Positions 1 to 64,000 of a stretch of DNA of 64,000 nucleotides are shown here, piece after piece. A model generated the notes under the pieces. That model had not been told where the DNA came from, searched no databases, and saw nothing but the letters and a program-made list of their open reading frames with translations. Origin of the DNA: a virus; the IMG/VR virus record IMGVR_UViG_3300031565_000014, positions 1 through 64,000 of that record; one strand, written 5' to 3'. Each line of letters begins with the position of its first letter. Within the stretch, counting starts at the first letter, position 1. The translations under genes were made by a program, and so were the position numbers.

Positions 1-1
1 T

Positions 2-319
2 GGAGTTTATAGTCAATATGTTAAAGATACAATATCGTCTATTGCCAGTAGAAATCTTTTAGAGCAAGAAGGTTATCTTGCTATTACACTATTAGGTGCT
101 AGAGATGATTTAAGTGCATTCTCAGGAGAGAACGACAAAATAAGGAATGTAGACATACCTAATGATATTTGTGGGCTTGTGCCTGATCTAAAATTAGTTA
201 ATATCTATCATTACTTAAGTAAAGGAGGTTCTCCAATGAGAGTTTATATGTTTAAAAAGAGTGTTCAAGCGTTTGAACCAGAATTAATAAGTTTAAATAG
301 TGAAAAATTAAAATTATGA
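2..319 (+). CDS. C-terminal part of an unrecognised protein (cut by window start)
   Basis: An open frame runs from the window edge to a TGA at 317-319, giving about 105 C-terminal residues; the true start lies outside. I do not recognise the family. The fragment ends in a hydrophobic, strand-like stretch (residues roughly 60-85). Its stop overlaps the next gene's start as ATGA (316-319), which suggests the two are translated from one message. A methyltransferase-like fold is conceivable from the strand pattern but no diagnostic motif is visible. Confidence 0.7.
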   Translation, partial: GVYSQYVKDTISSIASRNLLEQEGYLAITLLGARDDLSAFSGENDKIRNVDIPNDICGLVPDLKLVNIYHYLSKGGSPMRVYMFKKSVQAFEPELISLNSEKLKL

Positions 320-708
320 AAAAGTACATAGTGGGACTTATTGTAAGTCTATTTTTAATGGGATGTGACAAAGATGATGTAACACCTACAGCAAATTCTA
401 TGACAGGTATATGGAATATATATGAAGATTATTCTCCTACAAATGGTTCAGGTAATACTGCATTTATCCAGAAAGGTTATATAACTTCTATCACACCTGA
501 AGGGTCAATTGATCTAACGATAAATAATTACCCTTATTCTATAGCTACAGGTAAAATTTATGAACTAACCGGAGGAATTAATGCACAACAAATAGGTGAT
601 GTTCAAATTATTAATAATGATTTTATTATAGTTAGATTGTCTTTTAATGCTATTTACTATGCTCAAGGAGATTATGATTTCTGTAATGCTAAATATAAAA
701 AACAATGA
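316..708 (+). CDS. small predicted lipoprotein
   Basis: 130 residues. The N-terminus is a lipoprotein signal peptide: MKK, a hydrophobic stretch, then the lipobox L-M-G-C with Cys17 followed by DKDD. The mature part is Thr/Asn/Ile-rich and probably a small beta-fold facing the periplasm. Acidic residues right after the lipid-modified Cys resemble the lipoprotein export signal for surface exposure in Bacteroidota, which would fit a host-derived or superinfection-blocking protein (inference). It overlaps both neighbours by ATGA and shares an operon with the glucosaminidase-like gene behind it. Specific function unknown. Confidence 0.8.
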   Translation: MKKYIVGLIVSLFLMGCDKDDVTPTANSMTGIWNIYEDYSPTNGSGNTAFIQKGYITSITPEGSIDLTINNYPYSIATGKIYELTGGINAQQIGDVQIINNDFIIVRLSFNAIYYAQGDYDFCNAKYKKQ

Positions 709-1115
709 TAAATTTACTTATAACCCCATTATTTATTTTAATGGGGTTTAACTTAGAATTAACAAAAGAAAATGTATATGAAGCTTGTATAGCATATGAG
801 ATAAAACATCCAAAAATAGTTGCTGCTCAAGCTTATTTAGAAACAGGTAATCTTGAATGTGAAAATTGTTCTTTAGATTATAATAACTTATTTGGTTTTT
901 TTATATGTAAAGAAAGAGATGCAGAAAATAATTGCATAAGTTCTGGATATATCTCATTCGATCATTGGGTGTTTAGTATAGCTTACTATAAGCGTTGGCA
1001 AGATAAACGCTATAAAGGGGGTAATTATTATAAGTTTTTAACTAAAATAAATTATGCTACCGCGCTTGATTATAACGATAAAGTTAAACAACTAGTAACG
1101 CAATATTTTGAATAA
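705..1115 (+). CDS. glucosaminidase-like peptidoglycan hydrolase, membrane-anchored or secreted
   Basis: 136 residues. A hydrophobic N-terminal segment (residues 2-17) looks like a signal anchor. Residues 36-65 read as the core of the Flgj/LytG-type glucosaminidase family (GH73-like): V-A-A-Q-A-Y-L-E-T-G followed by N-N-L-F-G-F, with Glu46 at the expected catalytic position, and a later W..S-I-A-Y-Y pattern. The substrate would be the glycan strand of peptidoglycan. A C-x2-C pair inside the domain is unusual and could form a disulphide. It starts by ATGA overlap with the lipoprotein gene, so it is a candidate lysis or cell-wall-remodelling gene. Family assignment is by motif reading only. Confidence 0.65.
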   Translation: MINLLITPLFILMGFNLELTKENVYEACIAYEIKHPKIVAAQAYLETGNLECENCSLDYNNLFGFFICKERDAENNCISSGYISFDHWVFSIAYYKRWQDKRYKGGNYYKFLTKINYATALDYNDKVKQLVTQYFE

Positions 1116-1141
1116 AAGTTTTAGCTATATAATAAGTTAAT

Positions 1142-1186
1142 TTTGAATTTTAAAACATCTTATAGTTTTATATATCGTATATTTAC
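1142..1186 (+). promoter_or_regulatory. possible promoter upstream of the acidic ORF
   Basis: The only gap of any size in this stretch is very AT-rich and carries TATATTTAC at 1178-1186, one base off the Bacteroidota -7 element TAnnTTTGY; the ATG follows 2 bases later. No TTTG lies at the usual distance. The same ATTTACATA word occurs before the DnaB-like gene at 12,825-12,836. If the element is real, the transcript would be nearly leaderless. Confidence 0.3.
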
Positions 1187-1188
1187 AT

Positions 1189-1470
1189 ATGTTATATCAA
1201 CTACCAGATGGCAGAACAGTAGAGATAAGTTTAGATGATTATTTAAACTTAGACCATGCTGGTATTCAAAATCTTATGGCTAATAAGTATTATGGAGCAG
1301 AAATAAGAAATCCTTTTTTTAAATCAGCAAGTGATTCAAGAGGGGATAGTTATTTAGAAAAAGAAGAATTAGGTTTTGATGAGGATGATTTTGAAACTAA
1401 AGATGTTAGTGAAATACCATCTGAGTTTAAAATGTTAGATCAAGACTTTGATGAAGACAATGAAGATTAG
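1189..1470 (+). CDS. small acidic hypothetical protein
   Basis: 93 residues with a strongly acidic second half (runs of D/E from about residue 55 to the end) and no predicted membrane segment. No family recognised. Very acidic small phage proteins are often DNA mimics or host-protein inhibitors, but nothing specific shows that here. It is followed directly by a strong intrinsic terminator (1515-1540), so it ends a transcription unit, and it is preceded by a possible promoter. Confidence 0.65.
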   Translation: MLYQLPDGRTVEISLDDYLNLDHAGIQNLMANKYYGAEIRNPFFKSASDSRGDSYLEKEELGFDEDDFETKDVSEIPSEFKMLDQDFDEDNED

Positions 1471-1514
1471 TTGAATAAGGGTTAGTTAGTTAATCTTTTA
1501 TTTGTTTGTGTGAG

Positions 1515-1540
1515 GAGGGCTGTAATGGCCCTCTTTTTTT
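1515..1540 (+). terminator. intrinsic terminator after the acidic ORF
   Basis: A perfect 6-bp stem GAGGGC/GCCCTC with a 7-nt loop is followed immediately by a run of seven T. It lies 45 bases after the stop of the 93-residue gene and separates it from the next unit. Confidence 0.85.
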
Positions 1541-1559
1541 GTTATAAAAAAATAAATAT

Positions 1560-2024
1560 ATGAAACAAGAAGCTTATTACAGAGGAAGAAATTCAGAATA
1601 CAACACAAATAATGGTAAACGAGCTAAAGCTCTTGACAGCATTGTTGTAGATTATAGTAAATATCAAAATTTTCTATATAAAAAGGCACTTTTAGGTTTA
1701 AAAATATATAACCAAAATGCCGTTAAAAGAATGAAAGAAGAAGAAATTACTACTATAATACGTAATCAAAAGAAAGCATTACGTGTTATTAGTGTTTACA
1801 AACAGAAAAAAGTTATTGAATTAAGTAATGGTTTATTAACAGCTATGTTTCCTAAAGGAAGAGTTACTAGTGAGCTACTTACACCAGAATTATCTAGATG
1901 GGGCAAACAGTATAAAGTAACGTTAAAAAATGAAGATTTAGGTATAACTAAAACAGAAATTATTAATTTACTTGTTGCTAACAACGTATTACCTGAAGAT
2001 TTTTATGAATTAAATTTAAAATAA
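1560..2024 (+). CDS. hypothetical basic protein
   Basis: 154 residues, Lys-rich and mostly helical by eye in the first 90 residues, with no membrane segment. The C-terminal 40 residues (T-K-T-E-I-I-N-L-L-V-A-N-N-V-L-P) look like a short helical DNA- or protein-binding end, but no family is recognised. It opens a + strand cluster with the ClpX-like gene 250 bases downstream. Confidence 0.65.
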   Translation: MKQEAYYRGRNSEYNTNNGKRAKALDSIVVDYSKYQNFLYKKALLGLKIYNQNAVKRMKEEEITTIIRNQKKALRVISVYKQKKVIELSNGLLTAMFPKGRVTSELLTPELSRWGKQYKVTLKNEDLGITKTEIINLLVANNVLPEDFYELNLK

Positions 2025-2025
2025 T

Positions 2026-2259
2026 ATGAGGGTAGAAGCAGTTTGCAATGGTAAAGTAACTTTGATTATTACTCCGGAAACATCTTTAGATGAAGAAATA
2101 TTAAAATCAATATTACAACAAAAAAATGAGATTGTAGAAATAAGAGGTACAGCAGCTTTAGTTCATAAAACTATAAGTTCTGGTTTATTAATTAGTTCTA
2201 CAGAAAGTAACATAGTGGATAAAAATAAAGATAGTGAAGTAAATGATAGTTTAACTTAA
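2026..2259 (+). CDS. hypothetical small protein
   Basis: 77 residues, starting one base after the preceding stop, so probably co-translated. The composition is beta-rich at first with a Ser/Asp/Asn tail. Not recognised. Its place directly in front of the ClpX-like ATPase raises the possibility that it is an adaptor or partner, without sequence proof. Confidence 0.55.
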   Translation: MRVEAVCNGKVTLIITPETSLDEEILKSILQQKNEIVEIRGTAALVHKTISSGLLISSTESNIVDKNKDSEVNDSLT

Positions 2260-2270
2260 AATATAATAAA

Positions 2271-3083
2271 ATGAATATAGTGGGTCAAGATAAATTAGTG
2301 AAAGAAATAGAAAAAATATTTAGTATTTTTGAAGCATCAGAAGGTGAAATTAAACCGCATTTTATTTTAACAGGGGAAAGTGGTAGTGGTAAAACATTTA
2401 CTATAAATAATCTTTCTGTAAAATACAAAATGAATTTTATTGAAGTAAATGCTGCTCAATTAACTAAAGAAGGTACAAGTGGTAATAGTTTATCTAAAGC
2501 TTTATCACCGTTAGCTAATACACAAAAACAGTTAACTGTTGTATTTGTTGATGAATTTGATAAATTATTTATATCAGGTAATTCAAATGATAGTTCAGCG
2601 CATGAGTCAACAACAGGTGTACAAAATGAGTTTTTAAAAGTTTTAGAATCAAGAACTACACAAGTATTTGGCGATTATGGTAAATATGTGTCTGTACCTG
2701 TTAATAACGTTTTATTTGTGTTTGCTGGTGCTTTTAACAATGAAGAAGACATTACTTTAGATAGATTACGTGAAATAGGATTAAAAACTGAATTTTTAGG
2801 CAGAGTAGGGTTAATTTACAATACTAAACCTCTAACGTTAGAAGATCTTAACAGAATAGTTGATAAAAGTGATTTACTAGATAAATATTGTAAGTTATTT
2901 AATGAAGATTTTGAAAAAGTAAGCATTTATATTAAAGGTTATATTAAGAAGTTTTTTGATAAAAATACTTTAGGAGCTAGAATGATTAACACACTTATAC
3001 AACAATACTTTATAAAAGGTGGTGTTTTAAATATAGATGATGCTAAAGAAGTTACATTTCAAAAAACTTTAAAATTAAAATAA
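2271..3083 (+). CDS. ClpX-like AAA+ ATPase
   Basis: 270 residues, a single AAA+ module. Walker A is G-E-S-G-S-G-K-T at 35-42 and Walker B is V-F-V-D-E-F-D-K at 91-98. The later A-G-A-F ... E-F-L-G-R-V stretch (about 150-180) and the helical lid with P-L-T-x-E-D-L-x-x-I-V are the arrangement of ClpX/HslU-class unfoldases. Host ClpX is about 400 residues; this one lacks the N-terminal zinc-binding domain. I see no clear IGF-type loop for ClpP docking, so it may act as a remodelling ATPase without the protease. A ClpS-like adaptor is encoded 3.6 kb downstream. Family call firm, role inferred. Confidence 0.8.
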   Translation: MNIVGQDKLVKEIEKIFSIFEASEGEIKPHFILTGESGSGKTFTINNLSVKYKMNFIEVNAAQLTKEGTSGNSLSKALSPLANTQKQLTVVFVDEFDKLFISGNSNDSSAHESTTGVQNEFLKVLESRTTQVFGDYGKYVSVPVNNVLFVFAGAFNNEEDITLDRLREIGLKTEFLGRVGLIYNTKPLTLEDLNRIVDKSDLLDKYCKLFNEDFEKVSIYIKGYIKKFFDKNTLGARMINTLIQQYFIKGGVLNIDDAKEVTFQKTLKLK

Positions 3084-3095
3084 AATATAAACAAT

Positions 3096-3178
3096 GAGAG
3101 GTAGAGTATAATGTCACGGAGGTTGTGTCACCTTATGAAAATAAGTATCTATCGCAGGTTCGAGTCCTGCTACCTCTC
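3096..3178 (+). tRNA. possible aberrant or degenerate tRNA
   Basis: A perfect 7-bp acceptor stem (3097-3103 with 3171-3177; a further G-C pair is possible at 3096/3178) and a perfect T-arm (GCAGG/CCTGC at 3154-3158 and 3166-3170 around loop TTCGAGT) are present in the right order. The 50 bases between them are about nine too many and do not fold into normal D and anticodon arms. The best anticodon reading is GAA in T-GAA-AA context at 3136-3141 (Phe), but its stem has two mismatches. No CCA is encoded. Confidence 0.45.
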
Positions 3179-3197
3179 CTAAAAAAACAAATAAATT

Positions 3198-3284
3198 ATG
3201 CTAGAAAAAGAGTTTATTCCTTATGATTTAACACAAGGTCTTAAAAAACTAATTAAAATTGTTAAATATGAAAAAGATAAGTAA
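3198..3284 (+). CDS. possible micro-ORF after the tRNA-like element
   Basis: A 28-codon frame with an ATG start preceded by the A-rich leader typical of this genome, ending inside the start region of the next gene. The peptide begins M-L-E-K-E-F-I-P-Y-D-L, which looks like the start of a phage accessory protein and may be a remnant. Little else can be said. Confidence 0.35.
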   Translation: MLEKEFIPYDLTQGLKKLIKIVKYEKDK

Positions 3285-3456
3285 AGATTATTATGAAGGG
3301 TTTTCTTTTGGAATAGCTACAGCTATTTTTACATGCTTGGGTTTTGATCTTTTTAATGAAGGCTCCTGGGCATATTTAGGTATTGTGATGGTTGTTTTAG
3401 GAATATCAAATATTCTTAAAGTTGAATTACTTAGTGATAAATCAGATAAAAAATAA
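3268..3456 (+). CDS. small membrane protein, two transmembrane segments
   Basis: 62 residues from the ATG at 3268; an upstream in-frame TTG is less likely. Two hydrophobic segments, about residues 13-30 and 36-52, are separated by a short N-E-G-S turn, with a charged tail ending in K-S-D-K-K. The shape fits a holin-like or superinfection-type inner membrane protein, but no family is recognised and it is not next to lysis genes. Confidence 0.55.
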   Translation: MKKISKDYYEGFSFGIATAIFTCLGFDLFNEGSWAYLGIVMVVLGISNILKVELLSDKSDKK

Positions 3457-3550
3457 AACTTTGACATACACAAAAAATTAAAACTAACTTGTCTTAGAAA
3501 ATTAATAGAACTTGTTAATAAAGAAATTGTAAATTATAGTAAAACAAGTA

Positions 3551-3946
3551 ATGATGATTGAAAAAAAGAAAAAATTATGTGTAGCTTGTGAAAAAGACCA
3601 ATATATTTGGAAAAACTACAAAGGAGATAAATATTGTCAACAATGTTGGTATAAACACAAAGATAATCCTATAAAAAATATTAAAAAAGTATCAGCTAAG
3701 AAACAAAGTTTAGATAATGAATACTCACAACTTAGAAGAATATTCTTAACTAAAAATCCTAAATGTCAAATGCATATTCCGGGTATATGTCAAAATGATG
3801 CCACAGACGTGCATCATATGTCAGGTCGTTTGTGTGATTATCTTAAAATAGAAACATGGAAACCTGCTTGTAGAGCTTGTCATTGTTGGACTGAGGAACA
3901 TCCTGAAGAAGCGCGAGATCTTGGATTTAGTAATACTAAATATTAA
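3551..3946 (+). CDS. HNH-type zinc-binding endonuclease-like protein
   Basis: 131 residues. An N-terminal zinc ribbon is suggested by C-V-A-C at 10-13 and C-Q-Q-C about 20 residues later. The C-terminal half (about 70-125) has C-x6-C, D-V-H-H-M-S-G-R, W-x-P-A-C-x-x-C-H, which is the spacing of HNH endonucleases with the paired His in the first strand. Related phage proteins act as DNA-nicking or recombination endonucleases; whether this one cuts DNA is not shown. It overlaps nothing and is followed by the DUF3820-like gene after 4 bases. Confidence 0.6.
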   Translation: MMIEKKKKLCVACEKDQYIWKNYKGDKYCQQCWYKHKDNPIKNIKKVSAKKQSLDNEYSQLRRIFLTKNPKCQMHIPGICQNDATDVHHMSGRLCDYLKIETWKPACRACHCWTEEHPEEARDLGFSNTKY

Positions 3947-3950
3947 AATT

Positions 3951-4172
3951 ATGAATAAAAAGTTACCTGATTTTATACCAGGAGGAGAATTGTGGAGAGA
4001 ATATGGTAAAACATATCAAAACTATAAAATGCCTTTTGGTAAATATAAAGACAGACCTTTAAAAAACGTACCATTCTCGTATTTAGAATGGTTAGAAGGT
4101 GAAAATGTTAATGATAACACTATTAAAAAGTACGTAAATATAATAAGAAAAAAAGCAGGCTTTAGAATATAA
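3951..4172 (+). CDS. DUF3820-like small protein
   Basis: 73 residues using the ATG at 3951; an earlier in-frame start would overlap the HNH gene. Residues 28-52 carry the family signature M-P-F-G-K-Y-K-x-x-P-L-x-x-V-P-x-x-Y-L-E-W-L. Proteins with this signature are often found in phages and next to exonuclease domains; their biochemical role is not established. It sits between the HNH-type gene and an uncharacterised acidic gene. Confidence 0.65.
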   Translation: MNKKLPDFIPGGELWREYGKTYQNYKMPFGKYKDRPLKNVPFSYLEWLEGENVNDNTIKKYVNIIRKKAGFRI

Positions 4173-4193
4173 ATAAATTAAATAGTCAACATT

Positions 4194-4748
4194 ATGAATA
4201 AAATAATATATTGTTTTGAAGAAGCAGATAGTACAGAAGAGTGTGTAGAAATTATTAATAACAACTATAAAGTTTCAAATTGGAAAAGAATAAGTAAGTT
4301 TAAACTTCCCGCTGAGTACAGAGATAAAGTACAAGTAAGAGTATTTAGTGATGGTTCTGAAGAGCTTACAGTAGTATTAGCTGAAGAATGTACATATTTA
4401 TGTACTAATCTTAATCTAACTACTTTAAGACCTATAATAGATCAAGTAAATAATCATGCTAAGAATTTTTATACATGGGATTATGGTCAGATTTATTTAA
4501 ACCCTTATACATTAGAATTATGGGTATCCTGTGGTGATGGTGGTATTTTTTATTCTACATTACATTATACACAAATTGTAGGAAATATTGAGAATTATCA
4601 AGATTGTGAGTTTCCAAAGAAAAACTTTGAAGATTTTATTCCTGAAATTAAAAGTACTACATATGAAGCTGAATATTCACCTGAATATGATGGTTCTGAC
4701 GGAGATTGGATACCTATAGGTAAAATAAAAGATATTTGTAATTATTAA
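4194..4748 (+). CDS. hypothetical acidic protein
   Basis: 184 residues, beta-rich and acidic, with aromatic-rich tracts (Y-T-W-D-Y-G, W-V-S-C-G-D-G-G) around the middle and no signal peptide or membrane helix. The family is not recognised. It is placed directly upstream of the SF2 helicase with an 18-base gap, so it is probably co-transcribed with DNA metabolism genes. Confidence 0.6.
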   Translation: MNKIIYCFEEADSTEECVEIINNNYKVSNWKRISKFKLPAEYRDKVQVRVFSDGSEELTVVLAEECTYLCTNLNLTTLRPIIDQVNNHAKNFYTWDYGQIYLNPYTLELWVSCGDGGIFYSTLHYTQIVGNIENYQDCEFPKKNFEDFIPEIKSTTYEAEYSPEYDGSDGDWIPIGKIKDICNY

Positions 4749-4765
4749 AAAATTAAAAGTGAATT

Positions 4766-5905
4766 ATGAACAGTGGAAAAACTAAATTAGAAAAACAAGA
4801 GAAACTTCAAGAAGAGGCTCTTAATATTATTTGGCCACATTTTAAATGTAGCGTAGATATGTCTGTAGGCTCAGGTAAAACTTATTTGGGTCTAAAACAC
4901 ATGCTTAAATTATATGAGGCAGATAATACTAGAAAATTTCTAGTTGTTCACCCTACTAAGTCAATAAAAGATTCCTGGTCGGAGGCTATAAGTGTACTTA
5001 AGTTAGATTATCTATTAGATAGTATAACTTTTGTCACTTATAGATCATTATTGAAAAGTTCATATGATTATCATTGTGTTTATTTTGATGAATGTCATAG
5101 CTTAAAAGCAAGTCATGAGCCATTTCTTATATTATTTAATGGGAAAATATTAGGTTTATCCGGGACAATGCCTGAAAAAGGTGTAAGAGCTGATTTAATT
5201 ACCAAATATATGCCTACTGTGTATAAATATACAACAGATGACGGTGTTAATGATGACATGCTTAATGATTATAAAATAATAGTTCATATGTTACCGCTAG
5301 ATGATAGAAAAAACTTACCTGTTAAAGGTAAATCTTGGTACACATCTGAGTTAAATAGTTATAATTATTGGACAAGTAGACTTGCTAAAGCTGATGAAAG
5401 CGGTAATGCTAAATCTTTACAAATATGTAGAGTTATGAGGATGAAAGAAATGCAAAATTTTCTAAGTAAAGAAGATTATGTAAAAGAATTATTAAATATA
5501 ATGCCTCCAAGTAGTAAAACTATAATATTTACTAATTATAAAGATCAAGCAGACAGGCTTTGTGAGCATAGTTATCATAGCGGTAATACAAATAGTAATA
5601 CAAATTTAGAATCTTTCAAAAATGGTGATATTACAAGATTATCTGCAGTATTACAACTTAATGAAGGGGTTAATATCCCTAAATTAGAATCTGGTATAAT
5701 ACTACATGCTTATGGTAATAATGTTAAAAGTCAACAACGAATTGGTAGACTAATGCGTCTAAATCCTGATCAAACAGCTACTATACATATATTATGTTAT
5801 CAAGCTACTATTGATGAAAAATGGGTTAAAAATGCTTTAAGTGCTTATGCACAAGATAAGATAAAGTATTATGATAGTATTAATAAATGTTTTATAAATA
5901 AATAA
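4766..5905 (+). CDS. superfamily 2 DNA/RNA helicase
   Basis: 379 residues. Visible motifs: I (Walker A) S-V-G-S-G-K-T at 33-39, II D-E-C-H at 108-111, III S-G-T at 132-134, and in the second RecA-like domain the motif V/VI region E-G-V-N-I-P and Q-Q-R-I-G-R-L-M-R near residue 325. This is a compact DExH helicase of the UvsW/RecG-like phage type, probably remodelling replication forks or recombination intermediates. It lacks added accessory domains. SF2 helicases are a standard part of crAss-like genomes. Confidence 0.85.
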   Translation: MNSGKTKLEKQEKLQEEALNIIWPHFKCSVDMSVGSGKTYLGLKHMLKLYEADNTRKFLVVHPTKSIKDSWSEAISVLKLDYLLDSITFVTYRSLLKSSYDYHCVYFDECHSLKASHEPFLILFNGKILGLSGTMPEKGVRADLITKYMPTVYKYTTDDGVNDDMLNDYKIIVHMLPLDDRKNLPVKGKSWYTSELNSYNYWTSRLAKADESGNAKSLQICRVMRMKEMQNFLSKEDYVKELLNIMPPSSKTIIFTNYKDQADRLCEHSYHSGNTNSNTNLESFKNGDITRLSAVLQLNEGVNIPKLESGIILHAYGNNVKSQQRIGRLMRLNPDQTATIHILCYQATIDEKWVKNALSAYAQDKIKYYDSINKCFINK

Positions 5906-5910
5906 AAGAT

Positions 5911-6264
5911 ATGAATAAAAAAATAAACGAAATAGATAATAAAGAAGATTTACAAAAATTCATATATAAGTCTATTAATGAAAATGATGTAAGATTCTAC
6001 ACTAGTAAGGTTAATAATGAAAGATTAGATGAATTTGTCGAAGATATCGCAGATGCTATTATTTTAGATAGAGCTAGTAAAACATCTGTAAATTCTGAAG
6101 ATATGAGTAATGTGGTAGAAGTATTATCGGATGTAGTTACTACAACAAAACATCTTAAAGATTATATTAATTACAATATCTTAAATGTGAGGATGCTTAG
6201 TGTGAGTCTTTGGATTGTTGTTTTAATGCATTTTATTTTCTCAATATTATTAATAGTCAAATGA
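5911..6264 (+). CDS. tail-anchored membrane protein
   Basis: 117 residues. Residues 1-90 are acidic and helical; the last 25 residues form one hydrophobic segment ending in L-L-I-V-K, so the protein is probably tail-anchored with its soluble part in the cytoplasm. The stop overlaps the next gene's ATG as ATGA. Function unknown; pairing with the next membrane protein suggests they act together. Confidence 0.6.
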   Translation: MNKKINEIDNKEDLQKFIYKSINENDVRFYTSKVNNERLDEFVEDIADAIILDRASKTSVNSEDMSNVVEVLSDVVTTTKHLKDYINYNILNVRMLSVSLWIVVLMHFIFSILLIVK

Positions 6265-6689
6265 GTAAATTAGATTGGATTATTTTTGGGGTAGTACTTT
6301 TAGTATTACCCCTTTTGTATGTTGTACTAGTTGCTTTTTATAAATATTTAAAAAAAAAATATAAGTATATTATAAAATTTAAAAAAGTAAGTAAACATAT
6401 ATCTGCAAAAGCTATTACGTCAGACGGTAGTATAATAGTTTTTGAAACAAAGCACGTACAAACTTATATTTATGAAAGAGACAAGCACAATGATTTGCTA
6501 GGACTTTTAAATGATGTTAACGAACACATACTAGATATGGGTGAATTTGAAACAGATGGATTAATGTATGTTAGAATTTCTGATTTAACTAAAAGTCAGT
6601 ATATTAATAGTATAACAAAATCTAGTAATGAATCAGGTTGCTCTTGTGAACAATGCAACTATTTAAAAAATAAATATAATGCAAAATAA
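6261..6689 (+). CDS. N-terminally anchored membrane protein with Cys-rich tail
   Basis: 142 residues from the ATG at 6261, chosen because it overlaps the previous stop as ATGA. One transmembrane helix (about residues 6-27) is followed by a basic K-K-K-Y-K cluster, a soluble domain, and a C-terminal C-S-C-E-Q-C-N motif that could bind a metal. Not recognised. Its end overlaps the ClpS gene by 11 bases. Confidence 0.6.
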   Translation: MSKLDWIIFGVVLLVLPLLYVVLVAFYKYLKKKYKYIIKFKKVSKHISAKAITSDGSIIVFETKHVQTYIYERDKHNDLLGLLNDVNEHILDMGEFETDGLMYVRISDLTKSQYINSITKSSNESGCSCEQCNYLKNKYNAK

Positions 6690-6975
6690 CAGTATAGACA
6701 TTGATGAAGAAGTAGATATTGCTGTAGAGGAATTAATTAACTCTTCTTTAGGGCGAGCTATTGTAGTTTATAATGATGATGTTAACAGTTTTGAACATGT
6801 TATATATTGTTTAGTTAAGTACTGCTCTCATACGAGTATACAAGCTGAACAATGCGCTAATATTATCCATTTTAAAGGGAAATGTGATGTTAAAAGGGGT
6901 AATTTAAATAAATTAAAACCTATTCATGAAGCTTTATTAGAAAAAGGTTTAAGGTCAAAAATAGAAGAATTATGA
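6679..6975 (+). CDS. clpS: ClpS-like N-degron adaptor
   Basis: 98 residues, the normal size of bacterial ClpS. Residues 28-40 (V-V-Y-N-D-D-V-N-S-F-E-H-V) and the helix Q-A-E-Q-C-A-N-I-I-H-F-K-G-K-C are the ClpS core. Asn32, Asp33 and His64 match the residues that grip the N-terminal amino acid in known ClpS proteins. ClpS delivers N-degron proteins to ClpA(P). Similarity to Bacteroidota-type ClpS (A-E-Q-C-A-x-I-I-H-x-K-G-K-C-D-V-K) suggests acquisition from the host. The phage could use it to steer, or to decoy, the host Clp protease. It lies in a tightly packed operon, overlapping both neighbours. Confidence 0.85.
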   Translation: MQNNSIDIDEEVDIAVEELINSSLGRAIVVYNDDVNSFEHVIYCLVKYCSHTSIQAEQCANIIHFKGKCDVKRGNLNKLKPIHEALLEKGLRSKIEEL

Positions 6976-7187
6976 TGAAAATAGCTGATATTAAAAATAG
7001 AAAAGATATACTAAAACACATAATAGACTATGAATATTTTCTTAAAGAATATACTTTACGCATTTATCAAGAATATGATGATTTTGTAGCTTTGACGTTT
7101 TTAAAAGAAGCAACCGATAACCCAATAATTCATTCTTATTGGTCTTCTGAATTAATAAATTTAATAAAAAATCATGTAAATGAGTGA
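6972..7187 (+). CDS. hypothetical small helical protein
   Basis: 71 residues beginning by ATGA overlap with the ClpS gene. The sequence is helical with many Tyr/Asp/Glu residues, lacks membrane segments, and belongs to no recognised family. Translational coupling to ClpS makes it a candidate partner or regulator. Confidence 0.55.
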   Translation: MMKIADIKNRKDILKHIIDYEYFLKEYTLRIYQEYDDFVALTFLKEATDNPIIHSYWSSELINLIKNHVNE

Positions 7188-7542
7188 TGTATTCCATGAA
7201 ACATTCTTTATAAAAGAAGGTGATAAACTAGTATTTGAAAATAAAGGACGTGAAGCAATGTTTGATAAATTTGTCAAGTGCTTAAAACAAGATAAAAGAT
7301 ATCGAGTATTTATAGAGGAAATAAATGATGATCATACGCAAGGTCAATTAAATAAAATACATAAATGTATAAGAATTATTGCACAAGATACTGGTAATGA
7401 CTTTAATACTATTAAAAATGAAATTAAAAGTAGAATAGGTTACGACGGTGAATCTTTTGCTAATGCTAGTTATGATGAGCTAGATTTTGCTATTAAAGAA
7501 ACAATAACATTAGGTGATGAATTAGGAATTAACTTACATTAA
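7180..7542 (+). CDS. hypothetical protein, possibly NinB-like
   Basis: 120 residues. The middle (about 50-85) reads Q-L-N-K-I-H-K-C-I-R-I-I-A-Q-D-T-G-N-D-F-N-T-I-K-N-E-I-K, a pattern of small recombination/NinB-type phage proteins, with an acidic C-terminal helix. The resemblance is weak, so function is left open. Its last 14 bases overlap the convergent minus-strand gene. Confidence 0.5.
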   Translation: MSDVFHETFFIKEGDKLVFENKGREAMFDKFVKCLKQDKRYRVFIEEINDDHTQGQLNKIHKCIRIIAQDTGNDFNTIKNEIKSRIGYDGESFANASYDELDFAIKETITLGDELGINLH

Positions 7543-7852
7543 GTTTTTTTCTAATCTCATCTACGTCTACTTCAGTATCTTGCATTAAATTTTGTTCTTC
7601 AGCAGACTTCTCTATAAGACCTATAAGATAAGATAGTGTAGCTATAGGTTGGTATTTCTTTAATGTAAGATTTAAAACGCCAGATGACTCAGTTTTTCCA
7701 AGATCTTTAATAAGTTCTTCTTGTTCTTCTTTAGTTAGTTCTTCAAATAATATTAAATAACTTGCTAATATTTCTTTATGCACGTTTAAACCTATTTTTA
7801 CAAGAGGAGCTGCGTCTTTTTTAAATGCTTTTACTGTTATAATCTCTGCCAT
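7529..7852 (-). CDS. hypothetical protein on the minus strand inside the plus-strand block
   Basis: 107 residues, Met start at 7852, helical, with an E-E-L-T-K-E-E-Q-E-E-L centre and an acidic C-terminus. No + strand frame competes in 7,543-7,860, which supports the minus gene. It overlaps the end of the upstream + gene by 14 bases, and its start lies 20 bases from the start of the divergent next gene. Such lone opposite-strand genes in phages are often separately controlled; no repressor-type HTH is visible. Family not recognised. Confidence 0.6.
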   Translation of the reverse strand: MAEIITVKAFKKDAAPLVKIGLNVHKEILASYLILFEELTKEEQEELIKDLGKTESSGVLNLTLKKYQPIATLSYLIGLIEKSAEEQNLMQDTEVDVDEIRKKLNVS

Positions 7853-7872
7853 AAAGTAAATTTAAACAAAAA

Positions 7873-8406
7873 ATGATAGATATTGATAATATAGAGAAAA
7901 AACTTTATAATAAAATTACTAAAACTAATTGGGAGATAATATTAGATCCTTGGTTTAATACAAGAGAATTGCGTAATATTTTATCGTATTTATACGATGA
8001 ATATAAAAAAGGTATTATGTTTGAGCCTTTTGTTAACGACATTTTTAAATCTTTTGAACAATGTAATTATAATGATTTAAAGTGTATACTTATACTAGAT
8101 GATATTAATATTAGTAGTATTACTAACTTAGATAAAGGGACCTTAATTATATCACCTGAGCTAACAAGAATAGTAAACACTCCAGGATCACATATGAAAG
8201 GTTGGTCTAACTTTATTAAAAGTTTACTTAGGCAATTAGACAATACTCCCGGATTATTTTATGTATTTCAGGGAGAAAGATCTGCTAGATATTTTAATTT
8301 AGTAGAACATGACTTTAACCATGTATATAAAGTCAGCAATATTAACCAAGAGTTAATTGATAAAATTAATAATATAATAATTTATAAAAATGATAAAATT
8401 AGATAA
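7873..8406 (+). CDS. uracil-DNA glycosylase-like protein without catalytic motifs
   Basis: 177 residues. The order of elements follows family 1 UDG: F-E-P-F-V-N-D-I-F-K-S-F (50-61), N-D-L-K-C-I-L-I-L-D-D (67-77), S-P-E-L-T (94-98), G-S-H-M-K-G-W-S-N-F-I (105-115), then F-Y-V-F-Q-G-E-R-S-A-R (129-139). The catalytic water-activating motif G-Q-D-P-Y-H is replaced around 75-80 by L-D-D-I-N-I, and the H-P-S-P-x-S loop is absent. The segment between them is shorter than in active enzymes, which are about 220-230 residues. It is probably catalytically dead and may act as a structural or inhibitory paralogue. Fold call by motif reading. Confidence 0.55.
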   Translation: MIDIDNIEKKLYNKITKTNWEIILDPWFNTRELRNILSYLYDEYKKGIMFEPFVNDIFKSFEQCNYNDLKCILILDDINISSITNLDKGTLIISPELTRIVNTPGSHMKGWSNFIKSLLRQLDNTPGLFYVFQGERSARYFNLVEHDFNHVYKVSNINQELIDKINNIIIYKNDKIR

Positions 8407-8641
8407 TAAATTTCATTTAGAAAATGATGCTAATCAATGGATATTACATTTTCAAGAAGAGGGTGAATTAAATCCTAAAACAGGTAAAAATACTATAAGA
8501 ACTAATGTCTGGTATTCCGGAACTATAAAGAATTGCCTTAATAGATATATTACAGAAGCTGTTAAACCTTCTAAAGATGTTAAAGAACTTATTAAAAATA
8601 TTAGTAATTTAGAAAAAATTATTAATAATATTAAACTTTAA
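8390..8641 (+). CDS. small conserved phage-type hypothetical protein
   Basis: 83 residues overlapping the previous gene by 17 bases. The pattern F-H-L-E-N-D-A-N-Q-W-I-L ... K-T-G-K-N-T, then a helical C-terminus with I-S-N-L-E-K-I-I-N-N-I, resembles small uncharacterised proteins common in phages and mobile elements. Function unknown. It is the last gene before a 300-base non-coding patch. Confidence 0.6.
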   Translation: MIKLDNKFHLENDANQWILHFQEEGELNPKTGKNTIRTNVWYSGTIKNCLNRYITEAVKPSKDVKELIKNISNLEKIINNIKL

Positions 8642-8782
8642 GCATTGATTATTACTGCTAACGGTTTGGCATATAAGATTAGGGGAAATTGGCTAACAGT
8701 TTTGATGAGAGGTTGCAAACTCTATTCATTAACACCTTCAGATGGTGACACAACAGCCCCTATTTTTTATCATGAGTACTTC

Positions 8783-8843
8783 TATACCCGATAAGGCATA
8801 AAATGAGTATAAAAGCCATCATTATACCCGAAAAGGTATAATA
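8783..8843. repeat. two hairpin-forming direct repeats, 40-base period
   Basis: TATACC-CGATAA-GGCATA at 8783-8800 and TATACC-CGAAAA-GGTATA at 8823-8840. Each copy is an inverted repeat around a 6-base loop; the first has one stem mismatch. The second can extend outward through ATT/AAT. Spacing of four helical turns would suit protein-binding sites or iterons. Confidence 0.55.
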
Positions 8844-8872
8844 ACGATGGGATAAACCAACATTACTTACAA

Positions 8873-8900
8873 CGCCAAAACAAAAGCCGTTTTAATGGCG
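8873..8900. repeat. 28-base hairpin repeat, copy 1
   Basis: CGCCA-AAAC ... GTTTT-AA-TGGCG forms an imperfect stem-loop. A diverged copy lies at 9161-9188, so the two flank the small gene at 8942-9148. There is no T-run, so a simple terminator is unlikely. Confidence 0.6.
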
Positions 8901-8941
8901 TATACACGATGTTGTAAACTGTGCGGATTATTAACTAAAAA

Positions 8942-9148
8942 ATGATGAAGATGGATAAAATAACTGATTATAAAATAAGAATAGGTGATAAATTAGATTA
9001 CGTTGAATACGGAAGCAAAGAGCGATTACCTGTAAAAGTGGTTAATATACTATTTGATGGCTTTGTATTCTTGATTGAATTTAAACACGAAAATGACAGA
9101 GCGAGTGGTGTAACTCAATACCCTGATAAATTAAAGCAAAGGTTGTAG
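8942..9148 (+). CDS. small hypothetical protein between two hairpin repeats
   Basis: 68 residues, starting with ATGATGAAG; a second ATG one codon later is equally possible. Beta-rich with alternating charged residues, and no family recognised. Codon choice is more mixed than in flanking genes, in line with the different composition of this patch. It lies between the two copies of a 28-base hairpin repeat, as a gene cassette would. Confidence 0.55.
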   Translation: MMKMDKITDYKIRIGDKLDYVEYGSKERLPVKVVNILFDGFVFLIEFKHENDRASGVTQYPDKLKQRL

Positions 9149-9160
9149 CATTGTTTATAA

Positions 9161-9188
9161 CTCCAAAACAAAAGGCGTTTTAATTCCT
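9161..9188. repeat. 28-base hairpin repeat, copy 2 (diverged)
   Basis: Shares the core CCAAAACAAAAG(G)CGTTTTAAT with the copy at 8873-8900, about 22 of 28 positions. Outer stem bases have changed, so the hairpin is weaker here. The 120 bases from here to the next gene are AT-rich, with three TATTTGAT words that may hold a promoter. Confidence 0.55.
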
Positions 9189-9309
9189 ATTTGATAAACA
9201 AACACAAAATTAACAATTAAACACTAACACAGTAGGTAAACATTGACTTAGCTTATTTGATGGCTATTTGATTTATACATTGTTACCCACTTTTAAAATT
9301 ACGGATAAA

Positions 9310-9516
9310 ATGAAAATAATTATTGAAAAAAACCAAAATGAAAGCCAAACACCAATAGTAACAATAGATACTAAAACTTGCTTTTACCCGTACGCCATTA
9401 GAAACGCCATTGAATTAGCTTTGGAACTTGATGGGTATGATAAAGAAACAATAAGAGAAGTGTTTGGAATAATGCCTGACGTTGAATGTAAAGCAGAAAG
9501 CGAGTTCATTGCATAA
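9310..9516 (+). CDS. small hypothetical protein
   Basis: 68 residues from the ATG at 9310; an in-frame TTG at 9268 is less likely. A beta-strand start (M-K-I-I-I-E-K) is followed by T-P-I-V-T-I-D-T and a helical second half with acidic end. Not recognised. It lies in the patch of altered composition with no overlap to its neighbours, unlike the tightly packed genes elsewhere. Confidence 0.55.
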   Translation: MKIIIEKNQNESQTPIVTIDTKTCFYPYAIRNAIELALELDGYDKETIREVFGIMPDVECKAESEFIA

Positions 9517-9532
9517 TAAAAATATAAGTTTT

Positions 9533-9593
9533 AAAAGGTGCTCTGTATGGGTGGAGCCTGAGTTAAATGACAGCAGTAAGTTCGCAGCCTTTT
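9533..9593 (+). ncRNA. candidate structured RNA element upstream of the 167-residue gene
   Basis: AAAAGG (9533-9538) pairs with CCTTTT (9588-9593), enclosing a hairpin GCTCT/GGAGC (9540-9544 with 9553-9557), a second short hairpin CTG/CAG (9558-9560 with 9571-9573) and a single-stranded stretch CAGTAAGTTCG. This three-way-junction layout, 17 bases before a gene start and locally G+C rich, resembles a cis-acting leader or small RNA. No known riboswitch consensus is recognised. Confidence 0.4.
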
Positions 9594-9610
9594 ATTAAAT
9601 AAAAAGAACT

Positions 9611-10114
9611 ATGAAAAAAGAATTAATTGAAGCGTATAAAAATGGATTTATAGAGGGTTCTGTATCTGCTAAAATGAATATGAATCACGATGTCGAAGGA
9701 ATGGCTGAAAGTTATGTTTATTCAGTCCTCCAAAAAGCAAAAGATGAAAACAAACAAAAGTTTTTAAATCTTGTAGATGGTAAAGATGAAACATTCTTTT
9801 CGGATTTACGGGATAGTCCCCAACAAGGCGGTAAAACCTCAGAGTTGGAACAACCTAAAGACGTTGAAGAGTTAGTGCAAAAAATCTATGATAAATGGAA
9901 TCATAAGTGGAGAGAATCTGCAATATCAGCAGAGGAATCAATCAAAGAAGCTATAAAAGATGCCCTAAACTTAGCCAATCAAAGAAGTGTTTTGGATGAA
10001 TATTTCTACACGGATTTAATGAAGCTAATCAATGAACATTGTAAGAATGGATTAAGCAAACCTGACTTAGTGTCAAAAATGAAGTATGCAACTCAATCGT
10101 GTGTTATGAGCTAA
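9611..10114 (+). CDS. hypothetical helical protein of the accessory patch
   Basis: 167 residues, highly charged and mostly helical, with a G-F-I-E-G-S-V-S-A-K-M segment near the start, a Q-Q-G-G-K-T-S linker near residue 75 (too degenerate to be a Walker A), and a C-terminal helix pair. It resembles loosely conserved accessory proteins of Bacteroidota phages, without a named family. It follows the candidate structured RNA. Confidence 0.6.
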   Translation: MKKELIEAYKNGFIEGSVSAKMNMNHDVEGMAESYVYSVLQKAKDENKQKFLNLVDGKDETFFSDLRDSPQQGGKTSELEQPKDVEELVQKIYDKWNHKWRESAISAEESIKEAIKDALNLANQRSVLDEYFYTDLMKLINEHCKNGLSKPDLVSKMKYATQSCVMS

Positions 10115-10146
10115 ATGGATGCAAAACAAACTAAACAAATAAACCA

Positions 10147-10278
10147 ATGAGAAATAAATTAATTAACGCTAAGATTCACAAAGTAAGAAAGAGAATCAAA
10201 TCAAAAAAGAAACGTAAACTTTGGAGGGTTAAATACTTAAACTCTTTTAGAGATTTTTATAGTAAATCATGGGAGTAA
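10147..10278 (+). CDS. very basic 43-residue peptide
   Basis: ATG at 10147, TAA at 10276-10278. The peptide is dominated by Lys/Arg in its first 30 residues (R-K-R-I-K-S-K-K-K-R-K) and ends with aromatic residues. Its leader contains AACTAAACAAATAAAC, repeated almost exactly before the next gene at about 10,280-10,294, which supports translation. It may bind nucleic acid; no family recognised. Confidence 0.5.
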   Translation: MRNKLINAKIHKVRKRIKSKKKRKLWRVKYLNSFRDFYSKSWE

Positions 10279-10296
10279 AAACTAAACAAATAAACT

Positions 10297-10509
10297 ATGG
10301 CCGACATCAGCAAATGCTTAGATGCAAAAGACTGTAAATTAAAACATTTCTGTTATAGATATACAGCAGAAGATGGAATATTCCAATCGTGGTCTAATAT
10401 GGCGGATTGGTCTAAATCAGGTAAAACCTGTCACAATAGAATAAAAAGAGAATGCCCTATGTGTGGACAAACAAAAGTACATAAAATGGGATGTCAATTA
10501 AATAAATAA
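10297..10509 (+). CDS. Cys-rich small zinc-binding protein
   Basis: 70 residues with C8, C13, C19 in the first part and T-C-H ... R-E-C-P-M-C-G ... G-C at the end, so one or two zinc sites are likely. W-S-N-M-A-D-W-S lies in the middle. Similar tiny Cys-rich proteins occur in Bacteroidota phages; role unknown. Last gene of the accessory patch, preceded by the repeated AAATAAAC leader. Confidence 0.6.
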   Translation: MADISKCLDAKDCKLKHFCYRYTAEDGIFQSWSNMADWSKSGKTCHNRIKRECPMCGQTKVHKMGCQLNK

Positions 10510-10513
10510 AACT

Positions 10514-10825
10514 ATGGATAAAACAACATTAGAAAAAATAATAAGAAAAAAAGCTGAGCAAAGGTTCATTAAAGAAGAAAAAGAATTAACTGGTTTCTTA
10601 TATAATCATCCTTTAGCAAAAGTGTTGAAAGTAGGAGAAAGTTATTTAATAGCTTCTAGACAAAATAGTATATTTACTGAATTTAGTTTAAAAGATAAAG
10701 AGTTTTTTAGCAATTATGCAGAAGAAAAAGAAAAATTAATTAAAAAATATGAACAATTAGAGTATGATCAATTACTTAATAAGCTTGACGATATAAAGTA
10801 TATCTTTAACTATTCTAATGAATAG
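10514..10825 (+). CDS. hypothetical charged helical protein
   Basis: 103 residues, Lys/Glu-rich with coiled-coil character in the last 40 residues, no membrane segment. Its stop is immediately adjacent to the stop of the convergent minus-strand lysis cassette (10,826). The low G+C codon use is back to that of the main phage genes. Not recognised. Confidence 0.6.
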   Translation: MDKTTLEKIIRKKAEQRFIKEEKELTGFLYNHPLAKVLKVGESYLIASRQNSIFTEFSLKDKEFFSNYAEEKEKLIKKYEQLEYDQLLNKLDDIKYIFNYSNE

Positions 10826-11272
10826 TTATTTAACTATAGCATACATTATTAATCCGCCTAAACAGACGCTTGCTACTCCTATACCTATCTTGAACCAAGT
10901 TTTTTGAACTTCTACTTTATTTAAACGTAAGTTAAGCTTTTTAACATCAGCAGTTAAACCGGTTATTATACTTTTTTGATTATTAATTATAACACCATCT
11001 TGTTCTATTTGATAATTTTTAATAATTATCATTGAATCAAGTGTGCATATTTTATTTTCAGCAATAGTATATAATATCTCTAGTTCATTAGCTCTAACAA
11101 GCTTTGTAGAAATTTTTTGAAGTTCAGGTATATTATAGCTTACTGATGTTAAACTATCCGGAATATTACCAATTTGCTCGTATGATACTGTCGAGAATGA
11201 CAGGGTCATTAGTGTTGTTAATATAAACATAAATGGTTTTATACTTATATTTAACTTTAGTTTTTTGTTCAT
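10826..11272 (-). CDS. spanin-like outer partner, signal peptide and C-terminal membrane helix
   Basis: 148 residues. Hydrophobic N-terminal segment (about 12-29, a signal peptide or anchor, without a lipobox Cys), a predicted coiled coil around 85-125 (I-I-N-N-Q-K-S-I-I-T-G-L-T-A-D-V-K-K-L-N-L-R-L), and a C-terminal transmembrane helix (about 128-147). It begins inside the preceding minus gene in another frame, overlapping by 107 bases. That is the nested layout of Rz/Rz1 pairs, though the topology differs from classic Rz1 lipoproteins. Together with the holin-like gene upstream it forms a probable lysis cassette. Confidence 0.55.
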   Translation of the reverse strand: MNKKLKLNISIKPFMFILTTLMTLSFSTVSYEQIGNIPDSLTSVSYNIPELQKISTKLVRANELEILYTIAENKICTLDSMIIIKNYQIEQDGVIINNQKSIITGLTADVKKLNLRLNKVEVQKTWFKIGIGVASVCLGGLIMYAIVK

Positions 11273-11474
11273 CTAATGAAATTAATGTTAATTCAAGTTT
11301 TTTTAATTCTGTAATAGCACTATCACGTTGTTGTTCAGCTTTGTTAATATTTTCTAAATAAGGTTTTGGATCAAATAATTTAATAGGTTCTTTATTCCTC
11401 ATTAAAATAACAGTAATGATCAACACTGCTATAATAGTAAGTAAAATTGTTAATATAATGTTATTTTTCTTCAT
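11166..11474 (-). CDS. i-spanin-like membrane coiled-coil protein
   Basis: 102 residues from the ATG at 11472-11474 (an upstream in-frame codon is possible). One N-terminal transmembrane helix (I-I-L-T-I-L-L-T-I-I-A-V-L-I-I-T), then a coiled-coil-like segment with Q-Q-R-D-S-A-I-T-E-L-K-K-L-E. A single inner-membrane anchor plus periplasmic coil is the build of Rz-type spanins. It overlaps the holin-like gene by 14 bases and contains the start of the next gene. Confidence 0.55.
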   Translation of the reverse strand: MKKNNIILTILLTIIAVLIITVILMRNKEPIKLFDPKPYLENINKAEQQRDSAITELKKLELTLISLDEQKTKVKYKYKTIYVYINNTNDPVILDSIIRANW

Positions 11475-11712
11475 TAATATTAGAGTTTTTAGAAAAATGT
11501 CTAACAACAGATGCTCCTAACATTGCTCCTGAGTAAAACCACATAGAATCAAGAATAGTAGGGTTAACGTCATAAAAATGTAGTCCTTCTAATATAGAGC
11601 CTATTGCAGCTAATAAGCCTACTAATATACCCATAAATTTCTTAGAAGATACTTTATTGTCAACTTTAAATTCAGTAAATAGGTCTTTTATAAATTTAGA
11701 AAATTTAGACAT
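11461..11712 (-). CDS. holin-like protein
   Basis: 83 residues with a basic cytoplasmic N-terminus (F-K-V-D-N-K-V-S-S-K-K) and two hydrophobic stretches (about 27-45 and 57-70), ending with charged residues. Size, topology and the spanin-like genes behind it fit a class II holin that sets the time of lysis. No sequence family can be named from eye. First gene of the minus-strand lysis island; it diverges from the DnaA-C-like gene across 41 bases. Confidence 0.6.
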   Translation of the reverse strand: MSKFSKFIKDLFTEFKVDNKVSSKKFMGILVGLLAAIGSILEGLHFYDVNPTILDSMWFYSGAMLGASVVRHFSKNSNINEEK

Positions 11713-11728
11713 GAGTTAAATATTAAGG

Positions 11729-11746
11729 TTATATACCAATATATAA
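11729..11746. promoter_or_regulatory. divergent control region with an 18-base palindrome
   Basis: TTATAT-ACCAAT-ATATAA is a perfect inverted repeat in the 41 bases between the divergent holin-like gene (minus) and the DnaA-C-like gene (plus). It could be an operator or a shared AT-rich promoter core. No separate -33 element is clear. Confidence 0.35.
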
Positions 11747-11753
11747 AATATAG

Positions 11754-12239
11754 ATGGAAATAGAAAATAATAATAAAAGTATTATTGTAGATAAGTTATC
11801 TACAAATTTCAAAAGAGACTTAGAAAACACTCTTGGTTTTCAATGTATTGTTAATGTTTTTATATTAGATTATAAATTATTATCAATTGATGTACTATAT
11901 AATATAGTTTCAGATCTACTTATTGAACAATGGGGTAATTCCGCCAAGTTTAAAAATCATAAAATTAGTTTAAATTATAAAATGCATAAAACTAGCAAAA
12001 TTGAAATAGTAGCTTACAGGCAGTTATTTTGTTATATAAGTAAAAAATATTTAAAAATAAATTCAGACGGAGTTATTTCTAATAAAATTGGTCAAGATAG
12101 GAGTTTAGTTTGGTCCTCTATTGGTAAAGTAGAAGACATGATTTCTATAGGTGACTCACTTTATATGAATATCTATCAAGATATACTTGACAAAATGAAA
12201 AAATATTCAAAAACAACAAATTATGAAAAAACTGTATGA
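11754..12239 (+). CDS. DnaA domain IV-like DNA-binding protein
   Basis: 161 residues. Residues about 85-130 (A-Y-R-Q-L-F-C-Y-I-S-K-K-Y ... N-K-I-G-Q-D-R-S-L-V-W-S-S-I-G-K-V) follow the DnaA C-terminal domain: R-Q helix, then I-G, D-R-S-x-V and a final helix, the part that reads DnaA boxes (there D-H-S-T-V). No AAA+ domain is present. As the first gene of the replication block it is probably an origin-binding or initiation protein. Assignment from motif pattern; moderate certainty. Confidence 0.6.
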   Translation: MEIENNNKSIIVDKLSTNFKRDLENTLGFQCIVNVFILDYKLLSIDVLYNIVSDLLIEQWGNSAKFKNHKISLNYKMHKTSKIEIVAYRQLFCYISKKYLKINSDGVISNKIGQDRSLVWSSIGKVEDMISIGDSLYMNIYQDILDKMKKYSKTTNYEKTV

Positions 12240-12798
12240 CATACTTAACAAAAAAAAATTAACTCCTGATGAATATTACGTATTATGGAGTATAGAACAC
12301 TCTCAAGAATGCTCTTTAACTAATGTTGAGGAATTAAAAATTAAACTTATTAACAATAAGATGCTAATAAATGATAAAGTTATACCTAGTATATCTGAAG
12401 TTATTAATAGATTAGATCTTATGCTTAGTGATGATCCGGCTAAAAGAATGAGTCTTACAACAAATTATTCAGAAAAAGTTGTAGAATATCAGGATATGTG
12501 GCCAAAAGGTAAAGTTGGTGTTCACAATAGAAGATTATGGAATAGTTCTAAAAATCTAGAAGCTGCTTTTAAATGGTTTTTTAATAATTATAATTTTGAT
12601 TGGGAAATAGTTTTACAAGCCACTAAATTATATCTAAACCAAGAAGAAGATATAAGCTACCCTTTTACAAGAACATCAAAATATTTTATTAGGAAAACTG
12701 ATCCTGGGATGAGTTCTCAGAGTGATTTAGCAGACTATTGTGAGTTAATTTTAAATGGTGGAATAGACGAAGAAGAAGAGGTAAAACACTTCGTGTAA
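12223..12798 (+). CDS. hypothetical replication-block protein
   Basis: 191 residues, overlapping the DnaA-C-like gene by 17 bases. The N-terminal 85 residues look like a small helical (winged-helix-like) domain; the C-terminal part has W-N-S-S-K-N-L-E-A-A-F-K-W-F-F and ends in an acidic tail. Position directly before the DnaB-like helicase suggests a helicase loader or primosome component, as in other phages, but no family signature is visible. Confidence 0.55.
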   Translation: MKKLYDILNKKKLTPDEYYVLWSIEHSQECSLTNVEELKIKLINNKMLINDKVIPSISEVINRLDLMLSDDPAKRMSLTTNYSEKVVEYQDMWPKGKVGVHNRRLWNSSKNLEAAFKWFFNNYNFDWEIVLQATKLYLNQEEDISYPFTRTSKYFIRKTDPGMSSQSDLADYCELILNGGIDEEEEVKHFV

Positions 12799-12800
12799 TA

Positions 12801-12833
12801 TTTGATAAATTCATCTATTTTACTTAAATTTAC
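12801..12833 (+). promoter_or_regulatory. Bacteroidota-type promoter candidate for the replication operon
   Basis: TTTG at 12801-12804 and TAAATTTAC at 12825-12833, 20 bases apart, match the Bacteroidota -33 TTTG / -7 TAnnTTTGY arrangement with one mismatch. It lies in the 70-base gap before the DnaB-like gene, the widest gap in this block. Confidence 0.5.
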
Positions 12834-12868
12834 ATAAGTAAAAAAAACCAACAAATACAATCAAATAT

Positions 12869-13849
12869 ATGTCGAAATGGAAAAGTAACTTTGATGGTTA
12901 CAGGGAAGCTGTTGCTTATATTGCAGGTAGGCATAAAGGGGAAATAACAAGTTTTGAGCTTCCTTGGCCTTCATTAAATGACGCTTTAGTTGGAGGATTT
13001 GAGTGGCATACTACTAATATTATAGGAGCTAGACCTGGTACAGGAAAAACATTATTTAAAGATCAACTTATAAGAGAGGGTTTTATTAAAAATAAAGATC
13101 CTTTTAATGTACTTGAATTTCAACTTGAAATGCCTGCAAGAACTATGGCTATGAGGGAATTTAGTAATTTAATAGGTCTTAGTTATAAACAATTGTGTTC
13201 AGCTAGTAATGATGTTTATGCTCCTAATATAACTGCTCAAGATTTTGAAAAGTGTAAAGCTGTAATGAACCGTGAAATTCATCCACCACATCATATTGTA
13301 GAAGACGCTCCTACAGTAGATGAATTAGAAAAAACAGTAGAAGAATATATGGAGCAATATTCAGGAAAAGATAGTAGTGGTAGATTACAGTATACAAATA
13401 CTATTGTAACATTAGATCACACTATTCTTGTGAGATATGGTAAAGAAGGTAGAACAGAAATGTTATATAGGTTAGGGGAAACTTTAACTAAATTAAAAAA
13501 GAAATTTCCAATATGTTTTATAATAGTTAGTCAGCTTAATAGAGAAGTTGATCAACTATTGAGGTGCGAGCCAGGTAAAGCAGGTAACTATATTAAGGAT
13601 TCAGATATATTCGGTGCAGATGCTATGCTACAGCATGCTGACACATTAATAGCCTTAGACAGACCTGCTAAACGTAACTTAAACCCATATGGACCCAATA
13701 GATACATAATAGACAACAAAGACATGATATTTTTATTTTTATTAAAAAATAGAGCAGGTGATACAGGTCTAATGCATTTTATGGCAAAATATGAAACAAT
13801 GGAGATGGTTGAGAGCGCTGAACCACAAATAAAACAAAAAAATAAATGA
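12869..13849 (+). CDS. DnaB-like replicative helicase (ATPase domain only)
   Basis: 326 residues, SF4 RecA-like core. Walker A G-A-R-P-G-T-G-K-T at 53-61; Walker B-like I-V-T-L-D-H around 175; I-I-V-S-Q-L-N-R-E motif near 218; then G-A-D-A-M-L-Q-H-A-D and the arginine-finger region L-L-K-N-R-A-G-D near 295. Bacterial DnaB is about 470 residues with an N-terminal primase-binding domain; that domain is missing here. It would unwind the fork as a ring and work with the Toprim primase encoded 2 kb downstream. Its stop overlaps the next start as ATGA. Confidence 0.85.
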   Translation: MSKWKSNFDGYREAVAYIAGRHKGEITSFELPWPSLNDALVGGFEWHTTNIIGARPGTGKTLFKDQLIREGFIKNKDPFNVLEFQLEMPARTMAMREFSNLIGLSYKQLCSASNDVYAPNITAQDFEKCKAVMNREIHPPHHIVEDAPTVDELEKTVEEYMEQYSGKDSSGRLQYTNTIVTLDHTILVRYGKEGRTEMLYRLGETLTKLKKKFPICFIIVSQLNREVDQLLRCEPGKAGNYIKDSDIFGADAMLQHADTLIALDRPAKRNLNPYGPNRYIIDNKDMIFLFLLKNRAGDTGLMHFMAKYETMEMVESAEPQIKQKNK

Positions 13850-14466
13850 CAATAGCAGAAGAAAAAAAGCAAAAAACAGCAGAGCTTCGCAAACTTCATG
13901 AAGATTTTCTTGAAATGATGGGGGGTAATGTTAAGTTTTATGGTCACTTAGCTTATAAACCTAAAGAGTTTCCTGAGTTAGGAGCTTGTATTAGTGTTTT
14001 TGAGTCACAAATAAGTGACACTAATGGGTTCTATGTAGAACTTGTTGATAAAGATTTAATACGTAAAGAAAATGATAGCGGTAAGTTATATTATTACGCG
14101 TATAACCCTCATTTTAAAGAAGAAAACCCTTGTGTAGACAGAGGTAGTTTTAAAACGTATTTTATACCTATAGACACGCTTAAATTAGCAAACGATAGTG
14201 TAGGAGGTAAAACACCGCAGGAAGTGGGTAAAAAGCTTATAAGTACAACAGGAGCTATTAAGACAACATCTACAAAATTAAAAGCTCAAGATGTAATTAT
14301 CGCAGATAAACTCACTGCAAATGATGAATTTAACACAGTACAAAATGATGCACCTTTCACACACTTGACCATTAAAGACTTTATGGCAATAACATGGAGA
14401 GTTCCTATAAGTGATAAAGATTTTATTAATGATCGTATAAAAAGTTTAAATAGTTATAATGGGTAA
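13846..14466 (+). CDS. hypothetical protein between helicase and Sak4-like ATPase
   Basis: 206 residues, with a charged coiled start and a beta-rich centre (about 30-130) containing F-Y-V-E-L-V-D-K-D-L and F-K-T-Y-F-I-P-I-D. No family recognised and no membrane part. Overlaps of 4 bases upstream and 8 bases downstream place it firmly within the replication operon, so a replisome accessory or recombination mediator role is likely but unproven. Confidence 0.6.
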   Translation: MTIAEEKKQKTAELRKLHEDFLEMMGGNVKFYGHLAYKPKEFPELGACISVFESQISDTNGFYVELVDKDLIRKENDSGKLYYYAYNPHFKEENPCVDRGSFKTYFIPIDTLKLANDSVGGKTPQEVGKKLISTTGAIKTTSTKLKAQDVIIADKLTANDEFNTVQNDAPFTHLTIKDFMAITWRVPISDKDFINDRIKSLNSYNG

Positions 14467-15166
14467 ACGAGTGTTAATTATTGCCGAGTCAGGTTCCGGC
14501 AAGTCGCATAGTATGCAATTTTTAGAACCTAAAGAAACATTTATTATTAACATAGCAAGTAAAGATCTACCTTTCAAAGGTTGGAAAACAAAGTATCCTG
14601 AGTGGACACCTAAATTCCAAGAAGGTAGACTATTTAATTCACAAGTTGATAATGGTAAATTTGTCGCTAAAAATGTACTAGATTGTTTAGATTATATTAA
14701 TACTAGCAGACCTGAGATTAAAAATGTTATTATTGATGATTATCAGTATATTTCAGCATTTGAATTTTTTCATAGATCAGATGAGAAGGGATATGAAAAA
14801 TTTTCTGATATAGGTAATAATATTATGAAAACTGCTGAAAAACCGATGTATTTGAGAAATGATCTTATGGTATTTTACCTAACTCACTCTGAAGAAATCA
14901 CGGATTCAACAGGTAGAAGTAAGCAAAAAGCTAAAACAATAGGTAGATTAGTAGATGATAAGCTTACTCTTGAAGGTTTATTTCCTATAGTATTATACGG
15001 AAAAAAAAGAGACAATTTAGAAAAAAATATTGTAGAATTTGGTTTTGACACCAAAGCTAACACAAAGAATACGTGTAAATCACCTGAAGGAATGTTTGAG
15101 AGTGAATTTATACCTAATAACTTACAGTTAGTTAGAGAGGCAATATTAAATTATGAAAAAGACTAA
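14459..15166 (+). CDS. Sak4-like RecA-fold ATPase (AAA_24 type)
   Basis: 235 residues. It begins almost at once with a RecA-like P-loop: V-L-I-I-A-E-S-G-S-G-K-S (5-16), Walker B V-I-I-D-D-Y near 90, and the F-Y-L-T-H-S-E-E sensor strand near 140. Compact single-domain RecA relatives with this layout are the Sak4 single-strand annealing proteins of phages, usually encoded next to an SSB-like protein, as here. It would promote recombination-dependent replication. Overlaps the previous gene by 8 bases; the SSB-like gene follows after 12. Confidence 0.7.
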   Translation: MGKRVLIIAESGSGKSHSMQFLEPKETFIINIASKDLPFKGWKTKYPEWTPKFQEGRLFNSQVDNGKFVAKNVLDCLDYINTSRPEIKNVIIDDYQYISAFEFFHRSDEKGYEKFSDIGNNIMKTAEKPMYLRNDLMVFYLTHSEEITDSTGRSKQKAKTIGRLVDDKLTLEGLFPIVLYGKKRDNLEKNIVEFGFDTKANTKNTCKSPEGMFESEFIPNNLQLVREAILNYEKD

Positions 15167-15178
15167 AATTAAATAAAT

Positions 15179-15901
15179 ATGGCATTAAGTACAGCAAATG
15201 TAACCGTAGGATCAGGTAAACTACGTAAAAATATAGAACCAGGTAATAGATATGTTAAAATTAACAATATTACTATGGAAAAACCTAAATGGCAAGGAGC
15301 TCATGAATCAGAAAGATTCATATATCTTGATGTAGAAACAGAACCTATTGATGGTGATTTTGAAGGATTTTACAGAGACCCTAATAATCCTGAATTAGGT
15401 AGATATTCTGGTCAAATTGGTAAAGTAGCTTCAAGTAAGTATACTTATAAAGACTATGAAACTCAAGATGGTACTTTTCTTAACATGACTGATCAAGTTA
15501 TGAAATTTTTAGCAGGTTTTTGTAAAGAATTAGACATTACAGATTGGTGGTTAAGTATTGATGGTAAATTTGATACTTTAGAAGATATTGTATTTGCTTT
15601 AAATGAGCATAAACCATTTAAAGATAAGTATATTCACATGTGTGTAGCAGGTAAAGAATGGGAGAAAGATGGTTATATTAACCATAACTTATATTTACCT
15701 AAATATAATAGAACAGCTGGTCCAGCATTCTCTATGGATGAAGAATTAGTATGTAAGTTTACTATTACAGATCACATTGATAAGCTTAAAAATAAAAAAG
15801 CTGAACAAACAGTATCTTCTTTTGGGGGAGTTACTCCAGCTGCTGATCAATCAGCACCTAGTGCGGCTGGCTCACCTACACCATTCAGTATGAAAGATTA
15901 A
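15179..15901 (+). CDS. SSB-like single-stranded DNA-binding protein
   Basis: 240 residues. The N-terminal part (L-R-K-N-I-E-P-G-N-R-Y-V-K-I-N-N-I-T-M-E) and the later G-R-Y-S-G-Q-I-G-K-V strand match a beta-rich family found in Bacteroidota phages and treated as ssDNA-binding. The C-terminus is a flexible Ser/Ala/Pro-rich tail ending P-F-S-M-K-D, similar in style to the protein-docking tip of bacterial SSB (D-x-I-P-F). It is paired with the Sak4-like ATPase and followed by an intrinsic terminator. Evidence is context plus tail shape. Confidence 0.55.
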   Translation: MALSTANVTVGSGKLRKNIEPGNRYVKINNITMEKPKWQGAHESERFIYLDVETEPIDGDFEGFYRDPNNPELGRYSGQIGKVASSKYTYKDYETQDGTFLNMTDQVMKFLAGFCKELDITDWWLSIDGKFDTLEDIVFALNEHKPFKDKYIHMCVAGKEWEKDGYINHNLYLPKYNRTAGPAFSMDEELVCKFTITDHIDKLKNKKAEQTVSSFGGVTPAADQSAPSAAGSPTPFSMKD

Positions 15902-15923
15902 AACCAACATATAATCTTTTATT

Positions 15924-15958
15924 AAAAAGGGGTTGATTTATTTCAATCCCTTTTTTTT
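15924..15958 (+). terminator. intrinsic terminator after the SSB-like gene
   Basis: GGGGTTGA pairs with TCAATCCC (one G-T pair) around a short ATTTATT loop, flanked by A5 on the left and T8 on the right, 25 bases after the stop. The A/T flanks extend the stem and may let it act in both directions. Confidence 0.8.
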
Positions 15959-15969
15959 ATATTAGCATT

Positions 15970-16923
15970 ATGATAAAAACTAATAAAAGCTGGAATGTTG
16001 ATGATGTACCTATTACTTGGATATTTGAACACTTTTGTGGTTTAACAGAAAAATTAAAAGGACAAGACGTTAAGATTAATTCTGTGTTTAATACAGAGCG
16101 TACACCTAGTATGAGTATTTATATTGACACACAAGGTAAGTATAAATTTAAAGATTTTTCATCAGGTTACGGAGGTAATGCTATAAATTTAGTAATGTAT
16201 CTTAAAAATTTGTCATACCATGCTGCTGTTAGTTTGATTCTTAAAACTTATAATAATAAAAGTGAGAAATATGAAATAAGCTTATTAAATGGTGTAAATT
16301 TTGTTAAAGATAAATACTCTGTTACAAGCTATGAGTTAAGACAGTGGAACATGTTAGACGCTGATTATTGGGGTGAGTATCAGATAGGGTCAGCTTTATT
16401 AGAAATGCATAATGTGAGGCCTTTAAAAAGCTTTACTATGTCGAATAATGATGATACTATTATTTTTAGTGATAATCATATTTATGGTTATTTTAGATCA
16501 GATGGTGAATTATATAAAATATATCAACCATTTAAGCTCAGACAAAAATTTATAAAAGTTAAAGATTTTTTACAAGGTTCTGAACAGTTAGTTTACGACA
16601 AGAAAAATTTAGTTATATGTTCCGGCCTAAAGGATTTAATGTCTTTTAAACTATTAAAGTTTAACACTGAAGTAGTAGCTCCTGATTCAGAAAATAGTAT
16701 GATAAAACCTGCTATTATGTTATTATTTAAAAATAAATATGAAAATATTTATACTCTATTTGATAACGATAGAGCTGGTAAATTATCAATGGAGAAATAT
16801 ACAGCATTGTATATAACTAAACCTATAAAGATAACACTAGATAAAGATGTAGCAGATTGCGTAAAAAATCACGGATTAATTAAATCTAAAGAACATATTA
16901 GTTCTTTAACACAATTTTTATAA
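15970..16923 (+). CDS. DnaG-type Toprim primase with altered catalytic Glu
   Basis: 317 residues. Residues 34-75 follow the fold of a DnaG zinc-ribbon domain (N-T-E-R-T-P-S-M-S-I-Y ... F-K-D-F-S-S-G-Y-G-G-N-A-I-N-L-V), but the zinc-binding Cys/His are absent. The Toprim part starts at 213: N-L-V-I-C-S-G-L-K-D-L, where the usual E-G is S-G, then D-N-D-R-A-G at 265-270. So the D-x-D metal site is kept but the conserved Glu is replaced by Ser218. Its activity may therefore differ from host DnaG. Bacterial DnaG is about 600 residues; this is a minimal form. RusA-like gene follows after 1 base. Confidence 0.7.
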   Translation: MIKTNKSWNVDDVPITWIFEHFCGLTEKLKGQDVKINSVFNTERTPSMSIYIDTQGKYKFKDFSSGYGGNAINLVMYLKNLSYHAAVSLILKTYNNKSEKYEISLLNGVNFVKDKYSVTSYELRQWNMLDADYWGEYQIGSALLEMHNVRPLKSFTMSNNDDTIIFSDNHIYGYFRSDGELYKIYQPFKLRQKFIKVKDFLQGSEQLVYDKKNLVICSGLKDLMSFKLLKFNTEVVAPDSENSMIKPAIMLLFKNKYENIYTLFDNDRAGKLSMEKYTALYITKPIKITLDKDVADCVKNHGLIKSKEHISSLTQFL

Positions 16924-16924
16924 A

Positions 16925-17353
16925 ATGATAAAAGTATTTATTCCAGGAAATGTACCATCATTAAAAAACAGTAAAGTAAAAACTAGTAGAGGAATATTCC
17001 CAAGTAAAACAGTTAGCAAATATTTAGCTAAACAAGGTGTTAAATCTTATAGTGTTAGTAAAAAAACAGTAGAAGACTATAAAACACGAGATAATGAATT
17101 CAGAAAGACTTCAACACCTCTTAAACAAGTAATAGAAAAAGATAAACCTAATGTTGTTTATTTTCATTTTGTAAGAGATAGTAAAAGAAGATTTGATTTT
17201 CATAACGCAGTACAAATTATAGCAGATTTGTTAGTAGCTCACGATATCATAGAAGATGATGATATGACCTGCTTTATACCAATGCCTAAACAAAAAGATG
17301 GTTTATGGTATAGTTTAGATAAAGATAATCCTGGTGTTTGGATTTATGTATAA
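16925..17353 (+). CDS. RusA-like Holliday junction resolvase
   Basis: 142 residues. N-terminal strand F-I-P-G-N-V-P-S-L-K-N-S-K (5-17), then R-R-F-D-F-H-N (88-94), D101 in I-A-D-L-L-V, and E-D-D-D (110-113). The D-x-x-N...D...D-D arrangement is that of RusA-type endonucleases, which cut four-way junctions as dimers with Mg2+. In this setting it would resolve recombination intermediates before packaging. The central insertion about residues 20-60 is longer than in E. coli RusA. Confidence 0.7.
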   Translation: MIKVFIPGNVPSLKNSKVKTSRGIFPSKTVSKYLAKQGVKSYSVSKKTVEDYKTRDNEFRKTSTPLKQVIEKDKPNVVYFHFVRDSKRRFDFHNAVQIIADLLVAHDIIEDDDMTCFIPMPKQKDGLWYSLDKDNPGVWIYV

Positions 17354-17378
17354 AAAAAATAAATAAAAAATAAATAAA

Positions 17379-17900
17379 ATGAGTAAAACTAATAATGCAG
17401 AAATAAGTCAGTTAATTAAATTAGACAAAGAGGAAGCTAAAAGCTTAATTTATCAAATTATTTCAGAAGACCCTAATGATGTTCAATTGGGTATTTTAAA
17501 TTTAGTTAATATGGATTATTCCTGTTTAAATACTAAATCTTGGGTTAGTTACATCATATGGGTAGCTAAAGGTTACCCTATTCACATTAAAGAGGATAAC
17601 AAAAATGAAATTACAAAATGTAATATAATTACAGCACTTAAGTCTATTTTAAATAAAAAACAACAAAAAGAAATTTCTAAGTTATGTTACAATTTTGATA
17701 TCACTAAAAGTTCTTCAGATGAAGATATTGCTAGTGAAATGACTGGTGAATGGTTATTAGAAAGAATTAATAATTGTCCAGATCATCATAACATGATGTT
17801 AGAATATGTTAATGTATTTTTTAATGTAATTATCAAAGAGACTAAAAAATCAGGTTATATTCCTGAAAATGCTGAAATAAATATTACTTTAAAACAATAA
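17379..17900 (+). CDS. hypothetical helical protein
   Basis: 173 residues, helical and mildly acidic, with a W-V-S-Y-I-I-W-V-A-K-G stretch near residue 60 that is hydrophobic but too short for a membrane anchor. Not recognised. It is followed after 3 bases by the metallopeptidase/VWA gene and probably belongs to that functional group. Confidence 0.6.
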   Translation: MSKTNNAEISQLIKLDKEEAKSLIYQIISEDPNDVQLGILNLVNMDYSCLNTKSWVSYIIWVAKGYPIHIKEDNKNEITKCNIITALKSILNKKQQKEISKLCYNFDITKSSSDEDIASEMTGEWLLERINNCPDHHNMMLEYVNVFFNVIIKETKKSGYIPENAEINITLKQ

Positions 17901-17903
17901 AAT

Positions 17904-19205
17904 ATGGAAGATATACAATCAAGTATATCTAGGGCAAGTAAAAGACTGCAATTAACGCAGTCTTTTTACGGCTTATTCTTAAATATGCTTAACAAACGTT
18001 GGAATGATGAAATATCAACAGCATGTGTAAGTAAGAATAGTTATGCTCTAGGTTTTCAATTAAATATTAATCCTGTTTTTTGGAATAGTCTTAGTGATGA
18101 TGAACAAATAGGTGTTTTACAACATGAATGTATGCACATTTGTTTAATGCATTTATTTATGTGGGATGACTTTTCTGATAAAGAAATAGGTAATATAGCT
18201 GCTGATATAGAAATTAACCAGAATATAAAAAAAGGTTTACTCCCGGCAGACACTATGAGTGTTAATGAATTTAAAGAGAAATATGGACCTATTAGAGAAT
18301 CTATAATAAAAGAATGTACAGAAGTTGGTATGAGTAAGCCTAAAATAATGGAGCAACTTGTTAACCACATACCCACAAGAGGTGTTTTCTTAGAAGATTT
18401 TCCTGAACTAAACATGGAACCTAATAAAGGTGCAAGATACTATTATAGCAAATTAATAAAAGCTAAGGAAGATGGTGATTGTCCAAATTTAAATGATTTA
18501 CTAAGTCAAGGTGGCCCAACATCTTTTGAACATGATCTATGGTCACAACTTCAAGAATTAGATGAAGGTAGTAAAAAAATGTTACAAGCTCAATTAGAGC
18601 ATGAACTTAAAGAAGTTGCAGATAGTATTACTAAATCTAGAGGTACTATACCTGGTGAAATGCAAGGACTTATAAAAGCTCTTTTGCATACTGACCCTCC
18701 TAAGTTTGATTGGAAAGGTTACTTAAGAAGATTTTTAGGTAACTCTATTGATTATCATAGAAAATCAAGCAGAAGAAAGCTAAATAAAAGGTTTAACATG
18801 AATCCTGGAAGAAAGGTGAAACGTAAAAAACATATTTTAGTTGGTGTAGATACGTCGGGTTCTGTAAGTGATAATGAACTAAAAGAATTTTTTCATGAAA
18901 TAAATCATATCTATAAAGCTGGTACTAAAGTCACTGTTGTTCATTGTGATACTACTATTCAGAAAATAGAAGAATATAAACCCGGTATGGAGTTTAAAGT
19001 ATATGGTAGAGGAGGTACGTATTTTGAGCCTGTATTAGATTACTATAACGAACATTCTAGTGAATATACATGCTTAGTTTATGTTACAGATGGAGAAGCT
19101 AATGTACCACCTAGACCGAAAGGTAGAATGTTATGGGTATTATCATCACAATCTAACATGAATGAAGAATTAAAACAAACAGGTCAAGTAATTAAATTAA
19201 ATTAA
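17904..19205 (+). CDS. metallopeptidase-like plus VWA domain protein (DUF2201 type)
   Basis: 433 residues. Zinc-peptidase motif H-E-C-M-H at 74-78 in the N-terminal helical domain. The C-terminal VWA-like domain starts at 309 (H-I-L-V-G-V-D-T-S-G-S, MIDAS 316-320), with G-G-T at 370-372 and T-D-G-E-A at 395-399. A basic linker (about 285-308, R-K-S-S-R-R-K-L) lies between. This is the known N-terminal-peptidase/VWA architecture that works with a MoxR AAA ATPase; that partner is two genes downstream. The peptidase domain could be structural only. Function in phages is not established. Confidence 0.75.
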   Translation: MEDIQSSISRASKRLQLTQSFYGLFLNMLNKRWNDEISTACVSKNSYALGFQLNINPVFWNSLSDDEQIGVLQHECMHICLMHLFMWDDFSDKEIGNIAADIEINQNIKKGLLPADTMSVNEFKEKYGPIRESIIKECTEVGMSKPKIMEQLVNHIPTRGVFLEDFPELNMEPNKGARYYYSKLIKAKEDGDCPNLNDLLSQGGPTSFEHDLWSQLQELDEGSKKMLQAQLEHELKEVADSITKSRGTIPGEMQGLIKALLHTDPPKFDWKGYLRRFLGNSIDYHRKSSRRKLNKRFNMNPGRKVKRKKHILVGVDTSGSVSDNELKEFFHEINHIYKAGTKVTVVHCDTTIQKIEEYKPGMEFKVYGRGGTYFEPVLDYYNEHSSEYTCLVYVTDGEANVPPRPKGRMLWVLSSQSNMNEELKQTGQVIKLN

Positions 19206-19211
19206 TGAATT

Positions 19212-19652
19212 ATGCAAAACAAAAATTTTTCACATTTTGGTCTTAAAGACGCAGGCAATAAAGATTACGTAAACAATGGAGGTTCTAAAAAAATAGAACC
19301 AAGAAAACAAGCTATGGTAGATGGTTATGGCTTTGGTGATAGAATGCTAGAAAATGTAATGTTTATTATTACAATTCAAGATGATAACACTTTAAAAGCT
19401 GAGATTCATCCTGATTCTGCTTCATATTTTGAACAGTTAAATAAAGAGATGTGGTTAAAGGAGGATATTAAATACGCCATGCTAACAGATTTTTTTTATT
19501 CCATGGATGAAAATGAGGAAGTAGATCTAAATTTAATCATGCAAGATGGTAGATATAATTTTGAGCATGACAAAAATTTTAAACTATCTCCTGTTGTAAT
19601 AACAGATCAACAAATTGCAGCTATAAACGCTAATTTAGAAAATAATAATTAA
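19212..19652 (+). CDS. hypothetical protein between VWA and MoxR genes
   Basis: 146 residues, acidic, with a Gly-rich start (N-N-G-G-S-K-K; D-G-Y-G-F-G-D) and a beta/alpha centre. No family is recognised. Its place between the two partner genes of a MoxR/VWA pair makes it a likely third component or client. Confidence 0.6.
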   Translation: MQNKNFSHFGLKDAGNKDYVNNGGSKKIEPRKQAMVDGYGFGDRMLENVMFIITIQDDNTLKAEIHPDSASYFEQLNKEMWLKEDIKYAMLTDFFYSMDENEEVDLNLIMQDGRYNFEHDKNFKLSPVVITDQQIAAINANLENNN

Positions 19653-19675
19653 ACAAATAAATAATTAAAATAAAT

Positions 19676-20953
19676 ATGTCAAAACAATCAAAAAATAGTA
19701 ATAATAGTTTAGCATTAACTACTAACGAATTAGTTAAATATGTGGATCACATGATTACTAATAATAGATATTTAGCAGCTAAAGGTGTTAGGCCTATTTG
19801 TATGAATATTGAAGGAGAGGCGGGGCTTGGAAAGACTTCTGTAGTAGAACAAGTAGCTCAAACTATGAACTTACAAATGGTTAAACTTAACTTATCTCAA
19901 ATGGAAGACATAGGTGATTTAGTAGGCTTCCCTATTAGAGAATTTATGCTTAAATATCAAGAGAAAGATTCAGATGGTAAGCCTGTGGGTAACGCAGTGG
20001 GTAAATGGGTAGATGAGAATTCTTATGATTATTATATTGGTCAGGGATGGGAGCCAACAGGTAAAAATAGAACTAATAACTGTGTTCCTGAGTGGCTTGC
20101 TAGCTTAAAACCAGGTAAAGGTGTAATTTTATTATTGGATGATTATAGTCGTGCTGACAATAGATTTACGCAAGCGTGTATGGAGCTTATTGACAGACAA
20201 TCATATGGTACATGGAAATTGCCGGCAGACTCTCATATCATTCTTACTTCAAATCCTGATGATGGTGATTATTTTGTTACACAATTAGATCCTGCTCAAA
20301 AGACTAGATTTACTACAGTTAAACTTAAGTTTGATAAAGAATGTTGGGCAGAATGGGCTGAAAATGCTGGAATTGACACTAGATGTATTAATTTTATTCT
20401 TAAACATCCTGAATTAATCACAGAATCTGCTAAAGATAAGAATAGTGGTTTTTATGTAAATGCAAGATCATCAACTACATTTTTTAATGCTATTTCTAGT
20501 TTTAAATCGTTTGAGCCTAACTTAGGTATGATTACTAATATTGGAGAAGGGTGTGTAGGTCCAGATTTTACTAATACATTTACTATATTTATTAATAATA
20601 AAATGGACAAATTAATGTCCCCAGAAGAGATGCTTACAAGTAAGCAAGATCATAAATTAGTTATTAATAGAATAATAGAGGATTGTAAAGGTGAAGATGG
20701 GAATTATAGAGCTGACATTGCTGGTATTTTAGCCTTAAGGTTAATTAATTTTGCAACTAAATATGCTAAAGAAAATCCTATTACAGCTGATCACATTACT
20801 AGACTAAAGTTACTTTGTACAACAGACGATTGCTTCACAAGCGATCTTAAGTATGTAATTGTTAAACGATTACTTGGTGATAGCACAGAAACTAAGAAAA
20901 AGTTTGAAAAACTTATGTTTGATCCAAATGTAGCAAAAATGCTAGTTAAATAA
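19676..20953 (+). CDS. MoxR-like AAA+ ATPase
   Basis: 425 residues. Walker A G-E-A-G-L-G-K-T at 47-54, then the MoxR-style D-I-G-D-L-V-G-F-P loop (78-86), Walker B I-L-L-L-D-D-Y at 151-157, sensor 1 T-S-N-P-D-D-G-D-Y at 191-199 and the Arg in Q-K-T-R-F (about 212). These ATPases form rings that remodel clients with a VWA protein as specificity factor. Both partners are in the same operon. The 110 C-terminal residues are helical. Family call is secure, biological role in the phage is open. Confidence 0.8.
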   Translation: MSKQSKNSNNSLALTTNELVKYVDHMITNNRYLAAKGVRPICMNIEGEAGLGKTSVVEQVAQTMNLQMVKLNLSQMEDIGDLVGFPIREFMLKYQEKDSDGKPVGNAVGKWVDENSYDYYIGQGWEPTGKNRTNNCVPEWLASLKPGKGVILLLDDYSRADNRFTQACMELIDRQSYGTWKLPADSHIILTSNPDDGDYFVTQLDPAQKTRFTTVKLKFDKECWAEWAENAGIDTRCINFILKHPELITESAKDKNSGFYVNARSSTTFFNAISSFKSFEPNLGMITNIGEGCVGPDFTNTFTIFINNKMDKLMSPEEMLTSKQDHKLVINRIIEDCKGEDGNYRADIAGILALRLINFATKYAKENPITADHITRLKLLCTTDDCFTSDLKYVIVKRLLGDSTETKKKFEKLMFDPNVAKMLVK

Positions 20954-20965
20954 AACAATAATAAT

Positions 20966-21889
20966 ATGTCTAAAATAATATTTTATGACATTGGTGACAC
21001 TACGATAGCTCGGTTTAACGAAATAACCGAGCTATCTATATCACCGCTGTCTTTAACAAATAAATTAACAGGTGTAATCTCAGAATTTTATCCAATTGTA
21101 AGTACTAGTAATCTTATAAATGAAAAAACAATAAAAGATAGCACAGAAAATATAAATTCAGGGGATAAAATATTTATTGGCCCTGGTTATACTAATAATA
21201 AAACATTTATAGAGGAACAAATAAAAAATAAAGGAGCTATAATTGTAAATAAATTAAAATCAGCCAATAAAATAATATTAAATGAAAGATGTTTACATGC
21301 ATCTTGCTATGGTTTTGTTTACCAGAAAAATATAAATTTAGTTACTAATTGTGATATTAACAGTCTAAATATAAACAACAATTATTCTTCTTATGAACTA
21401 GCAGTTACACCTTTGTATATTGACATTTATGTTGCAATGATTGACAATAATTTAAAAATAATTAATGAGGAAAACTTAATTTCAGAAAGTTACTTTGATA
21501 TATCAAAAGATAAATTACCTATGTTAAAGGAAATCTATCATGATAATAAAGAAACATTTATGACACTATTAACTAACTCTTTTTATGAGAAAAACGATTA
21601 TTATAAATTATGGGGTCTTTGTAAATATCTTAATCTATACCATTATGATTTTAAAACAAAGTCTCAAAAATTATTTTATGAAAAAAATAAATTTATTATT
21701 GAAACTTATAGTAAAAGGAGATTAATAGAAGTATTACATAACAGAGATGTTCTTACTAAGAAATGTTTTAATGAAATATGTACAGAAGATTTTAAAAACC
21801 ACCTAATAAAAAATATCTCTAGTAATTTTTTTACAGTAAAAGATCTAGAGTTTAATCAAGAATTTTTAAATAATTTAATAGATGACTAA
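20966..21889 (+). CDS. hypothetical protein, MoxR/VWA neighbourhood
   Basis: 307 residues. The first 140 are alpha/beta with an I-F-I-G-P-G-Y-T-N-N-K strand-loop near 70 (phosphate-binding-like but without a full P-loop); the rest is helical, basic and Asn/Lys-rich. Not recognised. The last 8 bases overlap the next gene, so the two large unknown proteins are probably made together. Confidence 0.6.
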   Translation: MSKIIFYDIGDTTIARFNEITELSISPLSLTNKLTGVISEFYPIVSTSNLINEKTIKDSTENINSGDKIFIGPGYTNNKTFIEEQIKNKGAIIVNKLKSANKIILNERCLHASCYGFVYQKNINLVTNCDINSLNINNNYSSYELAVTPLYIDIYVAMIDNNLKIINEENLISESYFDISKDKLPMLKEIYHDNKETFMTLLTNSFYEKNDYYKLWGLCKYLNLYHYDFKTKSQKLFYEKNKFIIETYSKRRLIEVLHNRDVLTKKCFNEICTEDFKNHLIKNISSNFFTVKDLEFNQEFLNNLIDD

Positions 21890-22994
21890 AACAACAAATT
21901 TTTTCGATATAGTAAAAGAAAGAAATAATTTAATTTATGATGATACAACGAATGAATATTCTTTAAAGCCTACTAAAGGAATATTACGTAGTAGTTATAG
22001 AAATTATTTAAGTGAGTATGGTACTATACCTACTAGTGAATATAAAATTAATAATGGTGATAAATTATACTTTTATAAAGGTTGTAATATTTTAAGAGAC
22101 AAAATTAGAAGCTACTCTGCGGCTAATGGAGATTGTTTAAGTATTACTATTAAATCTGAAACAGCAGATGCTTATTTTGTTGGTGATGACACTATTAATT
22201 ATCTTTTAGAAAAAACAGCAAGTAGTTATGAAATTTACAAAAAAGAGTTAATTAACACATTGCGTTTAATTGATAATACAGAAAAAGTAATAAATGATTT
22301 AAACAATGCTAATGATGAATCTATAATGATGAGTTATCATATAATTGGTCAATTAAAAGAATCATTAAAATCACAGAAAAAAGAAAATCATGATTTTAAT
22401 TACAGCTATGCTTATTACAGTTCTATAAGGTACACAGATTTATATAATGAACTTAAGAGTCATTATGATAATGGTGGGATTTTTTATGATGATAAAAGTT
22501 TGCTTAAAATATTAAACAATGAGCTAAGTGTTCTTGATGAAAATAATTTTGAGCAAATAGAATTAATGCTAATGTCTACAGATGAAAATAATGTAAAATT
22601 AGCTGCTGAGATGATGGCTAATTCTGATCCTATTAAATCAGCTTATGAACTAGCTTATTTTTTATGTAATTATGATAATAAATTACGTTATTCTGGAATG
22701 TGGAATTCTGTTAATTTTAAATCTTTAAGAAATTGTTTTGATCAAGAATTTCAATACAGTCAAACACTTGATGTAATAAATTATTGTACTGAACGTCATC
22801 TTATTGGTGATCATAACATTAATTTAATTAAAAAACATATTAAAAAAGAATTTGACAGTAAGTTAGACTTTAGACTTAAAAACTTAATAGTTATTGACAA
22901 AATTTCTTTGGGTAAACCTGTTATAAGTTCTATTAAGTCCAACAGATCTAAAATTAACAAAACAGAAGATTTGGAGGTGCTTGATGCTGAGTAA
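21882..22994 (+). CDS. hypothetical helical protein
   Basis: 370 residues, almost wholly helical after residue 100, with repeated 30-40 residue helix-turn-helix blocks that might be an armadillo-like solenoid (about 190-330). It ends with K-I-N-K-T-E-D-L-E-V-L-D-A-E. No family recognised. Its end overlaps the nuclease gene by 11 bases, and a rare Shine-Dalgarno-like GGAGGTG lies within its last codons. Confidence 0.6.
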   Translation: MTKTTNFFDIVKERNNLIYDDTTNEYSLKPTKGILRSSYRNYLSEYGTIPTSEYKINNGDKLYFYKGCNILRDKIRSYSAANGDCLSITIKSETADAYFVGDDTINYLLEKTASSYEIYKKELINTLRLIDNTEKVINDLNNANDESIMMSYHIIGQLKESLKSQKKENHDFNYSYAYYSSIRYTDLYNELKSHYDNGGIFYDDKSLLKILNNELSVLDENNFEQIELMLMSTDENNVKLAAEMMANSDPIKSAYELAYFLCNYDNKLRYSGMWNSVNFKSLRNCFDQEFQYSQTLDVINYCTERHLIGDHNINLIKKHIKKEFDSKLDFRLKNLIVIDKISLGKPVISSIKSNRSKINKTEDLEVLDAE

Positions 22995-23976
22995 CAAATC
23001 TAAAGAAGATGATTTTTATAAAAAGGAGTTTAGTTTTAGCTATAGTAGCATTAGTAAATTACTATATTCACCTGTTTTATTTTATGATCATTACATTTTA
23101 CGTGAAAGAGAAGATAGAGACTACAGTCACCTAATCGGAGGAAGGCTGATACATTGTCTATTATTAGAACCTGATGTGTTTAACACTAAGTATGCTGTTT
23201 CTAACAGTAAAATCCCAACAAAAACATTAAAACCTTTACTTGACAGTATAGCTTACAAAAATATTAATGATAACAATAATCTTGAAGATCATAAAGATGA
23301 CATTTTATTATACCTTAGTGGTATAAATCTTTACCAATCACTCAAAGATGATGCAGGAAGACTTGAAAAAGTTATTACAGCTGCTAATATTGAGTACTTT
23401 GAACATAAGAAATCTACAATAGGTAAAGAGATTATTGATCAAGACTTACTTACTAAATGTGAAGAGGCTGTAAAAATAATTAAATCAAATAAAAGTGTTC
23501 GTAAACTTTTACACTTAGATGGTGTAAACTTATTTACAAATAATGTAGAAGTACATAATGAGCGTGAATTAAGTTGTAAATTAAAAGGTTATGATTTTGG
23601 TTTAAGAGGTGTGCTAGATAATTATACAATTGACCACACTAATAAAATTATAACTATTAATGATTTTAAGACAACAGGTAAGGGAATATTAGAATTTCCG
23701 GAAAGCGTTGAATATTATAAATACTGGCTACAAGCATCCTTATACAAAAAATTATTATATAATAACTTAAACGAATCTATGAAAAATTGGAAGTTTATGT
23801 TTAATTTTATAGTAATAGACAAGTATAATCAGGTGTATCCTTTTCCTGTTAGCGATAACTCTTTAGGAAAATGGGAAGAAGAAACAAATAGTGTTTTAGA
23901 AAAAGTGAACTACCATTACTCGAATAAAAATTATTCTTTACCATATGAGTTAGCTACAGAAGGTGTAATCCTTTAA
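22984..23976 (+). CDS. PD-(D/E)XK exonuclease (DUF3799/RecB-like)
   Basis: 330 residues from the ATG at 22984, which is preceded at 22974-22980 by GGAGGTG, one of the few good ribosome-binding sites in the window. N-terminal S-Y-S-S-I-S-K-L ... G-G-R-L-I-H-C-L-L-L-E-P-D is typical of the phage RecB-like family. The active site is V-L-D-N-Y (Asp212) ... I-N-D-F-K-T-T (Asp227, Lys229), followed by Q-A-S-L-Y helix. It would resect DNA ends for the annealing protein (Sak4-like) or act in nucleotide recycling. Confidence 0.8.
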   Translation: MLSNKSKEDDFYKKEFSFSYSSISKLLYSPVLFYDHYILREREDRDYSHLIGGRLIHCLLLEPDVFNTKYAVSNSKIPTKTLKPLLDSIAYKNINDNNNLEDHKDDILLYLSGINLYQSLKDDAGRLEKVITAANIEYFEHKKSTIGKEIIDQDLLTKCEEAVKIIKSNKSVRKLLHLDGVNLFTNNVEVHNERELSCKLKGYDFGLRGVLDNYTIDHTNKIITINDFKTTGKGILEFPESVEYYKYWLQASLYKKLLYNNLNESMKNWKFMFNFIVIDKYNQVYPFPVSDNSLGKWEEETNSVLEKVNYHYSNKNYSLPYELATEGVIL

Positions 23977-23986
23977 AGTGGTAAGA

Positions 23987-24562
23987 ATGGATGATATATG
24001 TAAGAATTATTTTCAAAAGTCTAGAATTTTTTTATACCCTGCATTAAAAATTCCTCGTAAGTCAAGTATTATACCAATTGATACTTACCTTACATGGGAA
24101 GGAAACTATAGTTTAAATGATAACAAATTATTGTGTGTATATTACACAAGGGACGATGTAGAATTTAAAACTTTTGAAAAAAAATATCTTTTAGACAATG
24201 AACTATTCGTTAGATGTCATACTTTAACACCAGACATAAGTGTATATATATTTGATTTTTCAAAATATAAACATGAATATAAGTGTGTTACAGAAGGTAG
24301 ATATTCTAAGATGGGTTTAGACTATAAGAAATCATTAATGGAGTATCACAAGCCAACAGATGAAGCAACAACAACTGTTTCAACATATTTGTTGTCTTAT
24401 TTATATCCACACAATTGGTATGCTCTTTATGCTGAATTTTTATTAATGAATGAAAATGTGCTTAAAGAGACTGTGGAATTATGTGATAAACCGGACTTAA
24501 TTAAGGAAAATTTTGTAGTTTCCCAAAAAAGTCCTAAAATTGTAAAATTAAGTAGTTACTAA
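23987..24562 (+). CDS. hypothetical protein
   Basis: 191 residues from the ATG at 23987; a GTG at 23978 is possible. Beta-rich first half with many aromatic residues (Y-L-T-W-E-G-N-Y) and a helical second half containing Y-L-L-S-Y-L-Y-P-H-N-W-Y. No signal peptide. Family not recognised. It lies in a tight row between the nuclease and DNA polymerase genes, so a DNA-metabolism role is likely. Confidence 0.55.
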   Translation: MDDICKNYFQKSRIFLYPALKIPRKSSIIPIDTYLTWEGNYSLNDNKLLCVYYTRDDVEFKTFEKKYLLDNELFVRCHTLTPDISVYIFDFSKYKHEYKCVTEGRYSKMGLDYKKSLMEYHKPTDEATTTVSTYLLSYLYPHNWYALYAEFLLMNENVLKETVELCDKPDLIKENFVVSQKSPKIVKLSSY

Positions 24563-24578
24563 AAAAATTAAAACCAAT

Positions 24579-24980
24579 ATGAGTAAATATGGCGATAACA
24601 TGCTAATCGTACATTCAGCATGGCAAGGTAAAAAAACATTTGGGTTAATGCCTTTAAATATGGAATGTCCTTATAATGAGGCTATTCTAGACCCAGAAAC
24701 AAAACAATTAGTAATTTTCATGAAACAAACTAAAGAAGCTTACCATATGGTAACTAAATTAGATGCTTATGGAGAACCTATTGTTGACAAAATGAAAAAT
24801 AAAGTACAACAACAAAGAGTTAAAATAGAAACATTTTCTGAACACGTTCTTTACGAAGATAGTGACATTAGAAGTTTTATTAAAACTTTTGCTGTAAATG
24901 ATAACTTTGACATAGATTTTTATCTTAAAGACAAAGCTATTGTTGCAGAGAAGCCTAAGTCTAAACTTATTGTAGACTAA
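24579..24980 (+). CDS. hypothetical protein before the DNA polymerase
   Basis: 133 residues, beginning M-S-K-Y-G-D-N-M-L-I-V-H-S-A-W-Q-G-K-K-T. Mixed alpha/beta, no membrane segment. The family is not recognised. It closes its transcription unit: an intrinsic terminator starts 23 bases after its stop, and the polymerase gene begins just behind that. Confidence 0.6.
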   Translation: MSKYGDNMLIVHSAWQGKKTFGLMPLNMECPYNEAILDPETKQLVIFMKQTKEAYHMVTKLDAYGEPIVDKMKNKVQQQRVKIETFSEHVLYEDSDIRSFIKTFAVNDNFDIDFYLKDKAIVAEKPKSKLIVD

Positions 24981-25002
24981 TATTATTAATTTTAGCTTTA
25001 AA

Positions 25003-25027
25003 GAGAGGGTATTCCCCTCTTTTTTTG
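25003..25027 (+). terminator. intrinsic terminator before the DNA polymerase gene
   Basis: AGAGGG (25004-25009) pairs with CCCTCT (25015-25020) around TATTC, followed by T7. The DNA polymerase ATG at 25046 is only 19 bases further, so either a promoter overlaps the terminator or read-through is used to lower polymerase expression. Confidence 0.8.
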
Positions 25028-25045
25028 GCTTCCAGCATTACATAT

Positions 25046-27037
25046 ATGTCACATTGGGTCTATGACTTTGAAACATTACCAAATTGTTTTGTAGCTGTAT
25101 TTGAAGATTATAAAAAAGAAGAACGTAAAATTTTTAGAATAGATGATTATGTTAATGATTATCAAAAATTTTTAAGTTTTTTAGAATCCTGTAAAGATGA
25201 TGGTTCTTATCATATAGGATTTAATAATATTTCTTTTGATTCTCAAATTACAGAATACTTAATAAGAAATGAAGCTCAATATAGTCTTCTTTCTGGCTCA
25301 GAATTATCTAAGGAAATTAAAAAACATGCTAATTATGTTATTACTAAAAGTAATAATAATGAATGGCTTGATTTTGCTCCTTATGAATTTCATATAAATC
25401 AAATAGACTTATATAAACTTAATCATTGGAATAACCCTAATAAACGTGCTAGTCTTAAGTGGATACAGTTTAGTATGGACTGGGAGCACTTAGAAGATAT
25501 GCCTATTGAACATGACTATGTTCTTCAAAATGAACAAGAAGTTCAAATGGTTATAAATTACTGTATTAACGACGTTGCTAGTACTAAGAAAATACTACAT
25601 ATTAGTAAAGATCAAATTGATCTTAGAGCTAGTTTAACTGAGGAATACAAAATTAATCTTTACAGTGCTGCTGAACCTACGATTGCTAAATCCCTGTTTG
25701 CTTTATTTTTAGCAAATAAGACAGGTCAAAAGGTAAAAGACATTAAGAAAAATAAAACTATTCTTGATAGAATAGAGGCTAAACCTCTATTATTGCCTTA
25801 TTTGAAATTTAATGATCCTGAATTTAAAAATGTATTAAATGTATTTAATAACTTAGTTATTGATCCAAATAATACTAAAGGTTCACTAAGTGTTGCTGCT
25901 AATTATAAAGGCTCTCTTTTAGAGTTTGGTCTTGGTGGTTTACATGGAGCAACTAATTCAGGAGTATATGAATCTGATTCAGAGTACGTGATCATGTCAA
26001 GTGATGTTGTTAGTTATTACCCAAATTTAGCTATTCGTAACAAATGGGCACCAGCTCATATGCCTAAAAAAGAATTTTGTGAGCTATATGAATGGTTTTT
26101 TGATGAAAGACGTAAAATACCTAAGACAGATCCTAGAAATTACACATATAAGATTGTTTTAAACAGTACTTATGGTTTGAGTAATGATAGACATAGCTTT
26201 TTGTATGATCCGTCCTTTACAATGCGTATAACACTAAATGGTCAACTTAGTTTAACTTTACTATTAGAGATGATATGTGAAGCTATTCCAGAAGCACAAC
26301 CTTTACTTCAAAATACAGACGGTCTAGAAACTAAAATTCCTAGAAAATACAAAAAGAAATATTTAGAAGTATGCGCTGAGTGGGAAAAATTAACATTATT
26401 AGAGTTAGAACATGACACTTACAAAAAATTGATTATATCAGATGTAAACAGTTATATTGCTGTTAAAACGTTTAAAGAAGTTTCTAAAGAAAAATATAGT
26501 GAATTAAAAATTAAAGATCCTATTGCTGTATTTAAAGAGCTTAATGGCACCTATTATTACGCATCTACAAAATGTAAGGGGCGTTTTGAGTTTGAAAATT
26601 TAGCATTACATAAAAATAAATCCGGGTTAGTAATAAGAAAAGCTATATACAATTATTTTGTACATGGTGTAATACCTGAAAATTATTTACCAACAAATAA
26701 AAATATTTTTGATTATTGTCTTGGTGTAAGACAACGAAACAAAGATTGGAAGTTTTATATTAAATCAGCTAAGACTGGTGAAATAGAATATAAACTTTTA
26801 CAAAAAACATTAAGATATTTCATTTCTATATCAGGAGATGTTATAGTTAAAGTTGCTGAAGATGGTAGAGAAAATAGGTTAGAAGCCGGGATATGGAAAC
26901 AAACGATATATAATCAAGTTATTGAGAAAAAGTGGGCTGATTATAAGATAGATGAGAGATATTATATATCTAGCATTTATAAAGAAATAAATAACATAAT
27001 TTTAGAAAACAAAAAAGGCCAATTTGGTCTGTTTTAA
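25046..27037 (+). CDS. family B DNA polymerase with 3'-5' exonuclease
   Basis: 663 residues from the ATG at 25046 (an upstream TTG lies inside the terminator). Exonuclease motifs: D-F-E-T at 7-10, H-I-G-F-N-N-I-S-F-D at 56-65, Y-C-I-N-D at 172-176. Polymerase motif A S-D-V-V-S-Y-Y-P at 319-326, B K-I-V-L-N-S-T-Y-G at 369-377, C Q-N-T-D-G at 422-426. Motif C has Asn423 where most family B enzymes have the first Asp of D-T-D; the catalytic second Asp425 is kept. The enzyme is short and lacks the protein-priming insertions I could recognise. It would be the phage replicase. Confidence 0.85.
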   Translation: MSHWVYDFETLPNCFVAVFEDYKKEERKIFRIDDYVNDYQKFLSFLESCKDDGSYHIGFNNISFDSQITEYLIRNEAQYSLLSGSELSKEIKKHANYVITKSNNNEWLDFAPYEFHINQIDLYKLNHWNNPNKRASLKWIQFSMDWEHLEDMPIEHDYVLQNEQEVQMVINYCINDVASTKKILHISKDQIDLRASLTEEYKINLYSAAEPTIAKSLFALFLANKTGQKVKDIKKNKTILDRIEAKPLLLPYLKFNDPEFKNVLNVFNNLVIDPNNTKGSLSVAANYKGSLLEFGLGGLHGATNSGVYESDSEYVIMSSDVVSYYPNLAIRNKWAPAHMPKKEFCELYEWFFDERRKIPKTDPRNYTYKIVLNSTYGLSNDRHSFLYDPSFTMRITLNGQLSLTLLLEMICEAIPEAQPLLQNTDGLETKIPRKYKKKYLEVCAEWEKLTLLELEHDTYKKLIISDVNSYIAVKTFKEVSKEKYSELKIKDPIAVFKELNGTYYYASTKCKGRFEFENLALHKNKSGLVIRKAIYNYFVHGVIPENYLPTNKNIFDYCLGVRQRNKDWKFYIKSAKTGEIEYKLLQKTLRYFISISGDVIVKVAEDGRENRLEAGIWKQTIYNQVIEKKWADYKIDERYYISSIYKEINNIILENKKGQFGLF

Positions 27038-27047
27038 AAATATAAAT

Positions 27048-28205
27048 ATGAGAGTATCAACAAATAAAACATCAAAAGAAACTTTATTTAATGTAGAAGT
27101 TCCTGAAAATAAGACTATTATTTCTTATGAGGATATGGATAACATTTGTCAAAAAGCTCTTAATGATGCAGGTTATAAGATTAAAAATACAGTATTTAGA
27201 TCAAGTGTAGTAAGTGATGCAGCTTATGCTATTCACTTTTTAGATAAAACAGGAGATTTTACACCTGTTTTAATTTGGTCTAATAATTATAACAAAAAAA
27301 CTAGAGCTTACTTGGCTATAGGTTTTTATGTAGAAGGAACAAACGGACATAACGTTGTTATTACAGAGTCATCTCATAATAACGCAAAAAATAGTGATGA
27401 TATTAAAAAAGATTATGAAGAAATTTTAGCTAAGTTAGTGCCTAATATAGAAAATATAGATTATATATCTAAAACAATGTACCTTAAAATGTCTAACATG
27501 TTTATGACAGACGAAGATTTTGGTGCTGAATTAGGTAAATTATTTATGAATAACACTCTTAAAGGTGAACAACTTACTCAAGCTAAAAAAGAATCTATTA
27601 AACCTGAGTATAATTATTCAGCAGCAATAGAGTCTGTTTGGGTAAAATTTAATTCTGTTTTAAAATCTATGAGTAAAACACATCCTCAAAATTATCTTTT
27701 AGATAATGAGTGGGTTGTTAATGTATTTGAAAATTACGAACCTGAAACTATTGTAAGTGAGTATAATACCTTAAGTGACGCTTCTGAATCTAATGAAATA
27801 CTATCTATTACTACTGAAGAAATGATAGATAACATAGAATTAGAAATTAAAGAAGAAAAAGAAATAGAAGAAGTTATTGATAAAAATCAGTTAACTATTT
27901 TAGACCAAATAGAAGATATGGAAGCTTCTGGTGAAATAGTAACAGAAGTTAAAGCAGAGGAAGTGGAAGAAGAAGATATCCCGGTTTGTCCTTCTCCGGA
28001 AGCTCAAGCTGAAGATAAAACTGAAGATATTATAGAATCTTCTGAAGAAGTAGTTGAAGAAACAATAGAAACACCTATTAATGTTTTTAACTTAGCAACT
28101 CAACCAGAAGAAGAAACATTAACAATGGAAGAGCCTATAGTTGAATCTATTGATGAAGAATTTACTTTAATAGAAGATGATTCTAGTGATGAATTTAGTA
28201 TATAA
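27048..28205 (+). CDS. hypothetical protein with long acidic tail
   Basis: 385 residues from the ATG at 27048. Residues 1-230 are a mixed alpha/beta domain with W-V-K-F-N-S-V-L-K-S-M-S-K-T-H-P near 205, somewhat like the DUF932 phage/plasmid proteins (weak). Residues 235-385 are almost only E/D/I/V/T, a long disordered acidic tail with repeats of (E)-E-x-I-E. Such tails suggest binding to basic proteins or DNA mimicry. It follows the polymerase gene within 10 bases and ends before a hairpin terminator. Confidence 0.6.
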   Translation: MRVSTNKTSKETLFNVEVPENKTIISYEDMDNICQKALNDAGYKIKNTVFRSSVVSDAAYAIHFLDKTGDFTPVLIWSNNYNKKTRAYLAIGFYVEGTNGHNVVITESSHNNAKNSDDIKKDYEEILAKLVPNIENIDYISKTMYLKMSNMFMTDEDFGAELGKLFMNNTLKGEQLTQAKKESIKPEYNYSAAIESVWVKFNSVLKSMSKTHPQNYLLDNEWVVNVFENYEPETIVSEYNTLSDASESNEILSITTEEMIDNIELEIKEEKEIEEVIDKNQLTILDQIEDMEASGEIVTEVKAEEVEEEDIPVCPSPEAQAEDKTEDIIESSEEVVEETIETPINVFNLATQPEEETLTMEEPIVESIDEEFTLIEDDSSDEFSI

Positions 28206-28211
28206 ACTAAG

Positions 28212-28231
28212 GAGGGAGTTACGGCTCCCTC
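28212..28231 (+). terminator. hairpin terminator (weak T-tail)
   Basis: GAGGGAG pairs perfectly with CTCCCTC around TTACGG, 7 bases after the stop. The tail TATATTTAT is only partly T-rich, so termination may be partial and let the following nucleotide-metabolism genes be expressed. Confidence 0.65.
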
Positions 28232-28245
28232 TATATTTATAAATT

Positions 28246-28653
28246 ATGAGTGAAATAAACAATAATAATGATTACACAAAATTTTTAGTTGAAAAAATTA
28301 ATTCAATCGCTGAACAATCTAAAAATATTTTGGATAATCTTGAAGAAATTAAAGCTAAAGAGCACCTTATGTTTATAAGAGTTGGTAATGATGGTTTATT
28401 TAAAGGTAAAATGTCATGGAACAACTGGTATAATTGTGTTTACATAAATTATGATGTAAAAAGTGCTTGTATACTTAATAAAAGCAGTTTGTCTACTATT
28501 AACTTAGACAGACCATACCAAAGATTATTAGCTAATAAGAACACTTTAGAATTAATTCATGCTAAACATGCTGATGATAGAAGAGTGGGTCAAACTTTAT
28601 TAAATGGACTGGCCTTCAGTATTTATGGAGAAACTAATTATGAAATACTTTAA
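28246..28653 (+). CDS. hypothetical protein
   Basis: 135 residues: helical acidic N-terminus (about 1-45), then a beta-rich domain with M-S-W-N-N-W-Y-N-C-V-Y-I-N-Y-D. Not recognised. It is followed after 2 bases by a 56-residue gene and then the MazG-like gene, so it may belong to a small nucleotide-pool operon. Confidence 0.6.
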   Translation: MSEINNNNDYTKFLVEKINSIAEQSKNILDNLEEIKAKEHLMFIRVGNDGLFKGKMSWNNWYNCVYINYDVKSACILNKSSLSTINLDRPYQRLLANKNTLELIHAKHADDRRVGQTLLNGLAFSIYGETNYEIL

Positions 28654-28655
28654 TT

Positions 28656-28826
28656 ATGAATGAACAAATTGAAGAAGAAATATCTAAAAATAAGTATGTA
28701 GATACTATAGAATTTTTAGAAAAAACAATGCCTAATGATGCTAACTTCGGTGCAGCTGTTAAGGCATTTATTAATAAACGTAGAAAGTTAATCGAGAAAT
28801 ACCAAAATGATAGAAATACTAAATAA
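28656..28826 (+). CDS. small hypothetical protein (56 residues)
   Basis: ATG at 28656, TAA at 28824-28826. The frame continues 20 bases into the MazG-like gene. Highly charged and helical (M-N-E-Q-I-E-E-E-I-S-K start, K-R-R-K-L-I-E-K-Y end). Tight spacing on both sides supports it as a real gene. No family recognised. Confidence 0.55.
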   Translation: MNEQIEEEISKNKYVDTIEFLEKTMPNDANFGAAVKAFINKRRKLIEKYQNDRNTK

Positions 28827-29193
28827 AGTTAAAGAGTTTAGTGATGCTACTAATCACAAATCATCTAGTGAAATCACTATTCCTAGATTTGACACATGTG
28901 AATTAAGGTTTAAACTTATGGCTGAAGAAAATCAAGAATATCTTCATGCTTGCGCTGATCGCAATATGATAGAAGTAGCTGACGCTCTTGGTGATATGCT
29001 TTACGTGTTAGCTGGTACAATACTAGCACACGGCATGCAAGACAAAGTTATTGAAGTTTTTGATGAAATACACCGATCAAATATGAGTAAGTTAGATGAA
29101 AACGGAAAACCTATTTATAGAGAGGACGGTAAAGTGTTGAAAGGTGATAATTATTTTAAACCAAATATTAGTAGTATAATTAATGGAAGATAG
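28807..29193 (+). CDS. MazG-like nucleotide pyrophosphohydrolase
   Basis: 128 residues. All-alpha NTP pyrophosphatase signature: R-F-K-L-M-A-E-E-N-Q-E-Y (about 33-44, the first E-x-x-E metal site) and V-A-D-A-L-G-D-M-L-Y-V (about 58-68, the D-x-x-D site). The C-terminal M-S-K-L-D-E-N-G-K-P ... R-E-D-G-K-V-L-K-G is typical of the phage phosphoribosyl-ATP-pyrophosphohydrolase-like branch. It would hydrolyse (d)NTPs or alarmones to monophosphates, adjusting pools or damping the stringent response. Overlaps both neighbours. Confidence 0.75.
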   Translation: MIEILNKVKEFSDATNHKSSSEITIPRFDTCELRFKLMAEENQEYLHACADRNMIEVADALGDMLYVLAGTILAHGMQDKVIEVFDEIHRSNMSKLDENGKPIYREDGKVLKGDNYFKPNISSIINGR

Positions 29194-29380
29194 TATAGTA
29201 GAGTCTGTTAGAGAAGACTTAAAACAAAGATCTGAAGTAGGTATTAAAAAATACGGAGTTACTTTAGATAGAGAAGACTTGTCTTTAAAAGACTGGTTAA
29301 ATCATGCATATGAGGAATCTCTCGATAAAGCCTTATATTTAAAAAGGGCAATTAAAGAACTTGAAACATTAAAGCGTTAA
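29183..29380 (+). CDS. small conserved phage protein
   Basis: 65 residues with the pattern L-K-Q-R-S-E-V-G-I-K-K-Y-G-V-T-L-D-R, then W-L-N-H-A-Y-E-E-S-L-D-K-A-L-Y-L-K, seen in many phage genomes. Its E-E-x-x-D and D-x-A-L-Y-L helices recall half of a MazG fold, so it may act with the MazG-like protein whose gene it overlaps by 11 bases. Last gene of the + strand block, ending just before the bidirectional terminator. Confidence 0.65.
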   Translation: MEDSIVESVREDLKQRSEVGIKKYGVTLDREDLSLKDWLNHAYEESLDKALYLKRAIKELETLKR

Positions 29381-29390
29381 ATAATAAATA

Positions 29391-29432
29391 AAAAAGGGGG
29401 TGTACTAGTGTTAGTATTCCCCCCTTTTTTTT
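29391..29432. terminator. bidirectional terminator between convergent halves
   Basis: AAAAAGGGGG at 29391-29400 pairs with CCCCCC-TTTTTTTT at 29419-29432 around an 18-base loop containing ACTAGT. Each strand ends in a T-run, and the element sits exactly between the last + gene and the stop of the last - gene. Confidence 0.85.
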
Positions 29433-29445
29433 ACGTAGTTGCTAA

Positions 29446-32400
29446 TTATCTCAGATTATCAAAAGTAGCCTGATCTCTAATACCCTTACCTGGATCAACA
29501 GCCTTACCTCTAAAGTAAAATGATTGTAATAAATGATTATAAAACTTAAAACTTTCTGCTTTCTGCCAAGCAAAAGGTCCTATATCTTTCTTATAATATG
29601 CTCTTTCGTCACCAATACCCCATCTAACTAAATCCTGAGTAAGCGTAAATAACTTATCTACAGTTGGTCCAAATATAACAGAAGTGTTATCTTTAAAGCT
29701 AAGCATTTGACTTATACCAGAAAGAGAAGGTGAGAAAGCTTCATTCTCACTTTTAACAAGCATTAATTGATAAATTACGTGAGCATGCATCCAGCCTCCC
29801 ATATTGAATGATGGTCTATTAGGATCATCAGATACCCAAGGTAGAGGTAATGGTCCTGATAAATTTCTCACTTTCTTAAATCTATCTTTATCATCATCGT
29901 CATAACCTAATAAGAACATAGATGCTGTAAGCAATCCTATAACAGCTAATTCTGCAGTTACAGCTTTAAGTGCTGATTTCTCTTCTTTAGTTAAACTATT
30001 TACTTGACCATTTCTTAAACCATTATACAATACAGCAAGGCCTACTAAAGCTTCTGCATAGTACCCTGTGTGCATATCGCCGTAAGCTAAATCAAACGTA
30101 CCACCTGCTTTTCTTTCTCCAGTAACTGCTGTAGATCCTAAAGCTTTCCAATAATTAGATATTTCAGGATCTACACTTGCACCATTAAGCCTTCTTCTAT
30201 ACATGGAATAAGCAAATTTTCTTAATGATATAAATGCTTTCCATCCTAAGTTTCTATCAACAAGTGGTTGTGAAAATTTAGAATAAGTACCTGCAGTACC
30301 TTCCAATATAGTCTGCATTTTAATTTTATATTCATTAAATTTTCTACCTCCTATAGCCCATTCTTTATCAACTATATTATCTTTTAATTGTATTTGACCA
30401 TCTTTAATTTCATAAGCGTCCTTAAGTTCTATTTTACTAATACTACCGTCTTCTTGAGTTTGCTCTACTTTCTGATTAATAAGTAAAGCTCCAAATAATT
30501 CAAAAGCACCTTCTTGTTCCATTAATTTTCTAAATGAAGTCATCCACGTTAAGTTAATAACGTCCCTTGTAGCGGAAGAAGTAGCGTATTCACCTAATTT
30601 AGATGAAAATCTATCTTCCATAAAATCAAATACTTCTAATAATTGAAAATTATAACTTTTAGCACCAACTTTGTATCTTTGTTTACTTATTTCAGTCATT
30701 AACTGCCAACCAAAAGCTTTACCTTTAATCATAGCAGTAGGGCTTACGTCTACACCGGCTATACCATTAATAAAATTATGATATGTTTGAGAAAATCTGT
30801 TTTTAATATCTGATGGAAAATTAAGACCTAAGTAAGATCTAGATGTTTCAGATATCATAGTATTAAGCGCCTTAATTAACCCAGGGTTATTAGCGCCCCA
30901 TCCTGCAACATTTTGCCCATAAAATTCTCTTTCTGTTAAAGCTTTAATCACTTTAGCTCTTGTAGTCTCACCTTTTTTATTGAATAATCCCCAAGCTCTT
31001 TTAGATTTTTTACCGCTAATTTCTGAAGATTCTTTAGCGTTAAGTTCATCTACAAGACTTACTAAAGATTGCGCAACAGGGTTGATCTTAATAAGTTCTT
31101 TTTGCTCATTAGCAGAATTCATATATTTTAGAGTAGACTGTATAACATCTAAAGATGTGATGTCTAAACCTATATTAAATGTACCTTTAATTACTAATGA
31201 TCTAGATGGGTTCATTTGTTCTGCTAAATTTAAAAACATGCCAACATCTTCTACATCGCTTAAATCATTAGGGTCAATATCATCTAAGTTTAAACCTGCT
31301 TCTTCAATATCATCTTTTTGAGCTTTAAACATCGCTGTAAACTGCTTACCTACAGTCTTAAGCTTAAGCTTTAAGTTTTCTAATTCATTTTTAGTAAAAT
31401 CTTTTGTCTGTAAAGTCTCAGTTTTATCTTTTCTAAATCTAGCTATTTCATTACCTAATTTAGCAGAATCTTCTAAGCCTTCTTGTGCTTTATAATGAGC
31501 TTTACGTAAAATTTCAAGAATCCTAAACATGTCAGGATCACTTTGTTTCATTTTTTCGTAATCTTTGTTGATGTACCTATCCCAACCTTCTAAAGACGTA
31601 TCCATGTCTTCAGCAGCTTTAGGTAGCCAATTACCCCACACATCTACTGTTTCACCTACTATACGTTTATTTTTATAATTTTCTTTAACTTCCCTAGTAA
31701 AGAATTCAAATATAGGTTGGCCAGGAATAGTCTCTATTGTATTACCTGATTCATCAAGTATTTTAATATTACTTAAATATTTAGAATTATTAGGTACGTT
31801 ATTACTCCATATAGAAGTTCTTAAATAAGCTGTAACCTCATTTTTATAAGAAATTCCTTCTATTTCCTCATCTTTTACTATTTTTTTACTAATATGAGAT
31901 CTTTCAAAAAATTCTTTAAACTCCTCACTTTGATTTATGTAATATCTATATATATTCTCACTAAGAAATTTGTCAGCATTAGCTTTAGATAAACTAGCTG
32001 TTTTTAAAGTAGATTTTAAGTGTTCACCATTATCTATATCGTGAATCCAAGTATTCATAATATCTATATAATCAGTAGATGCTTCTCTTGTTGTAATATT
32101 AGATATATTTTTAAATACTTTACCTATTGCTTTCCTTATACTTAAAGGAACTGGATTGTCTTCTTTTTTAGTGTTAAGTTCTTCTAATCTTGAAATATTT
32201 TCTTCAGTTAGATCTTCCTCCTCATATGAATTTAATATTGAATACTCTCTAGATTCAGCAGGTGTTAATCCTGATATACCTGGAATATTGTCTCTAAGAT
32301 CTAATATTTTTTGATCAACGTCTTTAACTTTAGTAATTAAAGTATCATTCATCTCAGAAGCCTTAACTTCACCGTTTTTATCTTTATTAGAAGTTTTTAT

Positions 32401-35400
32401 ACCTTGAATAATTTCTCTTAGTTCTTCTAGATTTTTAGGATCCTTTATACCAGCTTGTTCAAAAAGTTTAGATAATTCGTTATATTCTCTATTTAAATCT
32501 TCAAAATATTGATCATTAGGTGATTTTCTAGTATTTTTAGATATCCAATGTTCTCTTAATCTAGCGTATTCCTCTTTCCCTTCATCTGTTGAGAGATCAT
32601 AAGAAGTCTCTAAAAACTTTTCATATTCCTGAAGAGCTGTTTGAAAAGCTCCTTCTTTTTCAGTATACTTATAAAAAACATTATTAGAATTTCTATATTT
32701 AATAAGAGCCTTAGCTTCTGCTAGTGCTACACCTGTTTTTTTATTACCATACTCGTCTACTGTAGAATATAATCTTCTATATTCTTTCCATAAAACATTA
32801 ATAAGATCTAGTTCTTTTTGTTTTTCACTAGGATCTTCTTCTTTCTCACTTCTGTCAGTATACTCTTGAATTTTCTCAAGTATTTCAGATCTTTTAATAA
32901 AAGCATCTTTACCAATATTATATATTACACCATCAATAGTTTCAGTAGTTTCTAATAAAACTTTCTTAGGTGCATAAAACTCTTTAACATATGGTTGTTG
33001 GAAAAAGTTTAATTTATGTTGCTCTAAAGCAGCTCTTGCATCTAAATATTCTCTATAAGCACTTTCTTCATTAGTTTCTTGCCATTTAGTTCTAGCTTGG
33101 AAAGCTTCATACTTAAGCTTTTCTAAACCTGTTTTATGATCTTTATATTTATCTAAAAAAGCATATACTTTTCTTTCTTCTAACTCACCAGCTTCGTTTC
33201 TAAATAATTTTGTAGCTTCATAAGTTATAGCTTGACCTATTTGATCTACTCTATCAAAATGTCTATTAGTTCTTACTTTTTCTAATAATGGAGCAAGTTC
33301 TTCTAAAATTTGATTTTGCTCTCTTTGCGTTTTAAGAGCTGCATCACTTTTAGATAGTTTAATTAATTTTGCGTAACCTGATATTAATGGGTCCTGTGAA
33401 TTCATAGGAGATGTTAACCAAGAAAGCATGTTTGAGTCTTTAGACTTATTAGCTAAAATATCAGCAATCTTTTTAGCGTGATTTTCAATAGTTTTTATTT
33501 CATTCTCTAATTTTTTAATCTCACTATCTCTATTTACTTTTGAATTAGCGCTTTCATTTTTAAGTTCTTTTATACGTTCTTTTCTATCATTGATTAATTC
33601 ATCTCTTAAGCTTTTAGATTGATCTATTATAACAGAGCTAACACCTTTTTGTTGTATTTTTTTTATGTGAGAGTCTACTGATTTTAATTTACCTTGTATA
33701 ACACCTAATAAATCCATTATACCTGAATTATTAGGGAAGCCTTGTTCTGTGAGTATTTCGTTGACGCTTGTTACAAAAGTTTCATAAGACTTAATAGTTT
33801 GATAAGTAGCCATTGCTAATTGTAAGTCGGATAACTCAATTGTAGCTTGTTTTGTTAAATCAAAGAGTCTAGGAACCATAGCTTCTAACATAGTTTTAGT
33901 TTCCTCTAAACTACTTACTATAGCTTTAGTTCTTTCATGAGTTAACGCTTCTGTTGACTCAACTTTACTACGTATTTCATCATAATTATTATGAGTAATA
34001 GTTTCGTATTTACCTAACACACTAGCCATTTTCTGTAATGGATTATCACCGTATACAGTAGCTAAAAGCTCATTAAGACCTTTTATGTCTTTATTCTTCT
34101 TTAACTCTCTTAATTGAGAAGAAGTATGTGTATAAAAAGCATCAAGCATTTGTAAAACATCAGAATTATCTAAGTTTTTAGCTAAGTCTTCAGCTAATTT
34201 ATTAGATTCATCTATGGACATACGCTTATATGCAACATAGTCAGCTTTAGTTATTTCTATAGGCTCTATTCTAACATATTTAGATTTTAATATTTTAGCT
34301 AAATCTTTTACTGATGTATTTAAACCTAATTTAGAAACTGTAACATTTTTACCAAATACTCTTCTAAGCATTTGTCTAATATTATAAATTATCTTCTTAA
34401 TTAAAGAAGTAAATTCAGGAGTATTATTATCTAATAAAGATTCTTCTAAAGATTTGACTAAAGCTTCATCTGTTACAGCTGGGTCATTAATATCACTATT
34501 ATATTCTTCAGCAGATTCTTTTAATAAACGAGCCCCTTTTTCAGTAGAAGCTAACTCTGCAATTAGTTTATCATAAAGAGGTTTGTTTTCATTTCTAAGA
34601 GCTGTTACAAAAGGATGAGAGAATTCGTGAAATACTGTAGACATATTCATCTGTCCTTCTACAAAGTGAACAACACCATTATAATAAAAAGCTGGTTGAC
34701 CATTGTATGGATTTTTAGCATTTTTAGTAATTTGATAAGCTTGCGTCGCACTAACTACAGAATAAGGTACCCCTAGTTTTTCTGATAATCTATCAGCAAC
34801 AGCTCTAACTATTTCTAAAGAATTTTGAGATTCTACTTCAAAAGAATTAGATATAGACTCCATTGTACTAATAGATTCTATTTCACTAATTATTCTATCA
34901 GCATCCACTAAAGGGTCAGAAGATTCAACTTGTTGCTTTAGTGGGCTTTTTTTTGACGTAGTTTCTGAAGATTTACTAACTATTAATATGTTATTAGGAT
35001 TAAATATAACATTCTGCTTTATACCGATACCTTCCTTATCATTAGTATGGAGCTCAACTGAATCAGCCTTAGTTGTATTTATAATATTACTCTCATATTT
35101 ACGTAACGCACTTAACTGTGAAGGTTTAGCCAACATCTCAGGAGTAGGTTCTGTTCTATCAATAGTCTGAGCTTTTAAAAATACAGGAATAACATTAACC
35201 CCATATTTTTTAGCATGACTATATTCTTGTGAAAAAAACATACCGTTTTCTATGTCATGAGCATTGTATCTTTTTTTAGAAGGATCGAATTTATCAAAAG
35301 TACCGTTTGTACCATGAAAAAATAAAATAGGCTCACCATTAACATCTAGATACTTAGATGCTAACCCTGGTTGATTATCCCAGTCCCCGTACCATGACTT

Positions 35401-35556
35401 AAAAGAATTAGTATGAACTTGTGCATAAAATGCAAAAGCTTCATCATTAGATACCCCTAAACTTTTAAATTTTTCAAATAATAAACTAGGTTCCCCGTTT
35501 TTAGCATTAACACCTGTTAAATTACCCTGATTATCTCTAACTAAAGTACAACTCAT
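29446..35556 (-). CDS. giant polyvalent protein: ART-PolyVal, metallopeptidase, large helical body
   Basis: 2036 residues. Residues 1-50 (V-N-A-K-N-G-E-P-S-L-L-F) are a header typical of phage polyvalent proteins. Residues 50-200 are an ART-PolyVal ADP-ribosyltransferase-like domain: S-W-Y-G-D-W, then I-L-F-F-H-G-T (His81) and G-M-F-F-S. A zinc metallopeptidase motif H-E-F-S-H lies at 310-314. The rest is a long helical body with many coiled coils and a hydrophobic stretch near the C-terminus (A-V-I-G-L-L-T-A-S-M-F-L-L-G) followed by D-D-D-D-K. Its start shares a base with the stop of the 4041-residue gene (TAATG). Probably injected with DNA; effector role inferred from the family. Confidence 0.75.
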   Translation of the reverse strand: MSCTLVRDNQGNLTGVNAKNGEPSLLFEKFKSLGVSNDEAFAFYAQVHTNSFKSWYGDWDNQPGLASKYLDVNGEPILFFHGTNGTFDKFDPSKKRYNAHDIENGMFFSQEYSHAKKYGVNVIPVFLKAQTIDRTEPTPEMLAKPSQLSALRKYESNIINTTKADSVELHTNDKEGIGIKQNVIFNPNNILIVSKSSETTSKKSPLKQQVESSDPLVDADRIISEIESISTMESISNSFEVESQNSLEIVRAVADRLSEKLGVPYSVVSATQAYQITKNAKNPYNGQPAFYYNGVVHFVEGQMNMSTVFHEFSHPFVTALRNENKPLYDKLIAELASTEKGARLLKESAEEYNSDINDPAVTDEALVKSLEESLLDNNTPEFTSLIKKIIYNIRQMLRRVFGKNVTVSKLGLNTSVKDLAKILKSKYVRIEPIEITKADYVAYKRMSIDESNKLAEDLAKNLDNSDVLQMLDAFYTHTSSQLRELKKNKDIKGLNELLATVYGDNPLQKMASVLGKYETITHNNYDEIRSKVESTEALTHERTKAIVSSLEETKTMLEAMVPRLFDLTKQATIELSDLQLAMATYQTIKSYETFVTSVNEILTEQGFPNNSGIMDLLGVIQGKLKSVDSHIKKIQQKGVSSVIIDQSKSLRDELINDRKERIKELKNESANSKVNRDSEIKKLENEIKTIENHAKKIADILANKSKDSNMLSWLTSPMNSQDPLISGYAKLIKLSKSDAALKTQREQNQILEELAPLLEKVRTNRHFDRVDQIGQAITYEATKLFRNEAGELEERKVYAFLDKYKDHKTGLEKLKYEAFQARTKWQETNEESAYREYLDARAALEQHKLNFFQQPYVKEFYAPKKVLLETTETIDGVIYNIGKDAFIKRSEILEKIQEYTDRSEKEEDPSEKQKELDLINVLWKEYRRLYSTVDEYGNKKTGVALAEAKALIKYRNSNNVFYKYTEKEGAFQTALQEYEKFLETSYDLSTDEGKEEYARLREHWISKNTRKSPNDQYFEDLNREYNELSKLFEQAGIKDPKNLEELREIIQGIKTSNKDKNGEVKASEMNDTLITKVKDVDQKILDLRDNIPGISGLTPAESREYSILNSYEEEDLTEENISRLEELNTKKEDNPVPLSIRKAIGKVFKNISNITTREASTDYIDIMNTWIHDIDNGEHLKSTLKTASLSKANADKFLSENIYRYYINQSEEFKEFFERSHISKKIVKDEEIEGISYKNEVTAYLRTSIWSNNVPNNSKYLSNIKILDESGNTIETIPGQPIFEFFTREVKENYKNKRIVGETVDVWGNWLPKAAEDMDTSLEGWDRYINKDYEKMKQSDPDMFRILEILRKAHYKAQEGLEDSAKLGNEIARFRKDKTETLQTKDFTKNELENLKLKLKTVGKQFTAMFKAQKDDIEEAGLNLDDIDPNDLSDVEDVGMFLNLAEQMNPSRSLVIKGTFNIGLDITSLDVIQSTLKYMNSANEQKELIKINPVAQSLVSLVDELNAKESSEISGKKSKRAWGLFNKKGETTRAKVIKALTEREFYGQNVAGWGANNPGLIKALNTMISETSRSYLGLNFPSDIKNRFSQTYHNFINGIAGVDVSPTAMIKGKAFGWQLMTEISKQRYKVGAKSYNFQLLEVFDFMEDRFSSKLGEYATSSATRDVINLTWMTSFRKLMEQEGAFELFGALLINQKVEQTQEDGSISKIELKDAYEIKDGQIQLKDNIVDKEWAIGGRKFNEYKIKMQTILEGTAGTYSKFSQPLVDRNLGWKAFISLRKFAYSMYRRRLNGASVDPEISNYWKALGSTAVTGERKAGGTFDLAYGDMHTGYYAEALVGLAVLYNGLRNGQVNSLTKEEKSALKAVTAELAVIGLLTASMFLLGYDDDDKDRFKKVRNLSGPLPLPWVSDDPNRPSFNMGGWMHAHVIYQLMLVKSENEAFSPSLSGISQMLSFKDNTSVIFGPTVDKLFTLTQDLVRWGIGDERAYYKKDIGPFAWQKAESFKFYNHLLQSFYFRGKAVDPGKGIRDQATFDNLR

Positions 35557-38500
35557 TATTTTTTACAATTATTTAAACTATCCATAGCATCCTGTATTTC
35601 ATTCTGTATACCTTTTTGAATAACTTCATCAGATATTTCTCTTGGTAGAATATTAGGCATGACCTCTTTAGTTTCATTAGAGGGGTCATTAGATAATCTA
35701 AAGTTTTCTGCAAGTTGCTCATTAAGGTATTTATATGTTTTAGGAGCACTATTTTTCAAAGATACTCCATAATTTTCAAAAAATGACACAGGATTACCTT
35801 TTTCTGTTAATTCTTTTAAGTCACTTACGATATTATCAATTAATGTTTTGTTATAATCAAAATTTTCTTCACCTAAAGATTCTCCCATATTTTTAATATG
35901 CATCGGGTAAGTATTATTAAAACTAGTAGCTTCTTCTGTTACAAATGTAGTACTTTGGTTGTTTTTAATAATTTGTTCGTCTGTTACTTTATCAACCTCA
36001 GTAGCTTGTTGTTTTGGTTTATTGACAAAATCTTTAAATCCTTCTATATCTTGTCTTCCTGTAGCATTAACATACTCTTGAAACTTTTCTTGAGCTTCTT
36101 GTTTTTGTTGTGGGGTTATTTCTTGACTTAAACTTGTACTTGTAAGTTGAGGAGGTGATACTTCTGTTCTTTGTTTAATTTCATAATAAGCTTCCTTAAT
36201 ACTTTCAACTTTTCTAGCATTTTGATCTAAAGCTGATATAGAGCTTCCTCTTTCAAAAGAAGATACAACCATAGATTTAAAAGCCATTGCTCTTGATAAA
36301 TTTTTTATATTTTCATCAAGTTTTTCTGGTGTAAGATTTTTATACCAGTCAATAATGCTACCTTCTTCATCTGCTAATAAATTATTTGCAAACCAAAGGT
36401 CACTACCAGCACCTGTAAATGATCCAATAATACCAGAAATAAAACTATCCCAGTTTGTATATTTTTCTTTATCTTCTTTATTTAATTCTGGATATTTTTC
36501 TTTATTAAAATCAAAATAAGGTTTTCCATATTGTGAAGTATAAAACTTTATATTGTTATAGTACGCCCAATTACTTAATAATGCTTTTTCATCATCAGGT
36601 AAAGACTTTAATATTTCTTTCCAATATTTTTCTTTAATAGAGCGAGGTATATTTCTTGCTATATCTTTAGATATAGCTTCTTTTAATTCTCCTTTATTTT
36701 TAGGATAGCCATCTTTTCCTTGTAAAAAAAAGAAATTATCCATTGAAGAAGTTTGTAATTTTTTACCCCAAAGAGAACCCTTAAATACATCTACTTCATA
36801 ACCAGTTATTGTAGATAAATCTACTGTAGCATTATCCATTGCCTTTGCTACAAGTTCTACCATATCATCAATATATTCCTCTTTGGTAGGAAAATATTTA
36901 CTTAATCTAATAACAGCTTCATTGGATCCACTTATATCAAAATCTTTACTTTTTAATATTCCAATGGTTATTAAAGCTTTACCATTAGCATAGACTTCCT
37001 CAACTTCTTCGTTTTTAAATTTTCTTCCTTCTCTCTCAAAATCTAAGTGAGCTTTTTCATGTTCAACTAAAAATCTAACAAGTTGTTCTTTGGAACCATT
37101 GACTAGCCTATCATAAACATTTAAGTTTTTAAGAACAGTATTAAGAATAGGAAGTTGGTTATCTAAAACTTCTTTGTTAGAGTATTTATCTAATAATTCT
37201 TTGTTGATATAAACTTGTCCATCAACTACACCTGCAAATATTTCTTTACCTTGTGTATTATATATTTTTCCTATTTTATAATCTAAAACACTAGGAAGAT
37301 TAGATTTAAACCCAGCAGCTTCATATACTTCATTAGCTAATTCAGGAGTAGATTCAAATAGTTCTGCTTTAGGTACAGAATTCTCAACCTCTTCAGTAAA
37401 ATCTGGTCTTACTATCTGAAATGCATTTTCTACAGCTAAAGGTACTACAGTATAGTTATTGTTATCTTCTACTAGTGTTGTAGGTATACTTTCAACTTCT
37501 GCTGTACTTAAAGCTTCAAGAGCTCTTTGATTAATTACAGATTCATAATGGCCTAACGTAGATCCTGGAAATTCATTATCAAAATCTTTTCTTGTGTATA
37601 AAGTATGTTGATATTCATGCTCTATTACAAAATTTTGCCATTCTTCATAAGTTGTAAAAGTATCTGGGGCTAGAGCATCTGCTTTAGAATTTATTTTTTC
37701 ACCATGAATAGTCTCAAATAAGTTTCTAGGACTAGTCCAAGCTTTTTTACTAAAACCCTCTAGTAAAAGTTCTTTATCTAATAATATAACTCCTTCACTA
37801 TATTTAGCAGCAATTCTAGTATTTTGTTTACTTCTAATATTGTTAGAGTATTTCACTGGAACACCTTTATATGCTGATATTTCTATTACGTTAATTTGTG
37901 AAATATGATCATCTTTTTCATTAGGAACAGTGTAATCTTGTATTTTATATCTTATCTTGTTATCAACACGATTAACTTTATTAAATTTAGCTGTGTAACT
38001 ATTTAATATCTTAGTAGTAACTTTAACATCATTAATTTGATTACTTAACATTTGTACAAAATCTCCTTGAGGCATGTATCTCAAAATAGAATTCATACTT
38101 TTAGTATTATGACCTGATTGTAAAAAAGCATACATAGGTAATTTTGTGAAAAAATCTCTAACAAAAATATCTTTATGGTTTTGAAGTTCTTTAATATTTT
38201 CACTAACTCTTTCAACTAATTCACCTTTTGGTTTAGAAGTTATAGGTCCTATATTTTTTACATCACTATTTAAAGTAGGTAACTCTTTAAATTGTGTAAA
38301 TACAGCATATTCTTCTGCTAACTCAGGATACATTTTTGTTATTCTTAAAAACTGATCAGCAACAGTATTTGTTTTAGATGAAAATAAACTATTAATATTA
38401 AAGATATTACTTAACGCCATATCTCTAATTATTCTCTCATATGTTAATAAGTTAATTTTATTTTCAATATTATCTCCTGGTAGTAAATGTAAAAAATTAT

Positions 38501-41500
38501 TATCTGCCTCTTCAGGAGAATTTTTATATTCTTCAAACATAGGTGTACCCATAACTTCATTTATAGGCATAGAATGTCTTAAATATTCTCTTTCTATTAC
38601 AAAATTCTCATATTCTTGCTCGCTATTCTTACCTTCATGAGTAAAAGTAAATAAAGGTACAGGAGCTAACCCAAGTTTAAAATATTCAGATGCATTTGTA
38701 AAGTCTTTTCTTTTATATTGTTCTCTAATTTTATCCTTAGAAATATATAAAACTTTGTCAAGCACAGCAGCACCATATTTTAAATTAGATATTTCTTTTT
38801 TAGTTAAACTTGTTTTAGTAGCTAAACTTTTATAAAAATCTTTAGATCTAGATTCTAATAAACTATTTTGTAATAAATATTTAATTAAATTATTTCTGTA
38901 AGCTTCTACATATTTTGCTTGATTACCTTTACCAAAAGTTTCTCTAAGCGTTGTTTGAAACCCAGGATCAGACGTAATAGACTTTATTTTATCATTTAAA
39001 GTTTTGTCATTTCTAAGAATTAACACTTGAGACCATAAATCTGATTGAAAGTCAGATATATTAAAAGTACCAATAGGCGAACCTTCTAATAAACTATCTA
39101 CAAATTCTTCAGCGTAGATTTTTCCTGTTCTTAAAGAAGGTATGTTTGCTTCTTTTTGGTGTATATCATATAATGTTCTAGATACAGTTGTATCATAGTT
39201 CATATGTAACTTAAGTTGTGTTAAATCTTCTGCTATATTTTGTAATTCAATAAAATGTAGAAAAGCCCCAAATGCGTCTTTTTTATCTTTTTCAGATAAA
39301 CTTTCAACATTTATAGATACTAATGAAGAAGTTTTAATAGCATTTTCACCTATTAGCTCTTTACGTCTATCTTGTATTTGTTTTAAAAACTCAGTGTCAT
39401 ATGCTGGATTTTTAAGTTTTTCTGTTTTAAAGTTATCACTATCGTATTTTTTAAGTATATCATTTAATGCTTTAATTTTAGGATTACCTTGAGTAAAATT
39501 AGATCCTTCATGCGCTTCAACAAATAAAGATTCATAATAGTTTTGAGACTCTACGTATTCTTTTACATAAGGGTTAGAAACAAAATCAGCCGCTTTATCA
39601 AAAGGTACACCAGCCATAACTAACATAACTAATGTAGGTTCTACTTTCTTATTACCTTGTACATTAAAAATCCAAGCATCCTTTTCTATATCTACCCAAC
39701 CATTAATTAATAAGTTAAGTATATAAAAAATATCTTCTCCTTCTGTATCTTTTAATCTAGATAAATCTATTCCTCCGTTTTTAGCAACGTTATGTGGTAA
39801 CAATAAATTGAGAGCAATATCACTTTGCGTTTTAATAATTTCACCATCTTTATCTTTAGTATCTAACATCATATAAGGATTAAGGTGGAACCCTATTCTA
39901 TTAAACTCAGATTTAAAAGTTAAATCAATAGCTGCTTGACCTAAAGTGGCCATTCCTTCATTATTTTTACGATGCTTATCTAAATTATAACTGGAGAGCA
40001 ATATCTGAAATGCATGTATTCCTTTTTTAGCGTGATCTTGGTCTATTAAACTTTGAGAGGAGTTATAGCTCATAAATTTACCTAATTCATTAGCCTTATT
40101 TTTAACAGTATCACCATCAATAGAGGTAATTAAATTTGCAAAATTATCAGGTTTAAGTAGTATATCAGTTAAAACATCTACTAAACTTGTTTGGATAGCT
40201 GCTGCTGAAGAATTAGCTAGATTAAGTTTAACTTTATTAATTTCTTCTTTAGTATTTGCTATATCTTCTTTTATTTTTTGAGTCTTTTCAGTAGCGTCAA
40301 GTTCAAATAATTCATTTCTATCACTAAGTAGATTAGTAATATGGTCATTAAGTTTTTCTATATTATTTTCTACATAGGCTATTTCGTCATTAACATTTTC
40401 TGTAACACTTCTAAGTTTTAATAACTCAAGCTCTTCTTTAGCTAATTTAACTTTACTGTTAAGATCACTTATTGATTCTTTAAACTCATTATATATTTCA
40501 GATTTAGCTGCAATTACTTCAGGAGTAACTTCATTGTATAATGTTTCGTATAATTCTTTTTGCTTTTCTATTAACTCACTTAAATTATTTTTAAGAGATT
40601 GTGTACTATCTTTTATACTTTTATCATATTTATATTTATGTGTTTTACCGTCTAAGTTCATTAAACTTGGCATCATTATAAACATTTTGTCAACGTCAAA
40701 ATCTGAACCTGTTTTAGCTACTATTTCTGATGGTGCTATAATAATATTACCTGCATGTGTTGGTAAGAACTCAGCTATCTCCATTACATCCATAGAATTA
40801 AGACCTTGAGTTGGTATCCTTACGCCCACCATAGTAAGGATCTCTTTATTTTCAGAGATCCATTCTTTGTCTTCAATTAAAAGATTTAAAGCTTTAAGTG
40901 TAGATATATTTTCATCTTTTGCTTTCTTAAGAACATCAGCTCTAAGTAGTAAGTGCTTAAATTTACCTTGCATTGAAATTTTTACCTGCATAGCTTTAGT
41001 TCCCGTTTTGGGATCATAGCTATAAAATTTAAGACCGTTAGTACCGTATTCTTCTTTTTCTGCCTTAGTAGCATTTCTAGGCATGTCATTGTCAGTTAAA
41101 ATACTAGATGACGCTTGAATAAGAGGTTCTCCTGCTACTTTAGGCTTAACTATACGCTTATTAGCTAAAGATACTAAAGCTGTTTCTATTTTCTCAGCAG
41201 AAGGTGAAAAAGATAAATCTACTTTTAAATTTCCATTTTTATCTACCTGTATAAATTCTAGCTCATTGTCTCCTAAGTCTCTTTCAGATAATTCAGTCTG
41301 TATAGCATTAGTAAGATTTTCTAAACCCTTTTTAGAAAATGTTTTAACACCATCTTCATTTGTAGTATACTCTAAACCTAATTCTTCTATTAAATCTTCT
41401 TTATTTTTAGCAACTAATGCATCAAGTAAACTTTGATATTTTTCTGCAAGAACTTTATTTTCTTCAGAGGTACTATCACCCCCGTCAAACATACCAATAG

Positions 41501-44500
41501 TGACTAACTTACGCATTTGAGTAGGTAAAGTAGTTTTACCTTTGTATTTTTCATTTACGTCTGTTTGATCTTTTAGATATGCTAAAAATATTTCATTAAC
41601 TGTAAAGGGTAAAGTCTCTTTTAATTCTCTTGAATTATCAAAATCTTTATATATTACATCAGGTTTTCCGTTGGAAGTAACTGAGTTTATTTTAGAAGCA
41701 GATTCAAATATAGTATAATCTATACCTTGCTCCATCATTTGATCATGAAGTTTGTCAGCATTTTCACCAAACACTCCAGGAATTAATGGCAGTAAACTAT
41801 ATTTATGAAATGCTTGCAATGATATAGATCTATTTGAAGCTGGGTCTAAGTTATTAGCTAATGGCCCATAATATTGATACTTTCTTGGAGGAAAATATTT
41901 AACTACATCGTCAGTGTTTATATCTTCTTTATTAACTATTTTTTGAAATAACGTTTCTTGTTTATTCCAGTCCCACTTACCGCTAATAATAGATAATGTT
42001 CTATATGTATCTAATGACATATACCCCTGAGCATCTCCCTCAGTCATTTTCAAATAAGCTTCTAATCTTCTTTCTGTATCAACTTTGCTATAACCAAAAT
42101 CTTCAGTTAAAGTTTTAAACATGGCGTCATAAGCTGTAGATCTTACGTTGTTATCAGCTATTACAGATGTTCTAAGCTTACCGTCCCAAGAAGTAGATTT
42201 AGTAAATCCTTTAGATTCTGCTAAAGGTCTACCTACACTAGTATTTACAAACTCATTCGTACTTACATCATTGGAAAATTGTACACCTCCTGAAGCTATA
42301 GCTCCAATACGTTTATGAAAATCTTCTTTAGCCATATTAAACTGAGCAGGATCACCATATAATAACCCGAGCATGTCTAAATTTCTTAAAACATAATTAT
42401 AAGAAAATGCTTTAACTGCTAAATTTTTAGCTACATGACCTTTAGCCCCAGTTCTTAGCTCTATTTTTTGTCGTAAATTATCAGAAATATAAGGCATTTT
42501 ATTAAAATCATTCATGTCAAGATCTACAGCCTTAGACATAAATAATGATAAATCATTATAAATCATATCTCTAATAGCAGCTAATTCGCTATTATCTAAA
42601 ACACCACTATTCATAGATTGCTCTAATGTTACAATCTCTGTTGATGGATCACTAATATTATAATAATTTTTTATAGTTTCTTTTGTCTCATCGCTAAGTA
42701 TTTTATCAAATAAAACAAAGTCTTTACCATTCTCATAAAAATTACTTGAATTACTAATATTACTGTAAGGACTATCTTTTTTATTAAACTCAATCATTCT
42801 AGCTATTTCAGCATCTATAAAAGGAATAACCATTGCTGTAAATTGCTCATTAGCTATACTTAAGTTAGCTTCTTTAAAGTTTTCTAAGTCTATATATAAA
42901 TATTTATCTTGATTACTATCATTAACATTTCTTATTACAACAGCTGTAGCAGTAGATTTAGTACCATAACGCATTTGTTCAGATGCCCCTTTTAATAGAA
43001 GGTAATTCATGTTTTCTATTAATTTGTCACCTTGTGTTAATTTATTAGTTTTTTCACCGTTCTCATGGACAGACTCAGCAGTATTTGAAACGCCTAATAA
43101 TTCTTTACTTTCTATGCTACTATCTTTTCTTCTTTTACCGCTAGTATCAAACATAGCTCGTTTAGTCATACTAGCTGAAGCCCAAGCATAGTCTGGTCCT
43201 AAATGATGTAATTCTTCAATAGTATCTACAGTTTGATGCTTACCATTAAGTTGGTCAACATGTTCTACACTATTTAGTAAATTAATCATTACTGTCTGTG
43301 TAGAGAAAGTTTTATTAGTATAAACAGGATTATTACTAGCATCAGGCACCATAGCCACACTTACTGTAGGTGAGTTTTTTGCTATGATTTTTGCTATACT
43401 TTTTAAATGCTTATTATCATCACTAAATATTTCACTTAATGACCTATACATTTTAGGTTCATAGTCAGTACCTTCTTTTTCAGCCTTTTCTTTTTTCTTT
43501 AAATTATTTTCATGAGACTTAACTAAAGACCGTAATAAAAAATTTAAATTTAGTTTTGAATCCCCTTTTCCTTGAGTAGCTTCTCTTAACTCTTTAGCTA
43601 GTTCACTATTATAACCTATATCTGATAAGTCAAAACCTATATCTGTAAGAAATCCTACTATTCTAGTGCCCTCTATAAAATCTACTTTATGTTCACCGTG
43701 TTGTGGACTGAACTTTCTATATTTATCATAAATAGCTTCAAGATCTAAAATATTCCCATATCTAGGATCTTTAATAATCATGTGTTTACTAGGATCTGCT
43801 GTTTTAAATGCGTTATCAAGATTATTTACAGTTTTATCTACAATAGCATCATTATGTTTATGTATTAAATCATGTGTAACTATTCCATCATCATTTTTGT
43901 GTTTTCTATTTAAAGTGACTGAAACAGGTGTTGAATTTAAACCAAAAGACTTATGGAATTCAAACCATGTAGCAGCTGTACTAATATTAATATCTTTAGT
44001 ATTTCCTAATCTAGCTAGCAATATATTAACTATATTACTATATGGTTTAGTAGATTTAGCATAAGAATCTAAAACTTCATACATGGCATCAATACCTCTT
44101 GTATCTGTAAGTAAGTTAGTTAATAAAGTACTTACTTGAAAACTATCTGCAAGCATAGGTACACCAAATCTATCTAATCTAAAGTTTCCTTCTGAGTCTA
44201 CAAAAGGTAGTGTAGACATTAAATAGTCTATTATGTCTGTTCTATAATTACTTGGGTCTACATTAGACTTACTAAGTAACTCTACTCCAAGGTCTTTATC
44301 GGCAACTTCTTCATCAATATTTTCAGCTAATTTTTCTTTTTTAGATTCTTTTGATGATATATTATTACCAAATATAGAATTAGCAAGATGATGATCAGCT
44401 ATTAATTTAAAATTATTTAATACTTGTTCAAAAATTTCTTGTGTTCTACCTGTAGCATCTTCCGGGTAGTTTTTGTTATTATATTTATCTAATAAACTAT

Positions 44501-47500
44501 TATAAGCATTAGCATAAGCGTTATTTCTTATTGCACTACTTTTGAAAAACTGAGTAGTAAACTTATTAGTGTCGTTCATCTTATTTTTTAAGTCAAGATA
44601 TTCAGACATCATAGAGTCAAACATTGACATTACTTGTTTAGTTTCATCTTTACTAAGATTAATATTAGCACTTGATGGTGCTATTATTTTACCTTTGTTG
44701 AGTTTACCAAACATCATGTTACTAACACTAGCATTATATTCGTTTAAATTACCAACTCTAAGTTTATCATAAAGTTCTTTAACAGAATTTTGTGTGTTAA
44801 TGGTGCTATAGTCTATTGCTTTAGTCCCTTTAAAAAAGTTTTTTAAGAAGTTTAAAATTCTTTTAAATATATTATTAGTTGCAGTTCTACCTTTAAAGAC
44901 TTTAGTACCATCTGATAACATGTAAGATCTAAAATCTTCAGCTAAGAATTCTTCTATTTCTAAATAACTAGCATCTTTAAATTTAACTTGTTGTCCATTA
45001 TGATTAGTAAAACTACCGGATAACTTACTTACTTCATTGTATAATTTAGTTTTATCTCCAACAGTTAAAAATAATTGAGAAAAAGCATGCCATGATTCAT
45101 GATATAAATCTGTAAAATTACTTCCATTAAATAATGTTATTCCAGCAGAGCTAAATGTAGCGTATGCGTCAGAATTAACTATATTAAATGCTTGTTTGTA
45201 ACCTAGTAGTTTATTAATATCTGAAGATTCATACCATTTTTGAGCCTTCTCTATTTGTTCTTTAGTTACACCTGAGTCTAATTTTTTAGATCTCATTAAT
45301 TCATCAGGGTCTACTTCCGTCTCTGTAAAAGGGTTAGGTGTAAATTTAGTTTTAGCTTTAACTTCATTAGTTTGTTGTGTTGGTTTAGATAACTCTCCCC
45401 CTTTATATGGAGCAACTCTATTCTTCTTTTTTAATTCCGTTGCTATAAGTTCTAATAATTGTTTTTTCGCAACACTCATGGAAGCTCCCATACCTCTAAG
45501 CATATCTTCAACACCTTTTTCTCCAGCTTCTTTTAATCTTTTTCTTTCAGCATTAAGTATATCTAATTTCTTTTTATAATCAGCATATTCAGCAGTTTTA
45601 CTTAAATCTACTGATATTGGATAGAAAGTTTTACCGTCTACATCATCTATAGACAATTCTATTACTCCATTATTATCTTTTCTAATAGTATTTTGGTGTG
45701 TATTAAAGACTATGCTTTTTCCTCCTTTTGATATATCAGCTTGTTTATAACTTTTACCATAGCCTGACATGTCTATTGGAGAATATATTATTTCAACCTC
45801 ATTAGTTTGTTGTGCTGTCGAAGTCGTTAGAATAGGGCCTGCAGTAGTACCATAAGGAGTTGTCTGGGTCATAGTACCCGCAGTCTCATTTATTTCTTTA
45901 GTTTCTTCTTGAATAGCTTGATCTGAAGGAGTAAATTTAAAATATGGGTGTTTTCTAAAAATAACCTTTTTACCCTTATAATTAAGTGTTTCATTAGTAG
46001 TATAAGCGTTTTGAATTATGAAGTCATCATAACTCATTGTTTCCATAGTTATCTCGTTATTTTCTACTTTAATAGGAGCACTAATATTTTTCCCTATAAA
46101 ACTACTTAATATATTAATTCTATTTTTTTGATTTTTAGTTACCCCGTCTACTACTTCCCCATCACCTAAAGGAGAATTAAAAAAACTATCTTTCAAGTAT
46201 TCAGGTGTAACATTAATTTCAGCAACATTTTTGCCTTTAACATTAGTGACTAGTCTAATGTTTGTAGGAAGAACTTCTTTTGAATTATAGTCGTATTTAA
46301 AATATAATTGATCACCAACTAATGTAGTTAATATCTCATGTCTTTCTTTTGCATTAAGTACTTTGTTTTTACCTAATTTTCTTGGATTAGAAAGAGCTGG
46401 GTTAAAAAGTAATTCTGAAATTATATTTTGTTGAGCTTGTGTAAGTTTATTTTGTCTTACGGTAATATTATCTTGCTTATTAGGATTAGTTAACGTAATC
46501 TGGTAAACACCACGTTTAACTTCTGTAAGAGCATATCCTTGATATGTTTCAGAAAAATCAACATCCTTAAGTTGTGTTTTACTTTTTTCTCCTAAGTTTA
46601 CTATAGGAAATCCTTCACTTAAATATTCTATGTCTAGTAAAATAGCTTTACCGGACTCTAAAAGCTTATTTTGGAGCTCTACAAGCTTGTTATATTCATC
46701 TTGTATATATTTAGATGCTTCTTTACTATTTATCTTCTTAGAATGCGCTATTTCTTTTGGCGTTTGTATAGTAGATGCTCTTTGTCTAACACCATCAACT
46801 ATTACGTCAAATTCTTTACCTTCTTTTATTTCTTTTTTTAATGAAGTATGTGTCCAGTTACCGTCGGTATCTTTAACAGGTTTTCTTGTTTTAAAATAAA
46901 TAGCCTTGTAGCCTTCTTTTTTTTCTTTTGAAATATTGTAGTTTTCATCAAAATATAAAGTATTACCTTCATTATCTGTAACTACTACATTTGCTGCTTT
47001 ATTAAATTCTTCAGGATTCTTTTCTTTAAAGTCTTTATCTTGCTCATAAAGATCATTACTTTTTTCAAGTTCTTCTGATGTTACCATCTTTAATCTGAAA
47101 CCTGTATGACCATTATAAGTTAATGTTGTAAAATCAGGATTACCTGGGAATTCAGAACTAAGCTTTCTTAATAAACCATAAGCGTAAAATCCTTCACTAT
47201 TTACATTGCCATATGAAGCTTCCCAAAAGTAAGTAACATTAGGTGTTTCAGGTCTATCAGAAGCTTTAGTAACTTCTTTAGGTGGTTCAACTGCTTCAAC
47301 TCTTTTATTAGTTGGTACAGCTGCATCTATCTTACTTCTATTAACAGCAATTTGTACTGGAGTTAATGTAGACTCTAAGTACTCTACTATTTTAGTAGGA
47401 TCTTGAAATAAAGTAGCTGTTTCACTAATCTCATTAAAGTTATCTTTAAAATAAGATAGAAACTCACTATCATCAACCATTGCTTGAAGAGCATACATAG

Positions 47501-47681
47501 GCATAATATGTACAGCTTCTAAGGCAAGTTCATGACCTACTTCTTCTGCTAAACTATTATACTGATTTTGTAATAAACTCTTTAAGTTTAAGAGTTGATT
47601 ATTATCAACTAAAGTTTGTAATTCTTTATACACACTAGCGTATACGTATTCTAAAGCTTCATCTCCTAATGCACAAATCAT
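35556..47681 (-). CDS. giant virion RNA polymerase / polyvalent protein
   Basis: 4041 residues. D-F-D-V-D at 2327-2331, within T-G-S-D-F-D-V-D-K-M-F-I, is the metal-binding loop of two-barrel (YonO/crAss-type) RNA polymerases. Around it (about 1300-2900) are conserved crAss-like blocks such as T-E-G-D-A-Q-G-Y-M-S-L and K-Y-S-L-L-P-L-I-P-G. Three HExxH sites: H-E-S-W-H 861-865, H-E-Y-Q-H 3355-3359, H-E-K-A-H 3541-3545. Low-complexity linkers with Q-Q-T-N-E mark domain borders at about 620, 775 and 3890. By analogy the protein is packed in the tail/virion and transcribes early genes after injection. It is longer than the roughly 2,200-residue single RNA polymerase proteins of relatives, so several functions are fused. 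Confidence 0.85.
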   Translation of the reverse strand: MICALGDEALEYVYASVYKELQTLVDNNQLLNLKSLLQNQYNSLAEEVGHELALEAVHIMPMYALQAMVDDSEFLSYFKDNFNEISETATLFQDPTKIVEYLESTLTPVQIAVNRSKIDAAVPTNKRVEAVEPPKEVTKASDRPETPNVTYFWEASYGNVNSEGFYAYGLLRKLSSEFPGNPDFTTLTYNGHTGFRLKMVTSEELEKSNDLYEQDKDFKEKNPEEFNKAANVVVTDNEGNTLYFDENYNISKEKKEGYKAIYFKTRKPVKDTDGNWTHTSLKKEIKEGKEFDVIVDGVRQRASTIQTPKEIAHSKKINSKEASKYIQDEYNKLVELQNKLLESGKAILLDIEYLSEGFPIVNLGEKSKTQLKDVDFSETYQGYALTEVKRGVYQITLTNPNKQDNITVRQNKLTQAQQNIISELLFNPALSNPRKLGKNKVLNAKERHEILTTLVGDQLYFKYDYNSKEVLPTNIRLVTNVKGKNVAEINVTPEYLKDSFFNSPLGDGEVVDGVTKNQKNRINILSSFIGKNISAPIKVENNEITMETMSYDDFIIQNAYTTNETLNYKGKKVIFRKHPYFKFTPSDQAIQEETKEINETAGTMTQTTPYGTTAGPILTTSTAQQTNEVEIIYSPIDMSGYGKSYKQADISKGGKSIVFNTHQNTIRKDNNGVIELSIDDVDGKTFYPISVDLSKTAEYADYKKKLDILNAERKRLKEAGEKGVEDMLRGMGASMSVAKKQLLELIATELKKKNRVAPYKGGELSKPTQQTNEVKAKTKFTPNPFTETEVDPDELMRSKKLDSGVTKEQIEKAQKWYESSDINKLLGYKQAFNIVNSDAYATFSSAGITLFNGSNFTDLYHESWHAFSQLFLTVGDKTKLYNEVSKLSGSFTNHNGQQVKFKDASYLEIEEFLAEDFRSYMLSDGTKVFKGRTATNNIFKRILNFLKNFFKGTKAIDYSTINTQNSVKELYDKLRVGNLNEYNASVSNMMFGKLNKGKIIAPSSANINLSKDETKQVMSMFDSMMSEYLDLKNKMNDTNKFTTQFFKSSAIRNNAYANAYNSLLDKYNNKNYPEDATGRTQEIFEQVLNNFKLIADHHLANSIFGNNISSKESKKEKLAENIDEEVADKDLGVELLSKSNVDPSNYRTDIIDYLMSTLPFVDSEGNFRLDRFGVPMLADSFQVSTLLTNLLTDTRGIDAMYEVLDSYAKSTKPYSNIVNILLARLGNTKDINISTAATWFEFHKSFGLNSTPVSVTLNRKHKNDDGIVTHDLIHKHNDAIVDKTVNNLDNAFKTADPSKHMIIKDPRYGNILDLEAIYDKYRKFSPQHGEHKVDFIEGTRIVGFLTDIGFDLSDIGYNSELAKELREATQGKGDSKLNLNFLLRSLVKSHENNLKKKEKAEKEGTDYEPKMYRSLSEIFSDDNKHLKSIAKIIAKNSPTVSVAMVPDASNNPVYTNKTFSTQTVMINLLNSVEHVDQLNGKHQTVDTIEELHHLGPDYAWASASMTKRAMFDTSGKRRKDSSIESKELLGVSNTAESVHENGEKTNKLTQGDKLIENMNYLLLKGASEQMRYGTKSTATAVVIRNVNDSNQDKYLYIDLENFKEANLSIANEQFTAMVIPFIDAEIARMIEFNKKDSPYSNISNSSNFYENGKDFVLFDKILSDETKETIKNYYNISDPSTEIVTLEQSMNSGVLDNSELAAIRDMIYNDLSLFMSKAVDLDMNDFNKMPYISDNLRQKIELRTGAKGHVAKNLAVKAFSYNYVLRNLDMLGLLYGDPAQFNMAKEDFHKRIGAIASGGVQFSNDVSTNEFVNTSVGRPLAESKGFTKSTSWDGKLRTSVIADNNVRSTAYDAMFKTLTEDFGYSKVDTERRLEAYLKMTEGDAQGYMSLDTYRTLSIISGKWDWNKQETLFQKIVNKEDINTDDVVKYFPPRKYQYYGPLANNLDPASNRSISLQAFHKYSLLPLIPGVFGENADKLHDQMMEQGIDYTIFESASKINSVTSNGKPDVIYKDFDNSRELKETLPFTVNEIFLAYLKDQTDVNEKYKGKTTLPTQMRKLVTIGMFDGGDSTSEENKVLAEKYQSLLDALVAKNKEDLIEELGLEYTTNEDGVKTFSKKGLENLTNAIQTELSERDLGDNELEFIQVDKNGNLKVDLSFSPSAEKIETALVSLANKRIVKPKVAGEPLIQASSSILTDNDMPRNATKAEKEEYGTNGLKFYSYDPKTGTKAMQVKISMQGKFKHLLLRADVLKKAKDENISTLKALNLLIEDKEWISENKEILTMVGVRIPTQGLNSMDVMEIAEFLPTHAGNIIIAPSEIVAKTGSDFDVDKMFIMMPSLMNLDGKTHKYKYDKSIKDSTQSLKNNLSELIEKQKELYETLYNEVTPEVIAAKSEIYNEFKESISDLNSKVKLAKEELELLKLRSVTENVNDEIAYVENNIEKLNDHITNLLSDRNELFELDATEKTQKIKEDIANTKEEINKVKLNLANSSAAAIQTSLVDVLTDILLKPDNFANLITSIDGDTVKNKANELGKFMSYNSSQSLIDQDHAKKGIHAFQILLSSYNLDKHRKNNEGMATLGQAAIDLTFKSEFNRIGFHLNPYMMLDTKDKDGEIIKTQSDIALNLLLPHNVAKNGGIDLSRLKDTEGEDIFYILNLLINGWVDIEKDAWIFNVQGNKKVEPTLVMLVMAGVPFDKAADFVSNPYVKEYVESQNYYESLFVEAHEGSNFTQGNPKIKALNDILKKYDSDNFKTEKLKNPAYDTEFLKQIQDRRKELIGENAIKTSSLVSINVESLSEKDKKDAFGAFLHFIELQNIAEDLTQLKLHMNYDTTVSRTLYDIHQKEANIPSLRTGKIYAEEFVDSLLEGSPIGTFNISDFQSDLWSQVLILRNDKTLNDKIKSITSDPGFQTTLRETFGKGNQAKYVEAYRNNLIKYLLQNSLLESRSKDFYKSLATKTSLTKKEISNLKYGAAVLDKVLYISKDKIREQYKRKDFTNASEYFKLGLAPVPLFTFTHEGKNSEQEYENFVIEREYLRHSMPINEVMGTPMFEEYKNSPEEADNNFLHLLPGDNIENKINLLTYERIIRDMALSNIFNINSLFSSKTNTVADQFLRITKMYPELAEEYAVFTQFKELPTLNSDVKNIGPITSKPKGELVERVSENIKELQNHKDIFVRDFFTKLPMYAFLQSGHNTKSMNSILRYMPQGDFVQMLSNQINDVKVTTKILNSYTAKFNKVNRVDNKIRYKIQDYTVPNEKDDHISQINVIEISAYKGVPVKYSNNIRSKQNTRIAAKYSEGVILLDKELLLEGFSKKAWTSPRNLFETIHGEKINSKADALAPDTFTTYEEWQNFVIEHEYQHTLYTRKDFDNEFPGSTLGHYESVINQRALEALSTAEVESIPTTLVEDNNNYTVVPLAVENAFQIVRPDFTEEVENSVPKAELFESTPELANEVYEAAGFKSNLPSVLDYKIGKIYNTQGKEIFAGVVDGQVYINKELLDKYSNKEVLDNQLPILNTVLKNLNVYDRLVNGSKEQLVRFLVEHEKAHLDFEREGRKFKNEEVEEVYANGKALITIGILKSKDFDISGSNEAVIRLSKYFPTKEEYIDDMVELVAKAMDNATVDLSTITGYEVDVFKGSLWGKKLQTSSMDNFFFLQGKDGYPKNKGELKEAISKDIARNIPRSIKEKYWKEILKSLPDDEKALLSNWAYYNNIKFYTSQYGKPYFDFNKEKYPELNKEDKEKYTNWDSFISGIIGSFTGAGSDLWFANNLLADEEGSIIDWYKNLTPEKLDENIKNLSRAMAFKSMVVSSFERGSSISALDQNARKVESIKEAYYEIKQRTEVSPPQLTSTSLSQEITPQQKQEAQEKFQEYVNATGRQDIEGFKDFVNKPKQQATEVDKVTDEQIIKNNQSTTFVTEEATSFNNTYPMHIKNMGESLGEENFDYNKTLIDNIVSDLKELTEKGNPVSFFENYGVSLKNSAPKTYKYLNEQLAENFRLSNDPSNETKEVMPNILPREISDEVIQKGIQNEIQDAMDSLNNCKK
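40689..40703 (-). other. RNA polymerase metal-binding motif D-F-D-V-D
   Basis: Residues 2327-2331 of the 4041-residue protein. Cellular multi-subunit enzymes have N-A-D-F-D-G-D; crAss-like phage enzymes keep D-F-D-x-D with a replaced Gly. Here Val takes the Gly place. The three Asp that would hold the catalytic Mg2+ are all present. Confidence 0.8.
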
Positions 47682-50600
47682 TACTTACAATTATTTTTAA
47701 GGGCGTTAATAAAACCAGATTTAAAATCTTTAGAATCTTGCTTAATTTTTGCCAAAGCTTTATCTTTATCTAATTTTTTAGAATTCACTTGCAAAGTGGC
47801 AATCATTGCTTTAACAGAATCTTTACTTAACATAGATTTTTCTTTTTTAACAGCTGTTTTAGTAACAGTGCTTGTTTTCTTAACTTGCTTAGTTTCACCA
47901 TCAGCATCTTTTATTGTAGTACTATCTTTATCTTGCTTAACTACTTTTTGTTGTTTACCTTCTACTTCTACAAAAGATCCTTCGGCTACTTCTCCAACAG
48001 GTCCTGGTTTATTTATAGAATTTTTATAATCAGCAATTACTTCATCGACTAAGTTATTTATAAAAATAGTGAAATTTGCTGTACCTCCCAGTAATTTTTC
48101 TAATTTATTTTCTTTACTCTTGAGTAATTTCTCAATTTTTGTGTAAACTTTATCTCTTAAAGCATTATCTTTTATTGTATGTATAGAAGGAATTTTAGGT
48201 ATCACATCCTTCATTACATTTTTTACATATTTACTTGTAGAAACAATGTCTGCTTCATCTAAAATTTCATCTGTAATCTCATTTGTAATTTCTTGAACTA
48301 TATAAACATGTGACTTTCCTTGTCCTTTAGACCAAGCTTTTAATTGTGGCGTTTCTTCCGTAATTATACTGGTATTATATACTTCTGTAGAATCTCTATA
48401 ACCTACATAGGATATTTTAAATAATTTATTACCATGTTTAAATATTTTAGTCTGAGCTACACCAATACCTTTAATTTTATCTGTATAAGATTTAATAACA
48501 AAACCTGTATCTTTAAGTGAAGCTAATGCTTCTGTTTCTTGCTCGTTTAGTGGACTTTCTTCAAGATCTATTGCAATATTAGGGTCTATTCCAGTTGGTA
48601 TTTTTTGACCTTTAGCTGGAATTATACTATCATCTTCAACTTTCTTTTTAACAGTTTCTTTATCTACATAACCTTTTACAGCTTTTTTAAGTAAAGATGT
48701 TATTGGTGATCTTTTTAGTTTAATTAATCCGGGAACACCATCAACAGTACTTTCTGGAGTAACTTGTTCAAATCCTTCAGCAGATGTAACATTTACTGTA
48801 TCACCATCCATTTCATAATTAGAAACTAAAGTAAAGATGTTAATACTACTTGATTCTATTCCTTCAGAAGATCTTAGTAAATCCTCATATATTGTTTGTT
48901 GGTCAGACCATCCTTTAACTCTAGGTTCAAATTCACCTTCGTTAAATATGTATTTAGCTGCTGTAGTTTGATTCCCTGCTTTAAGTGTTTTAAAATCTAT
49001 AATAGCTATTGTACCATCTGGAGCAACAGCTACTAAATCTAAAGTACCACCAACACCGTCAAGACCTGTAGCTTTCTTTTCAGCGTCTGTAAATTCCATA
49101 TAAGTAAATACATCATTAGCTACAAATTTATAACCTTGTTTTTCTAGATTATCTTTAAGTGTAAAGAAAGCATCTACCATTATCTCAAATTGCTCTTGCT
49201 CTATGTTTACTTTAAATCTACTAGATTTAGCATTCATCTCATTAGCTGTTTCTAGATAATTTTCTCTGTTTGCTTTAACTTCTTCTTTTGTTTTACCGTC
49301 AAATATATCTCTACCAACTATATCAGCTAAGTTACCTCTAGCAGCTCCTTGAGCCATATTGTCATTAGATTCAGTTGTTGTGCCATTTACTCTATCTTTA
49401 AAATTAGACTGTCTTTCTAATTTAAGTTTACCATCTGTATAAATAGATGTTTGTGACTTACTTCCACCATCTTGTTGTGTTGATTTTAGTTCTGCTTTTA
49501 ATTCTGTAGCTTTTTTCCAAGCTTCTAATAGTTTAAAAAATTCAGCTTTATTATTTCTCCAAACAGCTTTTATAAGAGTAGTGCCTTGCATTTTCATATA
49601 TTCAGAAACAGATTGTTCATCTATTCCCCAATCTTCTACAATATTTTGAATATCTGATAATAAAAGATTTTCTTTTCCGTTTCTATCTAAATTAGTATTT
49701 GAAAATTCATCTATTGTTTTTGATATTTCCTCACTTTCAAGAAAAATCATTTCTCTATCTATAAGTGCTTCTAGTTCAACTTTTTTAGCTTCAGTTTCAT
49801 TAGATTGTTGTGTTGGTTTAGAAATAGTTGTTGTAACTGTTTTAAAGTTTTTATTCTTCTCTTGTAACGCAGATAGCTTATCTAAAGTTTCTTGTTGCTT
49901 ATCTACTTTAACGGCTTCCTCGTCAACTACTTCTTTAACTTTAGCTTTTTCAGCATCTTCTTTAGCTTGAGTTTCACCTAGTATTTTATATTTAGATTTA
50001 AGATTCTGTATAACTTTAGGATTTTTTTCAAATAAGATATCTACATCACCATAAGCTTCTTGTTCATCTTTGTCTAATGCTGTAAAGGCATCAACTATTT
50101 CATTAAAGAAATCTATAGATAAATCATTACCCCCTTCTGATTGAGGAAATATAAAAGTAGCATATTTAAATATATTAGGATATTTCTCTTGATCAATTGC
50201 GTCCTCTATTTTACCTTCACCCTCTTCTTTAGTAATCTCTTCTTGAATAGGTTTAAGTATACCTTTAGCAAGATATTGTATTACTTCCGCAACAACTGTT
50301 GGGTTTTGAACAGGCTTTAATGTGTGAGCATCAAAAATTTCATTAGGAAATCTTTGTTCACTTTCTTCATCAAATATTTTAGCAAGATCTTCTGGTAATA
50401 AAAATACACCAAATTTATCTAGAAGTTCGTTGGCTAACTTATTCATTTCCTCTGACGTATAATGAGTCTCAAGAACTTCTTTTAAATAATCTTTACGATT
50501 AGCCCATTTATCTCTATAAGATTGTTCTAATGCTGTAAAGTGATTCATGAAACCTTTAGGATCTGCTAATACATTAATAGATTTAGATAAATTGTTACCA

Positions 50601-53302
50601 TCTTCTCTTAAAGCATAAAGATCTTTATATTTAACAAACATTTCATCAAAGTTTGTTGCATCAAATATTTCTCCGTTAACTTCAGCTAATGTTTTAAAAT
50701 AATTTTTAAGATCTAAGTATGTATCTCTAAGACTACCATCTCTTTCAAAATGTTTTGTTCTTATGTAAGCTTCTTGATCTTTTAATTCTTTAAGTTTATT
50801 TTGATATTTTTCTGTTAAATCAAGAGACTCATATTCACTTATTTCTTTTTGTAATTCTTTTAAATATTCTTTTAGATTCTCACTTTCTTCTTTAGTTTTT
50901 TCAGTATTAACATTAACTGTTTCAAATAATCTTTTTAAAGATCTTGCTTGCTGTCTTTTATTTTTTAATAATTTAACTTCTTCTGGTGTTTTATTTTCAG
51001 CGTAACTTAATGCTTCTATTTCTGCATTTAATAATGATAATTGTTGAGCCATTCCTTCTACAGAAAATGTTGCTTGAACATCTTGTGGAGAAATTTTAGT
51101 TTTACCACCATAACTTACAGATTTAAAAACACTAAACATATTATTATTTAGTAGCTCATCTCCTAATTTAGTAATTCTACTAATTGTGTTGTCAAAGTCT
51201 TCTTGAAGAAAAGTGACATCATCAATAGCAGCTTCCCAAGCATTATAACCTATTACTTGAGCAATGTCTTCTGATGAAGGTTCTTTTAACTTAGATATAT
51301 TAGGGTTAAAAGGATTAATTTTTTCTAATTTTTTTCTAGTTTGTTGTATCTTGTGAACTCTATTTAAATCATTATATATACTATTTCTAATAGACTCACC
51401 TGATTGTCCTTTAACTCCAAACGCACTTACTAACTCATCATCAGATAAGCTAGCTAACTCATTATAAATACTTTTAAAATGTTCGAATTTCTGAGGGCTT
51501 TTAATTATATCTAAAGCTCTTGCAATGTCTTTAGCACTTTTAGCATCCTGATAAGCTTTTTGGTCACCAGTCATTTCAGCTTCATCCATCTTACTTTGAC
51601 TTGTACTTTGATTTCTTAATGCTTCTATGTTTGAATTAAAAAAATCTTGAGGGTTATTCTTAAGCCAATCATTTAAAATATCTGCTGTTTTTTCAGCATT
51701 TTTAATTATTTGTTCTTTTTTTTCTTTTTTTTCTGCAGCTTTTTTCTTAAATATTTTTGCGTCTGCATAGTCAAAAGTTTTAATACCTGTTTTCTGTGCT
51801 AACGTTATAGGTGCTCCCATAAGAAAACCTGACATAAAAACCTCAAAACCTTGACCATTCGCCATAGATTTAATTCCATCTGCCATATAATTCCAATAAC
51901 CACCTTCTAAATTATCTGAATATAAATCTTTTGCATAAGATGTAGCGCCTTCACTTATAGACTCTTGGAAATATTCTTGAATACCTTCTGAAAAATTTGC
52001 TTTAGAATATTTAAGTGCACCTAATGCTGTTGCCTTTAAACCGGCTTTAGGGTTTTTTAAGGTAGCTTTACTAAATAACTTATTTGTACCATCTTTAACT
52101 ACTTTAACAGCCTGTTGTGTAGCATCTTTAAGACCTTCTTTGTTAAGGATCATCTTGTAACCTTGGCCTTGAAATAAATCTGTAGAAACACCTCCTTTAA
52201 ATTTTTTAAAAATAGGAGCAAAACTAACTTTGTTGGTCATATAGATTAAACCTAAGTTAGAGTAAAAAGACATATCTTGTGCAGCAAGTGCGGCATTACT
52301 TATTTTCTCCATGTCATCTACACCGGGAGCCTTACCATTTTGAGTTATATATTCATCATATAAATCATCTTTAACAGAATTAAAAGCCATACCTGCTTCT
52401 AACTGAGATTCTGACACAACCATGTTAAGCTCTCTTACATCCCTATAGAAGTTAGCAGCTGTTTTACTTGTTTTAGCTAAATTGGTAAGATTATCCATCT
52501 TATCCCAATTACGTAATGTATTTGTAGTTCCTGACAAAGGATTTAAAAAATCACCAACTTTATTAGCATTTTTATAAAAATTATTAGCTTTAGACATATT
52601 GCTAACATCTTTAACCTTATCAAAAGATTTAACAGCTTTAGTATAATCAAACATATTACTAAAAGCTTTACCCAGCTTACCAGCATTGTAACCTGTTCTA
52701 ACACCTGCAGCAGGAGCAGCTCCTCCAAATGTTACCGCGGAGCCTATAGCCATAATAGCTTCTTCTGCAAATATTTCAGCAATCATACCTACAGTATAAC
52801 CTGAGTTTAAATATAGATTAGTTGTAAAACCACCAATACCACCTTTAGATGATGAACCAATATTAGCAGCTCGTTCATACTCTCTTGCTTCACTTAAGTC
52901 TGGAGAAAAATCTCCTCCTAACATTCTCCCCATTGACTTTATGTTAGACATAGCGCCTATTTTTGCCAAAGTACCCCACTGACCACTTGCTCTCGACATT
53001 TCATCAAGCCAAGAACTATTAGCATTATACACTGCTTCATTATCTCTATAAGGAGAGAAACCTAACTTATTAAATTTAGGATGATTATAATATCTTTCAT
53101 AATTAAAACCCTTACTACTAGCGTCAAAATATTGAGCACCCATTTGAGAAAAAGGATCTTTAACACCAGAGCTTACATTTCTTAAATCATTATAAGAGTC
53201 GAGCGGTGTTGAGTTAGCATCATCTGCAAAATTAATATTAGCATAATCCATGTTGTTTATCTTAAGTGGATCACCTAAGTTAAGTTTACTATAATCAGGC
53301 AT
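47681..53302 (-). CDS. giant ejection-type protein with RecB-like nuclease motif
   Basis: 1873 residues. The first 150 residues (Y-Y-N-H-P-K-F-N-K-L-G-F-S-P-Y-R-D-N-E) match proteins preceding the RNA polymerase genes in crAss-like phages. A Gly/Ala-rich hydrophobic stretch near 175-205 (A-I-M-A-I-G-S-A-V-T-F-G-G-A-A) could enter membranes. The centre is long coiled coil. A PD-(D/E)XK motif lies at G-T-L-D-L (Asp1422) ... I-I-D-F-K-T (Asp1436, Lys1438). Disordered Lys/Glu/Thr-rich linkers follow. The stop shares one base with the 4041 start (TAATG). Probably ejected with the genome; the nuclease might attack host DNA or process phage ends. Confidence 0.75.
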   Translation of the reverse strand: MPDYSKLNLGDPLKINNMDYANINFADDANSTPLDSYNDLRNVSSGVKDPFSQMGAQYFDASSKGFNYERYYNHPKFNKLGFSPYRDNEAVYNANSSWLDEMSRASGQWGTLAKIGAMSNIKSMGRMLGGDFSPDLSEAREYERAANIGSSSKGGIGGFTTNLYLNSGYTVGMIAEIFAEEAIMAIGSAVTFGGAAPAAGVRTGYNAGKLGKAFSNMFDYTKAVKSFDKVKDVSNMSKANNFYKNANKVGDFLNPLSGTTNTLRNWDKMDNLTNLAKTSKTAANFYRDVRELNMVVSESQLEAGMAFNSVKDDLYDEYITQNGKAPGVDDMEKISNAALAAQDMSFYSNLGLIYMTNKVSFAPIFKKFKGGVSTDLFQGQGYKMILNKEGLKDATQQAVKVVKDGTNKLFSKATLKNPKAGLKATALGALKYSKANFSEGIQEYFQESISEGATSYAKDLYSDNLEGGYWNYMADGIKSMANGQGFEVFMSGFLMGAPITLAQKTGIKTFDYADAKIFKKKAAEKKEKKEQIIKNAEKTADILNDWLKNNPQDFFNSNIEALRNQSTSQSKMDEAEMTGDQKAYQDAKSAKDIARALDIIKSPQKFEHFKSIYNELASLSDDELVSAFGVKGQSGESIRNSIYNDLNRVHKIQQTRKKLEKINPFNPNISKLKEPSSEDIAQVIGYNAWEAAIDDVTFLQEDFDNTISRITKLGDELLNNNMFSVFKSVSYGGKTKISPQDVQATFSVEGMAQQLSLLNAEIEALSYAENKTPEEVKLLKNKRQQARSLKRLFETVNVNTEKTKEESENLKEYLKELQKEISEYESLDLTEKYQNKLKELKDQEAYIRTKHFERDGSLRDTYLDLKNYFKTLAEVNGEIFDATNFDEMFVKYKDLYALREDGNNLSKSINVLADPKGFMNHFTALEQSYRDKWANRKDYLKEVLETHYTSEEMNKLANELLDKFGVFLLPEDLAKIFDEESEQRFPNEIFDAHTLKPVQNPTVVAEVIQYLAKGILKPIQEEITKEEGEGKIEDAIDQEKYPNIFKYATFIFPQSEGGNDLSIDFFNEIVDAFTALDKDEQEAYGDVDILFEKNPKVIQNLKSKYKILGETQAKEDAEKAKVKEVVDEEAVKVDKQQETLDKLSALQEKNKNFKTVTTTISKPTQQSNETEAKKVELEALIDREMIFLESEEISKTIDEFSNTNLDRNGKENLLLSDIQNIVEDWGIDEQSVSEYMKMQGTTLIKAVWRNNKAEFFKLLEAWKKATELKAELKSTQQDGGSKSQTSIYTDGKLKLERQSNFKDRVNGTTTESNDNMAQGAARGNLADIVGRDIFDGKTKEEVKANRENYLETANEMNAKSSRFKVNIEQEQFEIMVDAFFTLKDNLEKQGYKFVANDVFTYMEFTDAEKKATGLDGVGGTLDLVAVAPDGTIAIIDFKTLKAGNQTTAAKYIFNEGEFEPRVKGWSDQQTIYEDLLRSSEGIESSSINIFTLVSNYEMDGDTVNVTSAEGFEQVTPESTVDGVPGLIKLKRSPITSLLKKAVKGYVDKETVKKKVEDDSIIPAKGQKIPTGIDPNIAIDLEESPLNEQETEALASLKDTGFVIKSYTDKIKGIGVAQTKIFKHGNKLFKISYVGYRDSTEVYNTSIITEETPQLKAWSKGQGKSHVYIVQEITNEITDEILDEADIVSTSKYVKNVMKDVIPKIPSIHTIKDNALRDKVYTKIEKLLKSKENKLEKLLGGTANFTIFINNLVDEVIADYKNSINKPGPVGEVAEGSFVEVEGKQQKVVKQDKDSTTIKDADGETKQVKKTSTVTKTAVKKEKSMLSKDSVKAMIATLQVNSKKLDKDKALAKIKQDSKDFKSGFINALKNNCK

Positions 53303-53307
53303 ATATT

Positions 53308-56300
53308 TTAATTATTAAGTAATGTTAAAGCTTTTTGATGTGCTTCTGGAGTACTGTATGCAGTTGGGTGCGATAATACTAATGGTATATTATTAGGATT
53401 TTCTATTATACTAATAAGAGCTTTTTTAGTTAATCCTCCATATAAATAATTAGCATCATCAGTAGAAATATTTTTTGATGTTTTTAGATAATCAAAAATA
53501 TTTTTTTTACTATAGTTTATAGCAACAAATTTATCTTGTTCTTGTAATAATTCTAGCTCATAATTACCATAATCTGTTTCTCCAACGGATGAATAGTTAT
53601 AAGATTCTACAGTTTCTTGCACAAACGCATCTTTGTAAGGATCATAAACAGGAACTGTAAACTCTACAGAAGATTGAGCACCATTAACATTAGTCAATGT
53701 AACCTTACCATAGTCTTCTCCACGAATAGAATTTAAGCTATAATTATCTCCTTTTTTGTCAAGTAAAGCTCTGGAATTTAATGTAGCACTTGACTCGCCA
53801 GCAGATACTCCATATTTAGGTAAATCTGAATTATTAATATACATTGTATACTTACTAGCCACTTTATTAGCTTCAGCTGCCTCATTATTAATATGGAAAG
53901 TTACTTCAGATACATTTTCATCTACTTCTCTTCTGTCAAAAGTTACTATAGGGGATTTAGGTTTTATACCATTTTTTGTTTTATAGTCGTTTTGTAATAA
54001 ACCAAGTAACGAATTTATGTCAGCCTCATTTGCTGTTGAACCTCCTCCTCCTGATGTTACTAAATATACGCTACCTTCGGGCACAGATGGAACACTTTCA
54101 AAATTCATTGTATTTGCAAGTAAGTTACCATCTATAACACTAAAAGCTGAAACATCGTTAACAAACTCTCTTAACTGACTTCTAACTACGTCATCTTCAC
54201 CAATAGTTACAGCACCAGTAGTAACACCATATTTACCCATAGCTAAACCTGATGTGCCCCCTAAATCTCCAAATTTACTATTATCTAAAACTTTATCTTG
54301 AGAGTTATAATGTTCAAAAAGTCCTTCGGTATAACTTGAATACTTAGCGTGCATATTAGCTAAACCAGCTAAAGCCTCTCTGTCAAATACATAAGTATCA
54401 TAGGGAGTTCCCATTTTTCTTGCCCATCGGTCTATGTCAAGAACACTTTTAGTAAGTAAATTATTTAGAGCATCATCTGATAGTGTTATTCCTAATTTTT
54501 CTTCTATGAACTTTTTAGCTTCAGGTTTAGTGTAACCTTCTTTCCAAGGAGTAATACCAAAGAAAACATTTTCAGCTTCACTTAATAATTCATTAGCTTC
54601 TGATGTCCCCGTAAAACCTATCAAAGCACCATCTGCAAAATATTTTTCATAATCACCTTTTACTAACATATTGTTAGCTAGATTATTAAAATTTTTAACA
54701 TTACCATTCTCATCAATAAAATCAGAATTACCAGATTTAACAGCATAGTCAGCTGTTATTTGCTTATGCTCTGTTATTGCTTTTTTCTTAACTTGCTCTG
54801 CTTTATTTAATTGTATTTTTGTTTCAGGAGTATATACACTATTGTATATTTTATTTTCTACATAGTCTGAAGCATATTTATTTTTTTCAACGTTCAACTG
54901 AAATAGTCTTGATAACTTTTCAGCAGGAGCACCATTGATCCCTATATTTGCGTAACTTACTGTAGATCCTATTTTACCACCAACCTCTAATATTTTTTCA
55001 AAAAATTTACCATTATACTTAGCTGGTATACTTGCAGGAAGTATATCAGTTTTACTGTCAGGAAAATCATTTATAAATGCTTTTAGCTCGCCTGGTTCTA
55101 TACCATACTTTAACATTTCAGTTAATGACATATTTTTTAAAACATCTTTAGCTACCTTTTTAAGTTGGTCACCTATTTTTGTTGTTGTTTGAGCTACTCC
55201 TTTAAAATTTGAACCTTCTTTATCTGAGTATAAAGCATTATATTCTGCTGTTAGCTTGTCAGATACACTGACACTTAATTTCTGATGTTCGTCTTTAACA
55301 GTATTAATAACACTATTAATTTTATCTACATACTTATCATAACCTTCTTGATCAGGTAACCAGTCAACAATTGAAGGTTCATCATATGTTTTAGTTTTTA
55401 GTTTAGGTATTTTCTCTAATTTTTCTAACTCAATAGCATCTCTATCTGCTTGAATGTTTTTAATTTTATCTAGTAGATCACGATTATCAGTAAGAAGTGC
55501 TATGTCTTCTACTGACATGTCACCTTTAATAAATTCTTTTAATAGTGAATTTTCATTATTAATAGCATCTCTCTGCATAGCATTTTGATGACTAATCGCT
55601 TGAACAACAAAAGGATTTGCTTTTAAAGTTTGTGATGTATTAATGTTAGCAATAGCTCTTGCTGAATTCATTATATCACCATTCATCATAGCGCTTGCTA
55701 TAATATTATCAGACATAGCAGGATTTTGAATAACCCCCTCTATTCCTACGTTTTCTATTGCAGAATTAGTACTATTAGCTGTATTTTGAATTCTAGCTGA
55801 GCTTCCTTCATAAATATTTAAATCTTGTTGTAACTTTTCTAATTCTGCTTCTAATATAGATTTTGGTGTAATTTTTTTAACACCACCATTTGATATATAG
55901 TCTATTTCACGTTTTGCAGAACTAACCTTACCTTTAGCTTCTTTAGCTGCTTGATTATTTAAATTTTGAGCATTCTTAACTTTAGCTATTTGCTGTTCTT
56001 GAGCTGCTGTTATATCTCCGTATATTTGAGCATAAGATTCTTGATCACTAACTCTTAGTAACTTAGCTTTCCCTTTATAAAAGTTTATAGCTCGTTGATT
56101 AGTGCTCATTGCAGCTGATATAAAATCTGATAAAGGTCTTTCAGCTATTGAACCATTCTTTTGTGTAACTAACCAATTACCGTTAGGTGCTTCTTGTATA
56201 ATTTCAAAACCGGCTTCTTTAGCTAATTTCTGAGCTTCCTTCATCATATTGAAATTATCAACATAATTACTCATACCTGTTTTAAGAGATTGCTCGTCTG

Positions 56301-56766
56301 TAGTATTAGCAAATTCTTGACGTTCTATGTTTAATAAATCAACACCACCTTGCCAATATTTATCACCGCATTTTTCATCATCCATGCACGTTCTTAAAGC
56401 TTCTGATCTTTGCATTTCTTGATTCCAATGTCTAGTCCACGTAATATCATAAACCATATGGTCATCTTCGTAAAAGGGTTTAAAAACCCCTCTTGCAGCA
56501 TCTACGTTTTGTGGTAAAGAAAGATCACTATTAGATATCTTTCTTAGTTGACTTTCCATGTTACCCAACCATTCATCTCTACGTTCTTGATTAGCTCCTC
56601 TAGTTAATGGAGCATTTAGTATGCTATTATATGCACTATTAATTTGCTCCCAACCTTGATCATATTGACCTTGTTTTGTTGCAAGAGCTCCTTGAAAAAA
56701 GTTATAATCAGGATTGAATGTTACATTAGGGATGTAGTCTGTTACACCCTGTAAGTATGTTGCCAT
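53308..56766 (-). CDS. crAss-like tail/ejection-type structural protein
   Basis: 1152 residues. The start (A-T-Y-L-Q-G-V-T-D-Y-I-P-N-V, then K-Q-G-Q-Y-D-Q-G-W and D-L-S-L-P-Q-N-V-D-A-A) is the form of a protein conserved next to the giant genes of crAss-like phages. Long helical segments with Lys/Asn/Ile run through 200-700 and a beta-rich C-terminal third begins near 850. No enzymatic motif is visible. Probable tail-barrel cargo or tail assembly protein. It is preceded by the largest gap (84 bases) of the minus block, which might contain a promoter. Confidence 0.65.
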   Translation of the reverse strand: MATYLQGVTDYIPNVTFNPDYNFFQGALATKQGQYDQGWEQINSAYNSILNAPLTRGANQERRDEWLGNMESQLRKISNSDLSLPQNVDAARGVFKPFYEDDHMVYDITWTRHWNQEMQRSEALRTCMDDEKCGDKYWQGGVDLLNIERQEFANTTDEQSLKTGMSNYVDNFNMMKEAQKLAKEAGFEIIQEAPNGNWLVTQKNGSIAERPLSDFISAAMSTNQRAINFYKGKAKLLRVSDQESYAQIYGDITAAQEQQIAKVKNAQNLNNQAAKEAKGKVSSAKREIDYISNGGVKKITPKSILEAELEKLQQDLNIYEGSSARIQNTANSTNSAIENVGIEGVIQNPAMSDNIIASAMMNGDIMNSARAIANINTSQTLKANPFVVQAISHQNAMQRDAINNENSLLKEFIKGDMSVEDIALLTDNRDLLDKIKNIQADRDAIELEKLEKIPKLKTKTYDEPSIVDWLPDQEGYDKYVDKINSVINTVKDEHQKLSVSVSDKLTAEYNALYSDKEGSNFKGVAQTTTKIGDQLKKVAKDVLKNMSLTEMLKYGIEPGELKAFINDFPDSKTDILPASIPAKYNGKFFEKILEVGGKIGSTVSYANIGINGAPAEKLSRLFQLNVEKNKYASDYVENKIYNSVYTPETKIQLNKAEQVKKKAITEHKQITADYAVKSGNSDFIDENGNVKNFNNLANNMLVKGDYEKYFADGALIGFTGTSEANELLSEAENVFFGITPWKEGYTKPEAKKFIEEKLGITLSDDALNNLLTKSVLDIDRWARKMGTPYDTYVFDREALAGLANMHAKYSSYTEGLFEHYNSQDKVLDNSKFGDLGGTSGLAMGKYGVTTGAVTIGEDDVVRSQLREFVNDVSAFSVIDGNLLANTMNFESVPSVPEGSVYLVTSGGGGSTANEADINSLLGLLQNDYKTKNGIKPKSPIVTFDRREVDENVSEVTFHINNEAAEANKVASKYTMYINNSDLPKYGVSAGESSATLNSRALLDKKGDNYSLNSIRGEDYGKVTLTNVNGAQSSVEFTVPVYDPYKDAFVQETVESYNYSSVGETDYGNYELELLQEQDKFVAINYSKKNIFDYLKTSKNISTDDANYLYGGLTKKALISIIENPNNIPLVLSHPTAYSTPEAHQKALTLLNN

Positions 56767-56850
56767 AAGATATCTTTTATAATACTAATATACTAAATTA
56801 TAATAGTATGATTGTAAACTATTAAAGTTTATCACTTTATAAGTAAGTTA
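56767..56850 (-). promoter_or_regulatory. 84-base AT-rich gap, possible internal promoter
   Basis: The widest spacing within the minus block. It holds a small inverted repeat AAACT/AGTTT (56816-56830) and AT-rich words, including TAGTTTAC on the minus strand that loosely resembles the -7 element. Nothing conclusive. Confidence 0.25.
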
Positions 56851-59253
56851 TTATTTAAAACCGTATGCACTTAGTGGTGGGTTTTGATTTGCTTTATATG
56901 TATTCTTAGGAGAAGTTAAAGCATCAGCTTCCTCCTCTGCTTTACTTTGTATTTTCTTTTCATCCCACTTAGGGTGTCTGTTAAACCAATCTTTATATGC
57001 ATTTTGATATGCTTCATCCCATGCTTTTTTAGCATCATTTTCACTATAAGCACCATCTCCTGTAATAGGACGACCATCACCTGATCTACCAAATTCTCTA
57101 GTTAATGGATCAAAGTCATATTGAGGATACATCTCATTTACTATTTGGTTTTTAAAGGCTCTATGTAAACCATCTATATAACTTTGTCTTAATTTCTCTC
57201 TAGCAGCAGCTTTAGAATTGTCATATTGTTGATTAGCTATTGTAGTCTTATCATACTGATCAGTAAGTCTAAGCGCATTAGCAGCATTATATTGATTAAT
57301 CATTTGTTTGTTAGCTTGCTCAAATTGATTAGCTACACCAACATTACGTTCATCATATTGTGCGGTGATATTCGCCGCATTTCTTGCAGAGTCTCCTTGT
57401 ATTTTAGATAATCTTGAACCTAAAGCTTGTGGTCCAGCAAACATAGCAGATGCATCAGAAGCAATGTTAGCTTGTTCAGCATTTGCTGCTAAGGCTCTTG
57501 TAGGATCATAAAAAGTAGGATCCATAACTTCTACATCTACACCTGGAGACCAAGGTAAATATTTATTTATTCTACCATAATCCCCTGCAGCTCCTGCTGT
57601 ATTAATGATGTCTTCCATCCACCATCTATTAGGATCTTCATTAGTAGCTTCATTGAAAGGTTTTTCCGGAATAGCTCCTGCTTTTTTCTCAGGTGCTAGT
57701 TCTTCAGGTGCCTGCTCTTGATACCCGCCATATAATCCTTGAAACATTGTTGTATCACCGGGTTGTAGGTCTAAAGGAGAAATAGGCTGCCCTTCTTTTC
57801 TTGCTTGGTGGTCTTTATTACCAGTTTGTGTTAACATTAATTGAGAACCATCGTTATTAGAACCATATTTAATAAGATCAGGATTTTCAACAGAAGCGTC
57901 ATTTAATGCTAAATATAAAGCTTGAACAACTCCTACATCTTCAGGAGATAAAGCAGCATCCCCAAAATCTTTATAATAATCTCTATTTTTACCAACAGCC
58001 CCTCTATCATACCCTTTATTCATTTCATTAGTTAGAGGATTTCTGCCTGCAATATCTGAGTTAGAAATCATCTGCTCTACTTGACCTTGGTATGTACTAA
58101 ACAAATTTAATACTTCGTCATCACTATATTTTAATATTTTTTGTTTTACTTCTTCTGTTACTCTAGGATCATCAGCATTATCTACTATATCTATAAATTT
58201 ATTTATAACAAAATTTTTAAATTCAGGATCAGTTTTAAATCTTTCTTTAATTATGTTAAGACCGTTTTTAATACTAGAAACACCTGCTTTAGGTTTATTT
58301 TCATTAGAATTAGACGGTAGATTTTCTTCTTTCAATTTTTCTTCTTTAAGCCATGTTTGGTGGCTTGTTGCTTTAATTGGGTTACCACTTGCATCATATA
58401 CTACACGATCAGCATATTTTTCATTTAAATTTTCATCTTTAGCTTTAATAATATTTCCTTGATCATCATATAATTCTTGGTAATAATATTTACCATTACT
58501 AAACACAGGGTTGCTAACTTCTCTACCATCTTTATATTTGTCTAATTCCCCACCATTAGCATACTTAGAGGCACCTCCACACTTATAACATGGAGCATTG
58601 CCACCATAACGCATCATTTGTTCTTGAGGAGCTTCTTGACTCATTTGTGGTAAAATATCTTCAGGGTTAACACCTATAGAAGCTAAGTATTCCATAGATA
58701 CATTAGGTATACCATCTGGGAAACCTTTTATAGATTCTTGGACAAGAGCTAGTTTACCTAAAGATTGAGTATTATTTTTAAGCATACTCATGGCCGTATC
58801 TTTAGTTATTTTGTCTGACTTAATATCATTGATTATATTTTTATATTCGTTGATATCAAATTTAGCGGCTATTTTAGCAGGTGTAACTCCTTTAGTGCCA
58901 CCCATGTTAAATTCTTTTAGAATAGCTTTATCTTTTATTTTCATATCTCTATTATCTGAAAATATAAAAGATCCTTCTGGAATATTTAAAGGTGTCCCAC
59001 CTTGACTATGACGTTTACCCCCTACTTTATATAGTTCAGGTAACATGTCTGATGTCATATTTGTGTAAACATATTCTCCTTTTTCAGCTTCTAAATTAGC
59101 TGCCTCTCTATCTACAGGTTTAAGTGTATTAGACACAGTAGTATCCGGAGTATTAACATACTCGTCATTATTATTATAACTAGGTTCTAATTTGTTATAA
59201 TGTGACCCGCCATCTTTAGATTTCGGTAATCCTGTTATTCTTACTTTTCTCAT
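56851..59253 (-). CDS. crAss-like virion protein with Hs-GG domain and Cys motif
   Basis: 800 residues. Starts M-R-K-V-R-I-T-G-L-P-K, a header shared by structural proteins of these phages. Residues about 45-110 contain E-K-G-E-Y-V-Y ... V-G-G-K-R-H-S-Q-G-G-T-P-L-N-I-P-E-G-S-F (with I-F-S-D), a recurring domain of Bacteroidota phage virion proteins. Near 215-235 is M-R-Y-G-G ... C-Y-K-C-G-G ... K-Y-A-N-G-G, which combines a C-x2-C pair with the x-G-G motif also repeated in the neighbouring 1531-residue protein. The C-terminal 250 residues are Asn/Ala-rich helices. Probable tail or portal-proximal component; exact place unknown. Confidence 0.65.
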   Translation of the reverse strand: MRKVRITGLPKSKDGGSHYNKLEPSYNNNDEYVNTPDTTVSNTLKPVDREAANLEAEKGEYVYTNMTSDMLPELYKVGGKRHSQGGTPLNIPEGSFIFSDNRDMKIKDKAILKEFNMGGTKGVTPAKIAAKFDINEYKNIINDIKSDKITKDTAMSMLKNNTQSLGKLALVQESIKGFPDGIPNVSMEYLASIGVNPEDILPQMSQEAPQEQMMRYGGNAPCYKCGGASKYANGGELDKYKDGREVSNPVFSNGKYYYQELYDDQGNIIKAKDENLNEKYADRVVYDASGNPIKATSHQTWLKEEKLKEENLPSNSNENKPKAGVSSIKNGLNIIKERFKTDPEFKNFVINKFIDIVDNADDPRVTEEVKQKILKYSDDEVLNLFSTYQGQVEQMISNSDIAGRNPLTNEMNKGYDRGAVGKNRDYYKDFGDAALSPEDVGVVQALYLALNDASVENPDLIKYGSNNDGSQLMLTQTGNKDHQARKEGQPISPLDLQPGDTTMFQGLYGGYQEQAPEELAPEKKAGAIPEKPFNEATNEDPNRWWMEDIINTAGAAGDYGRINKYLPWSPGVDVEVMDPTFYDPTRALAANAEQANIASDASAMFAGPQALGSRLSKIQGDSARNAANITAQYDERNVGVANQFEQANKQMINQYNAANALRLTDQYDKTTIANQQYDNSKAAAREKLRQSYIDGLHRAFKNQIVNEMYPQYDFDPLTREFGRSGDGRPITGDGAYSENDAKKAWDEAYQNAYKDWFNRHPKWDEKKIQSKAEEEADALTSPKNTYKANQNPPLSAYGFK

Positions 59254-59258
59254 AATGT

Positions 59259-62200
59259 TTAATCTAAATATTCTATTGTACCTCCGTTAGCTAAAATATA
59301 TTGAATATCTTCATCAGACATTTCATATTCGCCGCCTTCTTGATAATTAACGCTAGTTCCTCCAAATTTATTCATAGCTAAAGAAGGATCGTCCATCTGA
59401 TCTAACTTAGCACTATATTCTTTTTGTAATTTCTGATGAAGCTTAGCTTTCTTTTTATCTTCAATATCCATAGCCTCAATTTTATCTTGTTCAACAATTA
59501 GATTACGCATCCATCTTTCTTCATTGTTTACTAATCTATGAGGCTCCAAATTTGCAGCAACTTGACCTGTTCCTCTTTTTTGCATGTGAGGAGCATCCAT
59601 TTGTTGAAATCTTTGCTGAGCTTGATCAAATTCATTTTCTAAACGAGGAACATCACCGACATACCTCATTACTCTATTATCACTACCTTTAGCATATCGT
59701 GACGGATCCACCCACGGATTATTACTGTTACCAGAATACATATTAAACTCATCCACTCCACCAGGACTATAAGAAACAGAACCATCTTCACCAGCAATAA
59801 CCGCATGATAACTTCCACTACGTCCTGAAGTATTGTTATAATGGCCCCTAATAAGATCTCCTGACTCAGGTATTGTACCTGCAGGTAAAAGATCAAAACC
59901 TAAGTTTTTAGCTTGGCTATTAAAGCTACCATTACCTGTAACAATTGGCAAAGGGTCACCAGCACCCACTTTCACACTACCAAAAGTCATGTCTGGAGAA
60001 TCAGAAGGGACTGTTGCTCCTGCATTTTGCATTACTTGACAAGCGTATGTGTTGCAAGCGAAACCATTTTGGCCAACCCAATTTGCTGTTGCTGGAGGAA
60101 GAGATTGTCTTGGGTTATTCATTGCTGCAATCTTATAAGCTTCTTCTGGAATAGCATTTCTAACGTTCTGTACTCTCGTATTTTCTTGAGCATGTGCGTT
60201 TCTAGCAGCATCTATTTTATCTCCTTGAGCAAACCATTCCTCTATAGCACCACCATTTTGATATCTATTATAATTTCTATTTTGAGCATATGTTTTATCA
60301 TCAGGTCTAAATAAGCCTGTGTTCATTTCATAGTCTCCTCTGTCTCCAGACATTGATGGTTTAGTTGTAAACACACTATCAGCCATCCTGTCCTTACTTA
60401 ATTCTCTTTCTCTTTCAGCTCTAGCTCTACTTTCTAAAAAACCGTTTAGCATACTTAAGCCAGCTAAAGCACCAGATGCCCCAGCTTGACCTATCCACGC
60501 ATTATTCTTAGGTTTTTTAGCCCCCATTTGAGGAGGTAAACTAGATCCTAATGGCTTATCTACACCAGCATCTGTTAAAGTTCCAGGAGAGTTTTCTATT
60601 ACTCCAGCACTTTTAGGTGTCATTTTAGTTAAACCATCTGGGTTAATACTACTTCCTATGCTAGGCGTGTTAGCTATGTTAGGTGTATTAGCTATTGTAC
60701 CTGCAGGAATTTGTTGCATTTTTAAAGGGTCTTGTGACATACTATAGTCTACACCTAGAGGATCACCATAGTCTAAGGGTTCTGGAGCTAATGGATCATC
60801 CAACATTGGTACATTCATAGTCTGTCTATAATCCTCTTGGAGACCATTAGGATTATTAGCATTATTATTATTAAATCCATTATTATTATTTAATCCTTGA
60901 TAATTTTGCCAATCACCTTTACCATCATATAGATCATTAACATTATTTAACTGTGCATCATATTCTTCTCTAGTTATTTGACCAGATTCTAATTGTTGTT
61001 TTAATATACTCATATCAGAAGCATAGATATCTCTTGAGATACCTTGTCCTCCGACTCCTACATAAGCACCACCTGTTTGAAACATCTGAGGCTTTTTTAG
61101 CTCTTTTAGACCTGAATACATTTCTTCTAACTTACTATTGATAACGTTATTTCTAAGTAATTCAGCAAAGTTAGTCTTTTTATTTTTAGTATAATCTTTA
61201 TTCTCTTCTTGAGGAACATAATTAGGTTCTACTTTAAAATCTTTCTTACTTAGGTTAGCATATTGCATTAGCATACTAGGATCCATCTGGCTAAACTGTT
61301 CTGCAGGATAAGCATCATAAGAACCGCCTTCATCAAACATAGCAATAGGTCTAGCATTACCACGTTTAACTTGTTTGTAATGATCTTTAGATTGCATATA
61401 AACATCTCTAATATTTTTTATATTTTCCCTATCTTGTTGTCTAAAATCACGCGTTCCTTCTTCATAAGGGTTTTTTCTATATGTTGCGAAGGCACGAGCA
61501 TCCATTATTTTATCATAATCTCTTTTACCACTAAACTTGTCAGCATAGTCATAATATCCTGGTTGATTGACAAAAGGTGCGTTTAAATTAGAAGCAAGTA
61601 TATTTAAACCTTCTTGTTGATATACATTAGGATCTTCACCGTATACTCCAGGTACTTGTTCGCCGGCCTGTGCTTTATGTAAAGAACCTTCACCATCTTG
61701 CATCATAGACATTATCTCTTCATCAGATTTACCTTCTCTTCTAAGTTGCTCTATATATTCAGGAGAAGACAAGTCTATAGACTGCATTTGGTTAAACATA
61801 CGTCTATCCATGTTAGATGTGTCTATTTTAAAATCAGGAATAGATTTTTTAAAATCAGGCATAGGTACTTCAAAACTTCTTATTTTATAGCTGTCTTGTG
61901 TTTGACTCATTCCTTGATCTGCATTAAACCCTTCAGGATAATAATTATCATAGAAGTTTTGCATTTTAATTTCTTCAGGTGTAGCGCCCGGTTTATTATA
62001 AAACTCCATAGGTCCAGGACCTTCATATTTATTCTGTGAATTATAGTTAATATTTTCATAAGGGATATAAGGATTAGTGTTACCTCCACCATCTTGCATC
62101 TTCTTCTTAAAGAACTTATTAAAGTTTTTTAGGTTATCGTCATATTTACCAAATTTATTAGACTGCATTTGCTTTGTGTAATCAGCATACTTAGGATCTG

Positions 62201-63854
62201 ACATTTGAGAAACAGGTACACTTACTACTCTGTAGCCTTCACCATACTCACTATCTAAACCTCCTGAGTAATCATCGGAGTCAAAAGAAAATCTATCTTG
62301 ACCCACGCCATACTCACCTTTTATTACTGGTTTAGAATTAGTAAAATTATAAATATTTGCATTATTTTCACCAACTTGTTCTGGATTAACTACACCTACA
62401 GACGATCTATAGTTTAATACTTTAGGTTTATTACCTCTAGTATCTACTAAAAATTGATAATATTGTTCAGGTGTGACTTCTCTACCAGCGGCACCACCAT
62501 CTTGGTATTTTCCTTTATCATATTGAACCATCTCTTCTTCAGTCATAGGTCTTGTAGGTGATGTTGGCCCCATACCTCTGTAACCTCCATAGTTATTTAT
62601 CTTATATTCATTAGCTTCATCTAAAGCATCCAAGTTTTCATAATTAGCATAATTTTTCATGTAATCATAATAGTCATCATTCTCTAAAGGATTACTATAT
62701 ACTCTATCAGCAATAAGCTTTAAAGCTTCTTTTTCATTTTTAGGCTTTAAATGATCTTTCTTTAAAGAGTTTAACGCCTTCTGGGTCATGTTACCTTGTT
62801 CATTTTTTACCTCAGGATATTCAAGGTTAAGCTGGTAATTACGAAACTCATCAGTAAAAGGAATAGCTTCTCTTGCCGCATCTCTTTCTGTCATGTAATC
62901 TTCGAAAGCTTCAGTACCGTATTTTATATGAGGAGGTATATTATAAAGAAATGGCGAAGTGTTATCATAAAACATTGCACGTCTAGTTTCTACAGGGATA
63001 TCCAAGCTTGATTGGTAATAGTTATTAGCATCTTCTTCTTTTTCAAAATATTGAACTTCTTTTCTTTTTAAAGCTTCATCATAAGCATCTATAGGTTCTC
63101 TAATTTCTGACCAATTATCATCTTCATCTTGAAATAATGTAGGAAATACTACCCATCCTTTTCCTGGAATATATTCTTTCATCATACCATGAGCAATTGG
63201 TTCTTGAGGTCTCCCTACCCATCCTTCTCTAGAAGGTAATTTTGGTTTGCCTCCTCCATTTTGGTATTTAATTAAACCTCCATATTTTTTCTCTTGCTTC
63301 CAATCACCATCATCAGCAAAACTTATAGCAGCTTTAACGTCTTCTCCAAAATAATTTACTTCTCCTCTTTTTTTAGCTTCAGCATAAGCTTCACCAACGT
63401 CTTGAATTTCTTTCCAGTCGTCCTTACCATTTTGAAATAATGTAGGGAAAGCTACCCAACCTTCACCGGGAATGTATTCTCGTGCCATTAAATGTGTAGA
63501 AGGTCTATTATCATTTTCAGGATCTAATACTATGTCACCTTCTCTATAAGGTACAAATGTAGTTGATCTTTGCTTTACACCACCATCTTGGTACATAGGA
63601 AATTCATCTACATAATCAGCACCAGGAAAGTTATATTCTCCTCCAGGCATCATGATTATAGATCGCCCATTATTATCAACACCCATTACAGGGTAGTTAA
63701 CTCCTTGCATGGTAATATCTCCTCCAGGAATCCTTGTGTTCTGACCAGGATGAGCCCATTGACCTCTTGGATCATAAATCATATCCTTACTATAAGGGTT
63801 AGACTGCTTAGTCTGACTTGACTTAACTTTTATTTTTCCTTTATTTAAACTCAT
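59259..63854 (-). CDS. large virion protein with duplicated domain and NlpC/P60-like hydrolase
   Basis: 1531 residues. Two tandem copies of an about 70-residue domain lie at 115-185 and 215-285, each with E-Y-I-P-G-x-G-W-V-x-F-P-T-L-F-Q, E-I ... D/A-Y-x-E-A, and an aromatic end, as in phage virion hydrolases. Residues about 1255-1400 look like an NlpC/P60-type peptidase: F-A-C-N-T-Y-A-C (Cys1267 as nucleophile), G-D-L-I-R, and S-Y-H-A-V-I-A-G (His1350). An Asn-rich linker lies near 985-1003. About ten copies of an aromatic/Met-Q-(D/N/T/E)-G-G motif are spread along the chain. It probably breaches peptidoglycan during DNA entry. Confidence 0.7.
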   Translation of the reverse strand: MSLNKGKIKVKSSQTKQSNPYSKDMIYDPRGQWAHPGQNTRIPGGDITMQGVNYPVMGVDNNGRSIIMMPGGEYNFPGADYVDEFPMYQDGGVKQRSTTFVPYREGDIVLDPENDNRPSTHLMAREYIPGEGWVAFPTLFQNGKDDWKEIQDVGEAYAEAKKRGEVNYFGEDVKAAISFADDGDWKQEKKYGGLIKYQNGGGKPKLPSREGWVGRPQEPIAHGMMKEYIPGKGWVVFPTLFQDEDDNWSEIREPIDAYDEALKRKEVQYFEKEEDANNYYQSSLDIPVETRRAMFYDNTSPFLYNIPPHIKYGTEAFEDYMTERDAAREAIPFTDEFRNYQLNLEYPEVKNEQGNMTQKALNSLKKDHLKPKNEKEALKLIADRVYSNPLENDDYYDYMKNYANYENLDALDEANEYKINNYGGYRGMGPTSPTRPMTEEEMVQYDKGKYQDGGAAGREVTPEQYYQFLVDTRGNKPKVLNYRSSVGVVNPEQVGENNANIYNFTNSKPVIKGEYGVGQDRFSFDSDDYSGGLDSEYGEGYRVVSVPVSQMSDPKYADYTKQMQSNKFGKYDDNLKNFNKFFKKKMQDGGGNTNPYIPYENINYNSQNKYEGPGPMEFYNKPGATPEEIKMQNFYDNYYPEGFNADQGMSQTQDSYKIRSFEVPMPDFKKSIPDFKIDTSNMDRRMFNQMQSIDLSSPEYIEQLRREGKSDEEIMSMMQDGEGSLHKAQAGEQVPGVYGEDPNVYQQEGLNILASNLNAPFVNQPGYYDYADKFSGKRDYDKIMDARAFATYRKNPYEEGTRDFRQQDRENIKNIRDVYMQSKDHYKQVKRGNARPIAMFDEGGSYDAYPAEQFSQMDPSMLMQYANLSKKDFKVEPNYVPQEENKDYTKNKKTNFAELLRNNVINSKLEEMYSGLKELKKPQMFQTGGAYVGVGGQGISRDIYASDMSILKQQLESGQITREEYDAQLNNVNDLYDGKGDWQNYQGLNNNNGFNNNNANNPNGLQEDYRQTMNVPMLDDPLAPEPLDYGDPLGVDYSMSQDPLKMQQIPAGTIANTPNIANTPSIGSSINPDGLTKMTPKSAGVIENSPGTLTDAGVDKPLGSSLPPQMGAKKPKNNAWIGQAGASGALAGLSMLNGFLESRARAERERELSKDRMADSVFTTKPSMSGDRGDYEMNTGLFRPDDKTYAQNRNYNRYQNGGAIEEWFAQGDKIDAARNAHAQENTRVQNVRNAIPEEAYKIAAMNNPRQSLPPATANWVGQNGFACNTYACQVMQNAGATVPSDSPDMTFGSVKVGAGDPLPIVTGNGSFNSQAKNLGFDLLPAGTIPESGDLIRGHYNNTSGRSGSYHAVIAGEDGSVSYSPGGVDEFNMYSGNSNNPWVDPSRYAKGSDNRVMRYVGDVPRLENEFDQAQQRFQQMDAPHMQKRGTGQVAANLEPHRLVNNEERWMRNLIVEQDKIEAMDIEDKKKAKLHQKLQKEYSAKLDQMDDPSLAMNKFGGTSVNYQEGGEYEMSDEDIQYILANGGTIEYLD
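59655..60092 (-). other. NlpC/P60-like cell-wall hydrolase domain
   Basis: Residues about 1255-1400 of the 1531-residue protein. The Cys1267/His1350 pair has the order and spacing of NlpC/P60 (or related CHAP) peptidases; the third polar residue is not clear by eye. A second Cys1272 is close by, so which one is the nucleophile is uncertain. Confidence 0.55.
63000..63512 (-). repeat. tandem duplication of a W-V-x-F-P-T-L-F domain
   Basis: Residues 115-185 (63300-63512) and 215-285 (63000-63212) of the 1531-residue protein align over about 70 positions, with roughly half identical by eye. They are separated by about 30 residues that carry the Y-Q-N-G-G-G motif. An internal gene duplication in a virion protein. 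Confidence 0.75.
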
Positions 63855-63857
63855 AGC

Positions 63858-64000
63858 TTATCTTGGACTTATAACTTGCTTCTCTTTATTCAATTTAAAC
63901 AAAAATTTTGAATCTCCTGATACTCTTTTCTTTAAAATTAAAGACGAGAGATAATGTCTAAACTTTTTTCTTTGTAATTCTGGTTTATTATAGTCAATAT
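63858..64000 (-). CDS. C-terminal end of an unrecognised protein (cut by window end)
   Basis: On the minus strand an open frame enters from beyond the window and ends in TAA at 63858-63860, giving the last 47 residues: very basic (R-K-K-F-R-H, L-K-K-R) and ending Q-V-I-S-P-R. The stop is 3 bases before the start of the 1531-residue gene, so it belongs to the same minus-strand operon. Too short to identify. Confidence 0.65.
   Translation of the reverse strand, partial: IDYNKPELQRKKFRHYLSSLILKKRVSGDSKFLFKLNKEKQVISPR

Follow-up and report, generated by a model that had tools for sequence, protein, structure and literature searches.

Terminal cysteines at the gene breaks of a virion RNA polymerase cargo module in a Crassvirales phage

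The locus, its genes and the phage that carries them

The stretch of DNA analysed here (the window) comprises bases 1-64000 of the 72,772-base IMG/VR record IMGVR_UViG_3300031565_000014 and contains three minus-strand ORFs of 1873, 4041 and 2036 aa, which an earlier interpretation made without database searches (the sequence-only reading) had described as three giant genes lying end to end. Indeed, all three proved to be open throughout. In order of transcription they encode cargo protein A (P0003; 47681..53302), cargo protein B (P0002; 35556..47681), which is the predicted virion RNA polymerase, and cargo protein C (P0001; 29446..35556), A and C being the first and last members of the chain proposed below. 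The A/B and B/C gene pairs each overlap by one base, the stop TAA and the start ATG forming TAATG. All features of A, B and C cited below lie on the minus strand.

By homology, the source phage is a member of Crassvirales. Upstream of the module lie ring proteins 1 and 2 (Pfam CrAss_Ring_1, E=2.5e-14; CrAss_Ring_2, E=1.6e-19) and, within the structural block, a crass muzzle-like protein (PHROG structural protein, E=3.5e-61), so that the earlier assignment to the crAss-like phages stands. A primase, a DnaB-type helicase and a second helicase are encoded on the strand opposite the module. Several other plus-strand genes of the window were recorded in passing: a homologue of the ClpS adaptor (6679-6975; E=1.5e-13), which could redirect the host Clp protease; a DUF2201 metallopeptidase-like/VWA protein near an AAA ATPase, a MoxR/VWA-like pair (17904-19205 and 19676-20953); a second PD-(D/E)XK-type protein slightly above the Pfam cut-off in the replication block (22981-23976), a kind of protein described for this block in crAss-like phages (PMC7886860); and a 670-aa ORF (25025-27037) whose start resembles the exonuclease domain of a DNA polymerase (..VYDFETLPN..) and which has no Pfam match.

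The RNA polymerase core of B (residues 1755-2718; 39528..42419) was located by alignment with phi14:2 g066 (E=3e-27) and PDB 6vr4 (E=1e-16), the solved phi14:2 polymerase, and sequence alignment places the catalytic DFDVDK motif at residues 2327-2332 (40686..40703). The match between phi14:2 gp66 and protein B was also obtained by tblastn (E=3e-23), and in the region preceding DxDxD the residues K435, G440 and Q445 (numbering of the aligned slice) are invariant across five phages. The whole 4041-aa protein found no match in PDB by sequence search, and 6vr4 was reached with the polymerase slice; no relative was retrieved with the 4041-aa protein as single query, and hundreds of loci were retrieved with a five-sequence polymerase alignment. 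The proposal that the middle gene encodes a two-barrel-type RNA polymerase is thus borne out, and on this homology B is predicted to be a two-barrel virion RNA polymerase of the Crassvirales type. In a related phage, cr108_1, about 290 bases split the polymerase gene (gp054/gp053; locus L005, 21806-22097) exactly where the catalytic DFDxD lies, which may point to an intron or similar element.

Judged by its homologues, the three-gene set is the virion RNA polymerase cargo module of a Crassvirales phage. Protein A is the positional counterpart of phi14:2 g067 and, via its PDDEXK segment, the counterpart of crAss001 gp47; residues 1566-1884 of C (29905..30861) form a region homologous to phi14:2 g065 (E=9e-5; about 3e-63 with an iterated profile) and to crAss001 gp49. 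The annotation of phi14:2 g067, g066 and g065 is based on MS/MS of virions, and crAss001 gp47, gp49 and gp50 have been detected in virions by MS (PMC10172136). Because these homologues occur in phi14:2 and crAss001 virions, delivery of polymerase and enzymes as one package, also put forward earlier, is well supported by homology to those two phages. A transcription block with several large multidomain proteins, some of them PDDEXK proteins, has been described by Yutin et al. 2021 (PMC7886860), and an existing GenBank record already contains the words 'RNAP associated protein fused to zincin protease'. The polymerase with its associated proteins is therefore a known module of which the window copy is a further member.

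The other domains of the module can be assigned with differing confidence. The ART-PolyVal domain of C (residues 44-190; 34987..35427; Pfam PF18760, E=1.2e-11) is a solid assignment by profile, the Pfam match spanning residues 71-157 with 46 bits against a gathering cut-off of 31.2; its HGT, FFS and (Q)xVIFNP motifs align with those of other ART-PolyVal segments, AlphaFold2 confidence is low there, and ART-PolyVal matches also occur in other crass cargo proteins. A PD-(D/E)XK nuclease in A is a motif-level assignment: the segment at residues 1321-1478 (48869..49342) matches PDDEXK_1 with E=0.021 and below the cut-off (15.2 vs 22 bits), its core (GGTLD..., IDFK) lies at about residues 1419-1440, an alignment shows a G-x-x-D / D-x-K / Q-x3-Y core common to the relatives' segments, including that of crAss001 gp47, and cr108_1 gp052 is matched with E=0.0013. 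HExxH sites are present at residue 310 of C and at residues 861, 3355 and 3541 of B. The first of those in B belongs to a segment (residues 760-1010; 44652..45404) homologous to one near the C-terminus of crAss001 gp47, so that what is found near the end of A in crAss001 lies in the N-terminal part of B in the window; the other two lie in a C-terminal region (residues 3150-3720; 36522..38234) that AlphaFold2 models in part with confidence and for which Foldseek gave no match. In the HExxH segment of C (residues 220-470; 34147..34899), E311, H314 and E364, the last a candidate for the distal acidic ligand of a zincin, are invariant in 36 sequences and the first His of HExxH varies; an AlphaFold2 model of C residues 1-470 had just two confident stretches, namely the first ~40 residues and residues 245-370, and found no significant Foldseek match in PDB. 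Because of this partial confidence and the lack of a significant structural match, the peptidase reading stays at motif level. All of the motifs named earlier (DFDVD, PD-(D/E)XK, ART-like and HExxH) could be located in A, B and C. The idea of a polymerase fused with effectors holds in so far as ART, nuclease-like and HExxH segments share its module, but the ART lies in the third protein and not in the polymerase polypeptide.

The sequence-only reading had also regarded the 4041-residue protein as unusually long. This does not hold among relatives, whose complete RNA polymerase ORFs range from 1653 to 5639 aa (n=109), 41 of the 109 having at least 4041 aa; together with cr130_1 gp79, of 5801 aa, these rule out exceptional length. 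Only six of the 65 polymerase ORFs without fusion to gene A reach 4041 aa.

Cysteines at the ends of the cargo proteins

The most unusual feature of the three genes is one that the sequence-only reading missed, namely the distribution of their cysteines. If A, B and C contained Cys as often as the remaining ORFs of the window do, their 7,950 residues would include about 84; four are present, and each of the two junctions is flanked by one Cys per side. At A|B, the lone Cys of A is residue 1872, at position -2 (..NNCK*; codon 47687..47689), and B begins MIC.., with Cys at residue 3 (47673..47675). At B|C, the only other Cys of B is residue 4039, at position -3 (..NNCKK*; 35565..35567), and C begins MSC.., its lone Cys being residue 3 (35548..35550). 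The DNA at the two junctions is alike (AATTGTAA..TAATGA..TGT). The three large minus-strand ORFs upstream of the module (53308-56766, 56851-59253 and 59259-63854; 1152, 800 and 1531 aa) have two Cys each, 3-6 residues apart, and crAss001 gp45 (residues 390 and 398) and phi14:2 g069 (-52 and -43) have one Cys pair each, 8-9 residues apart; such close pairs suggest local disulfides in these other cargo proteins. Among relatives, the rule by which upstream cargo proteins were selected for a comparison of Cys parity retained Cys-free proteins only.

The same arrangement was found in a sample of 159 IMG/VR loci (147 distinct) from two polymerase-alignment scans, in which C-type proteins were identified with a homology profile, their Cys playing no part in the choice. 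A Cys lies within the first nine residues of 105/105 C proteins and within the last ten residues of none of 100. Among 121 polymerase ORFs unfused to C, 120 have at least one Cys among their final 12 residues and 119 exactly one. These frequencies represent enrichments of 113-fold at the start of C and 80-fold at the end of B, and among the residues tested only Cys stands out, the terminal sequences otherwise varying freely. At 46 loci B directly follows an ORF of 1000 aa or more; all 46 of these B proteins have an N-terminal Cys, and 45 of the preceding ORFs have a C-terminal one. Internally, Cys makes up 0.07 percent of residues in chain proteins, the figure for the remaining ORFs of these loci being 0.91 percent. 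Around the N-terminal Cys there is more than the residue itself: the N-terminal tag of C (residues 1-45; 35422..35556; AlphaFold2 pLDDT 84-88 over residues 1-40) has a related segment in relatives, and a profile of the C N-terminus finds 26/77 B N-termini, 6/14 small members and 0/49 fused A+B proteins, which indicates that a related segment accompanies the Cys.

In relatives, neighbouring genes may overlap or be separated by up to tens of bases, and the Cys lies 1-9 residues from the end or 3-9 from the start. In crAss001, DAC15, cr85_1 and several IMG/VR loci, gene A is on the opposite strand and keeps its C-terminal Cys; because an opposite-strand gene A still obeys the rule, the rule acts at the protein level. 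Beyond the IMG/VR set it is obeyed in Steigviridae, Intestiviridae, Suoliviridae (cr4_1, cr10_1 and cr130_1) and the outgroup Flavobacterium phage Fpv3.

The cultured phages phi14:2 and crAss001 allow comparison protein by protein. Like the window, phi14:2 (Steigviridae) has the order g067-g066-g065, a homologous polymerase core with DFDxDK and a homologous third protein, and its Cys layout is the same across the three: the last residue of g067, MAC..ECK in g066 and MSC in g065. Its gp66 has 2180 aa vs 4041 aa in B; unlike gp66, B has an HExxH segment ahead of the polymerase and is greatly extended at its C-terminus, and C, unlike its phi14:2 counterpart, carries an ART. The crAss001 proteins gp47, gp49 and gp50 likewise share homologous segments with the window proteins and obey the terminal rule, with gp47, unlike A, on the strand opposite gp49/gp50. 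Their Cys lie at -3 in gp47, at 5 and -9 plus one internal position in gp50 and at 5 in gp49, and the peptide pairs predicted to be disulfide-linked are ICGANTLYEL at the C-terminus of gp50 with CAIIPQVR of gp49, and CNS at the C-terminus of gp47 with CITTNSTIEELAAK of gp50.

Some proteins depart from the pattern or match it in part. Some polymerases with an N-terminal Cys (for example those of L105, L113 and L115) have no partner within the sequence examined, and at a further locus (L133) the upstream ORF has no Cys although the polymerase has an N-terminal one. Cys purging is not strict, because gut phages such as cr130_1 and ctcc615 keep about 15-25 internal Cys. Such internal cargo Cys are frequent in these gut phages and absent in phi14:2, in the part of Fpv3 seen and in the window, a difference perhaps related to the oxygen exposure of the hosts. 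In the epsilon crAss-like phage crAssE-Sib (L173), a 2208-aa protein (15401-22027) has its only Cys as last residue, and downstream of it lies a 752-aa protein of the form MGVKC..ECR (22651-24909); these two members fit the rule, and the polymerase and last chain member were not located in this phage.

Gene fusions, inserted members and the polymerase tree

In several relatives the breaks between the genes are absent, and the Cys change with them. Where A and B form a single ORF, the N-terminal Cys of B is gone. A single A+B+C ORF was found at ten loci, and the seven complete examples (4627-5639 aa) contain no Cys at all. Taken by junction, Cys is present at B|C in all 117 cases with separate genes and in none of the ten with fused genes. 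In ctcc615 (Intestiviridae), in which B and C are fused, A ends SSCR and the BC protein starts MSC and has a Cys-free end. The opposite case, an additional break, is provided by loci in which a small extra protein lies between B and C; this protein has one Cys at each end. Where the gene found between B and C does not show this pattern, the Cys of B and C are still in place; such genes resemble insertions that are not part of the chain.

On a FastTree tree of the polymerases, the B|C state changes five times and the Cys changes with it, with agreement in all four supported independent pairs. For A|B, where states come from a coarse length-based classifier, there are 11 changes; about seven pairs agree, none oppose and about two do not differ. 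A fusion call by length alone errs for seven long polymerase ORFs with an N-terminal Cys (L098, L100, L104, L105, L113, L115 and L116), and three of these (L100, L104 and L116) are accompanied by an ORF on the opposite strand with a C-terminal Cys. Three loci (L048, L103 and L110) were set aside, as forced TAG read-through had merged B and C. We have thus shown by comparison of predicted proteins that Cys occur on both sides of gene breaks, are missing from free ends and are missing where genes are fused, with a few loci unsettled.

A proposed disulfide chain and its alternatives

We consider the best explanation of these observations, and a probable one, to be that head-to-tail disulfides concatenate the separately made cargo proteins. 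Head-to-tail bonding is favoured because it predicts Cys-free ends, pairs at the breaks, their loss in fusions and inserts with two Cys, whereas chance, nucleotide signals or homodimers do not; two lone Cys are most simply joined by a disulfide, and crass virions also form disulfides elsewhere. According to this model, A (nuclease-like), B (polymerase with HExxH) and C (ART, HExxH and the g065/gp49-type region) would, by homology, be carried in the head and enter the host on ejection, after which B would transcribe the early genes. One disulfide would link the C-terminus of A to the N-terminus of B and a second the C-terminus of B to the N-terminus of C, and the bonded A-B-C would be a single head-to-tail thread leaving the virion in fixed order. 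With internal Cys absent, the unfolded chain would be kept from mispairing on its way through tail and periplasm; A, B and C would come apart in the host cytoplasm, which is reducing; and a gene fusion would be a peptide bond doing the same job as a Cys pair. In this fuller form, that of one covalent cargo thread with one disulfide per break, fed through the tail in order and dismantled in the cytoplasm, with fusions and Cys pairs interchangeable and swapped repeatedly across the order and its outgroup, the proposal seems to us reasonably likely. Since crAss001 gp45 is expected to leave N to C (PMC10172136), A would, by analogy, go first. Among the points against a disulfide chain are that phages assemble in a reducing cytoplasm and that many of the hosts are gut anaerobes; the model would have to account for oxidation under such conditions and also for the copy number of each protein.

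When considering such a model, it is important that other roles for the terminal Cys are weighed. They might join neighbouring proteins without a disulfide, either through a shared metal ion or by noncovalent docking of a C-terminal tail into the next N-terminal segment. A reducing assembly compartment would suit such joining, and the related segment around the N-terminal Cys could offer a docking surface as well as a thiol; however, there are just two Cys per junction and no evident further ligand nearby, the ends vary freely apart from the Cys, and interprotein disulfides are known in crass virions (PMC10172136), which leaves this an unlikely account. Like-with-like homodimers in the head, start to start and end to end and without any A-B-C chain, would draw on the several copies of each cargo protein estimated per virion (PMC10172136), but the start of the first member and the free end of the last have no Cys, fusion takes away both halves of precisely the junction it abolishes and both halves are present in inserted members, so that we regard homodimers as very improbable. 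The alike DNA of the two window junctions and the one-base gene overlaps could be taken to mean that the end Cys are by-products of nucleotide signals conserved where stop and start codons overlap in a standard Crassvirales transcription module. Yet spacing and Cys position vary in relatives, and the rule holds with gene A on the opposite strand kilobases away, as in the crAss001-type order, which contradicts such an origin and makes it hardly credible.

A further reading concerns the purpose of the module and is compatible with the chain model: as the sequence-only reading proposed, the module may deliver host-attacking polyvalent effectors (ART, peptidase and nuclease), with the polymerase as one payload among several. 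It is encouraged by the ART-PolyVal, PD-(D/E)XK-like and HExxH segments spread across A, B and C and by the combination of such domains in the polyvalent proteins of phages and conjugative elements (Iyer et al. 2017; PMC5512222), which, like the window proteins, are large and delivered and combine ART-PolyVal with segments of putative peptidase and nuclease type; the window module differs from these in its two-barrel RNA polymerase core and in being split over three genes. The peptidase was not confirmed by fold search, and an ART-type N-terminal match is found in only a minority of relatives, and we hold this reading as a tentative one.

Returning to the disulfide chain, two known systems come closest to it. 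The virion polymerase of N4-like phages (Schitoviridae) is a T7-like single-subunit enzyme. Like B it is giant and ejected, and it is Cys-free, which has been explained by passage through the tail and periplasm (PMC3715699); unlike B, it has no partner chain and no terminal Cys reported. In the crAss001 tail, interprotein disulfides have been observed by cryo-EM (Bayfield et al. 2023; PMC10172136); these stabilise rings and hubs, and the sections of that paper used here make no mention of cargo-cargo disulfides. The proposed linkage device, a Cys pair per gene break that is interchangeable with fusion, appears from the comparisons made here to be new. We know of no counterpart for it. The Cys rule itself found no mention in the open literature searched, a scope outside which the report of Drobysheva et al. 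2020 on the phi14:2 polymerase falls.

How a megadalton cargo of large enzymes makes an ordered exit through a narrow tail is an open question for the crassviruses (Bayfield et al. 2023; PMC10172136). If the disulfide chain proposed here is true, it would answer the question of ejection order for the most abundant human gut viruses and would explain why their cargo proteins have shed Cys, and the idea can be tested on virions already cultured.
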